From assembly GCA_025617745.1 (NCBI GenBank), contig CM046858.1, positions 37,031,119 to 37,095,118 of the forward strand: DNA of 64,000 nucleotides, given 5' to 3'. Both the position numbers and the translations under genes were made by a program. Origin of the DNA: Heliocidaris erythrogramma. Its lineage: Eukaryota; Echinodermata; Echinoidea; Camarodonta; Echinometridae. This document shows, piece by piece, positions 1-64,000 of the stretch. The notes below the pieces were generated by a model. That model saw only the letters and a list, made by a program, of their open reading frames with translations. It was not told the origin of the DNA and did not search any database. How positions within the stretch are numbered: the first letter of the stretch is position 1; each line of letters starts with the position of its first letter.

Positions 1-1100
1 TATTCCCGATTATTGCTCATTATGATAAGAAACAGAAACCAGTTTTAAGACTTTCTCACAAAATGCTTTCACGATACTTGTGCTTGACACTACTAGTAAT
101 ATTGTCAACAGTTTACTACACTGTTCCTCAGTAAAGTGGCCTCTATCAGATTCTAAATCTGTTAAACTTTTATAAAATAATTTTTATGAAATATAAATAT
201 GTAAGGTTATGTTTTTTTTATGACAACGTATTTTTATTGCAAACGTTTATACACAACCAAATGACGGAATCAACCCAACTGTGTTACTTCATTCTTAAAA
301 AAAACATCTGTTTTCACTTGAACCAACATATAATACCAATTACCAACTCAACTTGTCCAACGACTCTCAATAATCTCGTATATAATCATTCATCCCTCGC
401 CACATGAAGACAGAAAGAAGTACATAGTTTTGTGTGCTGAAAGCGAGCCTTTTCAGATTTCATTATTGATACCATATGATCATCTTAATCTCAGTTATGT
501 CATAATGTTAATAATACTAAATGTTAGAATACTGCTCTCCAGACGCCCTATTATTATTGCTTTGCAGGCATACATCGTTATTTTCTATAGATGTCCACCT
601 CCATATCCATAACAACTACCTTCATGATAATCATTTCACCTTTCGAATCGTAGATCATTATTCCTCTCACATATTCACATTATTTGAAACATATATCTGT
701 ACTGGTGGAGACATGCCCAAGCTTTGGAGGCCGATATCAATGCAGATTCACATTCACGGTAATAGCTGTGACTTTCTGCACGTTCGTTATTGATCCATCT
801 CCAGAAACGATCCGTTCACCGAAACTGGATAACAAGCGAATTTATCATCCCGAAGGTTGTGTCAACTTTCTCAACTGATAATAACTTTAACACTGACACA
901 ACTACAATCATACTCTATTCCTCTCTCACACAAAATATTCCATACACTTCGTAAGCGATAATAAAGCATAAGATAATTTCAACTTTATTACAACAAAAAG
1001 AAATACCATAATTTTGTGCAGTAATTTTGATTATCCGTGCGTGTGTTTTAATAATTAGTGTCAGAACGAAGGGATATACAGTGTTCATTTCAACATCAAG
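1..1100. repeat. Duplicated 3' flank of receptor A, distal part
   Basis: No credible gene. Parts of this stretch are paralogous to the region 11630-12720 downstream of receptor B and, more weakly, to 17815-18100 and 23975-24200. Shared landmarks include a block of the type 'gaaacgatccgttcaccgaaac' near 803-825 (also near 12640), and a 'caaaaagaaatacca' block near 993 (also near 24176). It therefore belongs to the ancestral duplication unit that carries each receptor gene. Short open frames here look like chance. Confidence 0.6.
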
Positions 1101-2235
1101 AGAGACTTAGGGGGTAAACTGTACAACTATATACGATTATTTGTTACCCTTAATTTCTAGACGCGACAATCCTCTGTCAACTTTAGTAAAAGGCCTAAAC
1201 CATGTAACTGCCACCTGCGTTGAAGTAATTATGGGAATGCAGTAATGCATGCCGTGTTTAAAGTACATGGATTTGTTGTGGCTCTCACCCCCACTGTCAG
1301 GAACTAGGTAATTTTGTTTATGTATGTTCCTATTTAGTTTATATGGGATCAGCATACAGTTGCTACTGGTTTATGATTCCTAAGTATGATGCCATTATTT
1401 TAGGGTTGTTTATATTTACTTCCCATACGTTCAAACCATCATTCAATTATGTTTAAATGATTAATACTTAACCCTTCGGGGGGGGGGGGGGGGGGGGGGC
1501 TCACGCTAGCAAATGCATATTTACAAAATGAATAATATACTTTAATGCTTATATGAATGACAAATTTCAATTACTTTATGTTTCTTCTGTATTATTATCA
1601 TTGTATTCTAAACATCAATTTTTACTTTAAACAAGGTAAATAATTACCGCTGTTCCGTTTGATATTTCGATTGTTCTTCATCACTGACTATATCCTTTTC
1701 ATCATAGCAACCCTTCAGAATGTTCTGTATTTTCAACTAATCGATAGGACATCAAGGATACCTCTATCTATATTTCAAAAGAAATTTACGCGTTTGATTA
1801 ATACCTCTTAACGTAACTTACCATTAATGGAAAATTTGATATCAGTGTATCATCACTTTCATAATACCACCCTAATTACATTTATCTAGTACTTGAGATA
1901 ATCATGTGGAAATTAAACACAAATTTTTCACTTCCAATTTTTGTAACAGATCAATATGATTCTGAAGACATTCCTGGATTGACAAAGTTGTTATATGACG
2001 TGACTTCAAAATGAAAACAACACTATCAATACAATGTACACCATAGACGATCTTAAAGTAGATCCAAATGCTTATTCATCAAGGAATCTTATGTTTTAGA
2101 AGAAAGGGCATTGTCTATTATTTGATTTCAAGAAAGGGTTTATAAATAGTTGCCAACCTGGTTGCGGCTGTTCTTTCGAAGAAAAAGTTCATATGACAAA
2201 CTTTTGTTATAATTTACATAAAATTGTGAGTTCAT
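1101..2235. repeat. 3' flank of receptor A with a long poly-G tract
   Basis: Intergenic sequence downstream of pseudogene A (minus-strand sense). The block 2100-2235 aligns with the sequence just downstream of receptor B (about 13720-13848), including a 'cctggttgcg' core and the AT-rich run before the stop codon. It also contains a pure G run of 22 bases at 1478-1499, one of many such tracts in the window. No coding region is supported. Confidence 0.6.
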
Positions 2236-4306
2236 TTATTCAAATCTGTGAACGAATGCATTCATGTACAAATCCCCACCATATGTAGGTTCGTTAATCC
2301 TGGCTACATTGTCATTAACATACATATGGCCACTGGTTGGTAGAGGCGAATATAAGAGATCACTTGAAGAAAGGATGCTTTTGAAAACGTCTTCTACCGG
2401 ATCACTTGGACCATCACCACACACATCATCGGGCGTGTGATGGGAAGACTGTGACACATGTGAGAGAGATTGGGAGGTTTTCCTCATATTCCTGGTTTTC
2501 CGGCTCATATCTGGTTTTGAATACATTGATTCTACCTCTGCTGCAGTTCGTGTCGTGCTTTGTTTCAGCGTATCCTCACTCGAAGTCTGTGGTTTATCCG
2601 TTGGGGAAGATGAGTTGCTATTCTTTTTGCTAAGGTGACGAGCTCCATCGTGGTCATCGGATGATTGAAGTGGCCTTAGAAAGGTCGAAAGGATTGAATG
2701 TTGGTCTGTTGTATTGGTGAATCTGGTAATAACGTTTACGTCATCCACTGAGGAATACCCGGTTTCCAATGACGGTGTCATCGAAAGTGGATTCTCTCCG
2801 AAGCGTTGCCCAATGTTTCTGTCATCACATGTATCCCCTGTACTCCTTCCTTCAGCAAAGACATTGAGATTAGACATGATGTTGGGTGGAAATGAATCTT
2901 CCATTTCACAAAGTACTGGTAGGGTTTGAGGTTTCCCTCTATCTTCATTGCTGGACTGCATCGTATCCTGCTCTGAACCATTGCTGTCCATTGTTGGTGA
3001 GCGCTGATCAGAGACAGACCCGTGGACATCAGTATCCATGCTAGGCCGAGATGGGTGGGATGAGATCTCGTCGTATTGTGAGTTTTTGAATCCTCCACGC
3101 TGTCTTCTTCTTCAAATGACCTCATCAAAGGATCTGGTGGCATAAGTCGTCTAACGTAATATTTATCATTCCGCACTAGGTTGTAGCATAATACAATACA
3201 AATGATGCTGAAAACAAAGGCAAGTGCTACAACAGCTGTCGTGGATATCAGCATGATGTGTAATTCATCAAGAGACTTTTTACTAGTTGCATCCGTCGTC
3301 AGCAGCAATGAGATAGATTTCGTAGTTGAGGAAACATTAGTTTCCCGAGTTGTACCCACCTTGTTAGTTGATGTTAAACTAGTTGCTGCAACATCCACCC
3401 TGATGTTTTCACATCGTATCTTGTCAGTCGAATAGTTTGGTTGTTTATGCCCTTCAGAAAATATATTCATCGTTAAGATGTTCTTATTTTGCGGATCGGA
3501 CAAAGCTATAATTCCAATACTTTGGACCATAGCTTTTGAGGAGTCAAATGCGAAGCAATCGGATTGACTGTGATCAATTACCTTTCGTTGTAATCTAGGA
3601 AAAGTACAGGACTTATCCAAAATGAATCTTCCATTATAAACTTCACAAGCATAATCATCTTGAGATATGTCCTCAATATCAACATATAAACTGAATTCGT
3701 GGGTCAAATTTAAATCACTATCAAATGTTTTGTCTGGAATGGCGTTTTCAAACAACATGTTATTTCCGACCATTTGAGTTTTGAGCGTTCGCTGCTGCTG
3801 ACTTGTAGCCACTTACAGTACATTTGTATTTTTTCTCGTTCTCTGTCCAGCAATGTGGTACAAGTGCTATTGCTATTAACAACAGTCAAATCCAGTAGCA
3901 ATGGCACACAGGTGCTCTTTGGTCCCTCGTAAATAACGATATAGTGTTGTCCGGAATCTTTAACTTGTGCAAATCTAATTAATACTTCGAATGTGTAGTT
4001 TTGGTACAATTCAGTCAACTGATAATGTGTACTTATCGAAGAATTATTACTTTTGCACTGAAGAGAACTATTACATCTGATATCCTCAGCTGCATGCGGT
4101 GCCATCCAAGTTACAGTGTGGTCTTCCAGTATTGGACCTTTCAGGTAAAACCTTACAGAAACATCCTCACCGTTCAATACTTTGAGTTATTTCCACTGGT
4201 ATTCACATAAACTATTCTCAGATGACGTCCATCGAGTACATGTTTTCAAAATTAAAGCAAGTAAGAATACCTTCCATTTGAGAGAACGTTGCTTGCTCCG
4301 CTGCAT
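2236..4306 (-). pseudogene. Ig-like transmembrane receptor, copy A (pseudogene)
   Basis: This is a broken paralogue of receptors B and F. The start is set by homology at the ATG ending at 4306, whose product begins MQRSKQRSLKWKVFLLALIL, a typical signal peptide. Lesions seen: an in-frame TAA at 4187-4189 about 40 codons in; a 2-bp insertion near 3773 between Ig-like modules 1 and 2; a deletion of about 135 bp near 3540 that removes most of the third module (CC..WW region); and a 1-bp deletion near 3065 in the cytoplasmic tail. The transmembrane segment (LHIMLISTTAVVALAFVF) and the tail tyrosines (YSSV, MYSKP, LYSPL, MYVND, LYMNA) are still readable across frames. AATAAA overlaps the stop codon. 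At least four independent lesions make a functional product unlikely. Confidence 0.85.
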
Positions 4307-5450
4307 TTTCATGTTCCGCCTATAAATTGTATCTAAACAAAAATCTATGAACCCTGTCAGTCAGTCCAGTAAGATAACGTATGATAGAGAGTTTCAAACG
4401 CATGCCAGTTGAAATGTAGGTACTGAGTGAATGGAATAGTAAAAAAAAAAGATGAAGAAGAGTTATACGGTGGTGAAGTTTTATTGAAAACGGAATACAA
4501 TCAGCTGGAATAAACAAAAATGGGCACATATTGCGGAAAACTCACATGGAATGAAAGCATGGCCTCTCGCGTCATTTGTAAAATGTATTCACTTATTCCT
4601 GATACCTCTTGGCATTACACTCATTTGAATATCCTGAATTTTGAGACATAGTGATATCCTGACATAAGCACTCATTAATTGTTGTAGTAGGCGGGGTTAA
4701 ATTTGTGATGTGAGAATCCAACACTGTGCTATTCTTCTTTATTATGTTATGGATCTTCTCTTTCCATTTGTATGACAGATAAATTAAACGATGGCACATG
4801 CGACAATTCTTACCCTGAAACCGAAATGTTTATATGATATTTATCATCTTGTTCTGGCATATATAATTTATGAAGACATATGCATTGGTTCACTACTTTC
4901 CTCTTCTGATGTACAAGCATGAGTTTATTGACTTGGTTGAAGAGATTGTATCTATTCATTGATTGTATATTTTCATGACGAAGGATAAAACCTCTATCAT
5001 TTCTCTCCCCCTTGAGAACAATGGAAGACCATTTACAAGGACACAAGACATGCGAATATTACATGAGGCATGTTATGCTGTACATAACAGATATTCTCTG
5101 GCATCATTCCTCACAAAATTTGATATCGTTCCCCATGTGGACCGAAACTTTCATCGTCTACTTAGGTGCTACTGAATCCAGTCTGCTTTATAACCGTACA
5201 AGCCGTTTTAAAAGAGGGTTCCCTCTTTTTGTTGACGCGAACTGCGAAACTAAAGCACACACCTTCCACAGATGCCCCTGCCTCTCGCACCCAAACAAAT
5301 TTCAAAAAATTATATACAGTGGCAAGGAAATCTGCAGCTCTACATTTGACATGTTTGAGATAATATGAACATGTTAAAAAAGAGGGATAAATGAAAAGAA
5401 AAATGTCTAGTTGACACTGAGGTGGATTGATAGCCTTGTAAGAAAATCTT
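4307..5450 (-). promoter_or_regulatory. Conserved 5' flank of receptor A
   Basis: About 1 kb upstream of copy A (minus sense) is alignable to the 5' flanks of B (16057-17000), D (28041-28470) and, less well, F (44431-45060). Landmarks are 'cttggcattaca' near 4608, 'gacatagtgatatcc' near 4643, 'tttatatgat' near 4829 and 'catcttgttctggcatat' near 4843. Conservation across subfamily 1 copies suggests it holds the promoter and perhaps a 5' UTR exon, but shared ancestry alone could explain it. I see no convincing TATA box at a usable distance. Confidence 0.45.
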
Positions 5451-6034
5451 CATGAACCAGTAATACAACCATTTATTTTGAATCTGCACCCTCACATGAT
5501 TTTAATTTGCCATGCCGCAGCATTTTCTTTCCATTTTAATTTGCCATCAATATTCATTTGGATACTCTCATCGATTGGATCCCCTCAATCTACGCACCTT
5601 TTTACTAACATCCTTTCAATACCTTACGTTAAATTAAATTATATCTTTTTGAAATTTATGCATGCACTCACCATGCTAATGTTTGTCGTTGTCCCCTCCT
5701 CATGGTCAGCTTCACAATATTAATTGGAGAAAAAAAATAACAATCATTCAGGGCGTTCTTATGTAAAATGCCTTTATCTGGTTTTAAACGGCTTAAACAT
5801 TGAAGAGTATTTTAAGTAGAAGGCTTTGTTGAATGAGCTGGGTATCTTTTAAAGGAAACTCAAATAAGGCTTTTTTTCATCTTCATATTTGATGAGCTTA
5901 GTTCCAAAAGGGACCAAAACTGAGTTTTATAGATATAAATAGATATGCGTATCTCCCACATTGGAATCAAATGTGCTATATGGCTTTAGAAATATATATA
6001 TTTAAAGTTTAAACAATTTCGCTCAAAAATTTAT
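5451..6034. other. Intergenic, no recognised feature
   Basis: AT-rich sequence with no supported gene, RNA or clear repeat boundary. Small open frames, such as one at 5478-5723, show no recognisable domain and lie in low-complexity sequence. Confidence 0.4.
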
Positions 6035-6250
6035 GTTTCATTCCAAGGGAATTAAATCCAAATCTGTTTCATTCCAAAGGTGATTACGAATTCGTTCGAT
6101 TATACCATGTTCCCTTAAGCTTTGTATCAAAATATTTGCAAGAGTGGTGAATGTACCCATCTGGATCATCAGTGCAAAATTTTGATAATTTTTGACAAAT
6201 TTTATAATTTCTAATGGATATTTTTGGATTTAATCCCTTTTGGAATGAAC
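6035..6250. mobile_element. MITE with GTTTCATTCC inverted ends, copy 1
   Basis: The left end (gtttcattccaagggaatta, from 6035) reappears as its reverse complement at 6223-6250. An additional left-end fragment is repeated at 6066-6080. There is no coding capacity. The same terminal sequence bounds the element at 6418-6648, so this is a small non-autonomous DNA transposon family. The superfamily cannot be told from the ends alone. Confidence 0.6.
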
Positions 6251-6417
6251 TCCCAAAAATGCTAACTTGGAAAAAAAATGGGTGATTTTTTTTTTGTAGT
6301 GATAACAAAGAACGTTTTAAAAAGATGTAATGTTCACTCTGCCAACAATATTGATGTGTTTCGTATTGAATTTAACATGATGTTGTTTTAAACACCCGGA
6401 AAAGACAATCGACTGCA

Positions 6418-6648
6418 GTTTCATTCCAAAAGGAATTAAATCCACGAAAATTAAAATAAAAACAATTCCTTAAAAATCGAAATGCATTGCTAGATTTTTA
6501 AAAACACTATTAAAATGGTCTAATGCAATAGACTTAACATTATATACACAAATGAAGTAATAATGAACAAGGAAAACTGGTGGATTACAAAAACCTAGAT
6601 TTACTAGAAAAACCCTAAAAGTGGATTTAATCCTATTTGGAATGAAAC
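6418..6648. mobile_element. MITE with GTTTCATTCC inverted ends, copy 2
   Basis: Inverted repeats of about 28 bp at 6418-6445 and 6621-6648 (gtttcattccaaaaggaatt and its complement, with one or two differences) enclose AT-rich non-coding DNA. This copy is 231 bp and is the cleaner of the two adjacent family members. Confidence 0.7.
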
Positions 6649-7721
6649 TCATTTTTTGACGACATTTGAGAAAAAGAAAGAATGGACACTCTTTTTATGG
6701 AAGCATATTATTATATTATTGCAGTGAAAGAATATGTTCCTAGAGGTTATAGAACCTTATAAAATTCTTAGGCGCTATTTCCCATGCATCCTTTTAATGT
6801 GTGAGCTTGTGTGTTGGTGCTTGTGTGTGTGTGTGTTTAAAAAATATGATCAAAAAGAAACGCCTCCAAAAATATTATAATGCACTTTTACAAAGTAAAG
6901 ATAATTAATGTAAAAGAGCAATAGCTCGAAACAAGTAAAGCCTACATCTCAATAAAGTGGGCGGAAGGAAGACAAATACCATAATAAAAGTTTGTTCTGC
7001 ACCTACCAGGTTTTAATTTATACCTTGCTCAGTTTAATTTGTGTTATGATTGTTTATAATATGGGTGGCATGTGATAGAATTATATCATTTTTCTATTGT
7101 GGTTATTACCATGTTGGAAAACGGCGTTGAAGAGAGACATATACTGAAGCTTTTCGTTTTGCACTCATGGGAGTATACCGCAAGAATGAACAGAAAGCCG
7201 AAATTGAACAATATACCGGAAACTAAAAGAACAAAGCGGGCGAAATATTAAACAGGTTTTGATTGGCTGCCTGAACATAACGGAAAATTAGGTTTATTGC
7301 CAGCCGGTTTTGTAATAACGGGAGCTAAAGTAATACGAGCGTCCTCACGAACTCTTTCTGTCGGCACAGAACAGGGTCAGTGAGCTGAATGTATGTGGCT
7401 TCGAGCATGCGCAGATGTGTACATTTTCTCGCTCGGCTAAGAATTTTAAACCAAGATGAACAGTATTCTTCAGTGCTCCCTTGATTGTTAAGTAAGTGGT
7501 AAGCGATCGCAGATGTTGAATTATATTTGTGCAATTAATGCTTAATTTGATATATTTATTTCGAAAATCTAAATCAAAGTAAAAGAAAAAAATGGGGGGG
7601 GGGGGGAGTGGGGGTTAGGTGGTCCATATTGTTATAGTCTGACTTCCGCAACATGCTATTTGTTGATAATGGTAAGAAGGGAAATAGATCAGTGGGCAAC
7701 TACAGGGTTTGCACCACACAC

Positions 7722-7768
<47 letters not shown>

Positions 7769-8210
7769 TAATAACAATCTACAAACTATTTGGCGCTTGC
7801 ATAAATGATGGGTTTAAAAATATCAACATCATTGTTGTTGCACTTATATCCATCTAACGGTCTCCTTCCCTTTTTGTTTAATCCTTTTTTTTTTAATTTT
7901 TTAATTTTTGAAAAAGAATGATTGACATTTTAATAACACATACATTTTGGTGAACGATTCTGAGACCGACTATCAGTGTAGTGCGGACCGCGTGCGAACC
8001 GGTGGTTGCATGCAGTCTATAATCACTGAATAATTCAGTGGTTGCAGTTGCAGGCATGCCGCGCAGCCATCGATCTCTACGGAGCATACATGTATGTATT
8101 GTTTTCGATATCATATGGAATCAATAAAAGATTACTAAAAAAAAAAAAAGGGACGGAGAGATCGTCATGCCTGTGTGTGCCTTTTCATGTATGTTGGCCA
8201 ATAGACCTGC
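6649..8210. other. Intergenic with simple repeats
   Basis: No gene supported. It contains a (GT)n run near 6816-6835, a G-rich tract at 7592-7612, and an (AAT)n microsatellite at 7722-7775. Open frames crossing the microsatellite are artefacts of the repeat. Confidence 0.5.
7722..7775. repeat. (AAT)n microsatellite
   Basis: About 15 tandem trinucleotide units, slightly degenerate at the right end. Similar (ATT)n tails end the CR1-like LINE copies elsewhere in the window, but no LINE sequence is evident next to this one. Confidence 0.9.
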
Positions 8211-8443
8211 CAATAGACCTGTTTAGAAAGTTATTCAAATTTATGGATGTTTCTTTCCTGGGAACCTAGTAACGAGGTAGTCCATTACCCTGTTATTAAT
8301 GAATGAACTACAATACTTGGAATCCAATTTGCATTCATTACTTGTTGCTTTGTCTGAAGCCTCTGACAAGCTTTCAGGTTGTCAAGAACAACCTTTGATT
8401 TAAAAATATCCATAGCAATTTGAATATATTTTTGAACAGGTCT
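8211..8443. mobile_element. Possible MITE with CAATAGACCTGTTTA ends
   Basis: The left end CAATAGACCTGTTTAGAAA at 8211 is mirrored by TTTGAACAGGTCT at 8431-8443. The left end is preceded by a partial duplicate (8200-8208). The same terminal motif bounds a cleaner MITE at 45832-45994, which supports family membership. The match at the right end is short, so the boundary is tentative. Confidence 0.4.
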
Positions 8444-9177
8444 GTTTAAATGAATCCATTTAAATTATTGATTTAAATCAAGATAAAAAAAAAATGTATT
8501 CACATTGTTTTACTTTCTTTTTTGTCATTTTTTAATCAGATTGATACATAAAAAACACACGAAAAAACATGCCTTCAGAACATACACGCACATACCCCTC
8601 CCCACACACACACACATGTATATACAGTTAACAACAAATTTTCACCCTTACCAAGATTTGAAGCTTACAATTTTGTTTTTCATTAACAATTGGTTTGTCC
8701 TGGTTTATGTACATGTACTTGGTCATGTGACAAAGAATTCTATGAATAATATTATATAACTTTGTAAATTTTTAGGCATTTTACTCCCAGTGCCTAAAAA
8801 TTTGTTTACAAATTAAAAATTCCTCCCATCAAGCTTCTTCGTTTACTAATATTATATAACATAGAACAATCACAAAATTCCACAAGTCAACCTTTCATTA
8901 ATTTTTAAGACAAACATGCACGTATAGGACTTCAAATTACAAGGGATATGAATAATTATAACTGTATTTTATATAGATCTCTTTTTATAAAAATACTCAT
9001 ATATCCAACATCAAACTCTCCTTTGTATTTGTATATTACGTTTATGATCAAGTCTGTCACCTTTTTTTCAATTCACAATTGTCTCAAGAACGTCCTTTCA
9101 ACGCCCCCAACTCAGAATGGTTGGCACTGATCTTTTCATCACAGCCGCGAAAGACCGCCGTACGCGGCCGTTCGCGA
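8444..9177. other. Intergenic, AT-rich
   Basis: No gene supported. A short imperfect hairpin lies at about 8765-8808 (taaatttttaggca and its complement). Otherwise it is low-complexity AT-rich DNA. Confidence 0.4.
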
Positions 9178-9466
9178 GTAATAATAATAATAATAATATT
9201 GGGTATTTTCATAGCGTTCATATCCACCACGTAAGGTGCTCAAGGCGCTCCAATATTACCCCGGCTCAAGCTAGGCTACCATATCTTGGTGCTCATAGTA
9301 TAGTATTAAATTAATTCCTTCCAACCAGTACCCATTTAAAACCTGGGAGGAGAGTGACAAATGTAGATTAATGTCTTGCCAAAGAACACTAGTGCCGTGC
9401 CGGGGTTCGAACCCACGACCTTAGCATCTCCAGTCAAGTGTTTGAACCACTCGACTACGAAACCTC
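9178..9466 (-). mobile_element. tRNA-derived SINE (minus strand)
   Basis: Read on the minus strand from 9466, the sequence begins with a tRNA-like head: an A-box region (gtagtcgagtggttc) and a perfect B-box GGTTCGAACC (9404-9413). A tRNA-unrelated body follows, with 'ctttggcaagacattaat', which is also found in the SINE at 12309. It ends in an (AAT)n tail at 9178-9200. The head is not a functional tRNA because there is no acceptor stem closure. Confidence 0.8.
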
Positions 9467-9731
9467 ATCCGGTCATAGCAGAGGCTTCAGTTCAGTTTTT
9501 GGCCAAGTATTCTATTAAGAGCCTTCTGGGCTCCCCTGCGCGAATGCGGTCTCCTCCAAAAGCTCTTGAACATTGACACATAGAGCTCTTTAATATATTT
9601 CATATATTGCTTTATATTGTGTTTTTTAAACTTCATCTATAACAAAAAATATCCTTTCAATCAATAGCCACGTCATGTATAACATGACATATGACATTAA
9701 AGCGCACATGCATAAAAGCTGATAAAGCATA

Positions 9732-10297
9732 CAGGGTTGGAAAAAAGTTTGGAATATTTTTATTCCAAGAATTATTTCTTGTCTTAAACATATCCCTCGT
9801 CATTTTAAGTTCTTCTTTGAGGTTCAAATAAAAGATATGTGTCCCTTTTTAACTTTAAAAGCACAACATTAAAATTCAGGCTTATCACACAGTGCAGAGG
9901 TCCACTTGGAATTCGGAAGCGTATATTTGCTGTTTTTGCAAATGTATAACGAAAAAGGTTAAATAATCAGATACAGTTTAATTGCTATACCGAAGTCCTC
10001 AAAATGACTACAAACTGCACGTAGCTTTTTTCAAAATTCCACGTGAAGTACAGAAATGTATAACAAGATGTTCAAACACAAATAGAGCAAATCTGACAAC
10101 ATGTGGTTCATTGGTCAGCCATTGTAACATGTTTAACAATATTACGTAATCTTTGGTACAAGATGGAACAGTAGACTTCATTCAACACAGTTAATCCGAT
10201 TTGGATGAATTATTCATCACAATATAGTAGAAACTAGCATTTAAAATCAGACATACTCATCGCCAAAAAAAATATTCCAAACTTTTTTCCAACCCTG
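9732..10297. mobile_element. 566-bp Tc1/mariner-like MITE, copy 1
   Basis: Terminal inverted repeats of about 30 bp start CAGGGTTGGAAAAAAGTTTG at 9732 and end with the complement at 10297, flanked by TA on both sides. An almost identical copy in the opposite orientation lies at 24476-25039, where the unoccupied site in the paralogous segment proves insertion with TA duplication. There is no transposase frame, so it is non-autonomous. TA target choice and long terminal repeats fit the Tc1/mariner superfamily. Confidence 0.88.
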
Positions 10298-11620
10298 TAT
10301 ATACCCACGGTATGTATGTATGTATGTATGCATGTAATTTGACTTTTATGGATGTGTGTCAATCAGATTTGATTATCTATGTCAACATACGAAATGTGTG
10401 ACCCAATTTTTGAACCAATGAACTGGTGTCCGTCAGAGTCAGGTTGTCACGTTTGTAGACGAAGACAGAGAGCTTGCCGTACCGTTAAACCAACTCACAT
10501 CTCACATTTTCTGTCCCTGTTTACTCCTCCTCAGTTTTATCAAAAACTAACCTCTCAGATCAATAAAATTGTTGATAATGTAAAAAAGGGTTAGATATCT
10601 TATTATATATATATTTTTTTTTTATCGTCATAACATTCCTATAGTTTTATAGTTTATAGTACTACAATTTTCCTCCAAACTTCTAGATCCGTTTTATCAT
10701 ATAATTTGGTATGGTTAATATGACGAATTAGGCCCTACAGCCCTCCAACTTTTTAAATAATAAAGCAATTTGATCGGTTACATTACAAAAGGATCCTTTC
10801 CTTTCTTCCTCATAAAGCCCGTGATAGATTGATCTTAGGAGGTTCTGATATATCTGTATAATCATTTACATAATAATTTGTCGCTTCTTTATTGCACTCA
10901 GCATAGAAAGGGAATGCGTCGTTAGAGCAAACCATACTACTGATGTAAAAGTACATTCATTCAGTAATTATTCGCATCCTCCTTGAAGCTGCAGATAACC
11001 TCTTTCGCCCTGATCTATTCTTTAACAAATGTAGAAAAAGTGAAAAAACGAGCAATAGCACTTAAATCAACCATTACTTACGTATAAAGGTGAAATATAT
11101 CATACTCGTGCGTGAAAAGATGAGAAATTTACACGGTCATGATAATGATACTGAAACACAATGATATGGTTGATCTGTTTCGGAATCACAACTGTATTCT
11201 AATTCACGCAGGTTTCAACCCTCCAAACCCTAGTGAAGAACCGCTGCATTTGAATATTTCACCAATACGGGTTATTGTGAATATTGTCAATATTCAGAAT
11301 GCAGAGTATACAGTCATTAGTTCCTGCTATATCAGAAAATTGAACATCACGTTATGAATGTCAAAGGCATTCATGCAACACGCTCAGTTCGAATATATTT
11401 TTGAACTGGTCTAAGGGCACCCAACAATTTTTTTAAAGCCACGGCATCATGTTTTAAAGTGGACACGTGTTTATACCTGTCCAGTTATGAATTTAAACAA
11501 AATTTGTTTGTATTTTGTGTACTTCCTGATGATTTAAGTGTCCTGGGTTGGGGAATTCGTCTAGTATCTAAAATTACTGAAAAAACGAATGGAAAGAAAA
11601 GACACATGAAATAATTAGAA
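10298..11620. other. Intergenic, no recognised gene
   Basis: Contains a short (TATG)n run at 10311-10330 and otherwise unique-looking AT-rich DNA. A 71-codon frame at 10379-10594 has several Cys and Arg residues but no recognisable domain, and I do not call it a gene. Confidence 0.4.
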
Positions 11621-12308
11621 TACGGTATTCCCGATTTATTAATCATAGCAAAGCTCATATTACCCGAACAGGACAGAAAAACAGTGTTGAGACATTCTCA
11701 TAAAATGATATCATGGACATGATGGATATGCTCAACACCGCAGTATAAATATCAAAAGTTCACTACATTATTTTCAGGCTACTATCTATATGTTTCACTG
11801 TTATCTGCCGCTATGACATCGCATTTTAATGCCAAACTTTTATACACAACCTCACCGTTTTTCTTTAAAACATACTTTCACTTGAACCAACATGCCATGT
11901 AAATTACCAACTCAACTTGTCCAACGACTCACATCAATCTCGTATGTACAGCAATGCATCCCTCAAAGAAGGAAATAGTTTTATATGTTTGACACTTTCA
12001 CGATCATCTTAATCCCAATGTTAATAACTATCTGAATTATAATACCGCCACCCAGACTTACATCGTCATGATTTATAGATTTAGACCTCGCCATCCAAAC
12101 AACTAACTTCAAGATAATCATGATTCCTTTCCAATCGTAGATTGTTATTCCTCTCACATATTCACATTGTTTGAAATAGGTATCTATAATATGGGAGACA
12201 CGCCTACACTTTGAAGACCGCTAATGCATATTCATATTCGCGCAAATAGCCGTGACTATGTCTCCTTACATATGAAGTCTGTATAAAGGTACGATCTATT
12301 TCTACTTA
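11621..12308. repeat. Duplicated 3' flank of receptor B, distal part
   Basis: Paralogous to about 1-780 downstream of A and to 17815-18100 and 32805-33170. Shared landmarks are 'agcaaagctcat' at 11648 and 'acccgaacag' at 11662, followed by 'aaaatgatatcatgg' near 11702. It marks the far edge of the receptor B duplication unit. No gene. Confidence 0.6.
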
Positions 12309-12586
12309 GAGGTGTCGTGGTATAGTGGTTCATTCACTTGACTCTCAATCCAAGGGTTGAGGGTTCGAATCTCAGCCTGGCACTAGCGTCTTTTGGCAAG
12401 ACATTAATCCACATTTGCCACTCTCCACCCAGGTGTAGTAAATAGGTACCTGGCAGGATTTATCCTTGAAATGCACTGTGCGCTGATTACGGCTGCCGGA
12501 GCTTAAAGCCAGGGTAATAATATCCAAAACCCTGTGGAAGCGCATAGGGACGTTATATTATAATGTGATATGCGCTATACAAGAAC
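12309..12586 (+). mobile_element. tRNA-derived SINE (plus strand)
   Basis: The tRNA-like head carries A box TGGTATAGTGG (12318-12328) and B box GGTTCGAATCT (12362-12372). The body 'ttttggcaagacattaatcc' is shared with the minus-strand SINE at 9178-9466. The 3' end 'gatatgcgctatacaag' resembles the 3' terminus of the CR1-like LINE here ('tatgtgcgcattataaat'), as expected if the SINE borrows LINE machinery. It is inserted in the 3' flank of receptor B. Confidence 0.85.
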
Positions 12587-13848
12587 AGTGGTATTATTAG
12601 CAATTTTAAAGTGCGCTTTCGAAAATAATCCATCTCCAGAAACGATCCGTTTACCGAAACTGAAAAACGAGGGAATTTATCATCCCGAGGGTTGTGTCAA
12701 CAAAGTTAATAGTACGTATATACAGCGTTCATACAAAAATCGAGATATTCTATAGGCGCAAACTGTACAACTATATACGATTATTTTCAACCCTTTATAT
12801 GAGAGTGCAGTAATGAATGCTGTGTTTAATGTGCAATGATATTAATTTAATGTGCCCCTCACCGCCCCCCCCCCCCTCCGCCATCCCCAAGAACTAGGTA
12901 ATTTTCTTCATGTATGTCAAGGGAGCAATGTACTATAGTACAGGGCCCTTTTGCATAAAAAGTTGCAATTAATCGCAACTCAAAAATTAAACGCCGAAAT
13001 ACACGATCCTGATTGGTTGAAAATCAAGTTTTTTGAGTTGCGTTTAATTGCAACTTGTTATAGAAGAGGGCCCAGTTCGCATTAGTTTATGACTGCCTGG
13101 AATACTTAATTCTTATTAACAGTATATTTGTTTTCATAAGCTGAAACCTTATTCACTGAAACCGTAATGATAAACACCTTTAACCTCACAGCATTAAGAA
13201 AAAAAGAATTACTCCTAAATATATATTGACGTGAGATCTTTAGCTGATGAATTACAATACAATATTAAAAATAGAAAACTGTCATTCTTTTACGTTTTTC
13301 TTGTGATTTGTTATCACTCTATTCTATACATCTTTTTTAAAGAGCTGTGATGAATTATTACCGGTAAACCGGGGGGGGGGGGGGGGGATATTAAGAAATG
13401 ATAAGTACCGAAGCTTTCTTCTGGCTGATGACTTATTCAAAGTTAATCTACATATAATTACCTCACTTCTGATTGATATTTCGATTATTCACCATCATTG
13501 ATTAGATTCTTTTGTTCATCATATAACTCCTGATTTATTTTTCATTTTTAAATCTCCAACTACTGGCTTTATGATACATCTGTATAAATGATTGGCAAGT
13601 CATTACTGGTTTCCCAATGTTGTTAAATGATGTGACTTTATAATGGAACTGCACTTTCAATACAAAGTAGATTTCAATGTTTATTCCTTCAGGAATTGTA
13701 TGTTTTTGAAGCCAGGGTATAATTTCATGTAATTTCATGTGAAAATAGGGTATAAAAAGAGTGCTCGTCCTGGTTGCGTATGTTCTTTCAAAGAAAAAAG
13801 TTCTATGACAAACTTTTCTTATAATTTACCTAAAATTGTGATGCTCAA
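12587..13848. repeat. Proximal 3' flank of receptor B
   Basis: The part from 12630 resembles 800-900 near A, and 13720-13848 resembles 2110-2235. It includes a C run near 12866, a G run at 13371-13387 and the small MITE at 12943-13073. No gene is supported. Confidence 0.55.
12943..13073. mobile_element. 131-bp MITE with GGGCCCTTTTGCATA ends
   Basis: Inverted terminal repeats start GGGCCCTTTTGCATAAAAAG at 12943. The right end is the imperfect complement, ending GAAGAGGGCCC at 13073. Inner portions 'agttgcaattaatcgcaactca' and 'tgagttgcgtttaattgcaact' also pair, so the whole element can fold into one hairpin. Non-coding. Confidence 0.75.
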
Positions 13849-16056
13849 TTATTTAAATCTGTGGACGGATGCATTCACGTACAAGTCCCCATCATATTTA
13901 GGTACGTTAATGTGGGCTACATTGTCATTAGCATACATATGATCATTGGTTGGTACAGGCGAATATAAGTGATCGTTGGGAAAAAGGGTGCTTTGGCAAA
14001 CGCCTTCTACCGGATCACTTGGACCATTACCACACATATCATCGGGCGTGTGACGGAAAGACTGTGACACCTGTGAGAGAGATTGGGACGTTTCCCTCAT
14101 ATTCCTGGTTTTCCGGCTCATATCTGGTTGGGCATACATTGCTTCCAACTCTTCGGCAGGTCGTGTTGTGCTTCGCATCACCGTATCCCCGCTCGAGGTC
14201 TTTGGTCTTACCGTTGAGGAAGATTGATTTCCCATCCCGTCTCCATCGATACAAGCTCCATCACGTTCATCGGGTGACTGGCGAGGCCTGAGAATGGTTG
14301 GAAGCACTGAAGGTTGGTTTGCTGTATTGGTAACTGTTGTAGTGCCTTTTGCATCATCCACTGATGAATATGCGCTGTCAAGAGATGCTATCATCGAATG
14401 TTGCTGTCTAGTGCGTTTGTCATCGCATGAATCTTCTCTACACCGCCCTTCGGCAAAGATGTTGAGATGAGACATGCTTTTGGCAGCCAATGAATCCTCC
14501 GTTTCGCATAGCACCGGGAGGGTTGGATGATCACCTCGATCTTCCTTGCTGGACTGCATCGACTCCCGATCTGAACTATTGCTGTCCATTGTTGGTGAGC
14601 GCTGATTAGAAACAGGTTCGTGGATATCGGTATCAGTGCTAGGCCGAAGTGGGTGGGATGGGAAACTCGTCATCTCATGAGATCTTGAATCATCCACGGT
14701 GTCTTCCTCTGCAGATGAACTCATCAAAGGATCAGGCGACATATGTCGTCTCACGTGATATTTATCTTTTTGTAGGTAGTTGTAATAGCATAATATGATG
14801 AAGATAATACCAGTGCTGAAAACAAAGGCCAACGTTGCAACGGCTGTTGTGGATATAAGCATGATACTTATATCTCCAAAATTTCTGTTAAAACTTAGGG
14901 TCGTCGACTGCGTCGATATGCCCGAGTAAGTGGTCGGAACGCCACTTTTCTCTTTTGTTGCAGCATCTTTTTTGGTGGATAGTGAATCAAGTATTGTAAT
15001 ATTCACGCTTAGGCTTTCACATCGCAGTTCGTCAGTCGAATTGCTTATTTGTTTGTTCTTGCTAGATGATGCAGCTATTGTTAAGTCGTGGTTATCTTCT
15101 AGCTGGGAGAAATCCAAAATTCCAATGTTGTGGATCTTAGTCTTTAATGAATCATTATCTTCAACGCACAGGAATACTACATTATTGATCGAAGCCTTCC
15201 GATCTAGAGTAAACGGTAGGAGCTCGCCACTAGCTCTGTTCCACCATGATACTGGCATGTTCTCTCTGGTAACGCAGCAGTTGAAGTATTCGTCCCCGTT
15301 TTGACTGTACTTAATCGTTTGGTATCGTGCCGTAGGAAAACTGCACGTTTTATTTACATCGCTTTTCCCCCGAAAAACCACACAAACATATTCAACATCG
15401 GTTATATTCTGAAGATCAATGTAAATGCTGGATTTGTGGGTCAGTTTGAAACTACCATCGTACGAGTTGTCTGGAGTTCGATCTTCAAACACCAACTGAT
15501 TTCCAGCTAGGAACTCTACATGATCGTTATCGCTGATTTGCGTCCACTGACATGTCATCTGTATTTTTTCTCTCCTTTTGTCTAGCCATGTAGTACAAGT
15601 GGTATCCTTGTTAACCACGCTCAAATGAAAGATCAGTGCTGTACATGTTTTATCCGTTCGTTCGTTGATAATGACTAAGTGTTGACCCGAATCGTACTCT
15701 TGAGCATTTTGAATCCTTACTTCAAAGGTATTCTTAAACGTATTGATCAATTTATAACGTGTACTGATAGACGACTCGTTATTTGTACATTGGAGAGAGC
15801 TATTGCATATCATACTCCAACCACGATTCGGAGCGATCCAGGTAAGTGTTTGGTTTTCCAGTATGGGGCCTTTCAGAGAAAATTCCACGGAAACATCCTG
15901 ACCACTCAATACTTTGACTGATCTCCAATGGTAATTACATATACTATTCTCAGACGAAATTCGTAGGACAAACGCGTTCAGAATGAATGCAAGTAAGAAT
16001 ACCTTCCATTTGAGAGAACGTTGCTTGCTCCACATTTTGAGGTTCCTTTTATACAC
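13849..16056 (-). CDS. Ig-like transmembrane receptor with multi-tyrosine tail, copy B (intact)
   Basis: An intact single-exon frame of 735 codons. The real start is probably the second Met (codon 8, 16035), which matches the leader of F (MW..+.. KWKV). The product has a signal peptide (to about residue 35) and extracellular modules at about 36-150 (C40, W73, C84, C90; DSGQH at 122-126), 154-242 (C169, C225) and 243-320 (CC at 260-261, WW at 271-272, C297). A Ser/Thr-rich stalk, a transmembrane helix at about 396-425 and a 310-residue tail follow. Tail tyrosines: Y433, Y563 (SAYSSV, ITIM-like), Y641 (MYAQP), Y698 (LYSPV), Y708 (YAND) and Y726 (YVNA). Many N-glycosylation sequons support extracellular exposure. 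I do not recognise a named family. A signalling surface receptor, possibly immune, is inferred from architecture only. Confidence 0.87.
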   Translation of the reverse strand: MYKRNLKMWSKQRSLKWKVFLLAFILNAFVLRISSENSICNYHWRSVKVLSGQDVSVEFSLKGPILENQTLTWIAPNRGWSMICNSSLQCTNNESSISTRYKLINTFKNTFEVRIQNAQEYDSGQHLVIINERTDKTCTALIFHLSVVNKDTTCTTWLDKRREKIQMTCQWTQISDNDHVEFLAGNQLVFEDRTPDNSYDGSFKLTHKSSIYIDLQNITDVEYVCVVFRGKSDVNKTCSFPTARYQTIKYSQNGDEYFNCCVTRENMPVSWWNRASGELLPFTLDRKASINNVVFLCVEDNDSLKTKIHNIGILDFSQLEDNHDLTIAASSSKNKQISNSTDELRCESLSVNITILDSLSTKKDAATKEKSGVPTTYSGISTQSTTLSFNRNFGDISIMLISTTAVATLAFVFSTGIIFIILCYYNYLQKDKYHVRRHMSPDPLMSSSAEEDTVDDSRSHEMTSFPSHPLRPSTDTDIHEPVSNQRSPTMDSNSSDRESMQSSKEDRGDHPTLPVLCETEDSLAAKSMSHLNIFAEGRCREDSCDDKRTRQQHSMIASLDSAYSSVDDAKGTTTVTNTANQPSVLPTILRPRQSPDERDGACIDGDGMGNQSSSTVRPKTSSGDTVMRSTTRPAEELEAMYAQPDMSRKTRNMRETSQSLSQVSQSFRHTPDDMCGNGPSDPVEGVCQSTLFPNDHLYSPVPTNDHMYANDNVAHINVPKYDGDLYVNASVHRFK

Positions 16057-17039
16057 ATTCTTTTTTTTTCTAAAGAAATGTCTGGACCGTGTAAAATCCA
16101 GTCAAATAATTTATGATGGCGAGTTTTTAATCGCTTGCTGTATTAAACTTTGGAGATATAGGTAATGAGTGAATGAAATATTAACAGATGTAAAGGGGTA
16201 TACTGAAGTGAGTTTTTATTGAAAACGAATCTGAACGAATCAGCTACAATGAAAAAAATTGAGCCCGATATTGCTGAAAACTCAGATGGAAAGCAAACAT
16301 GGCCTCTCATGAAGCTCGCATCGTGTTGTAAAACTGATTCACTTTACTCCTGACAACTCTTGGCATTACATTCACGTGAACATCCTGAATTTCGAGACAT
16401 AGTGATATCCCGATCATAAGCACTCGTTATTTTTTAACTAGGCGGGTTTAAATTCATGATGTGAGAAACAAACACTGTCCTATTTATCTTCAAGATAGAC
16501 TGACATTTTGATGGATCGACTCTTTCCATTTGCAAGACAGATACGATGAATTAATGATGGCACGTATAACATTTCTAACCATGAAACTGAAAGATTTCTA
16601 TGATATTTATCATCTTGTTCTGGCATATATTATTTATGAAGATGTATGGATTAGGACACTACTTCCCTCTTCTGATATTCATACATGATATATTGACTTG
16701 GTTGGAGAGATTCTCCCTGTTCATTGATTGTACATTTTCATGACGAAGGGTGAAGCATCTATCAATTCTCTATCCCGTTTAGTGCAACGGAATACCAATT
16801 GCAAGGACACAGGATATCCGAATATTACATTAATCTATTTGTAACATATGCTCTCTATACCGACGTTATATTGGCATCATGCCTCACAAAATTTGATATC
16901 GTTCACCAGCTGAACCGAAGCTATCATAGCTTACTTTAGGATCTACATAATATCAGTACACTTTATACCGGTAAAAACTTTTTTTAAGAGGGCTCCCTCG
17001 ATTTTACGACTGAGTAAAGATGTATGATGTACTCATGTT
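16057..17039 (-). promoter_or_regulatory. Conserved 5' flank of receptor B
   Basis: Aligns with the 5' flanks of A and D over most of its length: 'gagtttttattgaaaac' near 16209, 'cttggcattacattcacgtg' near 16360, 'gacatagtgatatcc' near 16397 and 'catcttgttctggcatat' near 16609. It probably contains the promoter of subfamily 1. A TATAAAAGG string at 16042-16050 lies only about 10 bases upstream of the preferred ATG, too close to act as its TATA box. Confidence 0.45.
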
Positions 17040-17345
17040 CAATGGCAAATTCAGGATGGACCCGTATCTTCGATGCTAAAACCTTCCAAACATTTACAAA
17101 ATAATTGTTTACCTTCTAACAAATTTTCTATGCCAGTTTTAAAGACATTGCGAGTATTATTAGAAGGTAATAAGGATTTCAATAAAGTCCAAGTACTTCC
17201 AGCATTGATTTTCATTTTTATTAATTGATCATTAATATATTTTTTCTTTGCTTTCCTAATTTCAAAAGTAACTTTATTTCTTAATTTTCTGTAATCTCTC
17301 ATCTTTTTTAAATCTTTATTTATCCAAGCTTTTTTCTTTATCTTG
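17040..17345 (-). mobile_element. LINE fragment, endonuclease-RT linker
   Basis: The minus strand reads a basic stretch MRDYRKLRNKVTFEIRKAKK (from 17302) followed by YINDQLIKM...STWTLLKSLL. This is the region between endonuclease and reverse transcriptase in Jockey/CR1-type LINEs ('R..AKK.Y...L......TW..LN'). It is truncated on both sides and lies next to the CR1 tail on the opposite strand, so two LINE insertions abut here. Confidence 0.7.
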
Positions 17346-17389
17346 TCTCTTCTCTAATCATATATTTCCTCTCTCCTTCATTCCTCTTT

Positions 17390-17812
17390 TAGTGCTCGTA
17401 CAGGTCTCCGTTCCTCCTCCTCCATAAAGTTTAAGGAATTACGAACAAAGAGAAGCTGGGGTGACAGATCATTTATTGCTGCTGCACCCCGGCTTTGGAA
17501 CTCTGTACCCCAATGAATTAGAATATCACCCACTCCAAAATTGTTTAAAAACACTTGAAAACATATCTTCAGGTCAGAGTATTTTGGTTGATTTTTATAA
17601 TTTCACAGTGTTACCTATTACTTTCTCTGTCCTATGTAATTTTATTATCTTTCTTGTATAATTATTATGTATGTTAATTTGTTAGGCGCCTTGAGCATCC
17701 CTTGGGATGAGTATGTGCGCATTATAAATAATGATATTATTATTATTATTAATATTATTATTATTATTATTGTTATTATTAATATTATTATTATTATTTT
17801 TATAATTATTTA
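17390..17812 (+). mobile_element. CR1-like LINE 3' end (5'-truncated)
   Basis: Homologous to 32425-32805. In sense it encodes the end of a CR1 ORF2, with the pattern 'RTKRSWGDRSFIAAAPRLWN'. The 3' UTR block 'ttaggcgccttgagcatccc' at 17683 follows, then an (ATT)n tail at 17735-17810. A microsatellite tail rather than poly-A is typical of CR1-clade elements. It also marks the left edge of the large segmental duplication. Confidence 0.8.
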
Positions 17813-18988
17813 TTCATCTTAGCAAAGCTCATGATAACCCGAACAGAAACAGAAAACGGTGTTGACAGATTTCCATCAAATGCTATCATGGATGTGCTTT
17901 ACACTACCAGTATGGTTATAATACATTTATTTATTTCTCACTCAGTACTCGTATATTCAGGTATATTGCACGCGTATTGATAAAAATAACCTTAAAAAAT
18001 ACTACATTATCTTTTGATATGACACCGTATTTTAATCCCAAACTTTTATGCACAACCAAATAAACAACAATAAAAACAGCACTATTTTTACTTGAGCCAA
18101 CATGATATCAACAACATCAAATAACCAACTCCATGTCCAAGGAGTCACATGGACTTTGTGTATATCAGTTCATCCTTCGTCACACAAGACGTAAATAGTT
18201 TCATAAGCTTGAGGCAAGCCTTTTCAGAATTTGTTATTCGTATAGCACGGTCATCTTAATTTCAGTGTTTATACTACCGCCCTCCAGCAGCCCGACTATC
18301 AACGCTTGATAGCCAGACTTCGTCTTGAAAGCCAGGACAGGCGATTAATTGTCACGGCCGAGGGGGGGGGGGGGGGGGGGGAGTGGTTCAATGACGGTTT
18401 GTCCCCACCACAAAAGAAGATCTTGCATTATGCAGTTTTAAATTGCATTTGGAGGACCGAGGGAGAATAATCTGCTGTTCGGAACATCTCTTTAGAGCAA
18501 TTTCGGTCACCCAGGCAAATCTAAGCGTTAATCACACAAAACGAGGGTATTTACATTTTTCGGGGGGGGGGGGGACAAATCGTCAAATAATTTAAGGGAG
18601 ATGCTTTCCTCATTCGCTTATTATAGCTAGGTCCTATATTAGGCGTTTACACTGACTATTGTGAACACAGGAAACTTTCTACCTAAATCAGAGCAATGAT
18701 TTAGAGATCTTCTGTAATATTGTACAATTTGAATTACTAGTACGCGAGAAAGCGTTGCGACCGAGCAAAAAATATTCCTATTTTGAATAATGAAAGTTCA
18801 CATTTAAAGAGCACATACAAGCGTAAACATGGCGTTGCATCCTTTACATGGGAGACCAACTGTTTCTTGAATGGGCCACCCCGTATCTATAAATTAAAAA
18901 AAAAATTCTCATTATTTGCAATACATTTTTCTCTTCAGTTTTTCAATTTTTGGGATTTTGAATATAATCCAATTGTGGTGTTCATTTA
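17813..18988. repeat. 3' flank of receptor C with poly-G tracts
   Basis: 17815-18090 and 18485-18988 align closely with 32810-33165 and 33187-33746 downstream of receptor E. The intervening 390 bp, with the G run at 18362-18381, is absent from the E copy. A second G run is at 18562-18574. No gene is supported. Confidence 0.7.
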
Positions 18989-21153
18989 TTAAAATCGGTG
19001 GACGCATGCATTCATGTACAAATTCCCATAATGGCGTTCATTTTCAGTACCATACATAGGACCATTGGTTGGTACAGCCGAATATAAGTGATCGTTTAAT
19101 GAAAGGGTGCTTTGGCAAACGCCTTCCAATGGCTCACTTGGACCATTACCACAGACATCATCGGGTGTGAGATGGGAAGATTGTGAAACCTGTGAGAGAG
19201 ATTGGGACATTTTCCTTGTTTTCCTGGTTTTAAGGCTCATATCTGGTTGGGCGTACATTGCTTCCAACTCTGCGGCAGATCGTGTCGCGGATGGTATCAC
19301 CGTATCGCCACTCGAAGTCTTCTGTTTATCCGTTGATGAAGGTGAGTTGCTGATCTTGTTGCCAGAAAGACGGGCTTCATCATGGTCATCGGATGATTGA
19401 AATGGCTTTAGAATGGTCGGAAGCATTAAAGGTTTTTTTTTTAATCTGGTAGTGCCTTTTACATCATCCAGTGAGGAATACCCGGTTTCGAGAGACGGTG
19501 TCATTGAACGTGGATTATCTCCGAAGTGTTGCCCAGCGTTTCTGACATCACATGTGTCTCCTGTACACCCTCCTTCTGCAAAGATGTTAAGATTAGACAT
19601 ACCTTTGGATATAAACGAATCTTCCATTTCACAAAGTACCGGGGAGGGTTTGAGGTCTGTCTTCATTGCGGGACTGCGTCGTCTCCTGCTTTGAACTATT
19701 GCTGTCCGATGTTGGTGAGCGTTGATCAGAGACCTCAGCAACAATGCTAGGCCGACATGGGTGGGAAGGAAAAACTCCTCATTTCTTGAGATCTTGAATC
19801 CTCCACGGTGTCTTCCTCTGCAGATGAACTCACCAAAGGATCAGGTGACATATGTCGCCCTACGTGATATCTATCTTTGTAGTAGCATAATATGACCAAG
19901 ATGATACCGATGCTGATAACAAATGCCAGTAAAGAAGCGCCTGTCAGGGATATTAGGATTATATTATGAATATCCTCCAAAATGTTATTGTTGCTTTGAT
20001 CCGTCACCGTCATCAGTTGAGTGGAGGTACTGGTCGATTTGATGAAATTTGCTCGAGTCACACCATCTTCATTAGGTGACGTCGATTCCGATTTTGCAAC
20101 ATTCACACTGATGTTTTCACATCGTTGTTCGTCAGTGAAATTGATTAATTGATTGCTCTGGGCAGAAGATTTAGTAGCAGTCACAGTGATGTTATCCTGA
20201 TGCCCCTGCAAATCTAAAACTATCATGCTATGCACGATCATCTGAAGGTCATTATCGTCGATGCATAGAAATAGAATGAAGTTGGTATTTGTTACGTTGT
20301 ACGTTTCTTGCAGACTAAGCTGCACTATTTTGCCACTGTTACTATACCACCAAACGAGAGAAATTCTCTCATTTCCAACGCAACACTTGAATAGTAGATC
20401 ATCAGTTTCCCGGTATTTTAATGTTTGACGTTCAACAGATACAAAGTTACACGTTTCATTAACATGGATATTTTCACGAAAAGTCACACAAATATTTGGT
20501 ACTCCTTCGCCATCTAATATGTCCTGATAATCAAGAGAAACATTTATATTATTGGCCAGTATGAAATTGCCATCGATCTTCCTGTGTGTCGTGCGATGTT
20601 TATACGCATGGTTTCTTGATATGAGTTCAGTGTGATCGTCATTGCCGTCTTGCATCCACTGACAAGACATTTGTAGTTTCTCACTTTCTCTGTCCAGGAG
20701 TGTAATGCAAATGGGATGCCTATCAACAACGGTCAAAGTGAATATCAGCGCTGTGCAAATGAGTTGTTCTTTCTCGTAAATAGTAATGTAGTGAGTTCCC
20801 GAATCCAATTTTTGCGCAAGTTCAATCCTTATTTCGAATGTATTTTTAGGGACCGATGAAAGAAGCTTATAACGTGCACGAATGTGCGATTCGTTGCTTA
20901 TGCACTGGAGAGAATGATTACATCTAACTCTCCAAGCTGCATTAGGAGTCATCCACACAAGGGTTTGGCTTTGCTGTACCGCACCCGTCAGACGAAATTT
21001 TATCGAAACATCCACACCATTAAGTACGTCGATTTGCTTCCAATCGTACTCACATGTACTGTCATTCTTAGACGAAGTGCGTTGAACAAAAATCATCAAA
21101 ATGAAGATACACAGAAAATGTTTCCAACAGAGAAAAGTTGAACCCCTAGACAT
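18989..21153 (-). pseudogene. Ig-like transmembrane receptor, copy C (tail frameshifted)
   Basis: Subfamily 2 copy. The first frame (21153-19747, 468 codons) runs from a clear signal peptide (MSRGSTFLCWKHFLC...) through three Ig-like modules, including the FKCCV...VWW signature, and the transmembrane helix (SLTGASLLAFVISIGIILVI). It then enters the juxtamembrane segment with RYHV and the acidic SAEEDTVED stretch and stops at 19747. Compared with E there is a 1-bp insertion near 19770 and a second frame change near 19640. The distal tail, with YSSL, MYAQP, LYSAV and LYMNA, is still readable in a separate frame down to 18989. As written it would make a membrane receptor lacking almost all tail tyrosines. 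It could be a pseudogene, a decoy-type allele or a consensus error. Confidence 0.8.
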
Positions 21154-21830
21154 GACTACGGTAATTCTGATAGTTCAACTCGATATAATATATGTACAAT
21201 GTACTTAGTCTATATCGAGTGACTACTATTTGAGATGTTGCTTGCTTTTTTAAAAAATTGAAATATTGAATATTGAAAATGTGATAACAATGACAATAAT
21301 AAATTAAAACGTAATCATGGTAATGCTGTAGATAAGGTAGCGTATAATATTGCCGTCTAATGGTCAACGAAGGGCAATGAGCTGGAGTGACAAACAGGTA
21401 AACACGACGATGCAAAGCAGCCCCAAATGCATGGAAGTGATGTCTCAGTAAATCTTGAGCCAGTCGTCAGACATGTCAGAGCGACTGTTTCACGAACTCG
21501 CGATTGCTATTGGGTTGGACTTAATGTGACGTTTTAGTTGTTTAAACGCGGATCTGCAAACCCAACACTCATTAATATCAAGATAGGTGGAGTTTGATTT
21601 CCGACGTATGAAATATAATTCCTTTTAAATTTTCAAGATAGATGGAACATGGATGTTCTCTTTTATTTTAACTGACACAAATGGTGAGTAAAGATACAAT
21701 CAAAACACTTTTAATACCACGAAACCGAAAGTGCTTATGTTTATCATGTTGCCCTCGTGTGTATTCAAATATACACATTTACTTCGCCACTCTCCTTTGC
21801 TTGGATTGATCTCTGTTTTTTTTTTCTCTC
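21154..21830 (-). promoter_or_regulatory. 5' flank of receptor C
   Basis: Nearly identical to 35902-36540 upstream of E and unrelated to the upstream sequence of A/B/D/F, so subfamily 2 has its own promoter region. It contains 'tcgatataata' near 21180 and 'actaagtacattgtac' in minus sense near 21198. No confident TATA box or transcription start can be assigned. Confidence 0.45.
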
Positions 21831-22317
21831 TCTGTCCCCCCCCCTTTTTTTTGGGGGGGGGGATTTTAAAGAAACATTACATCAGGAGGATTGAGGAATT
21901 TCTACATAGAACAAAAACAAATCAAATGAGAGATGGTCGATACAAAAGGCTTTCTCCTGGGGGGGGGGGGGGGGGGTCTTTCTCCTATGTACAGCCCAAC
22001 TGATTTCATAGCAGACTTCTCTTTAAATATAAATAGGATGTTTAATTTAATTATTATTAGGGGTTAAACTGGGGACGAACTTGAATATCATTGTGGATTG
22101 AAATCAAATCTACCTAGAGAATGAAAACAAAAAAGTATTGTAACGCGGTGTATTCAGTAACAGTCAAGAGGCAATTATTGTAATATAAAAAATTATCATT
22201 ACATGTATTAAGTCGAAAACAAATGTGGAAATATATGTATAATGTACAACAGATTGCATTTGTTTGTAGTTCTCCAATGAAAGGTTGCTCAATCATATAT
22301 AGTGGAATGTTGAAAGA
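21831..22317. other. Intergenic with poly-C/poly-G tracts
   Basis: Homopolymer runs: C at 21835-21844, G at 21853-21863 and G at 21960-21976. The rest (22000-22317) aligns with 38770-39085 in the second segmental copy. In that copy a 2-kb insertion with gag-like sequence sits exactly where this copy has the 21960 G run. No gene. Confidence 0.55.
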
Positions 22318-22353
22318 AGCGAGAAGTATAGTGGAATGTTGAAAGAAGCGAGT

Positions 22354-22384
<31 letters not shown>

Positions 22385-22585
22385 TACAGTGGAAAACAGT
22401 GGTGGGGAAAATGAGTGAGATAGAGACAGAGAAACAGTGGAAATTGAGAGAGTGAGAAACAGGCAGTGGGAAATTGAGAGAGAGAAAAAAAGAATGTAGG
22501 GGATAGATATAAATTATGAAGAATACAGGAGATAGATATAAATTATGAAGAATACAGGAGAGAGAGAGAGAGAGAGAGAGAGGGT
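22318..22585. repeat. GA-rich degenerate microsatellite
   Basis: A purine-rich tract built from GAGAGA blocks, with locally duplicated units ('ggagatagatataaattatg' repeated near 22497 and 22528). The counterpart at 39105-39310 lies in the same place relative to receptor E. A minus-strand frame through it is Ser/Leu-rich low complexity and is not a gene. Confidence 0.8.
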
Positions 22586-22696
22586 TTGGCTGCTGTGATG
22601 AAAAGTGATAAGATTGTAGGCTTGCACTGTCATGTTTTGGTTTGTACTTTAAATACTCAGTTTCCATTCATATAAATAATTAACAGGTGTATGTTA

Positions 22697-22990
22697 GATC
22701 AGTGGCGGATTTAGGGGGAGCACATCCGGCCGTGCACCCCCCCCCTCCTTTGGAAGAAAAGTATGGATTGTGCCCCCCCCCCCCCCCCCATTTTTTTAGA
22801 ACGAAAAGTTTTGTTTCTCTTTTTCTTTTTCTTTGCTTGTCAGAGAATTATGGACAGAAACTGACCCCCATACCCCCAATCCACTCGACATCGCAGCCGA
22901 AATAGAGCCGTTCCCGATGTCCGATGTGACTGAAATTCATGTGCTAGTTGTTCTAGATTCAGGCGGAATGTGCATTAATTAGCACCGGCA
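22697..22990. repeat. Dispersed repeat with GTGGCGGAT end and poly-C runs
   Basis: Starts 'agtggcggatttagggggag' and contains C runs at 22737-22746 and 22774-22789. The paralogue is at 39431-39720. Related ends ('tggcggatccagggggg') occur at 23654 and, inverted, at 29980-29997. This looks like a MITE family whose subterminal G/C runs expand. No coding function. Confidence 0.55.
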
Positions 22991-23930
22991 ATTTCTGAAT
23001 GTTGAACAATTTTCAGATTAGAACTAAAGTTACATTAAATCCATGCCATGTACACATATTCACTGGACGTGGACGGAAACACACTAAAGGCCGAGTGTGT
23101 AGATCTATGTACACGCAGTGCGACGGTTCATTCCTCAGCATAATATAGCCTTTATTGTATTAGGCAGCTTCAAATAGACGTTACACGGTGTAAGCGTACC
23201 GTACGTGAAACTTATGCCTATGTAATTCGCTGACCCCTTCATGACAATCCGGGAACAATTTAAACTCGTTTAAAAAAATCACGGAGAAAAGCGCTTTCAA
23301 AAAAACGGACGGACAGACACACACACACACAAAACACACAGACCACCCACTGAATATTTCCCGTATTCCGTTAATTAAGTCATGTGTCGCTGTTGTTGTT
23401 TTCATGTGTTGCATTGTTGTCCATATTTGTGCGCATGCGCTAAATCCATCCCTGAATATTTGACGTTTTCATTATAGCTAGCTGCACGCATGTGCTTGAT
23501 CTTGTTGCATGAGGACAACAAACATGGCTGACAGCCGGCGATTTCAACATCAGTCGCGGGAAGAAATCAATGAGAAATAACTTACCACAACGCCCCAAAA
23601 TACAATGCATCCCGGGCCCCCAGGGCATATTAAGAAGAGAGTGAGGAGCATTGGCGGATCCAGGGGGGAGGGGGGGGGGGGGGCACTTCCCGCCCGTCTC
23701 CCCCCTTTTGGAAGGAGAGTATGCATTTTGACCATAGACGATCCTCCCTTTTGTCGATTGTTCCCTCCCCCCTTTTAGAATGAAAACCTTTTTTTTGGTT
23801 TTTTTTTGCTTGTCAGAGAATTATGGATCCCTATACCCCCCCCCCCCCCCCCCCCCGACACACACACACACTGAGCGATTTGGAGGTCTGGCGAGAAAAA
23901 AAAAGATAAGACAGCGTTTGAGTGACAGTC
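22991..23930. other. Intergenic, part of the segmental duplication
   Basis: 23030-23540 aligns with 39770-40400. It contains a CA run at 23319-23330, a second poly-C repeat starting 'tggcggatccaggggg' at 23654, and a long C run at 23838-23857. No gene is supported. Confidence 0.5.
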
Positions 23931-24475
23931 TGTAGATATTTTTATTGGAGAATCTGTGTTTCGAGTTGTGAATTTTTACTGAAACTAGATAACAAGCGAA
24001 TTTGTCAAAGCAATGCCAACTAAATTTATAGTCTCACAAATCCTTTCATTATTAGAAGGCTCTCCTTATTTTTTTTTATACTGATACCACTACATACAAC
24101 TCTTTATTTCTCTCACGCTAAAAATTCCGTTCACTTCGTGATCGGTAATCAGGCATATTTACAACTGCATGTATTGCAAAAAGAAATACCATCAGTTTTG
24201 TGCAATATTTTTGGTTATTTGTGCATGTATTTTTTTATTAAAAACATTAAAAACTACAGGTTTTTGGGGCCTTTGAAATTACAAGTTATTGCCGTTATTT
24301 CAATTTTTACAGTCTTTTCCTGTAACACAACAGCAAGATCGTCGGTTTACCGGAAATCAGCATATATTTACAATCGCTCGACATAAAAGCACTATTAGAA
24401 AAAAAATTCTCATATTTTAACAATTTACCCTGTTAAATTACAAATCGTTTCCATGGTTCTGTTTTAACTTACATA
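23931..24475. repeat. 3' flank of receptor D, distal part, with LINE remnant
   Basis: The first 65 bp ('cagtctgtagatatttttat' and following) match the end of the LINE endonuclease fragment at 40555-40860, so a truncated remnant is retained. The rest aligns with 40860-41345 downstream of F. It ends at the TA where the 564-bp MITE is inserted. Confidence 0.6.
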
Positions 24476-25039
24476 CAGGGTTGGAAAAAAGTTTGGAATA
24501 TTTTTTTGGTGATGAGTATGTCTGATTTTAAATGCTAGTTTCTACTATAATTGTGATGAATAATTCATCCAAATCGGATTAACTGTGTTGAATGAAGTAT
24601 ACTGTTCCATCTTGTACCAAAGATTACGTAATATTGTTAAACATGTTACAATGGCTGACCAATGAACCACATGTTGTCAGATTTGCTCTATTTGTGTTTG
24701 AACATCTTGTTATACATTTCTGTACTTCACGTGGAATTTTGAAAAAGCTACGTGCAGTTTGTAGTCATTTTGAGGACTTCGGTATAGCAATTAAAATGTA
24801 TCTGATTATTTAACTTTTTCGTTAGACATTTGCAAAAACAGCAAATATACGCTTTCGAATTCCAAGTGGACCTCTGCACTGTGTGATAAGCCTGATTTTT
24901 AATGTTGTGCTTTTAAAGTTAAAAGGGGACACATATCTTTTATTTGAACCTCAAAGAAGAACTTAAAATGACGAGGGATATGTTTAAGACAAGAAATAAT
25001 TCTTGGAATAAAAATATTCCAAACTTTTTTCCAACCCTG
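24476..25039. mobile_element. 564-bp Tc1/mariner-like MITE, copy 2
   Basis: Same family as 9732-10297, in reverse orientation, with CAGGGTTGGAAAAAAGTTTG ends. The paralogous segment at about 41345 reads straight through 'cacatagattttcc', whereas here the element is bracketed by TA. This demonstrates a clean insertion with TA target duplication after the segmental duplication. A 73-codon frame inside (24592-24813) is not recognisable. Confidence 0.92.
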
Positions 25040-25865
25040 TAGATTTTCCTGTTAGAAATTAAAGTTTCTACTATTTAACAAAATGTGACTGTATGTTAAC
25101 AGTTTCCTTGTTTTTTACCACCCAAGTCATGCATCTTGACTGCATGGACTGCCAGGAATTCTCTGTGAAAAAACGACATTTTTTACAGTGTATGTCAGAA
25201 GGAGGTGTACAGTGTTCATTACATCATCGATAGATATAGTGCTAATAAAGCTACATACATTTATTTTCAAAATGTCATATTTAATCCTTATTTTTATTAT
25301 TATCATTCCTCATCATTGTCTGAAACTTTTTCAACATTACGGCCATTCTGAATTTCCGTATTTCCAACTAATTAGTGTATAATTTCGATCTGATATCAAG
25401 GATACATTTATCGAACACCTTCCCATCAACTTACCATTATTGACAGATTTGATATCAATGTTTCATAAATTTCATAAATATCACCCTAATAATTTTGTTT
25501 AGTACCTAAGATAATTAGGTAGAAATAATATTCAACGAAATTTTCAGTTCCAATTTCAGTACAGTCACAGAACCCGGCTTTATTTGTAACTGTTCAATAT
25601 GACTGTCATGACATTACTGATTTGCCAAAGTTATGTGACCTCAAAATGGTTTTATGTGACAAAACTCGAATTTCATCAGATCAGTAATCGTTTGTTTTAG
25701 AAGCCAGTGTATAATTTATCATTTTTATTTGAAGTTAGAGTGTATAAAGAATGGCCGACCTGATTTCAGATGTTCTTTCAAGGAAAAGGTTTACATGGCA
25801 AACCTTTTTTTTATATATATGCTACATAAAATTGTTTATACAATCCAATTGTGGCGTTCATTTAT
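25040..25865. repeat. Proximal 3' flank of receptor D
   Basis: Close paralogue of 41346-42237 (F) and 62880-63759 (G). Landmarks: 'tgcatggactgccaggaatt' at 25141, 'catcgatagatatagtgcta' near 25225 and 'aatggccgacctgatttcag' near 25751. It lacks the roughly 60-bp block containing 'cgcccgtattctgaact' that is present in the F and G copies. No gene. Confidence 0.75.
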
Positions 25866-28040
25866 TAAATATACAGTTCTCGATCACATGTAGATTCGTC
25901 AGTGCGGGTTACATTGTCATCAATACCATACGTATGGTCACTGGTTGGTACAGGCGAATATAAGTGATCGCTTGAAGAAAGGTGCTTTGGCAAGCGCCTT
26001 CTATCGGATCATTCGGAGCATTACTACACACATCATAGGGCGTGTGATGGGAAGATGGTGACATCTTTGAGAGGGATTGAATGTTTTCCTCATATTCCCG
26101 GTTTTCCTGCTCATATCTGGTTGGGCATACAGTGCTTCTACCTCTGCTGCAGTTTGTGTCGTGCTTCGTAATCACCGTATCCCACTCGAAGTATGTGGTT
26201 TATTCCGCTGGAAGATGAGTTGCTAATCTTGTTGCTAAGATAACGAGCTCGATCGTGGTCATCGGATGATGGAGTGGACTTAGGAAGGTCGAAAGCATTG
26301 AATGTTGGTCTGTTGTATTGGTGAATCTGGTAGTGCCCTTTACATCTTCCACTGAGGAATATGCGTTGTCCAGAGCGATGTCATTAATAGTGGATTATTC
26401 TCCAAAGTGCTGTCCAACGAGTCTGTCATCACATTTATCCCTGTACACACTCCCTCAGCAAAGATGTTGATATTGGACATACTTTTGGATGGAAACGAAT
26501 CTTCCATTTCACAAAGTATCGGAGGGTTTGAGGTTTCCCTCTATCTTCATTGCTGGACTGCATCGTATCCTGCTCTGAACCATTGCTGTCCATTGTTGGT
26601 GACCGCTGATCAGAGACAGACCCGTGGATGTCAGTATCCATGCTAGGCCGAGATGGTGGGATGAGAAACTCGTCGTATGGTGAGTTCTTGAATCCTCCAC
26701 GCTGCTGTCTTCTTCTTCAGATGACTTCATCGAAGAATCAGGTGACATAAGTCGTCTAACGTGATATTTACCATTCCGCACTAAGTTGTAGTAGCATAAT
26801 ACACAATACAAATGATGCTGAAAACAAAGCAAGTGCTACTACAGCTGTCGTGGATATCAGCATGATGTGTAATTCATCAAGAACTTTTTGCTAGTTGCAT
26901 TCGCCTTCGGCAGCACTGAGATAGATTTCGTAGTTTGAGGAAACATCAGTTTCCCGAGTTGGTACCCACTTTGTTATTTGATGTTAAACTAGTTGCTGCA
27001 ACATCCACCGTGAGGTTTTCACATCGTATCTTGTCAGTCGAAAGTTTGGTTGTTTGTGCCCTTCAGAAAATATATTCATCGTTAAGATGTTCTTATTTTG
27101 CGGACTCGACAAAGCTATAATTCCAACACTTTGGACTTTAGCTTTGAGGCATTATTATCTTCAAGACATATAAATAATATTTATCAGCATTGGTCGCAGT
27201 GGTTTCCTGTTTTATTGATTGGAAGCAATCCTCCACTAGCATTGTGCCACCACATGATTGAAATGCTGTCATTATTACACACAGCAGTCAAATGCGAAGC
27301 AATCGGATTGACTGTGATCAATTACCTTTCGTTGTAATCTTGGAAAAAGTACAGGACTTATCCAAAATAAATCTTCCATTATAAACTTCACATGCATAAT
27401 CATCTTGAATATGTCCTCAATATCAACATATAAACTGAATTCGTGGGTCAAATTAGCTCACCATCAAATTTTCTGGTCTGGAATAGCGTGTTCAAACAAC
27501 ATGTTATTTCCGACCATGAGTTTTGAGCTTCGCTGCTGCTGACTTGTAGCCACTTACAGTACATTTGTATTTTTTCTCGTTCTCTGTCCAGCAATGTGGT
27601 ACAAGTGCCTGCATTTACAACAGTCAAATCCGTAGCAATGGCGTACAGGTGCTCTTGGCCCTCGTAAATAACGATATAATGTTTTTCCAGAATCTTTAAC
27701 TTGTGCAAATTTAATTAATACTTCGAATGTGTAGTTTTGGTACAGTTCAGTCAACTTATAACGTGTACTTATCGAAGACTCATTACTTGTGCACTGAAGA
27801 GAACTATTACATCTGATACTCTCGGTAGCATGCGGTGCGATCCAATTACAGTGTGGTTTTCCAGTATTGGACCTTTCAGATGAAACCTTACAGAAACATC
27901 TTGACCATTCAATACTTCGATTGGTTTGCAATTGGAGTCACAAAAACTATTCTCAGCGACGTCCATCGAGTACAGTTTTCAAAATTTAACTTAAGTAAGA
28001 ATACCTTCCATGTGAAAAAACGTGGCTTGCTCCACTGCAT
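25866..28040 (-). pseudogene. Ig-like transmembrane receptor, copy D (mosaic pseudogene)
   Basis: The whole receptor can be followed by homology from an ATG ending at 28040 (MQWSKPRFFTWKVFLL) to a stop near 25866, but the frame is broken many times by mostly single-base deletions. Readable pieces include the first module (27966-27554), the IQMYCKWLQV stretch, the transmembrane region around 26860-26780, and tail motifs. The retained third module (27130-27290) shows that D did not descend from the deleted copy A. From 25866 to about 26520 it matches F; upstream of that (in + coordinates, higher) it matches A almost base for base. Clearly non-functional as assembled, although the density of 1-bp gaps also fits uncorrected long-read error. 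Confidence 0.82.
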
Positions 28041-28480
28041 TTTGGTGTTCCTCATATACTTTTTATCTAGTCAGATAAAGATGAAAGGGAGTGTCAAGCG
28101 CCTTTGACATGTTCAAGACAGACTGACTTTGTTATGGATCTACCCTTTCCATTTGCATGACAGATACGATATATTGAACGAGGGCAGACGCAACATTTCT
28201 TACCATGAACCGAAAGGGTTATATGACATTCATCATCTTGTTCTGACATATATGATTTATGAAGATATATGGATTACCTTACTACTTTCCTCTTCTGATA
28301 TGCAAACACGATTTATTTACTTATGACTCGGTTGTAGAGATTCTCTCTATTCATTGATTGTAGAATTTCATGATGAATGATAAAACCTCTATCATTTATC
28401 TTCCCCACTGAGCACAATGGAAGACCGAATACAAGGGCACAAGTATCCGAATATTACATTATAAAGACCAATCATTATCA
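28041..28480 (-). promoter_or_regulatory. 5' flank of receptor D (A-like)
   Basis: Aligns with the flank of A at about 4750-5060: 'cctttccatttgcatgacag' near 28146, 'catcatcttgttctgacata' near 28231 and 'tcattgattgta' near 28352. The rest of the A-type flank is missing, with a C run at 28511-28526 beyond it. Any promoter activity is untested. Confidence 0.4.
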
Positions 28481-29225
28481 AAAGAGAAGTGTTTATTACT
28501 TTTTAAAAGCACCCCCCCCCCCCCCCGGATCCACAACGAAACGCTTTGCCGCCCTGGTCTGTTGATTAGTTGCCAATTTGTGCTACGCTACACTCTACAA
28601 CAAAACTACATTTGTTATTATACCATATTTAGTTTCAAAAATATATTTCAAAGTACTCTGACTTTTTAACCGTTCTTCTTTTATAGATGACAATCCACAA
28701 AGTTACAGGAATTATGTATCGGATTTTTTTGTTATACTGGTCATGCTTTTTGTTTTATCCTGTAGTCTCATTAGTACATGGATTTACATTCCACATTAGG
28801 CTTAATTAGCATTACATGATATACTTAATTACTTATTTTTGAAATATTCATAGCCGTTTATTATTGTCGCTTTTACTTGTTATTTTTTTTTAATTATGTG
28901 CCTATATTACCCATGTATCATCTTATAAAAATTGTTATCATTAATAATGCTATACCTTAATGTTTATTCCTGTAACATCAGGACCATGATACAAAACAGT
29001 TTTATACTGATCATGTTTCTATCATGTATGAATAAGTTGAAAGAAATATATAAATACATGCATAAATAAATAAATAAATAAATTTTTTACTGAATCAAGT
29101 AGCAGGTCTTGTCATCATGTTCAATGCGAAAATGTTGGTATGACCCATTTTACTGGGGACAAAAATCTTCTGGATCTAGATCTGAATCAAGCAAACGGAA
29201 ATTCTGGTAGAAAGACACCACCCCT
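28481..29225. other. Intergenic, AT-rich
   Basis: No gene or known repeat recognised apart from the C tract at 28511-28526 and a (TAAA)n run near 29065-29083. Confidence 0.4.
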
Positions 29226-29719
29226 TTTTTAAATAGGTTTTTGCGGTCAATTTCGGACTTTTTTCATTCAATTTGATCATTATAAGAGTCATTCAAATTA
29301 GCGAAAAAAATCTGCACCGTAAAATTCATCATTCAACTTGGTGTTTCGGTCATTCAAATTCGCACTTAGATCAAACAATTTAACACTTTTCTCATTCGAA
29401 ATAAAAAGTCGGTTGGGAGCATTCAAATTCGCCACCAAGCCGGAAAGCGTCTCTGCCAGCATTCAAATTCGCACGTGGGCATTCGAATTCTTAATAAGCC
29501 CATTCAATTTAGCATGTTTAAGGTATTTGGACTTTTAATTAATTTACTTTGAAATAAACTGCTTTGTAATGCGTGGTTAGGCTTCCTTTTCATTACCCAG
29601 TTCCATTCCATAGGCCTTATAGCTTGTATATTCAAGTAATACAAGTCTACACCACTCCAAATTACGCTTCCATTTAAGACGCTCTCTCAGTTGATTGCTC
29701 TCCGCTGTCTATCTCTGTC

Positions 29720-30460
29720 ATGGAACCACGGGTTAGATATAGACGCATATCGAACGAAGATAGAGAGAGGCTTATAGATGCATTTGAAGGGGAGCACACA
29801 GACTATCTTGAACGTGCAGACACCATTGGAAGGCGCAAATCCAGAGGGGGGGGGGGGGCGCAAGGGGTGTACGCCCCCCCCGTTTTGTCTTACAAAGTAT
29901 GCCCCGGACCCCCTAGATGGCAGTTTGGCTTCGTCAAACGGAGGTTCCTCAGTGTGCGCCCCCCCCCCCCTTTCTGAAAATCCTGTATCCGCCCCTGCTT
30001 GGCATTAAAAAGGCAGGGATTGGCCTCGTTCACCACACAATTCGAATGATACGGTGACCAGAGCCTCTTTCGAAGACTTTTGGCTGCAACCGCTATCGAA
30101 TGTGCCGACCTCTTTCCAGCAGATGAGCCAATTTTCTTGGTCTTTGACAACTTACTCGAGACCGCATATTCGTGCCCAGCTACCAGTTGACGCCGACCCT
30201 CGCATCAGTCTAAAGCGCTTACCTCCCTACTCCCCCTTCCTCAATTTCACAAAAATGGCCTATTCTGCCTTCAAGGCGGCCGTCAAGCGCTACCTCGCAC
30301 GTGCTGAGTGGCAGCAGAGAGTGGGTGACAGGGCAGCTGCAGAAGAAGAGGGATGACGATGGGAGAATGGAGAACCCATCTTGTGCAGCAAGTGGTAAGA
30401 CGCAACATCGACGCCATCACCCCACACAGTTAGTGCGTGAGCTGGTATCGTCACACCCAT
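29720..30460 (+). pseudogene. IS630/Tc1-like transposase remnant
   Basis: The N-terminal piece starts MEPRVRYRRISNEDRERLID (29720) and resembles the helix-turn-helix start of DDE_3-type transposases. It is interrupted by a 167-bp MITE (29831-29997). The C-terminal piece carries RPHIRAQ and the hallmark LPPYSPFLN followed by SAFKAAVKRYL (30150-30300), the last part of a Tc1/IS630 DDE domain. The middle of the catalytic domain is missing, with stops and frame changes between. Inactive. Confidence 0.75.
29831..29997. mobile_element. Nested 167-bp MITE with poly-G/C runs
   Basis: The left end aggcgcaaatccagagggg and the right end (complement of aggggcggatacaggatttt) form imperfect inverted repeats. 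It interrupts the transposase frame between the Ile-Gly codons and the next conserved codons. Its terminal 'gcggat.cagg' plus G run relates it to the poly-C repeats at 22697 and 39431. Confidence 0.6.
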
Positions 30461-31110
30461 AGACAAATTAAATAGTCACCCCTAAACGTATATTCCGAGA
30501 TGCTGGATCGCGTGGAAATAGACGGCTGAATGACGTGACATTAACTTTGAAAATCACGACTTAAACTCAATACCCCCCCCCCCCCCAATGAAAAACACAC
30601 TTTTATGAAAGAAATAATTTTCCTAAATAACTTTATTAGTTATTACACCCACTGACATACATTTAACAATATAACAATATGAAATAGATCTTCACTTGAA
30701 AGTATGAACAACAATTATTGTGTAAACTTGTTAGACCATAAATTAGAGAAAAGTAAGTCAATATTGTTATAAAAAAATTGCTAAAATATATGTAGATGAG
30801 ATAAACATGAATTCATTAAAACAAGCTTATATGAATAAAAGAATACATAAAAGCTGATATGCAATTCGAAACGAATATATCAAAATTAATAAAGATTAAC
30901 AACCCAAATAATAAAATGTGTTCGACGTAAAAAACGAATTCGAATGCTCAATGTGCGAAAAAGAATGCTCTAAAATGAATTTGAATGCTGGAATAACGAT
31001 ATTGCGTAATCGCATCACCTCCCGTTCTAAATTGAATGACCGTTTTACAATCATTTTGCAATTTTGTGTAACATTAAAAACCATTCAAAGACCATTCGAC
31101 AGAGTTTTTC

Positions 31111-32768
31111 AACTCGCAATTTGAAATTTCTAGATAGGCATAGGTTTTGTGAAGGTCTCCGTTTAGCTTTGTCTGTTCCTGATTTAGAGTATGATGCTAC
31201 ATCTATGTGTATTCATTATGATAATTCTCTAAACCATCTGTTAGATGAATTAGTTCTAAAGAAAACGAGAACTGTAGTTGTCAAACCGACGTGTCCTTGG
31301 ATGACGGAAGATATCCGAGAGGCAAAGTGCTTGAGGCGGAGATTGGAACGGCGTTGGAGATCCAATAAAGCTGAATCTGATCGTTCTCTGTTCACTGAAC
31401 AGAGACGGTTAGTAGTTCTTCTGATTGAAGAGGCACAGAGGCGTTATTACTCTTTGGCAGTAGCAGACTGCACTGACGATCAAAAGAAGTTGTTTCGGGT
31501 TATTTATAAACTCTTGAATAGGAAAAAGGAACAGATTCTTCCAGGTACTATGTCTGATTGTTTTTTTCCGACAAGTTAGTTTAAATAGCAATATTCGTCA
31601 AAGTCTTGACACCTGTAATGTCACTCGCTGTCTGACAGCTCCAGTCAAGTTATGTCTGAATTTGTACCAGCCACAGCTAGTGAGGTTCGAAGAATCATCA
31701 CGAATTCTCCACCTTCTACGTGCGAACTTGATCCTATTCCAACTAGTGTTAAGGATATTGCTGATGATTTGACTCCATACATCACCACGATTGTAAATTC
31801 ATTTCTTCGTTCTGGCATTTTCCCTGAATGTCTACAGCAAGCACTCATTAAACCTCACTTAAAGAAGTTGAGCCTTGATAAACATGAGCCAAAAAACTAT
31901 CGTCCAGTGGCAAATTATTTGGGGAAAGTATTTGGGGAAAGTAACTGAACGTGTAGTATCTACCCGTCTCCAATCCTGCTTTAGTGAACAGAATCTTCAA
32001 AATCCTTACCAATTAGCTTACAAGGAAAAGCCGGTGTGGAAACGGCACTTCTAAAAATTCAGAATGACATCTTTATAATCGAAATGGACAAAGGAAGACT
32101 TACCGGATTGATTTTGTTAGATCTTAGTTGTGTCTTCGATACTGTTGATCACCGTATTTTGATTAATAGATTGAAACGGGATGGCATTGACGGAACGTCT
32201 CTTTATTTGTAATGTGTGACCTTCCAAAATACCAAACCCAAAGATTACAAAAAGTTCAAAATGCAGTTGCCCGTCTTGTGACCAAATCCACACATTCAGT
32301 CCATACTACCCCAATACTTTAAGAACATCCACTGGCTCCCTATAGAACAACGAATAAAATATAAAATGTTACTACTTACTTACCATTCGCTTCATAATCT
32401 TGCCCCTTCATATATTCTTCAACTGCTCGTACAGGTCTTCGTTCCTCCGCCTCCATAAAGTTTAAGGAATTACGAACAAAGAGAAGCTGGGGTGACAGAG
32501 CATTCACTGCTGCTGCACCCCGGATTTGGAACTCTCTACCCCACTGAATTAGAATATCACCCACTCAAAATTGCTTCAAAAACACTTGAAAACATACCAC
32601 AGGTCAGAGTATTTTGGTTGATTTTTATAATTTCAGAGTGTTACCTATTCAATATTACTTTCTCTGTCCTATGTACTTTTCTTATCTTTCTTGTATAATT
32701 ATTATGTATGGTAATTTGTTAGGCGCCTTGAGCATCCCTTGGGATGGATATGTGCGCATTATAAATGA

Positions 32769-32799
<31 letters not shown>

Positions 32800-32805
32800 T
32801 GTTCA
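31111..32805 (+). mobile_element. CR1-like LINE, internally deleted
   Basis: The frame at 31111-31579 encodes the endonuclease-RT linker (FLDRHRF..., then PTCPWMTEDIREAK, then RYYSLAVADC). 31652-31950 encodes the start of the reverse transcriptase (CELDPIPTSVKDI, FPECLQQALIKPHLKK, KNYRPVANYLGKV). After about 32205 the sequence jumps to the C-terminal end (KVQNAVARLVTKSTHSVH..., HWLPIEQRIKYKMLL, GDRAFTAAAPRIWN). The YADD core is lost. The 3' end is 'ggcgccttgagcatcccttg' plus (ATT)n at 32768-32800. Dead copy. Confidence 0.82.
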
Positions 32806-33746
32806 TCTTAGCAAAGCTCATGATAACCCGAACAGAAACAGAACACGGTGTTAACATATTTCCATCAAATGCTATCATGGATGTGCTTTACACTACCAGT
32901 ATTTTATTTATTTCTCACTCAGTATCCGTATATTATACTATTAATACATGGTTGGGAGTGCGTTGGTGCGATCTGGCAACACAAAGGCCTTTATCGTGGA
33001 ACGGTCACAGGGTATTATTTGACCAGTCAGGATGGCTACATTCCTGAACCCGTTTTATACTCAGGTATATTACACGCGTATTGATAAAAATAACCTTAAA
33101 ATACTACATTATCTTTTCATAAGACACCGTATTTTAATCTCAAACTTTCATGCACAACCAAATGACAGAATCAGCCACATATTTGTGTCATCTCTTTAGA
33201 GCAATTTCGGTCACCCAGGCAAATCTAAGCATTAATCACACAAAAAGAGGGTATTTACAATTTTCGGGGGGGGGGGGCAAATCGTCAAATAATTTAAGGG
33301 ACATGCTTTCCTCGTGCGCTTATTATAGCTAGGTCCTATATTAGGCGTTTACACTGACTATTGTAAACACAGGAAACTTTCTACCTAAATCAGAGCAATG
33401 GTTTAGAGATCTTCTGTAATATTGTACAATTTGTATTTCTAGTACGCAAGAAGGCGTTGCGACCGAGCAGAAAATATTCCTATTTTGAATAATGAAAGTT
33501 CACATTTAAAGAGCACCTAAAAGCGTCATTTACATGGGAGACCAACTGTTTTGTTGAATGGGCCACCCCGTATCTATAAATTAAAAAAAAAAAATCATTA
33601 TTTGCAATACATTTTTTTCTTCAATTTTTCAAATTTTTCCGGGGGGGGGGGGGGGGGGTGATCGCCCATTTCCGGGGGACATGTCCCCAACCCCCACTCC
33701 CCCTCCCCTGGGATTTTGTATACAATCCAATTGTGGTGTTCATTTA
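32806..33746. repeat. 3' flank of receptor E
   Basis: Aligns with 17815-18988 downstream of C apart from a 390-bp gap near 33186. G runs lie at 33266-33276 and 33641-33658. No gene is supported. Confidence 0.7.
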
Positions 33747-35901
33747 TTAAAATCGGTGGACGCATGCATTAATGTACAAATTCCCATGGCGTTCATTTTC
33801 AGTACCATACATAGGGTCATTGGTTGGTACAGCCGAATATAAGTGATCGTTTGAAGAAAGGGTGCTTTTGCAAACGCCTTCCAACGGCTCACCTGGACCA
33901 TTACCACAGACATCATCAGGTGTGAGATGGGAAGATTGTGAAACCTGTGAGAGAGATTTGGACATTTTCCTTATTTTCGTGGTTTTAAGGCTCATATCTG
34001 GTTTGGCGTACATTGCTTCCAACTCTGCGTCAGGTCGTGTCGCGCATGGTATCACCGTATCGCCACTCGAAGTCTTCGGTTTATCCGTTGATGAAGTTGA
34101 GTTGCTGGTCTTGGTGCCAGAAAGAAGACGGGCTCCATCATGGTCATTGGATGATTGAAATGGCCTAAATCTGGCAGTGCCTTTTACATCATCCACTGAG
34201 GAATACCCGGTTTCGCGAGACGGTGTCATTGGAAGTGGATTATCTCCGAAGTGCTGCCCAGCGTTTCTGTCATCACATGTGTCTCTTATACACCCTCCTT
34301 CTGCAAATGTGTTGAGATTACACATGCTTTTGGATAGAAACGAATCTTCCATTTCACAAAGTACCGGGAGGGTTTGAGGTTTACCTCGGTCTTCACTACG
34401 GGACTGCGTCGTCTCCTGCTTTGAACTATTGCTGTCCGATGTTGGTGAGCGCTGATCAGAGACCTCAGCAACAATGCTAAGCCGACATGGGTGGGAAGAG
34501 AAACTCGTCATCTCTTTAGATCTTGAATCCTCCACGGTGTCTTCCTCTGCAGATGAACTCTCTAAAGGATCAGGTGACATATGTCGCCCCACGTGATATC
34601 TATTTTTTCGCACAAAGTTGTAGTGGCATGACATGACCAAGATGATGCCGATGCTGAAAACAAATGCCAGTGAAGAAGCGCCTGTCACGGATTTTAGCAC
34701 TATATTATGAAGATCCTCCGAAATGGTGTTGTTGCTTTGATCCGTCACCGTCATCAGTTGATTGGAGGTACTAAATGATTTGAAGAAATTTGCTCGAGTC
34801 ACGCCATCTTCATTATGTGACGTCGATTCCGATTGTGCAACATTCACATTGATGCTTTCACATCGTTGTTCGTCAGTGGAATTGATTGATTGATTGGTAT
34901 GGGTAGAATATTTAGTAGCAGTCACAGTGATGTTATCCTGATGCCCCTGCAAATCTAAAACTATCATGCTATGCACTATCATCTGAAGGTCATTATCGTC
35001 GATGCACAGAAATAGTATGTAGTTGGTATTTGTTACGTTGTACGTTTCTTGCAGACTAAGCTGCACTATTTTGCCACTGTTACTATACCACCAAACGAGA
35101 GAAATGCTCTCATTTCCAACGCAACACTTGAATTGTAGATCATCAGTTTCCCGGTATTTTAACGTTTGATGTTCAACAGATACAAAGTTACACGTTTCAT
35201 TAACATGGATATTTTCACGAAAAGTCACACAAATATTTGGTACTCTTTTGCCATCTAATATGTCCTGATAATCAACAAAAACATTGATATCATTGGTCAG
35301 TATTAAATTGCCATCGAGCTTCCTGTGTGTCGTTCGATGTTTATACAACGCATGGGTTTTTGCTTTGAGTTCTGCGTGATCGTTATTGCTGACTTGCATC
35401 CACTGACAAGACATTTGTAGTTTCTCACTTTCTCTGTCCAGGAGTGTAATGCAAATGGGATCCCTATCAACAACGGTCAAAGTGAATATCAGCGCTGTGC
35501 AGATGAGTTGAAATTCTTTATCGTAAATAGTAATGTAGTGAGTTCCCGAATCCAATTTTTGCGCAAGTTCAATCCTTATTTCGAATGTATTGTTAGGGAC
35601 CGATGAAAGAAGCTTATAACGTGCATGAATGTGCGATTCGTTGCTTATGCACTGGAGAGAATGATTACATCTAACTCTCCAAGCTGCATGTGGAGTCATC
35701 CACACAATGGTTTGGCTTTGCTGTACCGCACCCGTCAGACGAAATTTCATCGAAACATCCACACCATTAAGTACGTCGATTTGCTTCCAGTCGTACTCAC
35801 ATGTACTGTCATTCCTTAGAAGAAGTACGTTGAACAAAAATCATCAAAATGAAGATACACAGAAAATGTTTCCAACAGAGAAAAGGTGAACCCCTAGACA
35901 T
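33747..35901 (-). pseudogene. Ig-like transmembrane receptor, copy E (signal peptide frameshifted)
   Basis: Subfamily 2 paralogue of C with an uninterrupted 696-codon frame from 35837 to 33747. The homologous ATG is at 35901, but one extra base near 35816-35820 throws the leader out of frame. From that ATG translation would stop after about 30 residues. The in-frame Met at 35837 gives MFNVLLLRND, with no signal peptide. Everything downstream is intact: three Ig-like modules (FKCCV...VWW signature), the stalk, a transmembrane helix (SLAFVFSIGIILVM) and the full tail with RYHV, GYSSV, MYAKP, LYSAV, MYGTE and LYINA. Compared with B and F the first distal YxN is replaced by YGTE. It may be a very recent pseudogene, a mis-assembled base, or use an alternative upstream exon. 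Confidence 0.8.
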
Positions 35902-36639
35902 GACTACGGTAATTCAGATAGTTCAACTCGATATAATGCGTATAAAATGTACTTAGTCTATATCGAGTGACTACTGTTTGAGATGTTGCTTGCTTTTTGA
36001 AAATTTGAAATATTGAATATTGAAAATGTGATAACAATGACGATAATAAATTAAAATGTAATCATGGAAATGCTGTAGATAGGGTAGCGTCAAATATTGC
36101 CGTCTGATGGTCAACGAAGGGCAAACAGGTAAACACGACGATGCAAAGCAGCCCCAAATGCATGGAAGTGAAGTCTCAGTAAATCGTCAGACATGTCAGA
36201 GCGACTGTTTCACGAACTCGCGATTGCTATTGGGTTGGACTTAATGTGACGTTTTAGTTGTTTAAATGCGGATCTGCAAACCGGACACTCATTAATATCG
36301 AGATAGGTGGAGTTTGATTTCCGACGTATGAAATATATTTCCTTTTAAATTTTCAAGATAGATGGAACATGGATGTTCTCTTTTATTTTAACTGACACAG
36401 ATGGTGAGTAAAGATACAATCAAAACACTTTTAATACCACGAAACCGAAAGTGCTTATGTTTATCATTTTGCCCTCGTGTGTATTCAAATATGCACATTT
36501 ACTTCGCCACTCTCCTTTGCTTTGGATTTTTTTTTCTCTATTTTAAAGAATCATTGCATCAGGAGGGATGGGGAATTTCTACATAGAACAAAAACAAATC
36601 AAAAGAGAGATGGTCGATACAAATTAGGCTTTCTCCTGG
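35902..36639 (-). promoter_or_regulatory. 5' flank of receptor E
   Basis: Over 90 percent similar by eye to 21154-21960 upstream of C, including 'tcgatataatgcgta' near 35929 and 'ggttggacttaatgtgacg' near 36233. Probably carries the subfamily 2 promoter. Ends where the gag-bearing insertion begins. Confidence 0.45.
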
Positions 36640-38690
36640 CTAGTGATTGATCTAGATATGTAGTGATTATTCTCTTTCACCTGCGACAAGGAATAAAACA
36701 ATTAACACAATTCTCTGCGATTGGCCATGGTATTTATTCATATTGAAACGTTCAAATTATCGTTTCAAATATATCGCAATGATAATGGTGGTTCCAAAAC
36801 AGTTAACGATAATAATAATAGTAATAACAATAATCAGAATGATATTCAGAATAATATCTCTTTCAAGCGGTGTATCGTTTTCCATCAACACTAATACAGA
36901 TATAATAATGATAATGATCATACAATTTTCCTCATGTATTATTTGCTAAGCACACATTGATTAATATTATCTCATCCAACATAATTTATAACACATACTG
37001 TTCCATAACATAAGAGCAAGCAGTCTGAATGAACCTAGGAAGTAACCCGGCCGGGATTTAATGCCGTCACCGCTCAGCTCGCCTTTGATGACGATCGAAC
37101 ACCGAACCGAAATAGTCACCGCCCTACGAGCTGCCAGTCGCGACGGGGGCCCGTTGCCTGCTGTCTGCCCCTTTGAGTCCCCCAGCTTTGATTTTGCCCC
37201 TTCCCGAAGGCTCGAAAATTGCCACGATCCGGCCGAGCATGAGAAGCAGCCACCAGCAGCCATAACTCTGCATCCACGATCGCCCAAGAGCGCTCTGGTT
37301 GGCGAGCCTGGCGAAGGCGGAACTGAACGTCATAGTCGGCCCAATTGTAACCGCAATTGGCGGCAGTTCGCACCGTACTCGTATACTTTAATAATTCCCG
37401 AGCTCGGAGAGGGTGTCGTTCTGTAAAGACGGACATATATATCAGCATGGCGCTGGTCCAAAGCTCGATGCTCCGAATTATTGGAGATCGATTTGCAGGC
37501 CACAACTGCAATCCCGCACCCGAAGAGAAAATTAAAGCTAACCGATCTTCACTTAAATTTGGTGCTGCCACAGAGGGCTTGGTCAGTAAACCGAGATCAA
37601 CAAATTCACCCCGCCAGATTTTGTCTTTCAGGGAGATGTCAAGAGTGGCGCCTAGCTCGTCGCATACACCTACGAGTTGTTGGGGATAATTGAATTGCGA
37701 CGAGCTCCCCAGCGGCCCCACAGGAACGGGGGCTTGCAGGGATGCCGCATGGCTAGTGCCGATCGCTGGCTGAAGAGGCGCATTTTGTTCGTTCAGCCCC
37801 AAAACCGCACTATCATTATGTAATGCCAGAACCGGCCATGACTCACCTGCCTCGTTGTCATTTTGGAGCATTTGCTTCCTCCTCATCGATGTTGTCACCC
37901 AATCTATGGATTCGAACTGGTATCGGTTCCGGGTCCCAGGGGTGGCTGTGCACAGGCGCAGGCGTCTGCGAAGTCGTAGCTGCCGGCACTGCCGGCGAGG
38001 GGCAATGCAAAGCACGGGTGGAACCTTTCTGTTTAGAGGCCGTCTTTTTCCCCGTTGTCGCCCTTGTTGTCCGCTGCTTCTTCGTGCCTGGTTTTGACTT
38101 AGGCATTGTGACTGCCAAGTCCCCGATGGCTTTAAAAGTTATATCCTCTGAGTTCAGCTAGTATATATCTCAGTGAACCCGAACGAATTGCCAGTTGGTA
38201 GAAAAATGTCAGTGTAGTCTAGTTGCAGTGTAGCACATATAAAACTATAAATTGTAGGTGTTAAAGTATGCCTTGGTTTGCCTTGGTGACAAGCTCCAAT
38301 CCACCAAAATTTCAACATGAATGAAGTCAATCAAATCTTGTTGATGTGCAGATCAAAACTGTAACCAGCTTACTGAGCGTCGGAACAGAGGAGGAGCGAA
38401 CGGCAAAAACTTGCTTGTGCTTTCGGTATGAATACCATGGCATGAATGAGATGTTTTTCTCGTTACAAAATATCTTTGAGAGGTCCGCCAACTATTTGCG
38501 GATTGGGAATTGTTTACTTTTCGGCGACATAACTCCTCCTTACTACCACCAACTTATCCGGTCGAGGATGTTACTCCGTCCCACAAATTATAAACAGCCG
38601 TCTCGGTGACTGTCAATAAACTATTTTAACTCTTTCTTCGATAGTTAAAATTAATTATTCTTCTCTAGCAAATATTACCCGTGGCACCAT
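36640..38690 (-). mobile_element. Insertion carrying a DIRS/Ngaro-like gag fragment
   Basis: This 2.05-kb block is absent from the other segmental copy, where the flanks meet at about 21960. The central 37040-38150 is distinctly GC-rich relative to everything around it and encodes the gag-like protein annotated separately. The outer parts are AT-rich and non-coding. I could not find the long or split direct repeats expected at the ends of a complete element, so this is probably a fragment. Confidence 0.6.
37116..38118 (-). pseudogene. DIRS/Ngaro-like gag (ORF1) fragment
   Basis: The natural start is probably the ATG at 38118 or 38106 (MPKSKPGTKKQRT, a basic N terminus). That frame ends at 37858. 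The homologous protein continues in the next frame from about 37885 (NDNEAGESWPVL) to 37116, so there is one frameshift. Recognisable blocks are IWRGEFVDLGLL, YMSVFTERHPLRARELLKY and NWADYDVQFRLRQAR. These resemble the gag-like ORF1 of DIRS/Ngaro tyrosine-recombinase retrotransposons. The usual zinc-knuckle C terminus, reverse transcriptase and recombinase are not present. Family assignment is from remembered motifs and is moderate. Confidence 0.5.
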
Positions 38691-39104
38691 GGGGGTGGGG
38701 TCTTCTCCTATGTACAGCCCAAGTACCCATTCTGAATTAGTTTGTTTATGAAACATATTTGTACAACTGATTCATAGCAGAATTCTCTTTAAATATAGAT
38801 AGGATGTTTAATTTAATTAGCATTAGGGGTTAAACTGGGGGAAGAACTTGAATATCATTGTGGATTGAAATCAAAATCTACCTATAGAATGGAAAAAAGA
38901 ATGTATTGTAACACGGTGTATTCAGTAACAGTCAAGAGGCAATTATTGTAATATAAAAAATTATCATTACATGTATTAAGTCGAAAATAAATGTGGAAGT
39001 ATATGTATAATGTACAGCAGATTGCATTTGTTTGTAGTTCTCCAAAGAAAGGTTGCTCAATCATATATAGCGGAATGTTGAAAGAAGCGAGAAGTATAGT
39101 GGAA
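38691..39104. repeat. Segmental duplication, continuation upstream of E
   Basis: Aligns with 21978-22310. It carries an additional 55-bp segment (38722-38776) not in the other copy. No gene. Confidence 0.6.
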
Positions 39105-39312
39105 TGTTGAAAGAAGCGAGAGAGAGAGAGATACAGTGGGAAACAGTGGTAGGGAAAATGAGTGACAGAGACAGGGAAGCAGTGGAAATATGAGAGAGTG
39201 AGAAACAGCCAGTGGGAAAATGAGAGAGAGAGAAAAAAAAGAATGCAGGGGATAGATATAAATTATGAAGAATACAGGAGAGAGAGAGAGAGGGGGGGAG
39301 GGGGGGGGGGGG
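39105..39312. repeat. GA-rich degenerate microsatellite
   Basis: Counterpart of 22318-22585, shorter, ending in a G-rich run at 39292-39315. The encoded low-complexity frames on either strand are not genes. Confidence 0.8.
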
Positions 39313-39430
39313 GGTTAGCTGGTGTGATGAAAAGTGATAAGATTGTAGGGCTTCCACTGGCATGTTTTGGTTTCTACTTTAAATACTCAGTTTCCATTCA
39401 TATAAATAATTAGCAGGTGTATGTTAGATC

Positions 39431-40554
39431 AGTGGCGGATTTAGGGGGGCACATCCGGCCCCGTGCACCCCCCCCCCCTTTGGAAGAAAAGTAAGCATTG
39501 TGCCCCCCCCCCTTTTTTTAGAACGAAAAGTTTTGTTTCTCTCTTTCTTTTTCTTTGCTTGTCAGAGAATTATGGACGGAAACTGGACCCCCCATACCCC
39601 CAATCCACTCGACATCGCAGCCGAAATAGAGCCGTTCCCGATGTCCGATGTGACTGAAATTCAGGTGCTAGTTGTTCTAGATTCAGGCGGGATGGGCATT
39701 AATTAGCACCAGCAATTTCTGAATGTTGCACAATTTTCAGTTAAGATCTAAAGTTACATTAAAACCATGCCATGTTCACATATTCACTGGACGTGGACGG
39801 AAACACACTAAAGGCCGAGTGTTTATATCTGTACACGCAGTGCGACGGTTCATTCCTCAGCATATAGCCTTACATGTACGTGTATTAGGCAGCTTCAGAT
39901 AGACGGTACACGGTGTAAGCGTACCGTACGACGGTGAAACTTATGCCTATGTAATTTCGCTGACCCAAAAAAGGTCGAAAGGAATGGGAACTGCGAAGCT
40001 TTACTCGGGGCCTGCCAAAGAAAGTTACGAATTGTAAAAAAAACCCTTTAAATAATACGACCAAAATACCACAAAAACCCCTTCATGACAATCCGGAACA
40101 ATTTAAACTCGTAAAAAAAACCCAGTGGGAAATCACGGAGAAAAGCGCTTTCAAACAAACGGACGGACAAACACACACGAAACACACAGACCACCCATTG
40201 AATATTTCCCATATTCCGCGATTAAGTCATATGTCGCTTTTGTTGTTTTCATGTGTTGCATTGTTGTTCAAATATTTGCACATGCGCTAAATCCATCCCT
40301 GAATATTTGACGTTTTCATTACAGCTAGCTGCGCGCATGTGCTTGATCTTGTTGCATGACGACAACAAACATGGCTGACAGCCGGCGATTTCAACATCAC
40401 TCACCCCCCCCCCCCCCCCTTTGGAAGGAAAATATGCATTTTGACCATAGACGATCCTCCTTTTGTCGATTGTGCACCCCCCCCCCCCCCCCCTTTTAGA
40501 ATGAAAACCTTTTTTTTTTTGCTTGTCGGAGAATTATGGAGGGAAACTGGATCA
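39431..40554. repeat. Poly-C dispersed repeats and duplicated intergenic DNA
   Basis: 39431-39720 is the paralogue of the GTGGCGGAT repeat at 22697. 39770-40400 aligns with 23030-23540, with an extra roughly 115-bp segment at 39965-40080. C runs lie at 39469-39478, 39504-39512, 40406-40420 and 40477-40493. No gene supported. Confidence 0.5.
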
Positions 40555-40860
40555 GGCCCCACACGGACAAGAACTCATACAATTTCTCGACTCTAATAAT
40601 AGATATAGCGAAATAATACATTTGATTTGCATTTAAGAAACATGGTTTAATGGCACTAGAACCCTATATATCCCAGGGTATACATGTATTGCAAAAAATC
40701 GAAAATCACAATATCGCGGGGGTTGTGCCTTTTATGTACACGATTCTATTCAATACGGCTTTTCGACTCAAGATGAGACAGAGTTTGAGTTACAGTCTGT
40801 AGATATTTTTATTGGAGAATCTGTGTTTCGAGTTGTGAATTTTTACCGAAACTAGATAAC
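40555..40860 (+). mobile_element. LINE endonuclease fragment
   Basis: The plus strand encodes a stretch of an AP-type endonuclease: NNRYSEIIHL, CIQETWFNG, YIPGYTCIAKNRKSQYRGG, then FYVHDSIQYG and FRVVNFYRN. The QETW block and the GY....R....GG spacing are characteristic of LINE endonucleases of the CR1/Jockey type. Both ends are truncated; the other segmental copy keeps only the last 65 bp (23931-23995). Confidence 0.8.
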
Positions 40861-42237
40861 AAGTGAATTTGTCAAAGGCTATGCCAAATTTATAGTCTCA
40901 CAAATCCTTTCATTATTAGAAGGCTCTTCCTTATTTTTTTTTTGTTATACTGATACCACTACAAACAACTCTTTATTTCTCTCACGCTAAAAATTCCGTT
41001 CACTTCGTGAGCGGTAATCAGGCATATTTACAACTGCATGTATTGCAAAAAGAAATACCATCAGTTTGTGCAATATCTTTGGTTATTTGTGCATGTATTT
41101 TTTATTAAAAACATAACTGTAAAACTAAAGGTTTTGGGGGCCTTTGAAATTACAAGTTAATGCCGTTATTTCAATTTGTACAGTCTTTTCCCTGTAAAAC
41201 AACAGCAAGATCGTTGGTTTATCGGAAATCAGCATATATTTACAATCGCCCGACATAAAGCACTATTAAAAAACATTTTCTCATATTTTAACAATTTACC
41301 CTCTTAAATTACGAATCGTTTCCATGGTTCCGTTTTATTTCACATAGATTTTCCTGTTAGAAATTAAATTTAACTAAAATATGACCTTGTTTTTTACTAC
41401 CCAAGTCTGTGAGAAAAGCACAATCGCCCGTATTCTGAACTCCAGTTTAGCTTAAACCGCGGTCTATGTACCGTGGAAAAACGGGCATTCCCGGCATCCT
41501 GACTGCATGGACTGCCAGGAATTTCCTGTGAAAAAACGGCATTTTTTTTTACAGTTTTTTACAATGTCAGAAGGGAGGAGTACAGCGTTCATTACATCAT
41601 CGATAGATATAGTGCTAATAGAGCTACATGCATTTATTTTCAAAATGTCATCTTTAATCCTTATTTTTATTATTATCATTCCTCATTATTGCCTGAAACT
41701 TTTTCAACTTTGGGGCCATTATGAATTTCCGTATTTCCAACTAATTAGTTCATAATTTCGATCTGATATCAAGGATACATTTATCGAACACCTTCCCATC
41801 AACTTACCATTATTGACAGATTTGATATCAATGTTTCATAAATTTCATAAATATCACCCTAATAATTTTGTTTAGTACCTAAGATAATTAGGTAGAAATA
41901 ATACTCAACGAAATTTTCACTTCCAATTTCAGTACAGTCACAGACTCACAGAACCCGGCTTTATTTGTAACTGTTCAATATGACTGTCATGACATTACTG
42001 ATTTGCCAAAGTTATGTGACCTCAAAATGATTTTATGTGACAAAACTCGAATTTCATCAGATCAGTAATCGTTTGTTTTAGAAGCCAGTGTATAATTTAT
42101 CATTTTTATTTGAAGTTAGAGTGTATAAAGAATGGCCGACCTGATTTCAGATGTTCTTTCAAGGAAAAGGTTTACATGGCAAACCTTTTTTTTTAATAAT
42201 GCTACATAAAATTGTTTATACAATCCAATTGTGGCGT
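40861..42237. repeat. 3' flank of receptor F
   Basis: Aligns with the 3' flank of D (24000-25865, minus the MITE) and from about 41380 with the 3' flank of G (62880-63759). 41426-41580 contains a small repeat with 'cgcccgtattctgaac' and 'gccaggaatttcctgtgaaa', shared with G but partly missing in D. No gene. Confidence 0.7.
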
Positions 42238-44430
42238 TCATTTATCCAAATCGGATGCATTCATGTACAGATCTCGATCACATGTAGATTCGTCAGTGCG
42301 GGTTACATTGTCATTACCATACGTATGGTCACTGGTTGGTACAGGCGAATATAAGTGATCGCTTGAAGAAAAGGTGCTTTGGCAAACGCCTTCTATCGGA
42401 TCATTTGGAGCATTACTACACACATCATAGGGCGTGTGATGGGAAGATGGTGACATCTGTGAGAGGGATTGGAATGTTTTCCTCATATTCCCGGTTTTCC
42501 TGCTCATATCTGGTTGGGCATACATTGCTTCTACCTCTGATGCAGTTTGTGTCGTGCTTCGTATCACCGTATCCCCACTCGAAGTCTGTGGTTTATCCTC
42601 TGGGGAAGATGAGTTGCTAATCTTGTTGCTAAGGTGACGAGCTCCATCGTGGTCATCGGATGATGGGAGTGGCCTTAGAAAGGTCGAAAGCATTGACTGT
42701 TGGTCTGCTGTATTGGTGAATCTGGTAGTGCCCTTTACATCTTCCACTGAGGAATATGCGTTGTCCAGAGGCGATGTCATTGATAGTGGATTATCTCCAA
42801 AGTGCTGTCCAACATGTCTGTCATCACGCGTATCTCCTGTACAAACTCCTTCAGCAAAGATGTTGATATTAGACATACTTTTGGATGGAAACGAATCTTC
42901 CATTTCACAAAGTATCGTGAGGGTTTGAGGTTTACTTCGATCTTCATTGCTGGACTGCATCGACTTCTGCTCTGGATTATTGCTGTCCATGGCCGTTGAC
43001 CGCTGATCAGAGACAGACCCGTGTACATGAGTATCCATGCTAGGCCGAGATGGGTAGGATGAGAAACTCGTCATTTGGTGAGATCTTGAGTCCTCTACGG
43101 TGTCTTCCTCTGCAGATGAACTCATCAAAGGATCAGGTGACATAAGTCGTCTCACGTGATATTTATCATTCCGCACTAAGTTGTAGTAGCATATACAAAT
43201 GATGCTGAAAACAAAGGCCAGTGCTAAAACAGCTGTCGTGGATATCAGCATGAAATGTAATTTATCCAGAGGCTCTTTGGTAGTTTGATTCGTCGTCGGC
43301 AGCGATTGAATAGAATTCGTAGTTGAGTAAACGTCAGTTTCTCGAGCTGTCCCCTCTTTGTTAGTTGATGTTAAGCTAGTTGGTGCAACATTCACACTGA
43401 CGTTTTCACATCGCAGCTTGTCAGTCGAATTGTTTGATTGATTTTCCCCTCCAGAAAATGTATTAATCGTTATGTTCTCATTTTGCGTACCGGAGAAAGC
43501 TATACTTCTAATGTTGTGGATCATAGTCTTTGAGGCATTATCATTTTCAAGACATATAAATAATATTTTGTCGGCACTGGTCACAGTGTGGTTTCCTATT
43601 GTGTTGAGTGGTAGCAATTCACCACTAGCATTGTGCCACCATGTGAGTAAAGTGCTCTCATTCTCCACACAGCAATGAAATTCCATGTCTTTGGATTGAC
43701 TGTAATCAATCAGATGCCCTTGTATTCTAGGAAAAATACAGGACTTATCCCAAATTAGCATTCCGTTAGAAATTGCACAAACATAATCATCATCGTCAAT
43801 GTCCTGGAAATCAACATGTAAACTGACTTCGTGGGTCAACTTGAGATCACCATTAAATGTTTTGTCTGGAGTAGCATGTTCAAACAACGTCTGATTTCCA
43901 ACCATGAGTTTTGCCCGTTCACTAATGCTGACTTGTACCCATTGACATGACAATTGTAATTGTTCTCGTTTTCTGTCAAGCCATGAAGTACAAGTGCTAT
44001 TTATGTTAACGACGGTCAAGTGAAAGATCAGTGGTGTACATTTCCTGTCCGCTCTCTCGTAGACAAGGAGGACGTGTTGTCCCGAATCGTGTTCTTGTGC
44101 AGGTTCAATTCTTACCTCAAACTTATCATCTAACAGTTTGATCAATTTATAACGTGTACCGATAGACGACTCGTTGCTTATACAGTGGAGAGAACTATTG
44201 CAAGTAACACTCCAACCACGATTTGGCGATATCCACGTAAGTGTTTCGTTTTCCAGCATGGGACCTTTCAGGGAAAATCCCACAGAAACATCTTGACCAT
44301 TCAATGCGTCGACTGATTCAAATGTGTACTCACAAGTACTGTTATCACACCAAATACGTAGGACAAACGTGTTCAAAATTAAAGCAAGTAAAAGTACCTT
44401 CCATTTGAAAAATCGGTGCCTCGTCCACAT
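42238..44430 (-). CDS. Ig-like transmembrane receptor with multi-tyrosine tail, copy F (intact)
   Basis: Complete single-exon frame of 730 codons, starting MWTRHRFFKWKVLLLALILN, a good signal peptide with cleavage near residue 28. Module 1 spans about 30-143 (W67, C78, C83, HDSGQH at 114-119, where Ile/Leu/Val replaces the usual second Ig cysteine). Module 2 spans 147-235 (C162, C218). Module 3 spans 238-313 (CC at 253-254, WW at 264-265, C293). A Ser/Thr-rich stalk and a transmembrane helix at about 393-415 follow. Tail tyrosines: Y424 (KYHV), Y559 (AYSSV), Y637 (MYAQP), Y668, Y694 (LYSPV), Y704 (YGND) and Y722 (YMNA). Pairs with B as the only undamaged copies. Surface signalling is inferred; ligand and adaptors are unknown. 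Confidence 0.9.
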   Translation of the reverse strand: MWTRHRFFKWKVLLLALILNTFVLRIWCDNSTCEYTFESVDALNGQDVSVGFSLKGPMLENETLTWISPNRGWSVTCNSSLHCISNESSIGTRYKLIKLLDDKFEVRIEPAQEHDSGQHVLLVYERADRKCTPLIFHLTVVNINSTCTSWLDRKREQLQLSCQWVQVSISERAKLMVGNQTLFEHATPDKTFNGDLKLTHEVSLHVDFQDIDDDDYVCAISNGMLIWDKSCIFPRIQGHLIDYSQSKDMEFHCCVENESTLLTWWHNASGELLPLNTIGNHTVTSADKILFICLENDNASKTMIHNIRSIAFSGTQNENITINTFSGGENQSNNSTDKLRCENVSVNVAPTSLTSTNKEGTARETDVYSTTNSIQSLPTTNQTTKEPLDKLHFMLISTTAVLALAFVFSIICICYYNLVRNDKYHVRRLMSPDPLMSSSAEEDTVEDSRSHQMTSFSSYPSRPSMDTHVHGSVSDQRSTAMDSNNPEQKSMQSSNEDRSKPQTLTILCEMEDSFPSKSMSNINIFAEGVCTGDTRDDRHVGQHFGDNPLSMTSPLDNAYSSVEDVKGTTRFTNTADQQSMLSTFLRPLPSSDDHDGARHLSNKISNSSSPEDKPQTSSGDTVIRSTTQTASEVEAMYAQPDMSRKTGNMRKTFQSLSQMSPSSHHTPYDVCSNAPNDPIEGVCQSTFSSSDHLYSPVPTSDHTYGNDNVTRTDESTCDRDLYMNASDLDK

Positions 44431-45130
44431 TTTGATGTTTCTTCTTTACCCTTTGATCTGTTCAAATGTGTGATCACGGTCCAATCAAAGTAAAAAAAAT
44501 TATGATGGAGAATTTAAATGTCTCTTCTTTTAAAATTTGGAGATGTAGGTGACGAGTGCCCAGTGGATGAGACACGAAACACATTAAACTGGAATGATAA
44601 ATATGACCTCGATATTAGCATGGAATGCAGAAATTGCATCTGGTGAAATCTCGTTGTTCTTTCAAATCGACTCATCTATTCCTGATATTCCTTCTTGGCA
44701 TAACATTCACTTGAATATGCTAAATTTCCTTACTTATAGTGATATCCTGACAAAAGCATTTGAAACGTTTTAAACTAGGCGGAGTTCAACTCTTAATGTG
44801 GCGGAAACGATACACTGAGCATAATATGGATCTGTTCTTTCCCTTTATACATATATGTACAGGTATGATGAATGATCGCACGCGCAACAGGTCTTACTAT
44901 GAAACTGAAAGGTTTATATGATATTTATCATCTCGTTCTGTCCTATACATGAACATACGAATTATTTTCTAACTTTCCGCTTCTGATACACGTAAATGAT
45001 AAACAGACTTCTGCATTCATTGTTTGTATATTTTCATGATGAAGTGGGATGTCGAATATTAATATTCGTCAAACATCTGTCACATTTGGTATGGTTTAAA
45101 GCCAAGTAGAATGACACTATTTTATTTGTA
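44431..45130 (-). promoter_or_regulatory. 5' flank of receptor F
   Basis: A more diverged version of the subfamily 1 upstream region: 'cttcttggcataacattcac' near 44691, 'tatagtgatatcctga' near 44735, 'tatatgatatttatcatctc' near 44913. The conservation supports a promoter or 5' UTR within about 500 bp of the ATG. No specific element can be assigned. Confidence 0.4.
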
Positions 45131-46169
45131 AAAAAAAAAGGTTTCAATCCTACTCCTTAATATATACACTCCTCTTCCACCCCACTCCTCTTAATTTGGT
45201 TTATATTTTAAAAGGCTGTAGTCAAAGCGGTTAGGGGTAATATATTCATAAAGAGCGCATTGCCACATGATAGAATAATAAATTATTCATTGCCGTCAAT
45301 GCAAATCAATGGTAAACAAAACTGCAATCGTCGCATATGTTGATTTCACCATTTCAGCTACCATTTCATTTATAACGATGTTTGACATCTTACCGCTGGC
45401 GAATATCCCTAACGAAAAAATGTTACCTAAGCAAATGTCATGCATATATAAATGCACAGTAGAGTTTGACGAACTAAAATTTATGAGTGTGAAATTTCAC
45501 CCCCACTCAAATTCTGTACTCATTCAATCAAGCTTGAAATCTAAATAAAAATTAAACAATCTCTTAAAATTAATTATGTATACAGCTTGTTATAACTCCC
45601 CAGGATAATCACGCAGGAATTCTAAGGATACTCAAAGTCTTGACAGTTTTCTCTCTGACTGTGACCAGGCCAGATTAGAAACCATGATATAATACTTTAA
45701 CAGCTTATTTACATTAACTTCGAATGGGCTTGATTAACACACGAATGTGCATAATTAGCATAATCGCAGAGGTTTTCAGGAAACAAGCGTGGAGACATCC
45801 CTTTATTTGCATGACTGCACCCAATTTATTTCAATAGACCTGTTTACTAATTTTATGCATACTTTGTGAACAAAGGTTTTTCCTGACGACTCAAAAGCTT
45901 GCCAGAAGCTTGCCCGACATAGCAACAACTAATGTATGTAAAATGGATTCCACCATATGCATAAATGTAAATACATGAGTAAACAGGTCTATTGATTTGG
46001 TACCATGTGGCTTGGTACATTCCGAAAGCTGATGAAGAGCTTGTTGCGACCGCCTTTTTATTTTGTTCTGTTCTCTGAATATCTCTGCGATTGAGTTTAC
46101 CCAGCAAGCTAACAACACCCAAGAGATTCTGTTGAGTAGCTCAACCCAATAAGAGAATGGGGCGAAGCC
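45131..46169. other. Intergenic with one small MITE
   Basis: No gene recognised. A 79-codon frame at 45309-45548 has no identifiable domain. The only structured element is the MITE at 45832-45994. Confidence 0.4.
45832..45994. mobile_element. 163-bp MITE with CAATAGACCTGTTTACT ends
   Basis: CAATAGACCTGTTTACT at 45832 is mirrored by AGTAAACAGGTCTATTG ending at 45994, a perfect 17-bp inverted repeat. Non-coding. Same end motif as the element near 8211-8443. Confidence 0.8.
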
Positions 46170-47109
46170 TTAAAGTAGAACACTGATGATTTTAAATATT
46201 GGCTTAATACTTATTATTGCATAGATGGCATAAATTAAACAAGGTTATCCAAATTTAAAGCTTGGAAACATTTGAATTAATGATTATCATCAATTATAAA
46301 ACGGTAAAATACAGCCCCCGATATAGCAGCTGAAAAGCTCCTTGAACGCTGCTGAGATGTGTGACGACACAAGAGGGGCGAGTCCTGTCTAAGCAGACGA
46401 TGTCCCATAACATTATACACATTTTTCAGTGCCTGTTTTGTCATCTCCTCTTCACTTATTTCTCTTACTTGACTAGCGTCAGTCTTAATGTTAGTCTGTT
46501 GCCTCACTCTTAACTTCGTGTATGGTATTATTTTGATGAAAAATGCAGCGTTAAAAAAATAAAGGAATCAGTCACTTGTAAACAAAATAAGACGCCATTG
46601 TATTTTCAGCTGCTTGCACCGCGGCATGTTCGGCGTTTCAAGAGGGAACGAATACCATCCAGCTATTATTCGCAGGGCTTTTCAATTTGAAAATGGGGTT
46701 TATTTCATTGATCATTGACCCTTCTCCTGTGTATTTACAATCAAACGGTTTTAGCTATCAGAATCAGTTTCATTTTCCCTTTATAATGGTGTGAAATAAG
46801 GTCATGTTTAAATACACCAAACTCTTTATAATTTGATAAATAATTGCATTGCAATTACGTTCATTCATTATAGGACGTCGTCTGCTTAAGCAGGATCGAT
46901 CCCGAGTGTGACGACATCAAAACATCGCTCTATTTCTGGCGAATCCTCGGATATTCCAGATGCTGAGAAGAGCTTTTATTTGTGTTGTTTTTATAATCAT
47001 CAGATACGCAGTTGACATAAAACTTATACGATTGCCATCTGTAAGCTTCCCAGTTTCTAGTGATACATTAATTGCCATATTTGTGATTTTCTTTGAATGT
47101 CTACTTTAA
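46170..47109. mobile_element. 940-bp TTAA MITE, copy 1
   Basis: Bounded by TTAA-AGTAGAACACT on the left and a slightly decayed complement (tctact-TTAA) on the right. Nearly identical to 52411-53350, whose ends are perfect. It contains an internal inverted motif pair: 'tcctgtctaagcagacga' near 46383 and its complement near 46876. A 76-codon minus-strand frame (46277-46507) is identical in both copies except near one end, but resembles nothing I know. TTAA flanks point to piggyBac-type mobilisation. Confidence 0.8.
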
Positions 47110-47764
47110 CACTATAGATGATGATGAATTTTTCTTCCAAGTACATACCGACATGCGAAACACCAGACACGTAAATAATCAGGAAAACGACACTTGCATT
47201 TCCAGTTAATTAAATACGAACTAAGAGGAGTTGATACTTAACCTTGCTGACAATTATGAAGGGCAACATAACACATCTTCCAAATACTTCCAATTTAATA
47301 AACGACATAACTGATAACTTTTTCCTTTTACGTTTAAACATTAGAAGTTTGAATTAAAATTTTGATCAACTTGATCTACTTCTTGAACGTTTTAATCCAG
47401 AAAACAGCCCAGTAATTGGACTCACTGAAACCTGGTTACACCAGTCTAGAAACTATTTCTGAATATAGATAATTATGATTTACTTACCAATAATAGACAA
47501 GCAAAAACAGGAGTCGGGGTAGGAATTTCTAAATGATTTGACATACATGACCAATATTTTTAATCACTTTTTTATAGAGGTAGAAATGAAGGAGAGTAGA
47601 AATATAATAATAGGTGTCATATACCGCCCTCCCAAATCTCCGCATGACGATTTTTTTGAGAGATATCCAAAATATCTGACAAAAAGTCCAATCATTCAAA
47701 ATAAACACTGTTTAATAATGGGTGACTTCAATATCAACTTGATTTTCTAGAATTTATTTTATCT

Positions 47765-48955
47765 GCTTATTTTTATGCCTCCGCCCACCGAAGGTGGGTG
47801 CCGGAGGCATTATGTTTTCGGGTTGTCCGTCCGTCCGTGCGTCCGTCCCACTTCTCGTTACCGCGATATCTGAAGAATCATTTGAGGTAGGAACCTCAAA
47901 CTTGGTACTAGTATGTATCCCCATACGAAGATGAACTGATTAGATTTTGGGGTAAGTAGGTCAAAGGTCAGAGGTCACAGAGGTCAATTTACATGAAATT
48001 ACATAAAAATTCTTGGTTTTTAGCACCGTTACCACGATATCTCAAGAACTGTTTGAGGTAAGAACTTCAATCTTGGTACTAGTATGTTTCCCTATATGAA
48101 GATGAACTGATTAGATTTTGGGGTAAGGAGGTCAAAGGACAGAGGTCACAGAGGTCAATTTACATGAAATTACATAAAAATTCTTGGTTTTTAGCACCGT
48201 TACCATGATATCTCAAGAACTGTTTGAGGTAAGAACTTCAATCTTGGTACTAGTATGTTTCCCTATATGAAGATGAACTGATTAGATTTTGGGGTAAGGA
48301 GGTCAAAGGTCAGAGGTCACAGAGGTCAATTTACATGAAATTACATAAAAATTCTTGGTTTTTAGCACCGTTACCACGATATCTCAAGAACTGTCTGAGG
48401 TGAGAACTTCAAACTTGGTACCAGTATGTATCCCCATAGAAAGATGAACTGATTAGATTTTGGGGTAAGTAGGTCAAAGGTCAGAGGTCAATTTACATGA
48501 AATTACATGAAATTCTTGGTTTTTAGCACCGTTACCGTGATATCTCAAGAACTGTTTGAGGTGAGAACTTCAAACTTGGTACCAGTATGTATCCCCATAG
48601 AAAGAGGAACTGATTAGATTTTGGGGTAGGTAGGTCAAAGTTCAGAGGTCACAGAGGTCAATTTACATGAAATTACATGGAATTAGTGGTTTTTAGCACC
48701 GTTACCGCGATATCTCGAACTATCTGAGGTGAGAACTTCAAACTTGGTACCAGTATGCATACCCATAGAAAGATGAACGGATTAGATTTTGGGGTAAGTA
48801 GGTCAAAGGTCAGAGGTCACAGAGGTCAATTTACATAAAATTACATGAAATTACTGGTTTTTAGCCTCGTTATCAAATATTTCTAGAAGAGTTTGAGCCA
48901 TCAACTGAATTTAGGCGGAGGCATATAGGAGACGCAGTCGCATTCATCTTGTTTT
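47765..48955. mobile_element. Non-autonomous element with 171-bp tandem core, nested in LINE
   Basis: Begins with a strong hairpin at 47775-47810 (atgcctccg...cggaggcat, inner cccacc/ggtggg) and a GTCC repeat at 47827-47848. It continues with about six tandem units of 161-171 bp (marker AGGTCAAAGGTCA at 47958, 48129, 48300, 48471, 48632, 48800). It ends with 'ggcggaggcatataggag', inverted relative to the start. It splits the LINE endonuclease between IMGDFNI and the TITKPTRV block. The hairpin plus tandem core layout recalls pearl/Helitron-like non-autonomous elements of marine invertebrates, but I cannot confirm the class. Confidence 0.75.
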
Positions 48956-49936
48956 ACCTACTATCACCAAACCAACTAGAGTTACAGAACAATCAGCTAC
49001 CTTGATTGATAATATCTTTACTAACATGCAACTGCCCATAGAATCAGGGATTATTGTTTCGGGCATTATCTGACCATTATCGTATCTTTTGTCAAACTAA
49101 GCGTTCAAACACACCTGTTGACAAACGTACCCGCAAAGTTAAAACTCGCAGATTAAATGCCAGAAACTTAGATGTCCTTAAAGAAAATGTAAGTACCCTT
49201 GACTGGCAACAAATATATATTTCTGAAGATGTGAATGATGCTTACGATAACTTTTTAAACATTCTCAAGGGTCAATCTGATATGTGTATACCATTAAGTA
49301 AACACGTTACTAACTAAAAAAAGAACCAAGATCTCCATGGGTAACCAAATCTATCTTAAGATCAATAAACCGAAAACAAACAATATTATAAATACAAAAC
49401 CAGTCCAACTAATAAGACCCGTGAAAAATACACTCGATATAAAAATGTTCTTACTAATGTACTACGACAGGCGAAGAAACATTATTATAAAACGCAATTT
49501 GAATTTACCAAAAATAACAATAGAGATACATGGAAAGTAATGAATAGAACCTTAAAGGGTCACTAAAATAAAAAATAATTGCCCATTTTTCGTAGGAAGG
49601 TGTCATCAGGAGCCAAAAAATATCCATCACACAATTGTTTATGCATTCAGTCATATTTTATAATCATTTGAAAAGTACATTTTTGCTGATTTACACAGTC
49701 ATAAGCCCCGCCCCTAAAAAAACCCATCGAAGCGACATCGTGATCACGTGATCTGTGACGCATGAAAAGTAAGGGAAAATATTCCACTAACCTATACCGT
49801 GCGCGCCCGGAGGCCCCCGGCAGGCCCAGCCCGTGCCAAGCATGATATTCACCGCATCGACCATTTGCATTGCGTATTTTCGTGTGTTTAATTCCTATCA
49901 TAATAACTTTGATTTTGGGACACAGTTTCATCAATA

Positions 49937-50190
49937 ATGCCTAATCGGTGTATCGTTGCGGGCTGTAACAAGACCCCTAAAGATATGGTGTAAGCTAGCC
50001 TACATCGTTTTCCTAAAGATGAAAATCTACGGAAATTGTGGGTCTCAAATGTAAAGCTCACGCAGGCAGAGTGGCAAGGGCCGACCAAGTGAGTGGAGTA
50101 CAATCTGCAGCGATCACTTTGCCGAAGATGATTTTGAGGATCCTGGCCTGTATTCCGAATTTGGCATGAAGAGAAGGATAAGCTAGCTAA
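49937..50190 (+). pseudogene. THAP zinc finger remnant, copy 1
   Basis: The frame starts MPNRCIVAGCNKTPKD (C5 and C10), continues LHRFPKDENLRKLW and AEWQGP, and after a frame change reads ICSDHFAEDDFEDPG. The CxxxxC, LW, and CSDHF blocks are the C2CH pattern of THAP domains, which occur in P-element-type transposases. Breaks seen: a short insertion giving a TAA near 49990 that copy 2 lacks, and a 4-bp insertion before the CSDHF block shared by both copies. Confidence 0.75.
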
Positions 50191-50274
50191 AAGATTCAGC
50201 TATTCAAAAGATCAGACTTGGAGTAAAGTCTTCCAATCTGTTTTTCAACGACAGCAGCTGCAGCAGCTTCACCC

Positions 50275-50348
50275 GTAGACCGAAAATTCTGTCTCTCGTT
50301 CGTTAGCTAAGACGACCTAACGAACCAGAGACAGCATTTTCGGTCTAC
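50275..50348. repeat. Internal hairpin 1 of the THAP element
   Basis: Arms 'gtagaccgaaaattctgtct' and 'agacagcattttcggtctac', continuing inward through gttcgttag/ctaacgaac. The same hairpin is present at 59460-59533 in the inverted copy. Confidence 0.85.
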
Positions 50349-50355
50349 TTCACCC

Positions 50356-50399
50356 GTAACTCCAGGGAGCTCCAACGCGTTGGAGCTCCCTGGAGTTAC
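50356..50399. repeat. Perfect 44-bp palindrome in the THAP element
   Basis: gtaactccagggagctccaa followed by cgcg and its exact complement. There is no loop, so it is a full palindrome. Its counterpart at 59409-59452 has a single mismatch near the centre. Confidence 0.95.
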
Positions 50400-52371
50400 T
50401 TCACCCATGGCCCTTCACCGTATTCTGCGAGGGGTTCAAACATATAATATGGTCGAATTTCCCCTTGCCACTCGAGCTTCTTTGCCTTCGGGGTCTGATA
50501 AATCATCTGATAAATCAGAGTTCGTATCTGCATGGCTCAGAAAAGTCCTCCAACTCGGAATCGCGGGCACTTTTCCTCTCTCTCTATATAAGTTACTACT
50601 CGAATTCAGCCAAAATCTATAGTCAGTACTAACGTACTATGTAAAGCGAAGTATAAACAAAAAAAGCCGTAAGTGAAATAAACAAAACAAAAACGTTCAC
50701 CAGTCGCTATGTACGAGGGGAACATAGTCACTGCCGTACTAAAAATGTGTAGGACGCATAAAACGGCTGTGCACGCGTTTATGACCAATGCAAAATTTTC
50801 GTTGGGCAAGCTCAGATGGATGAGAAGATTGTTCAAAAGAAAAGCTAAAAAGCAAACCAAGAGCTGTATATTTGGGCAAAAGCGTTTTCTGATCTTGTAG
50901 AAAATATATTGCTAACGATTATTTACTGCTAAGATTATATTGATTAGTTTCCTTTTTTCATAAATTGTCCGTTGAACAGAGGGGTCAAATACCGCATTCT
51001 GTGTACAATATTTTATGCTGCAGTCTGCAGATCTTGTGCCTCTTACTTTTCATACGTCACTTGGGGGTTAGCCAATCAGCTCACGAGTTTTAAGGAGCGT
51101 TCCCAAAACCTCTACTTTTCCCCCTTTTTCGCCAAAACGAGACATAATTTGGACAATCGATTGGCAGATTCGTGATTAGAAGGCAAAACCACATGGAAAA
51201 GCACCCATTTTCTCTCTAATTTAGTCAACCTTTAAACAGAAACGATAAGACCCCAAAAGTAAATAAAAGATAAATCGCACACTAGCATTATAGTCTAAGA
51301 CCCTCAAGCTATGGACGAAAACTTCAACACATACTTCTCCAAAATTGGACAAAACCTAGCAGAAAACATCTCGACAACCGAAAGAAAATTCCACAACATT
51401 TTCAATAACAAAAACCCATCTTCATGTTTTTGTCCCAACTAACCGCGAGGAAATTATTGGGATAATAATAAACTGGATGGGAAGAAAAGTTCAGGGCATG
51501 ACGACAATGATAATTACATTCTCAGGTCAATTATCTTATCGATTACTAATCCTGTGGTTCATATTTTTAACTTCGGGTATAGTACCGAATAGCGTTAAAA
51601 TAGTTCTAGTCATCCCAATATTCAAGAAATGTGATGCTTTAGAAACCAATAATTATAGGCCAATATCATTATTACCATCACTCTCCAAAGTTCTAGAAGA
51701 TTTGTCTTTATCAGAGTTACAGCCTTTCTCAACAAACATAACATTATTTGTGATTCTCAGTTTAGCTTTCGAGCAAACCATAATACAACACTGGCAATAT
51801 TAACATGCACAGATACTATAGCCCATGGCATTGATCAGCGCTTGCATACCATCGCAATTTTCCTGGACTTTTCCAAGGCTTTCGATACTATAAACCATAA
51901 TCATGATAATATTCTCCTACATAGGTTATTGCACTACGGTTTTCAGGAATTATTTATCAAATAGAAAACAATTTGTAGAAATAAATAATCATATGTCATC
52001 GTTACGACCCATAATCTGGGGTGGTCCCGGGCCCTTATTATTTATCATATACATAAATGACTTTTATAAATCCTCAGATGTGCTTTCATTTATTCTATTT
52101 GTAGACGACTCAAACATATTTTATTCTCATTCTAACCCTAATACCCTTCTTTCAACAATAAACAAAGAACTTAAATGCATAGTAGAATGGGTAAAAGCAA
52201 ACAAGTTATCACTTGACATACTAAAGACAAATGTTATACTGTTTAGTAACACCTTGCAAAACTTACCTGGAAATATTTTTTGGACGACGCGCCGCTGGAT
52301 AGGGTATCATCAACAAAATTTCTAGGGCTTACGATTGACGATAAACTAAACTGGAACATGCAAGTACAAAA

Positions 52372-53446
52372 TACACTCTTAAAATGGTTGGTCATTTTTT
52401 TAACCAATTCTTAAAGTAGAACACTGATGATTTTAAATATTGCCTTAATACTTATTATTGCATAGATGGCATAAATTAAACAAGGTTATCCAAATTTAAA
52501 GCTTGGAAACATTTGAATTAATGATTATTATCAATTATAAAACGGTAAAATACAGCCCCCGATATAGCAGCTGAAAAGCTCCTTGAACGCTGCTGAGATG
52601 TGTGACGACACAAGAGGGGCGAGTCCTGTCTAAGCAGACGATGTCCCATAACATTATACACATTTTTCAGTGCCTGTTTTGTCATCTCCTCTTCACTTAT
52701 TTCTCTTACTTGACTAGCGTCAGTCTTAATGTTAGTCTGTTGCCTCACTCTTAACTTCGTGTATGGTATTATTTTGATGAAAAATGCAGCGTTAAAAAAA
52801 TAAAGGAATCAGTCACTTGTAAACAAAATAAGACGCCATTGTATTTTCAGCTGCTTGCACCGCGGCATGTTCGGCGTTTCAAGAGGGAACGAATACCATC
52901 CAGCTATTATTCGCAGGGCTTTTCAATTTGAAAATGGGGTTTATTTCATTGATCATTGACCCTTCTCCTGTGTATTTACAATCAAACGGTTTTAGTTATC
53001 AGAATCAGTTCACTTTCCCTTTTAGAATGGTGTGAAATAAGGTCATGTTTAAATGTACCAAACTCTTTATAATTTGATAAATAATTCCATTGCAATTACG
53101 TTCATTCATTATAGGACGTCGTCTGCTTAAGCAGGATCGATCCCTCGTATGACGACATCAAAACATCGCTATATTTCTGGCGAATCCTCGGATATTCCAC
53201 ATGCTGAGAAGAGCTTTTATTTATGTTGTTTTTATAATCATCATATACGCAGTTGACATAAAACTTATACGATTGCCATCTGTAAGCTTCCCAATTTCTA
53301 GTGATACATTAATTGCCATATTTGTGATTTTCTTGAGTGTTCTACTTTAACCAACAATGGGTCGTATGCCGTCCATTAAACATTTGGGCACTCATTGCCC
53401 ATACTGTGTTGGTCAATAGAATTACCCAATTTTTTAAGAGTGTATA
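52372..53446. mobile_element. Short MITE in the LINE, itself hosting the 940-bp TTAA MITE
   Basis: Outer ends 'tacactcttaaaatggttgg' (52372) and the complement of 'acccaattttttaagagtgt' (to 53446) are imperfect inverted repeats. The interior is only about 135 bp once the nested element at 52411-53350 is taken out. It interrupts the LINE just after NWNMQVQN. Confidence 0.7.
52411..53350. mobile_element. 940-bp TTAA MITE, copy 2
   Basis: Ends are a perfect 11-bp inverted repeat AGTAGAACACT / AGTGTTCTACT, each followed by TTAA. Differs from copy 1 (46170-47109) by only scattered substitutions and small indels, so the two are recent siblings in the same orientation. Carries the same 76-codon minus-strand frame (52518-52748). 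Confidence 0.88.
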
Positions 53447-53777
53447 TCCAAAATTATTTCCCCGAATTATTGGAATAATGAATAAACTCAAACATTTCTT
53501 ATCAAGGACTAGGCCTATACTTTTCACACTATATTTTCACTGATATTACCTTATCTTAATTATGGAACAATGGCTTGGGGTAACACTAATAAATATCTTT
53601 CTGATAAAATTTCTATCTTACAAAAGTAAATCATAAGGGTAATGCATACTGCTCCTATTCGTTCACATAGCGATCCTTTATTTCACGTATCAAAAGTTTC
53701 CAGATTTATTCCTTTTTCAAACAGGACAATTCATGTATAAATTGAATAAAAACGAACTGCCACACGCTTTCATTAAA

Positions 53778-54068
53778 GGGATACTCAACCGCAGATTGTG
53801 GACGTTTTAATGCGGCAAGAGGGCACCGTGATCGTTACCTAATCACGCCGTTGCCCCACGGGGCGCAAACCTCGGGTAGACTGGTCGCCGCACAAACATG
53901 CACGCTCCGCCTGAGCTCGAGCTCTCGTGCGAGATTCGGTCGGCTTCGTGCAGTCGAAATGTAATCCCACTTAGTCCAACGGACGCGTTCGACCCACAAA
54001 CTTTGTGTACAATTGAATAGGGCTTACGCAATCCTGACTTTCCCCACGGCCGCCAGGTGGCGTATCCC
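53778..54068. mobile_element. Small MITE with GGGATAC ends in the LINE
   Basis: GGGATACTCAACC at 53778 and, inverted, GGGATACGCCACC ending at 54068 bound a relatively GC-rich non-coding insert. It lies between the LINE blocks ending near LNKNELPHAF and beginning FTRNSSIHKYPTR. End matches are short, so the boundaries are approximate. Confidence 0.55.
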
Positions 54069-54300
54069 GATAACATGTTCACAAGAAACAGTTCTATACA
54101 TAAATACCCAACAAGACAATCCGACCGTTTTCAACCCCGCACCCGCACTCTTTTTGCATACGAAACCGTCTCTTTCTACGGCCCGAAATACGGGAACTCA
54201 CTTAGCATCGATACAATCAACCCTCAAAGTCTAAACTGTCTCAAAAGCAAGTTAAAAACACATCTTCTTCAACTATGTGCAATGAATTTAAACTGAGCGA

Positions 54301-54939
54301 GCAGGACCCACCCCTTTCTCTCTCTCTCTCTTTCTCTCTCCATCTACTTCTCTCTTCTCTGTTTTATCCCCTTGTCACCCTTTCACCCCTTCTTTTTCCC
54401 GCATTCTCTCTTCCTTCTTCTGACACACAGACACACTCATTATCTTTCATTTCCCCCTTCCTCCATCCCCTTCTCTTCATTCCCTTTTGTTTCCACACCG
54501 TCTTGCACTTCCACTTTACTTTCATACTTAGTTTTTCTTGTGGGTTGAGGCAATAGTCCTTCTACCTCAACACACTTATTAATTCTCTCTTATCAATAAT
54601 TCGCTTCTAATGATGCTTTATGAATTTATTATTATTGAACGACCCAATCGTGATTAAGTTATGTAAGTTTCTGGACATGTAATATACAAGCTTTGCTTTT
54701 AAACATGTCCAACTGTTTTCAACATCACTTAAGAGGTTAATATGTGTGCTTCATATTGTTTACTTATTAATATTTGATTATGTACCCATATCTATGGAAA
54801 AAACATCATTGTTACATATAATGTTATTGTATTCATCGTATCGCCCGGAATACCGGAGGATACTTTGGATTTTGCAGCGTTCCGCCGCCGCCGCCGCCGC
54901 GTCACATTATTGTGTGCGCTCTAGCGGTTACATTTCTCA
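54301..54939. other. Pyrimidine-rich LINE trailer and unassigned DNA
   Basis: 54310-54560 is CT-rich low complexity following the LINE stop, probably its 3' UTR. A (CCG)n run lies at 54880-54901. The encoded Ser/Leu/Phe-rich frame is not a gene. Confidence 0.45.
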
Positions 54940-56150
54940 ACGGATTTTGTTCAAACTTTGCATGAAGGTGTCTCTTGGTAGAATCTAGAAACGTATAGAT
55001 TTTGGTGATGCTGCCTCCAGTGTTCCGTCTTTTATAGGGTCAAAGGTCATATTTTTTGATAGATGTCTGGTGTGCACTCCTGTGTGCGCTCTGGCGGTCA
55101 CATTTCTCAAAGGATTTCGTTCAAATTTTGCCTGAAGGTCTCTCTTGGTGTAATCTAAAACTATATAGTTTTTGGTGATGCTGCCACCAGTGAACCGTCT
55201 TTTATAGGGTCAAAGGTCATACTTTGAAGAATGGCGTGAGGGCACTCTGCAGGCCACATTTCTGGATGAATTTCTTTCAAATTTTGTATGGAGATGTATC
55301 TTGGTATAATCTACACATCTTTACTTTTTGTGATGCTGCCCTCATTTTCCCATCCTTTATAGGGTCAAAGGTCCATTTCTTGCACTCTTACTTCTGCATT
55401 TTTTGACAGATTTTGTTCAGATTTGTATGGAACTGTATCTTGGTAAAGTCTACGCACCTATAATTTTTGGTGATGCTGCCACCAGTGTCCCGTCTGTTAT
55501 AGGAACAAAGACATACCTTGGAGGATGGAACGAGTGCACTATGCAGGCCATGGATTTCTTTCAAATGTTGTATAGAGATGTATCTTGGTACACTCTACAT
55601 AGGGTCAAATGTCATTTGTCCATTTCTTGCACTCTTCAAATTCTTTCAAATTTTGTATAGAGATGTATCTTGGTACACTCTACAAATTTATACTTTTTGA
55701 TAATGCTGCCCTCAATGTTCCGTCCTTTATAGGGTCAAGGTTATTTGTCTTTTGTGCGCTCTAACTTCCACATTTCTTGACGGATTTCTTTGAAATTTTA
55801 TATGGAGGTGTGTCTTAGTGTAATCTACACATCTATAGTGTTTGCTGATGCTGCCCCCAGTGTTCCGATTTTTATAGGGTCAAATGTCATATTTACGTTG
55901 CATGCATTCTGGAGGACACATTTGTTGACTGATTTCTTTCAGATTTTGTTGTGGAGGTCCGTCATAGAATACTCTAGTCCTTTACAGTATTGGTGATGCT
56001 GCCCCCAGTGTTCCATCTTTCATAGGGTCAAATGTCATAATTAAATTAATGGATATCTTGTGTGCGCTCAGAGGTCACATTTTTTGACAGATTTCTTTCG
56101 AATTTTCTATAGAGATGCATTATACTCTAATCTAAACACATTGTTTCGGC
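54940..56150. repeat. Diverged minisatellite, about eight units
   Basis: Units of about 100-170 bp share 'tttttggtgatgctgcc', 'agtgttccgtcttttatagg' and 'gggtcaaaggtcat'. The last motif recurs at 55037, 55207, 55362, 55602, 55732, 55877 and 56024, with a variant at 55502. Frames in several windows repeat the same peptide-like pattern (F..CMEM/LYG..), which is just the repeat read through. No gene. Confidence 0.85.
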
Positions 56151-57130
56151 GATGCAGCTCCTAGTGTTGACAATAGTCCGTACCACTGGCGGCAATCTCT
56201 ATGCCATCCTTTTGTTTGAGGGAGGAGAGGGGGAGGTTCGTACAGGTTTGTACATTCGCATTGTGCGGCAATGGACATTTCTAGCGTTATGTTACGCACC
56301 ACTGTATCTTAATACGATTGAAAAACAGTCAATAAAATGTGAAACCTGAAATCTGAAATTATTTATATGAAAGATGAAAGAGATACGAGTTACGTAACCG
56401 GTATTGAGGAAATTTGACGGTGATAAAAAGGTACATGCATGTGCCTGAATGAATGAATATACAATTGGCATCGGGAGTAAATCGTGTTTTTTTTTCTTCA
56501 CAAGATTGTATTGTTGCTATGTATACATGTTCATGAGCTACTGCATCATATTATTTCCTGAATATTCCAGCCCACCTGTACACGCGTTCTCGTTAAACTC
56601 TAGTTAATATCTGCATTTAATATAACGTTAAGATTTCACAAGATGTTTCAGATTTTAAACGTACAGGATGCCTGTTAACAAAAAGAATTCATATTCCAGT
56701 CCTCTGATCGTCAAGATCAGTGGGATCTGTGGCACATATTGTAATATTTATCGCAGACTTTCAAAAATGTTAAGAAATAACCTTCAGCAAAGTCGTTGAA
56801 AATGCAAAATATTAAAAAAGCATTACATTACTACACGACATCAGCGAATGTCGGCCGCTAGTCATTACCAGAATTCCTGAATTATTTTTCGCCTGACGAA
56901 AACCTAGATTATTGACTGGAATTTCGCCTCAAGTTAATTTTAGAACTTTGTTTAGATTATACCAAATAAAAAAGAGAGATTGAGGTACAAAAAGCACAAG
57001 GAAGAGAGAAGATTATTAATTGATAGATGGAATACAGAAAAGATATAGATAGAGACACCAAAAGAAAGAAGGAGAGTGGAAAAGCGAGAGGTAGTCGTAT
57101 ATAAACAACTAACGAATGACTGATACACAA
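56151..57130. other. Intergenic, no recognised gene
   Basis: AT-rich DNA with no supported coding region or repeat boundary. The long minus-strand frame that begins at 57440 and runs down to 56952 is Ser/Phe/Leu-rich translation of a purine-rich strand and is rejected as a gene. Confidence 0.4.
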
Positions 57131-58013
57131 CAAGGTTAATGTTAGATGATCTTTGAAGGTTTGCATGGTGGAGCTTATAACGTGGAGAAGGTTTACGGCT
57201 CACCATGTGTGTTGGTAGGAGGAAAGGGGAAAAAAGGGAAAAAAGGAAATTAGAAATGGATAGACGAGAAAGGATGACAAGAGAGAAAAGAAGAAATATT
57301 CTTTCGTGACAATGGGTGAAGTCCTGAAAAGGACTGTAGACCAGATGAGATGAGATGAGAAGACTTGGTTGATGATCGATGGATGAGCAGCGATGGATTG
57401 AGTAGATAAGGCCGACTACCAACGCCATCACACCACCCAACCCTCAGGCCGACGCACCCCCGACACCACAGCTCGCCGTCCCACCTACTCAAACCCGGTA
57501 CAATCTCCGCCCTCGACCATCAACCACACAAAGGACTTCACGCCGCCAGCCACCCGCTACCAATCCCTCCGACATCCGCACTCACGCCCACTCAACTCTC
57601 GGACATAATAGCGCCACCACCGACAGCAACCCCGCCCACACCACCGGCCGCCGATTCCTCCGACGTCCGCACACACACCATAAAACCCCGCCGCTCGTCT
57701 AGCACACTTCACTCCTGATGACGGACAGTCAACCTGTCCGAAAGGTCGAGTAACCTCCTACTCAAGCCTCATCTACTCAAACCTTCGCTACTCAATCCAT
57801 CGCTGCTCATCCATCGATCATCAACCAAGTCTTCTCATCTCATCTCATCTGGTCTAAAGTCCTTTTCAGGACTTCACCCATTGTCACGAAAGAATATTTC
57901 TTCTTTTCTCTCTTGTCATCCTTTCTCGTCTATCCATTTCTAATTTCCTTTTTTCCCCTTTCCTCCTACCAACACACATGGTGAACAGTAAACCTTCTTC
58001 AAGGTTAATGTTA
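57131..58013. mobile_element. Foldback element with 210-bp inverted arms
   Basis: Arms 57185-57405 and 57788-57999 are near-perfect inverted repeats (for example 'caccatgtgtgttggtagga' at 57202 and its complement near 57970). They enclose a C-rich 380-bp spacer. The 14-bp direct repeat CAAGGTTAATGTTA flanks the whole at 57131-57144 and 58000-58013, a candidate target duplication. The spacer contains CTGATGA, a 6-bp stem and GAAA (57715-57743), resembling part of a hammerhead ribozyme core. No protein gene. Confidence 0.65.
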
Positions 58014-58283
58014 TATTTTACAAACTCTCCAACATGGAATTTTTTCAATTGTTTTATAACGCCGTTGAATAAAAATTGTCATGGAGATGTAGATAACAAC
58101 CAACAGTGTACATGGATATCCACTCAACGTTTTGATCATCATTATCGTTTTCCTAACAATTGAAAATGATATCCGTTGGAGGATAGACAATTCTACACTT
58201 TGGAAATTTCAAATTCATTCTCTATTATGTTTGAAATTGACATGTACGTTGTCTACAATCTAATAAGTCTACATTGACTTACT

Positions 58284-58556
58284 TTAAGGTTGACTAAATT
58301 AGAGAGAAAAGGGGTGCTTTTTTCCATGTATTTTTGCCTTCCAATCACGAATCTGGCAACTGATTGTCCAACTTTTGGCGAAAAAGGGGGAAAAGTAGAA
58401 GTTTTGCGACCGTTCCTTAAAACTCGTAAGCTGATTGACTAATTGACGTCACACCCCCAAGTGACGTATGAAGAGTAAGAGGCATAAGATCTGCAGGCTA
58501 CAGTATATAACATTGTACACACAATGCGGTATTTGACCCCTCTGTTCAACGGACAA
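58284..58556 (-). repeat. Tandem duplicate of the THAP element terminus
   Basis: Repeats the terminal roughly 270 bp of the adjacent full copy (58557-58840): 'aaggttgactaaattag' at both starts, 'gacccctctgttcaacggac' near both ends, with about 10 percent divergence. It makes a compound end to the inverted THAP element. Confidence 0.8.
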
Positions 58557-60253
58557 TTAAAGGTTGACTAAATTAGCGAGAAAATGGGTGCTCTTTCCAT
58601 GTAGTTTTGCCTTCTAATCACGAATCTGCCGATTGATTGTCCAAATTATGTCTTGTGTTTGGCGAAAAATGGGGAAAAATAGAGGTTTTGGGACCGTTCC
58701 TTAAACTCGTGAGCTGATTGGCTAACCCCCAAGTGACGTATGAAAAGTAAGAGGCACAAGATCTGCAGGCTGCAGCATATAATATTGTACACAGAATGCG
58801 GTTTTTGACCCCTCTGTTCAACGGACAATTTATGAAAAAAGGAAATTAATCAATATAATCTTAGGAGTGAATAATCATTAGCAATATATATTTTCTACAA
58901 GATCAGAAAATGCTTTTGCCCAAATATACAGCTCTTGTTTTGTTTTTAGCTTTTCTTTTGAACAATGTTCTCATCCATCTGAGCTTGCCGAACGAAAGTT
59001 TTGCATTGGTCATAAACGCGTGCACAGCCGTTTTATGCGTCTGTATGTACAATGTCCTACACATCTTTAGTACGGCAGTGACTATGTTCCCCTCGTACAT
59101 AGCGACTGGTGAACGCTTTTGTTTTGTTTATTTCACTAACGGTTTTTTTTTTACTTCGCTTTATATAGTACGTTAGTACTGACTTAGATTTTGGCTGAAT
59201 TCGAGTAACTTATATAGAGAGAGGAAAAGTGCCCGCGATTCCAAGTTGGAGGACTTTTCTGAGCCATGCAGATATGAACTCTAATTTATCAGATGATTTA
59301 TCAGACCCCGAAGGCAAAGCAGCTCGAGTGGCAAGGGGAAATTCGACCATAAATTATTATATGTTTGAACCCCTCGCAGAATACGGTGAAGGGCCGTGGC
59401 CGGGTGAAGTAACTCCAGGGAGCTCCAACGCGTTGCAGCTCCCTGGAGTTACGGGTGAAGTAGACCGAAAATTCTGTCTCTCGTTCGTTAGGTCGTCTTA
59501 GCTAACGAGCGAGAGACAGAATTTTCGGTCTACGGGTGAAGCTGCTGCAGCTGCTGTCGTTGAAAAACAGATTGCAGGACTTGACTCCAAGTCTGATCGT
59601 TGGAATAGCTGAATCTTTTAGAGCTAGCTTATCCTTCTCTTCATGCCAAATTCGGAATACAGGCCAGGATCCTCAAAATCATCTTCGGCAAAGTGATCGC
59701 TGCAGATTGTACTCCACTCACTTGGCCGGCCCTTGCCACTCTGCCCGCGTGAGCTTTACTATTGCGACCCACAATTTCCGTAGATTTTCATCTTTAGGAA
59801 AATGATGTAGGCTTACACCATCTTTAGGGGTCTTGCTACAGCCCGCAACTATACACCGATTAGGCATTATTGATGAAACTGTGTCCCAAAATCAAAGTTA
59901 TTGTGAGGAATTAAACACACGAAAATACGCAATGCAAATGGTCGATGCGGTGAATATCATGCTCGGCACCGGGCTGGGCCTGCCGGCTGCCTCTGGGCGC
60001 GCACGGTATAGGTTAGTGGAATATTTATTTTTCATGCGTCACAGATCACGTGATCACGATGTCGCTTCGATGGGTTTTTTTTTAAGGGCGGGGCTTATGA
60101 CTGTGTAAATCAGCAAAAATGTACTTTTCAAATGATTATAAAATATGACTGAATGCATAAAAAATTGTGTGATGGATATTTTCTGGCTCCTGATAACACC
60201 TTCCTACGAAAAATGGTCAATTATTTTTTTTTTTTATTTTAGTGACCCTTTAA
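58557..60253 (-). mobile_element. TTAA-flanked DNA element with THAP-domain remnant, copy 2 (inverted)
   Basis: Full-length sibling of 49552-51235 in opposite orientation, bounded by TTAA-AGGTTGACTAAA and TTTAGTGACCCT-TTAA. Retains the palindrome (59409-59452), the hairpin (59460-59533) and the THAP remnant (59616-59867). It is followed directly by a third partial copy (60254-60440). Confidence 0.85.
59616..59867 (-). pseudogene. THAP zinc finger remnant, copy 2
   Basis: Starts MPNRCIVAGCSKTPKDGVSL on the minus strand at 59867 and continues HHFPKDENLRKLWV and RAEWQGPAK before a TGA; ICSDHFAEDDFEDPG follows in another frame. The N-terminal half is open here where copy 1 has a stop. Both share the 4-bp frame break before CSDHF, suggesting that break predates their split or marks a processed intron edge. 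Confidence 0.75.
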
Positions 60254-60440
60254 TGAAAAAGGGAAATTAGCCTAATCAATATAGTCTTTGGAGTGAATAA
60301 TCATTATCTATATATTTTCTACAAGATCAGCAAACACTTTGGCCCAAATATACAGCTCTTGTTTTGTTTTTTTAACTTTTTTATGAACAATGTTCTCATC
60401 CATCTGAGCTTGCCGAACGAAAGTTTGGCATTGGTCTTAA
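60254..60440 (-). repeat. Third partial copy of the THAP element
   Basis: Matches 58829-59015 ('ttttctacaagatcag', 'acaatgttctcatccatctg', 'gagcttgccgaacgaaag'). It ends abruptly at 'gcattggtc' near 60440. Probably a remnant of an earlier insertion or of unequal exchange. Confidence 0.75.
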
Positions 60441-61068
60441 TTTCATCAGTTAACTACACAGAGAAGATAGGGACAAACAAAGTCAATAAATACAGTTTCT
60501 CACATTATTTAGTTTTAAATGATATAACTTAGGTCCAAAATCATCTTTAGAATGTATGAACTCGCTCGGGAATTCGCGGTCATCTCATGGTGATATATAT
60601 GGTGCATATGTTTGTTTGTTTGTTTGTTTGTATTTATTTCCGTATTAAGAAAACCACATACATTTCATAAAATACAACGTATACATGAGCTTAAAAAACG
60701 GAGGATGACCCAAATTCAGCAGTATTTACAAAATGCCGCTGTTCTTCCTTGGGGTCCCACAAAAAAAAAAACTTGCAGTAGTCGCGTCGCATTATTGAAC
60801 TTGCATTGCATTGAGATTGCAGCGCAGTCTGCTGTGTGCTAATCCTACATCAGTATACTCATTGGTTTGTAGCTTCATGGTATGCTAATCAAAAAGCGGA
60901 CTATGATACAAATCGACGTATACATACCACGGACCTCTATTGAACATACCCATCCGTTCAACGCGAAAGGGGCGTTGCACATGCGGACGGCCAGGCCAAC
61001 CGGTCGGGACGGAAGGCAGCTCGCGGCGGGCAGCGGGAAAAAATTCTATAGACCCCCTCCTCGCGTTG
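60441..61068. other. Intergenic with (TTTG)n run
   Basis: A (GTTT)n run lies at 60610-60631. Nothing else recognised. Confidence 0.4.
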
Positions 61069-61552
61069 CTTGCCCGGTGGGTTGTGTACGGCAGAATTTT
61101 TTTCTGACTTGGACGATGCAAATTTCATTGTGCTTGTAAAACTAATTGTGTATTTGTTATGATGGTATTATTATGACCCATGTCTCTGATTTCTTAACAC
61201 ACTTGGGCAAACCCACAAAATACGGGCCGGATTTTTTTCCAACCAATAACAACATGCTTGCAACAGGCACGCCCAAATGTTTGGCCTGCCTGTTGCATGT
61301 TGTTATTAATATTATTACTGTTATAGTGGGCCTGCCTGTTGAATGTTGTTATTGGTTGGCCTTATAATAGCTTGGAAAAAATCCGGCCCCTATTTTGTGG
61401 GTTTGCCCAAGTGTGTTAAGAAATAGTAGGAGACATGGGTCATAATAATACCATCATAACAAATTAGTTTTACAAGCACAATGAAATTTGCATCGTCCAA
61501 GTCAGAAAAAAAATCTGCCGTACACAACCCACCGGGCAAGCAACGCGAGGTC
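61069..61552. repeat. Large inverted repeat (foldback)
   Basis: Arms of about 200-220 bp (61069-61272 and 61330-61552) with high identity: 'tcgcgttgcttgcccggtgg' at 61071 against its complement near 61531-61550, and 'acccatgtctctgatttctt' at 61177 against its complement near 61419. A second, smaller inverted repeat ('acaacatgcttgcaacaggc' / 'gcctgttgcatgttgt') occupies the centre. Non-coding; probably a foldback MITE. Confidence 0.85.
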
Positions 61553-62829
61553 TGTCTGTGCTTCTTGCCACTGAAACAGGGTTGCGCGATAGGATAAAAA
61601 GGCGTCTTAATTCCGGTAAAATATCAGCTTTCATCTTTATATATGCACAATTCATTGTCATAGAATGCTACTTACATTAGAATTTTACATAATTATTGTC
61701 ATGATTTATTAAAAAATATTGACATCGTCATATAATATGAATAAAACGGAGGTACTTACCTTATTTTTCCAGTCATGCTTTCAGCGATATCAGCTAAACA
61801 CTCTTTATGTTACGGGGCCCAGGTCACGCCAAACAAAAATAATAATAAATAAATAAATACAAAAATCCTAGCTATGCCACTTGCCCTTTCGTCCCCGTGT
61901 ATTTTAATGCATAATTATTCAATTCTATTTATTTTGCACAAATAATGATTTCCTTGTCAAAAGCCATTTTGGAGAAACTGTTTTATTATATTTTCTATAT
62001 CTTACACAAAGGAAAAACGAAGAAAAAAAACAGCAAGAGTACATTTTTCAAAAATGTCTAAAACGTCTGTTACAAAAGTCTACTCAACACACCCATTCGA
62101 GGAAAGCCCCCCCCCCCCCCCGGTTGTCTCGAAGTGGCGCGTTCATTGAACTTCTCGCTGGGAACGCGTCCATTCGAGATAACCGGGGGGGGGGGGGGGC
62201 TTGTCTCGAAAGGGTGTGTCCGTTCCCGCTCCCATCCCGCTCCCGCAACCCACCCATTCGAGACAAGCCTTCAAGGGTGCGGAGTAAGAAAACTAGAGAG
62301 AAAGTCGATAGGGAGTGAATCAAAACGCCATAGCACCCACTATGAATGAATTGTCGGATTAGGTTGATATTTGGTAGGAGTGTTAAACGTAATTTATTAA
62401 TTATATTGCCACATTGTGAACTTGAGTCATTCGAAAGTTATTATGATGCAAATGAGAGTCCTCTAATGGGAGATTAATCGCACCTTGGTGTCAGTATGAA
62501 AATCATTAGGGAAAGGGTAATTTAAGGCCCGTGAGATTGCAGTGATTTTACGAGGGTGAGCGGTACCGATTTAAAAAAAAATCATACGGGAAGGCGAATA
62601 ATTAGGAAGAAACTGAAGCTGTGCGCAAAAAACCGATCGATATAAAACTGTTAAAAACTCATCTTCTACTGTGTTTTAAGCTTCCAGATTTCGATATAAT
62701 GTACAGAAAAGAACGATCTTTCAGAAAAACCAAAAGTCCGAAAATAAAATTTTCCAACCAAAATTTCCATTTCAGCTGTTTACACAAAATCACGGGTTGC
62801 GACTTTTTGTGGTGCCGGTCACAGTTTTT
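61553..62829. other. Intergenic with poly-C/poly-G hairpin
   Basis: The only structured feature is the hairpin at 62087-62219 annotated separately. No gene supported. Confidence 0.4.
62087..62219. repeat. Hairpin with paired C and G homopolymers
   Basis: 'acacacccattcgagg' then a C run (62107-62121) on the left, and a G run (62185-62199) then 'cttgtctcgaaagggtgtgt' on the right. 'ggttgtctcgaa' and 'ttcgagataacc' pair inside. A third partial repeat 'cccattcgagacaagcc' is at 62252. Looks like a small MITE with homopolymer expansion. Confidence 0.75.
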
Positions 62830-63759
62830 ATTAAAAAAATAACTGTAAAACTACAGGTTTTGGAGACTGTTCCGTTTTATTTCACATAGATTTTCCTGAT
62901 GGAAATTAAAGTTTCTACTATTTAACAAAAATATGACTGTATGTTAACAGCTTCCTTGTTTTTACTACCCAAGTCTGTGAGAAAAGCACAATCGCCCGTA
63001 TTCTGAACTTCGGTTTAGCTTAAACCGCGGTCTATGTACCGTGGAAAAACGGGCATTCCCGGCATCCTGACTGCATGGACTGCCAGGAATTTCCTATGAA
63101 AAAACGGCAATTATTTTTTTACAGTGTATGTAAGAAGGAGGGTTACAGTTTTCATTACAGCATCGATAGATATAGTGCTAATCTACATGCATTTATTTTC
63201 AAAATGTTATCTTTAATCTTTATTTTTATTATTATCATTCCTCATCATTGTCTGAAACTTTTTCAACTTTACGGCCTTTCTGAATTTCCGTATTTCCAAC
63301 TAATTAGTATATAATTTCGATCTGATATCAAGGATACATTTATCGAACACCTTCCCATCAACTTACCATTATTGACAGATTTGATATCAATGTTTCATAA
63401 ATTTCATAAATATCACCCTAATAATTGTGTTTAGTACCTAAGATAATTAGGTAGAAATAATATTCAACGAAATTTTCACTTCTAATTTCAGTAACTGTGC
63501 AATATGACTGTCATGACATTACTGATTTGCCAAAGTTATGTGACCTCAAAATGATTTTATGTGACAAAACTCGAATTCATCAGATCAGTAATCGTTTGGT
63601 TTAGAAGCCAGTGTATAATTTATCATTTTTATTTGAAGTTAGAGTGTATAAAGAATGGCCGACCTGATTTCAGATTTTCTTTCAAGGAAAGGGTTTACAT
63701 GGGCAAACTTTTTTTTATATATGCTACATAAAATTGTTTATACAATCCAATTGTGGCGT
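62830..63759. repeat. 3' flank of receptor G
   Basis: Close paralogue of 41100-42237 (F) and 25040-25865 (D), including 'cgcccgtattctgaact' (62993), 'tgcatggactgccaggaatt' (63072) and 'aatggccgacctgatttcag' (63654). The alignment starts abruptly near 62830, so the duplication edge is here. Confidence 0.75.
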
Positions 63760-64000
63760 TCATTTATTCAAATTGGATGCAATCATGTACAGATCTCGAT
63801 CACATGTAGATTCGTCAGTGCGGGTTACATTGTCATTACCATAGGTATGGTCACTGGTTGGTACAGGCGAATATAAGTGATCACTTGAAGAAAAGGTGCT
63901 TTGGCAAACGCCTTCTATCGGATCATTTGGAGCATTACTACACACATCATAGGGCGTGTGATGGGAAGATGGTGACATCTGTGAGAGGGATTGGAATGTT
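63760..64000 (-). CDS. Ig-like transmembrane receptor, copy G (C-terminal part, cut by window edge)
   Basis: The last 72 or more codons of another subfamily 1 receptor, in frame to the window end. It shows the tail motifs PYDV, HLYSPVPT, TYGNDN and LYMIAS and ends NLNK. It is nearly identical to F, but the final YMNA is YMIA here, so the last YxN is lost. AATAAA overlaps the stop codon. Whether the rest is intact lies outside the window. Confidence 0.85.
   Translation of the reverse strand, partial: TFQSLSQMSPSSHHTPYDVCSNAPNDPIEGVCQSTFSSSDHLYSPVPTSDHTYGNDNVTRTDESTCDRDLYMIASNLNK

Follow-up and report, generated by a model that had tools for sequence, protein, structure and literature searches.

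A one-strand array of intronless Ig-like receptor genes in an echinoderm: a candidate family of germline-diversified recognition receptors

What kind of protein does this echinoderm locus encode so many times over, and could it serve in recognition? The window, that is, the whole 64-kb stretch of DNA that was analysed, lies at C6:37031119-37095118 of a 1.06-Gb genome. The original prediction saw in it a tandem same-strand array of at least seven copies of a single-exon type I membrane receptor. A tblastn search using two of the copies, B and F, as queries confirmed this, recovering seven receptor copies, all on the minus strand. The array extends far beyond the window: on C6 we counted 83 places, on a single strand and spanning ~951 kb. 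These places are merged matches, so 83 is a lower bound on copy number, and 29 of them are shorter than 1 kb. Rfam and tRNA scans of the 64-kb window gave no matches. As a separate observation, the mitochondrial contig carries cox1, then tRNA-Arg, an ND4L-like ORF and cox2, the order typical of echinoderms; its cox1 has 11 in-frame TGA codons, and of its four AAA codons, aligned to the best PDB cox1, three stand opposite Asn, the fourth opposite Gly and none opposite Lys. Codon use and gene order both indicate an echinoderm.

Copies B (13849..16035, minus strand) and F (42238..44430, minus strand) are intact single-exon receptor ORFs of 728 and 730 aa. Both are open from ATG to stop, with a signal-peptide-like N-terminus and one hydrophobic transmembrane stretch, in agreement with the proposed type I architecture. 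The stop-free runs enclosing them measure 750 codons (B) and 735 codons (F), against a longest run of 211 codons (median 149) in a random control of 60 size-matched first-order Markov sequences. B has a near-identical intact counterpart, L007, at C6:37347227-37349392. A 5'-UTR intron in the receptor genes is possible; in B and F a potential splice acceptor precedes the ATG, but it is missing from the other copies and was discarded as a candidate.

The other five copies, also on the minus strand, are broken or incomplete. Copy A (2236..4297), delimited from tblastn frames and a DNA comparison with copy D, retains a long, open tail; it carries two frame changes, a stop where the first domain (D1) begins and, relative to copy D, a gap in the third domain (D3). 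Copy C (18989..21153) is open through the ectodomain and transmembrane stretch (468 aa), and two frame changes, one near 19772 and one near 19641, disrupt its tail. Copy D itself (25835..28034) is heavily degraded, with 25 stops within its longest match, while copy E (33747..35901) is open from D1 to the end of the tail and has one frame change just past the signal peptide, at about 35812-35816. Only the C-terminal end of copy G (63763..64000) falls inside the window; the gene runs on to C6:37097072 and has a single frame change, in the tail. Thus, four of the six copies wholly inside the window are broken (A, C, D and E), two are intact and one is clipped by the window edge, and the predicted subfamilies and mixture of intact and broken members were indeed found.

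In the subset of array sequence examined, 23 ORFs reach at least 600 aa. Their median pairwise identity is only 28%, and most of them are therefore not alleles of one another. A second block, ~300 kb away, is collinear with the window copies, preserving gene order at 90-95% identity over the gene-bearing stretches compared; it could be an uncollapsed haplotype.

The ectodomain had been described as three Ig modules. For the distal domain, D1 (in F, 43996..44346, minus strand, residues 29-145), a predicted structure bears this out: the AF2 model of D1 from copy C (pLDDT 77.4, pTM 0.70) has 583 Foldseek matches in the PDB at E <= 1e-3, and the titles of the 50 listed among these 583 are mostly antibodies, nanobodies and Ig receptors, a few naming only the antigen or partner. 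We thus predict that D1 adopts an Ig V-set fold. Sequence searches of Pfam and the PDB with single proteins yielded no usable match; against Pfam V-set, D1 of copy C scored 17.9 bits, below the cut-off of 26, and 2 of the 24 family members matched V-set at E <= 0.1. Trp66, a DxGxH motif and the cysteines C33 and C131 are invariant in D1 (24/24 each). The canonical Ig cysteine pair is absent from all 24 members, none of which has a Cys at positions 47-54 or 121, and the conserved cysteines suggest a disulfide displaced to C33-C131. A D1 without this hallmark pair may explain why profile searches missed the family. V-set folds without the canonical disulfide are found in the distal V domains of the CD2/SLAM type (CD244/2B4), and D1 of B matched Pfam Receptor_2B4 at E 0.056 (14.1 bits against a cut-off of 21). 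The likeness to CD244/2B4 comprises this missing pair and a TxYxx[VI] motif in 3/23 array tails; the resemblance is probably convergent.

The two further modules, D2 and D3 (in F, 43396..43995, minus strand, residues 146-345), are Ig-like by their Cys/Trp pattern and putatively of Ig fold; structural support for the three-module description is confined to D1. C162, W164 and C218 are present in 24/24 members, and C253 and C293 in 23/24. D3 matched DCC and DIP-theta in the PDB, both weakly, and D2 gave no such match; we call D2 and D3 Ig-like by pattern and weak matches only. A 24-member profile searched against the PDB hit seven chains at E 0.13-1.1, none of them significant and all of Ig fold (myomesin, DIP-theta, TIM-3, TIM-4). 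In an internal-repeat test, the D1/D2 and D2/D3 profiles matched only at ends that overlap by construction, and D1/D3 not at all; consequently, we do not claim internal Ig repeats from sequence. The AlphaFold model of the three-domain ectodomain is too poor (pLDDT 37.7) for its best Foldseek matches, IgLON adhesion proteins at a TM of about 0.16, to serve as more than a hint.

Following the transmembrane stretch (in F, 43186..43257, minus strand, about residues 392-415 by hydropathy), the cytoplasmic tail (42241..43161, minus strand, residues 424-730) is polar and probably disordered. Its tyrosines are conserved, as originally predicted: in the window copies, all 5 majority-Tyr columns are invariant, compared with 93/262 of all tail columns, and Y[AST][KQN]PDM is kept in 23/23 tailed copies (in F, YAQPDM at 42505..42522, minus strand, residues 637-642). 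The ITIM consensus [SILV]xYxx[ILV] occurs in 11/23 tails, among them that of B (SAYSSV, 14359..14376, minus strand, residues 554-559), and is absent from intact F, whose counterpart, NAYSSV, falls outside it. No ITAM (paired Yxx[LI], spacing 6-12) was found in the 23 tails. The last YxN motif, LYMN in F (42259..42270, minus strand, residues 721-724), is missing from 7/23 tails, which end earlier. Four members are nearly tail-less (C6:36518808, C20, L038 and L039), and no downstream tail exon was seen within ~8.8 kb (C6:36518808), ~4.1 kb (C20) or ~2.9 kb (L038 and L039, each). In three of these four, the transmembrane core contains no Lys, Arg, Asp or Glu and does contain a His, a departure in detail from the vertebrate paired-receptor scheme, in which short-tailed members carry a charged transmembrane residue; L038 has Lys and Arg near the inner end.

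Rapid evolution had also been proposed, and is only partly borne out. Of the three subgroups tested, two have a pooled pairwise omega above 1, and this in the stalk alone; in the Ig-like domains, values of 0.24-0.73 indicate purifying constraint on average. For B and F, dN/dS is 0.48 in the ectodomain (bootstrap 0.35-0.62) and 0.64 in the tail (bootstrap 0.46-0.93). Pervasive positive selection was considered and is unsupported by pooled pairwise omega outside the stalk. F and L003 show a dS of 0.091 in the tail and 0.538 in the ectodomain, and within the window-type subgroup the tail has a lower dS than the ectodomain in 42/45 pairs: members of this subgroup have homogenised tails and diverging ectodomains. 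Outside it, the tail has the lower dS in just 49/78 pairs, which means that homogenisation does not extend to the family as a whole. To judge from pairwise counts, the diversity reflects old divergence, duplication and recombination more than pervasive positive selection.

We favour, with modest confidence, the interpretation that the array encodes IgSF receptors for recognition, diversified in the germline and equipped with tails that dock SH2 proteins, and that the family evolves through duplication, gene conversion and the loss of members; their use may be immune or allorecognitive. Several results pull the other way: the patchy ITIMs, the absent ITAMs and the tails without the last YxN; the omega below 1 in the Ig domains, where positive selection would be expected for some kinds of immune receptor; the possible haplotypic nature of the second block; an AU test on D1 that did not quite reject a grouping of F with A and D (p 0.054); and the weaker tail homogenisation outside the window's subgroup.

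Among the alternatives, the one that survives best, which we nevertheless judge unlikely, is that the array serves cell adhesion or cell fusion, as an expanded set of relatives (functionally or by descent) of intronless echinoderm Ig adhesion proteins of the KirrelL kind, whose homophilic or heterophilic contacts and Grb2-type tail would build tissue and not defend it. SH2-docking tyrosines are common in the tails of adhesion IgSF proteins, and the IgLON matches point the same way, but they come from the poor three-domain model. KirrelL is described as an Ig-domain transmembrane protein with an intronless gene in all echinoderms examined (PMC8903837), features that it shares, compared by description only, with the array. 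However, kirrelL is treated in that account of skeletogenic fusion as a single gene (PMC8903837), and a gene for adhesion in development would not ordinarily be expected to occupy 83 places, with many broken copies, or to be duplicated in blocks. No Kirrel or nephrin chain name appeared among the PDB matches up to E 10 in the set searched, which may hold no such chain.

Improbable, too, is a role in self/non-self or gamete recognition (allorecognition, sperm-egg recognition or fusion compatibility), with Alr-like polymorphic ectodomains on a shared tail; against it, echinoderms are solitary animals. Its support comes from the Hydractinia allorecognition complex, described as a cluster of single-pass IgSF proteins that share little overall sequence identity and include many presumed pseudogenes, and in which the Ig membership of Alr was recognised with AlphaFold (PMC11067881). 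The receptor array likewise presents clustered invertebrate single-pass IgSF proteins with pseudogenes; compared by description, Alr is cnidarian, with at least 41 loci, over half of them in three clusters (PMC11067881), versus the 83 one-strand places here. Very improbable, finally, is a decaying or assembly-inflated array in which one or a few useful genes sit among pseudogenes and uncollapsed haplotypes: the broken window copies, the collinear block, the many short places and omega values of 0.26 to 1.81 in the eight pairs with ectodomain dS <0.2 would suit it, but the 23 long, divergent ORFs, the core and tail motifs invariant across them, and the omega of pairs with an ectodomain dS of 0.2-0.8 (ectodomain omega 0.43-0.88, tail omega 0.35-1.03) argue against it.

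Returning to recognition receptors as the preferred reading, our model suggests a layout of signal peptide, V-set-like D1, two Ig-like modules, stalk, transmembrane helix and tail. The divergent ectodomains would engage microbial or cell-surface ligands, whereupon Src-family kinases would phosphorylate tail tyrosines (candidate sites [STN]xYxx[VL]DD, Y[AST]xPDM, YSxV or YSN, and Y[MVI]N), and the phosphorylated motifs would dock SH2 proteins. The few near-tail-less members may serve as decoys or as partners. Duplication of single genes in tandem and of whole blocks, in one orientation, would enlarge the repertoire, members would be lost as they turn into pseudogenes, and segment exchange would place different ectodomains on one homogenised tail.

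How does such a family compare with known systems? In line with the original prediction, which could name no family, we found no matching description in the literature searched, in Pfam or in the PDB. Teleost NITR and mammalian KIR and LILR are clustered IgSF receptors whose distal domain is of V or C type and whose tails carry tyrosine motifs; their clusters also hold pseudogenes. The teleost NILTs share these features with the array, and NILTs with a single Ig domain are described as having six exons and a tail with either an ITIM or an ITAM (PMC3022915). The array genes, by comparison, have one exon, ITIMs in about half of the tails, no ITAM and no canonical cysteine pair in D1. Within echinoderms, the array recalls other large germline families, namely Sp185/333 (SpTransformer) and the expanded TLRs; TLRs are LRR-TIR proteins, and to our knowledge neither Sp185/333 nor the sea urchin TLRs are Ig receptors. 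Segmental duplication, proposed gene conversion and few exons are reported for Sp185/333 (PMC3091723, PMC1988830), whose genes have two exons (PMC3091723). Echinoderm recognition, as outlined in a 2026 review, involves expanded TLRs, NLRs, scavenger receptors and SpTransformer proteins (PMC13428168).

We hypothesize, tentatively and at a strength somewhat short of probable, that the locus is an innate, germline V-domain repertoire held in one megabase-scale, one-strand array, in which gene conversion and segment exchange join many divergent heads to a single homogenised tail that docks SH2 proteins. Such a repertoire would be the deuterostome equivalent of KIR, NITR and Alr, assembled from genes that lack introns and from a V domain with a relocated disulfide. 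If true, this would place an additional, Ig-based recognition repertoire in a non-chordate branch of the deuterostomes. The independent origin of KIR/NITR-type clusters would then become testable, as would the way in which one-exon genes permit the swapping of whole heads and tails.

A tblastn search of the window, with two long open reading frames as queries, returned seven copies (A to G, numbered along the window) of a predicted single-exon Ig-like membrane receptor, all on the minus strand, in agreement with the original prediction of at least seven same-strand copies. The mixture of intact and broken members that it described was also observed. Copy B (13849-16035, minus strand, 728 aa) and copy F (42238-44430, minus strand, 730 aa) run without interruption from a hydrophobic N-terminus through a single transmembrane stretch to the stop codon; A, C, D and E are each broken, in differing ways, and in G, which extends beyond the window edge, the tail contains a single frame change. 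The stop-free runs of B and F reach 750 and 735 codons, versus a longest run of 211 codons in 60 window-sized Markov sequences. Between B and F, dN/dS is 0.48 for the ectodomain including the transmembrane stretch and 0.64 for the tail, both with upper bounds below 1. Within subgroups of the wider family, pooled omega is 0.24-0.73 for the Ig domains, and for the stalk 0.90-2.12. At the stop codons of A, C, D and E there is an overlapping AATAAA hexamer (AATAAT in B, GATAAA in F), which may serve for polyadenylation if the 3' UTR is very short.

We then considered the extent of the array in this one genome (1,064,227,859 bases, 26 contigs), where the window occupies C6:37031119-37095118. F as query gave at least 65 matches, and a distant short-tail member at least 98. 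Merging both searches, and adding six matches obtained by scanning the 200 kb at 36.49-36.69 Mb, produced at least 83 places on contig C6, which carries the window, from 36518817 to 37469549, all on the minus strand with a median gap of 6.5 kb, consistent with the predicted copy-number expansion. These are places and not genes, since the merging rule (gap of at most 700 bases, span of at most 3.2 kb) may split one gene or join two; 54 span at least 1 kb, 32 at least 1.8 kb, and many of the short ones are fragments. Family outliers occur at C6 38.16-38.38 Mb and on contigs C9, C16, C20 and C21. In the DNA examined, 36 frames stay free of stops for at least 380 codons, and 33 of them are family members (31 without two that repeat B and F). 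After start choice, 23 family ORFs have at least 600 aa, E being included without an intact start, and their median pairwise identity is 28%.

Other sequence is interspersed with the receptors. Between copies lies a degraded non-LTR retrotransposon piece (51360-52325, plus strand), whose RVT_1 match at 51659-51964 (E 9.5e-7, 29.2 bits) falls just below the 29.6 cut-off. Degraded pieces at 31040-31948 (plus) and 17051-17353 (minus) look reverse-transcriptase-like by eye and have no RVT_1-type Pfam match. Tandem repeats comprise a 171-bp unit at 47856-48897 (6.2 copies, 90% matches) and, with two copies each, units of 148-170 bp at 54911-55225 and at 55769-56043. A GC-richer stretch between E and F holds a 340-codon stop-free run (37116-38138, minus) with no Pfam match, possibly mobile-element coding. 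Non-family runs of 495 (C6:36509654-36511141, L010/L011), 1088 (C6:36570018-36573284, L017) and 554 codons (C6:36685487-36687151, L028) lie on the minus strand of the cluster region. Separately, contig C24 (L041) is mitochondrial, and its cox1 has 11 in-frame TGA codons. Translated by the echinoderm and flatworm code (table 9) and aligned to the best PDB cox1, 8d4t_N, its AAA codons fall on Asn (three of four) or Gly (one), none on Lys; AGA (one of three on Ser, the others on Ala and Gly) and ATA (four of ten on Ile, two on Met) are less informative. The order cox1, tRNA-Arg, ND4L-like ORF, cox2, with ND4L and cox2 assigned by eye, is that of echinoderms. This order and the AAA codons on conserved Asn sites point to the phylum.

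The first ectodomain module, D1, was modelled for copy C with the window copies; the best of five models had a pLDDT of 77.4 and a pTM of 0.70 (the others, pLDDT 75.6, 52.1, 42.0 and 30.4). Foldseek gave 583 PDB matches for this model at E <= 1e-3, and among the 50 listed most titles are antibodies, nanobodies or Ig receptors, MPZL1 included. A few give the antigen alone (e.g. 5m95_B, 9hjk_B, 7yag_C), and we take their 114-125-residue chains to be the nanobody. The named family sought for B and F in Pfam and structure databases did not emerge. V-set scored 17.9 bits on copy C and 15.5 on D1 of B, both below the cut-off of 26, and reached E <= 0.1 in two of 24 family members. A 24-member family profile gave seven non-significant PDB matches (E 0.13-1.1), all Ig-fold proteins, and profiles of window copies only gave mixed chance matches. 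All 24 members have the core Trp66, D-x-G-x-H, C33 and C131 of D1, and none carries a cysteine in the strand-B stretch 47-54 or at strand-F position 121. Profile searches likely fail because D1 lacks these strand-B and strand-F cysteines and has C33 and C131 instead, which presumably pair. Of the three Ig-like modules originally predicted, D1 is supported by a predicted structure; D2 appears Ig-like by its Cys/Trp pattern (C162, W164 and C218 in 24/24), and D3 by its Cys pattern (C253 and C293 in 23/24) and weak matches. The whole-ectodomain model was of poor quality.

The tail is, as anticipated, rich in conserved tyrosines. Each of the five columns in which Tyr is the majority residue is invariant among the window copies, versus 93 of 262 columns overall, and Y[AST][KQN]PDM is present in all 23 tailed copies, Tyr559 in 21. 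SH2 proteins are putative recruits of such motifs. The ITIM consensus occurs in 11 of the 23 tails, TxYxx[VI] in three, Y[MVI]N in 15 and an ITAM in none; seven stop short of the last YxN motif. Four near-tail-less members (C6:36518808, C6:38.16 Mb, C6:38.38 Mb and C20) stop no more than about 15 residues past the transmembrane stretch, and a search of the DNA downstream of each, over 2.9-8.8 kb, found nothing homologous to the tail.

Duplication has involved blocks as well as single copies. C and E are 90% identical over 3 kb, D and F 85%, F and G 90%, and the C+D pair matches E+F as a block. Some 300 kb from the window lies a second block in which copies like B to G reappear with their order kept. 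L007 is 95% identical to B, L003 92% to D and L002 92% to F; L034 and L008 each match both C and E at 91-94% and are distinguished by their place in the row, and L004, likened to G by position alone, is 90% identical to D. The members standing where the window has a broken copy (C, D, E and G) have open frames, and the one standing in the place of F carries a TAG. Allelic duplication may account for these duplicates. Heads and tails have diverged unequally: among B, F and the C/E pair, dS is 0.69-1.00 in the ectodomain and 0.34-0.48 in the tail, and in the wider set F versus L003 gives 0.538 and 0.091. Tail dS is the lower in 42 of 45 window-type-subgroup pairs but only 49 of 78 others (pairs being non-independent), so that tail conservation in this subgroup is largely homogenisation. 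A is far from F in D1 (dS 1.02) and near in D2-D3 (0.26). For D1 the favoured tree has F with B (bootstrap 98; AU p 0.054 for F with A and D). For D2-D3 and for the tail, F falls with A and D, and the competing topologies have p values of 1e-5 or less. These sequence comparisons are suggestive of head exchange among copies, not conclusive.

Judging from this anatomy, the ectodomain would bind a ligand and the tail would signal by phosphotyrosine. The main rival to an immune use is adhesion, since echinoderm KirrelL is described as an Ig membrane protein with an intronless gene (PMC8903837). In its copy number, duplicated blocks, pseudogenes and decoupling of heads from tails, the array is similar to recognition clusters already described, namely Sp185/333 (PMC3091723), Alr (PMC11067881) and NILT (PMC3022915). 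On this resemblance, immune recognition would be the most likely use of these receptors.
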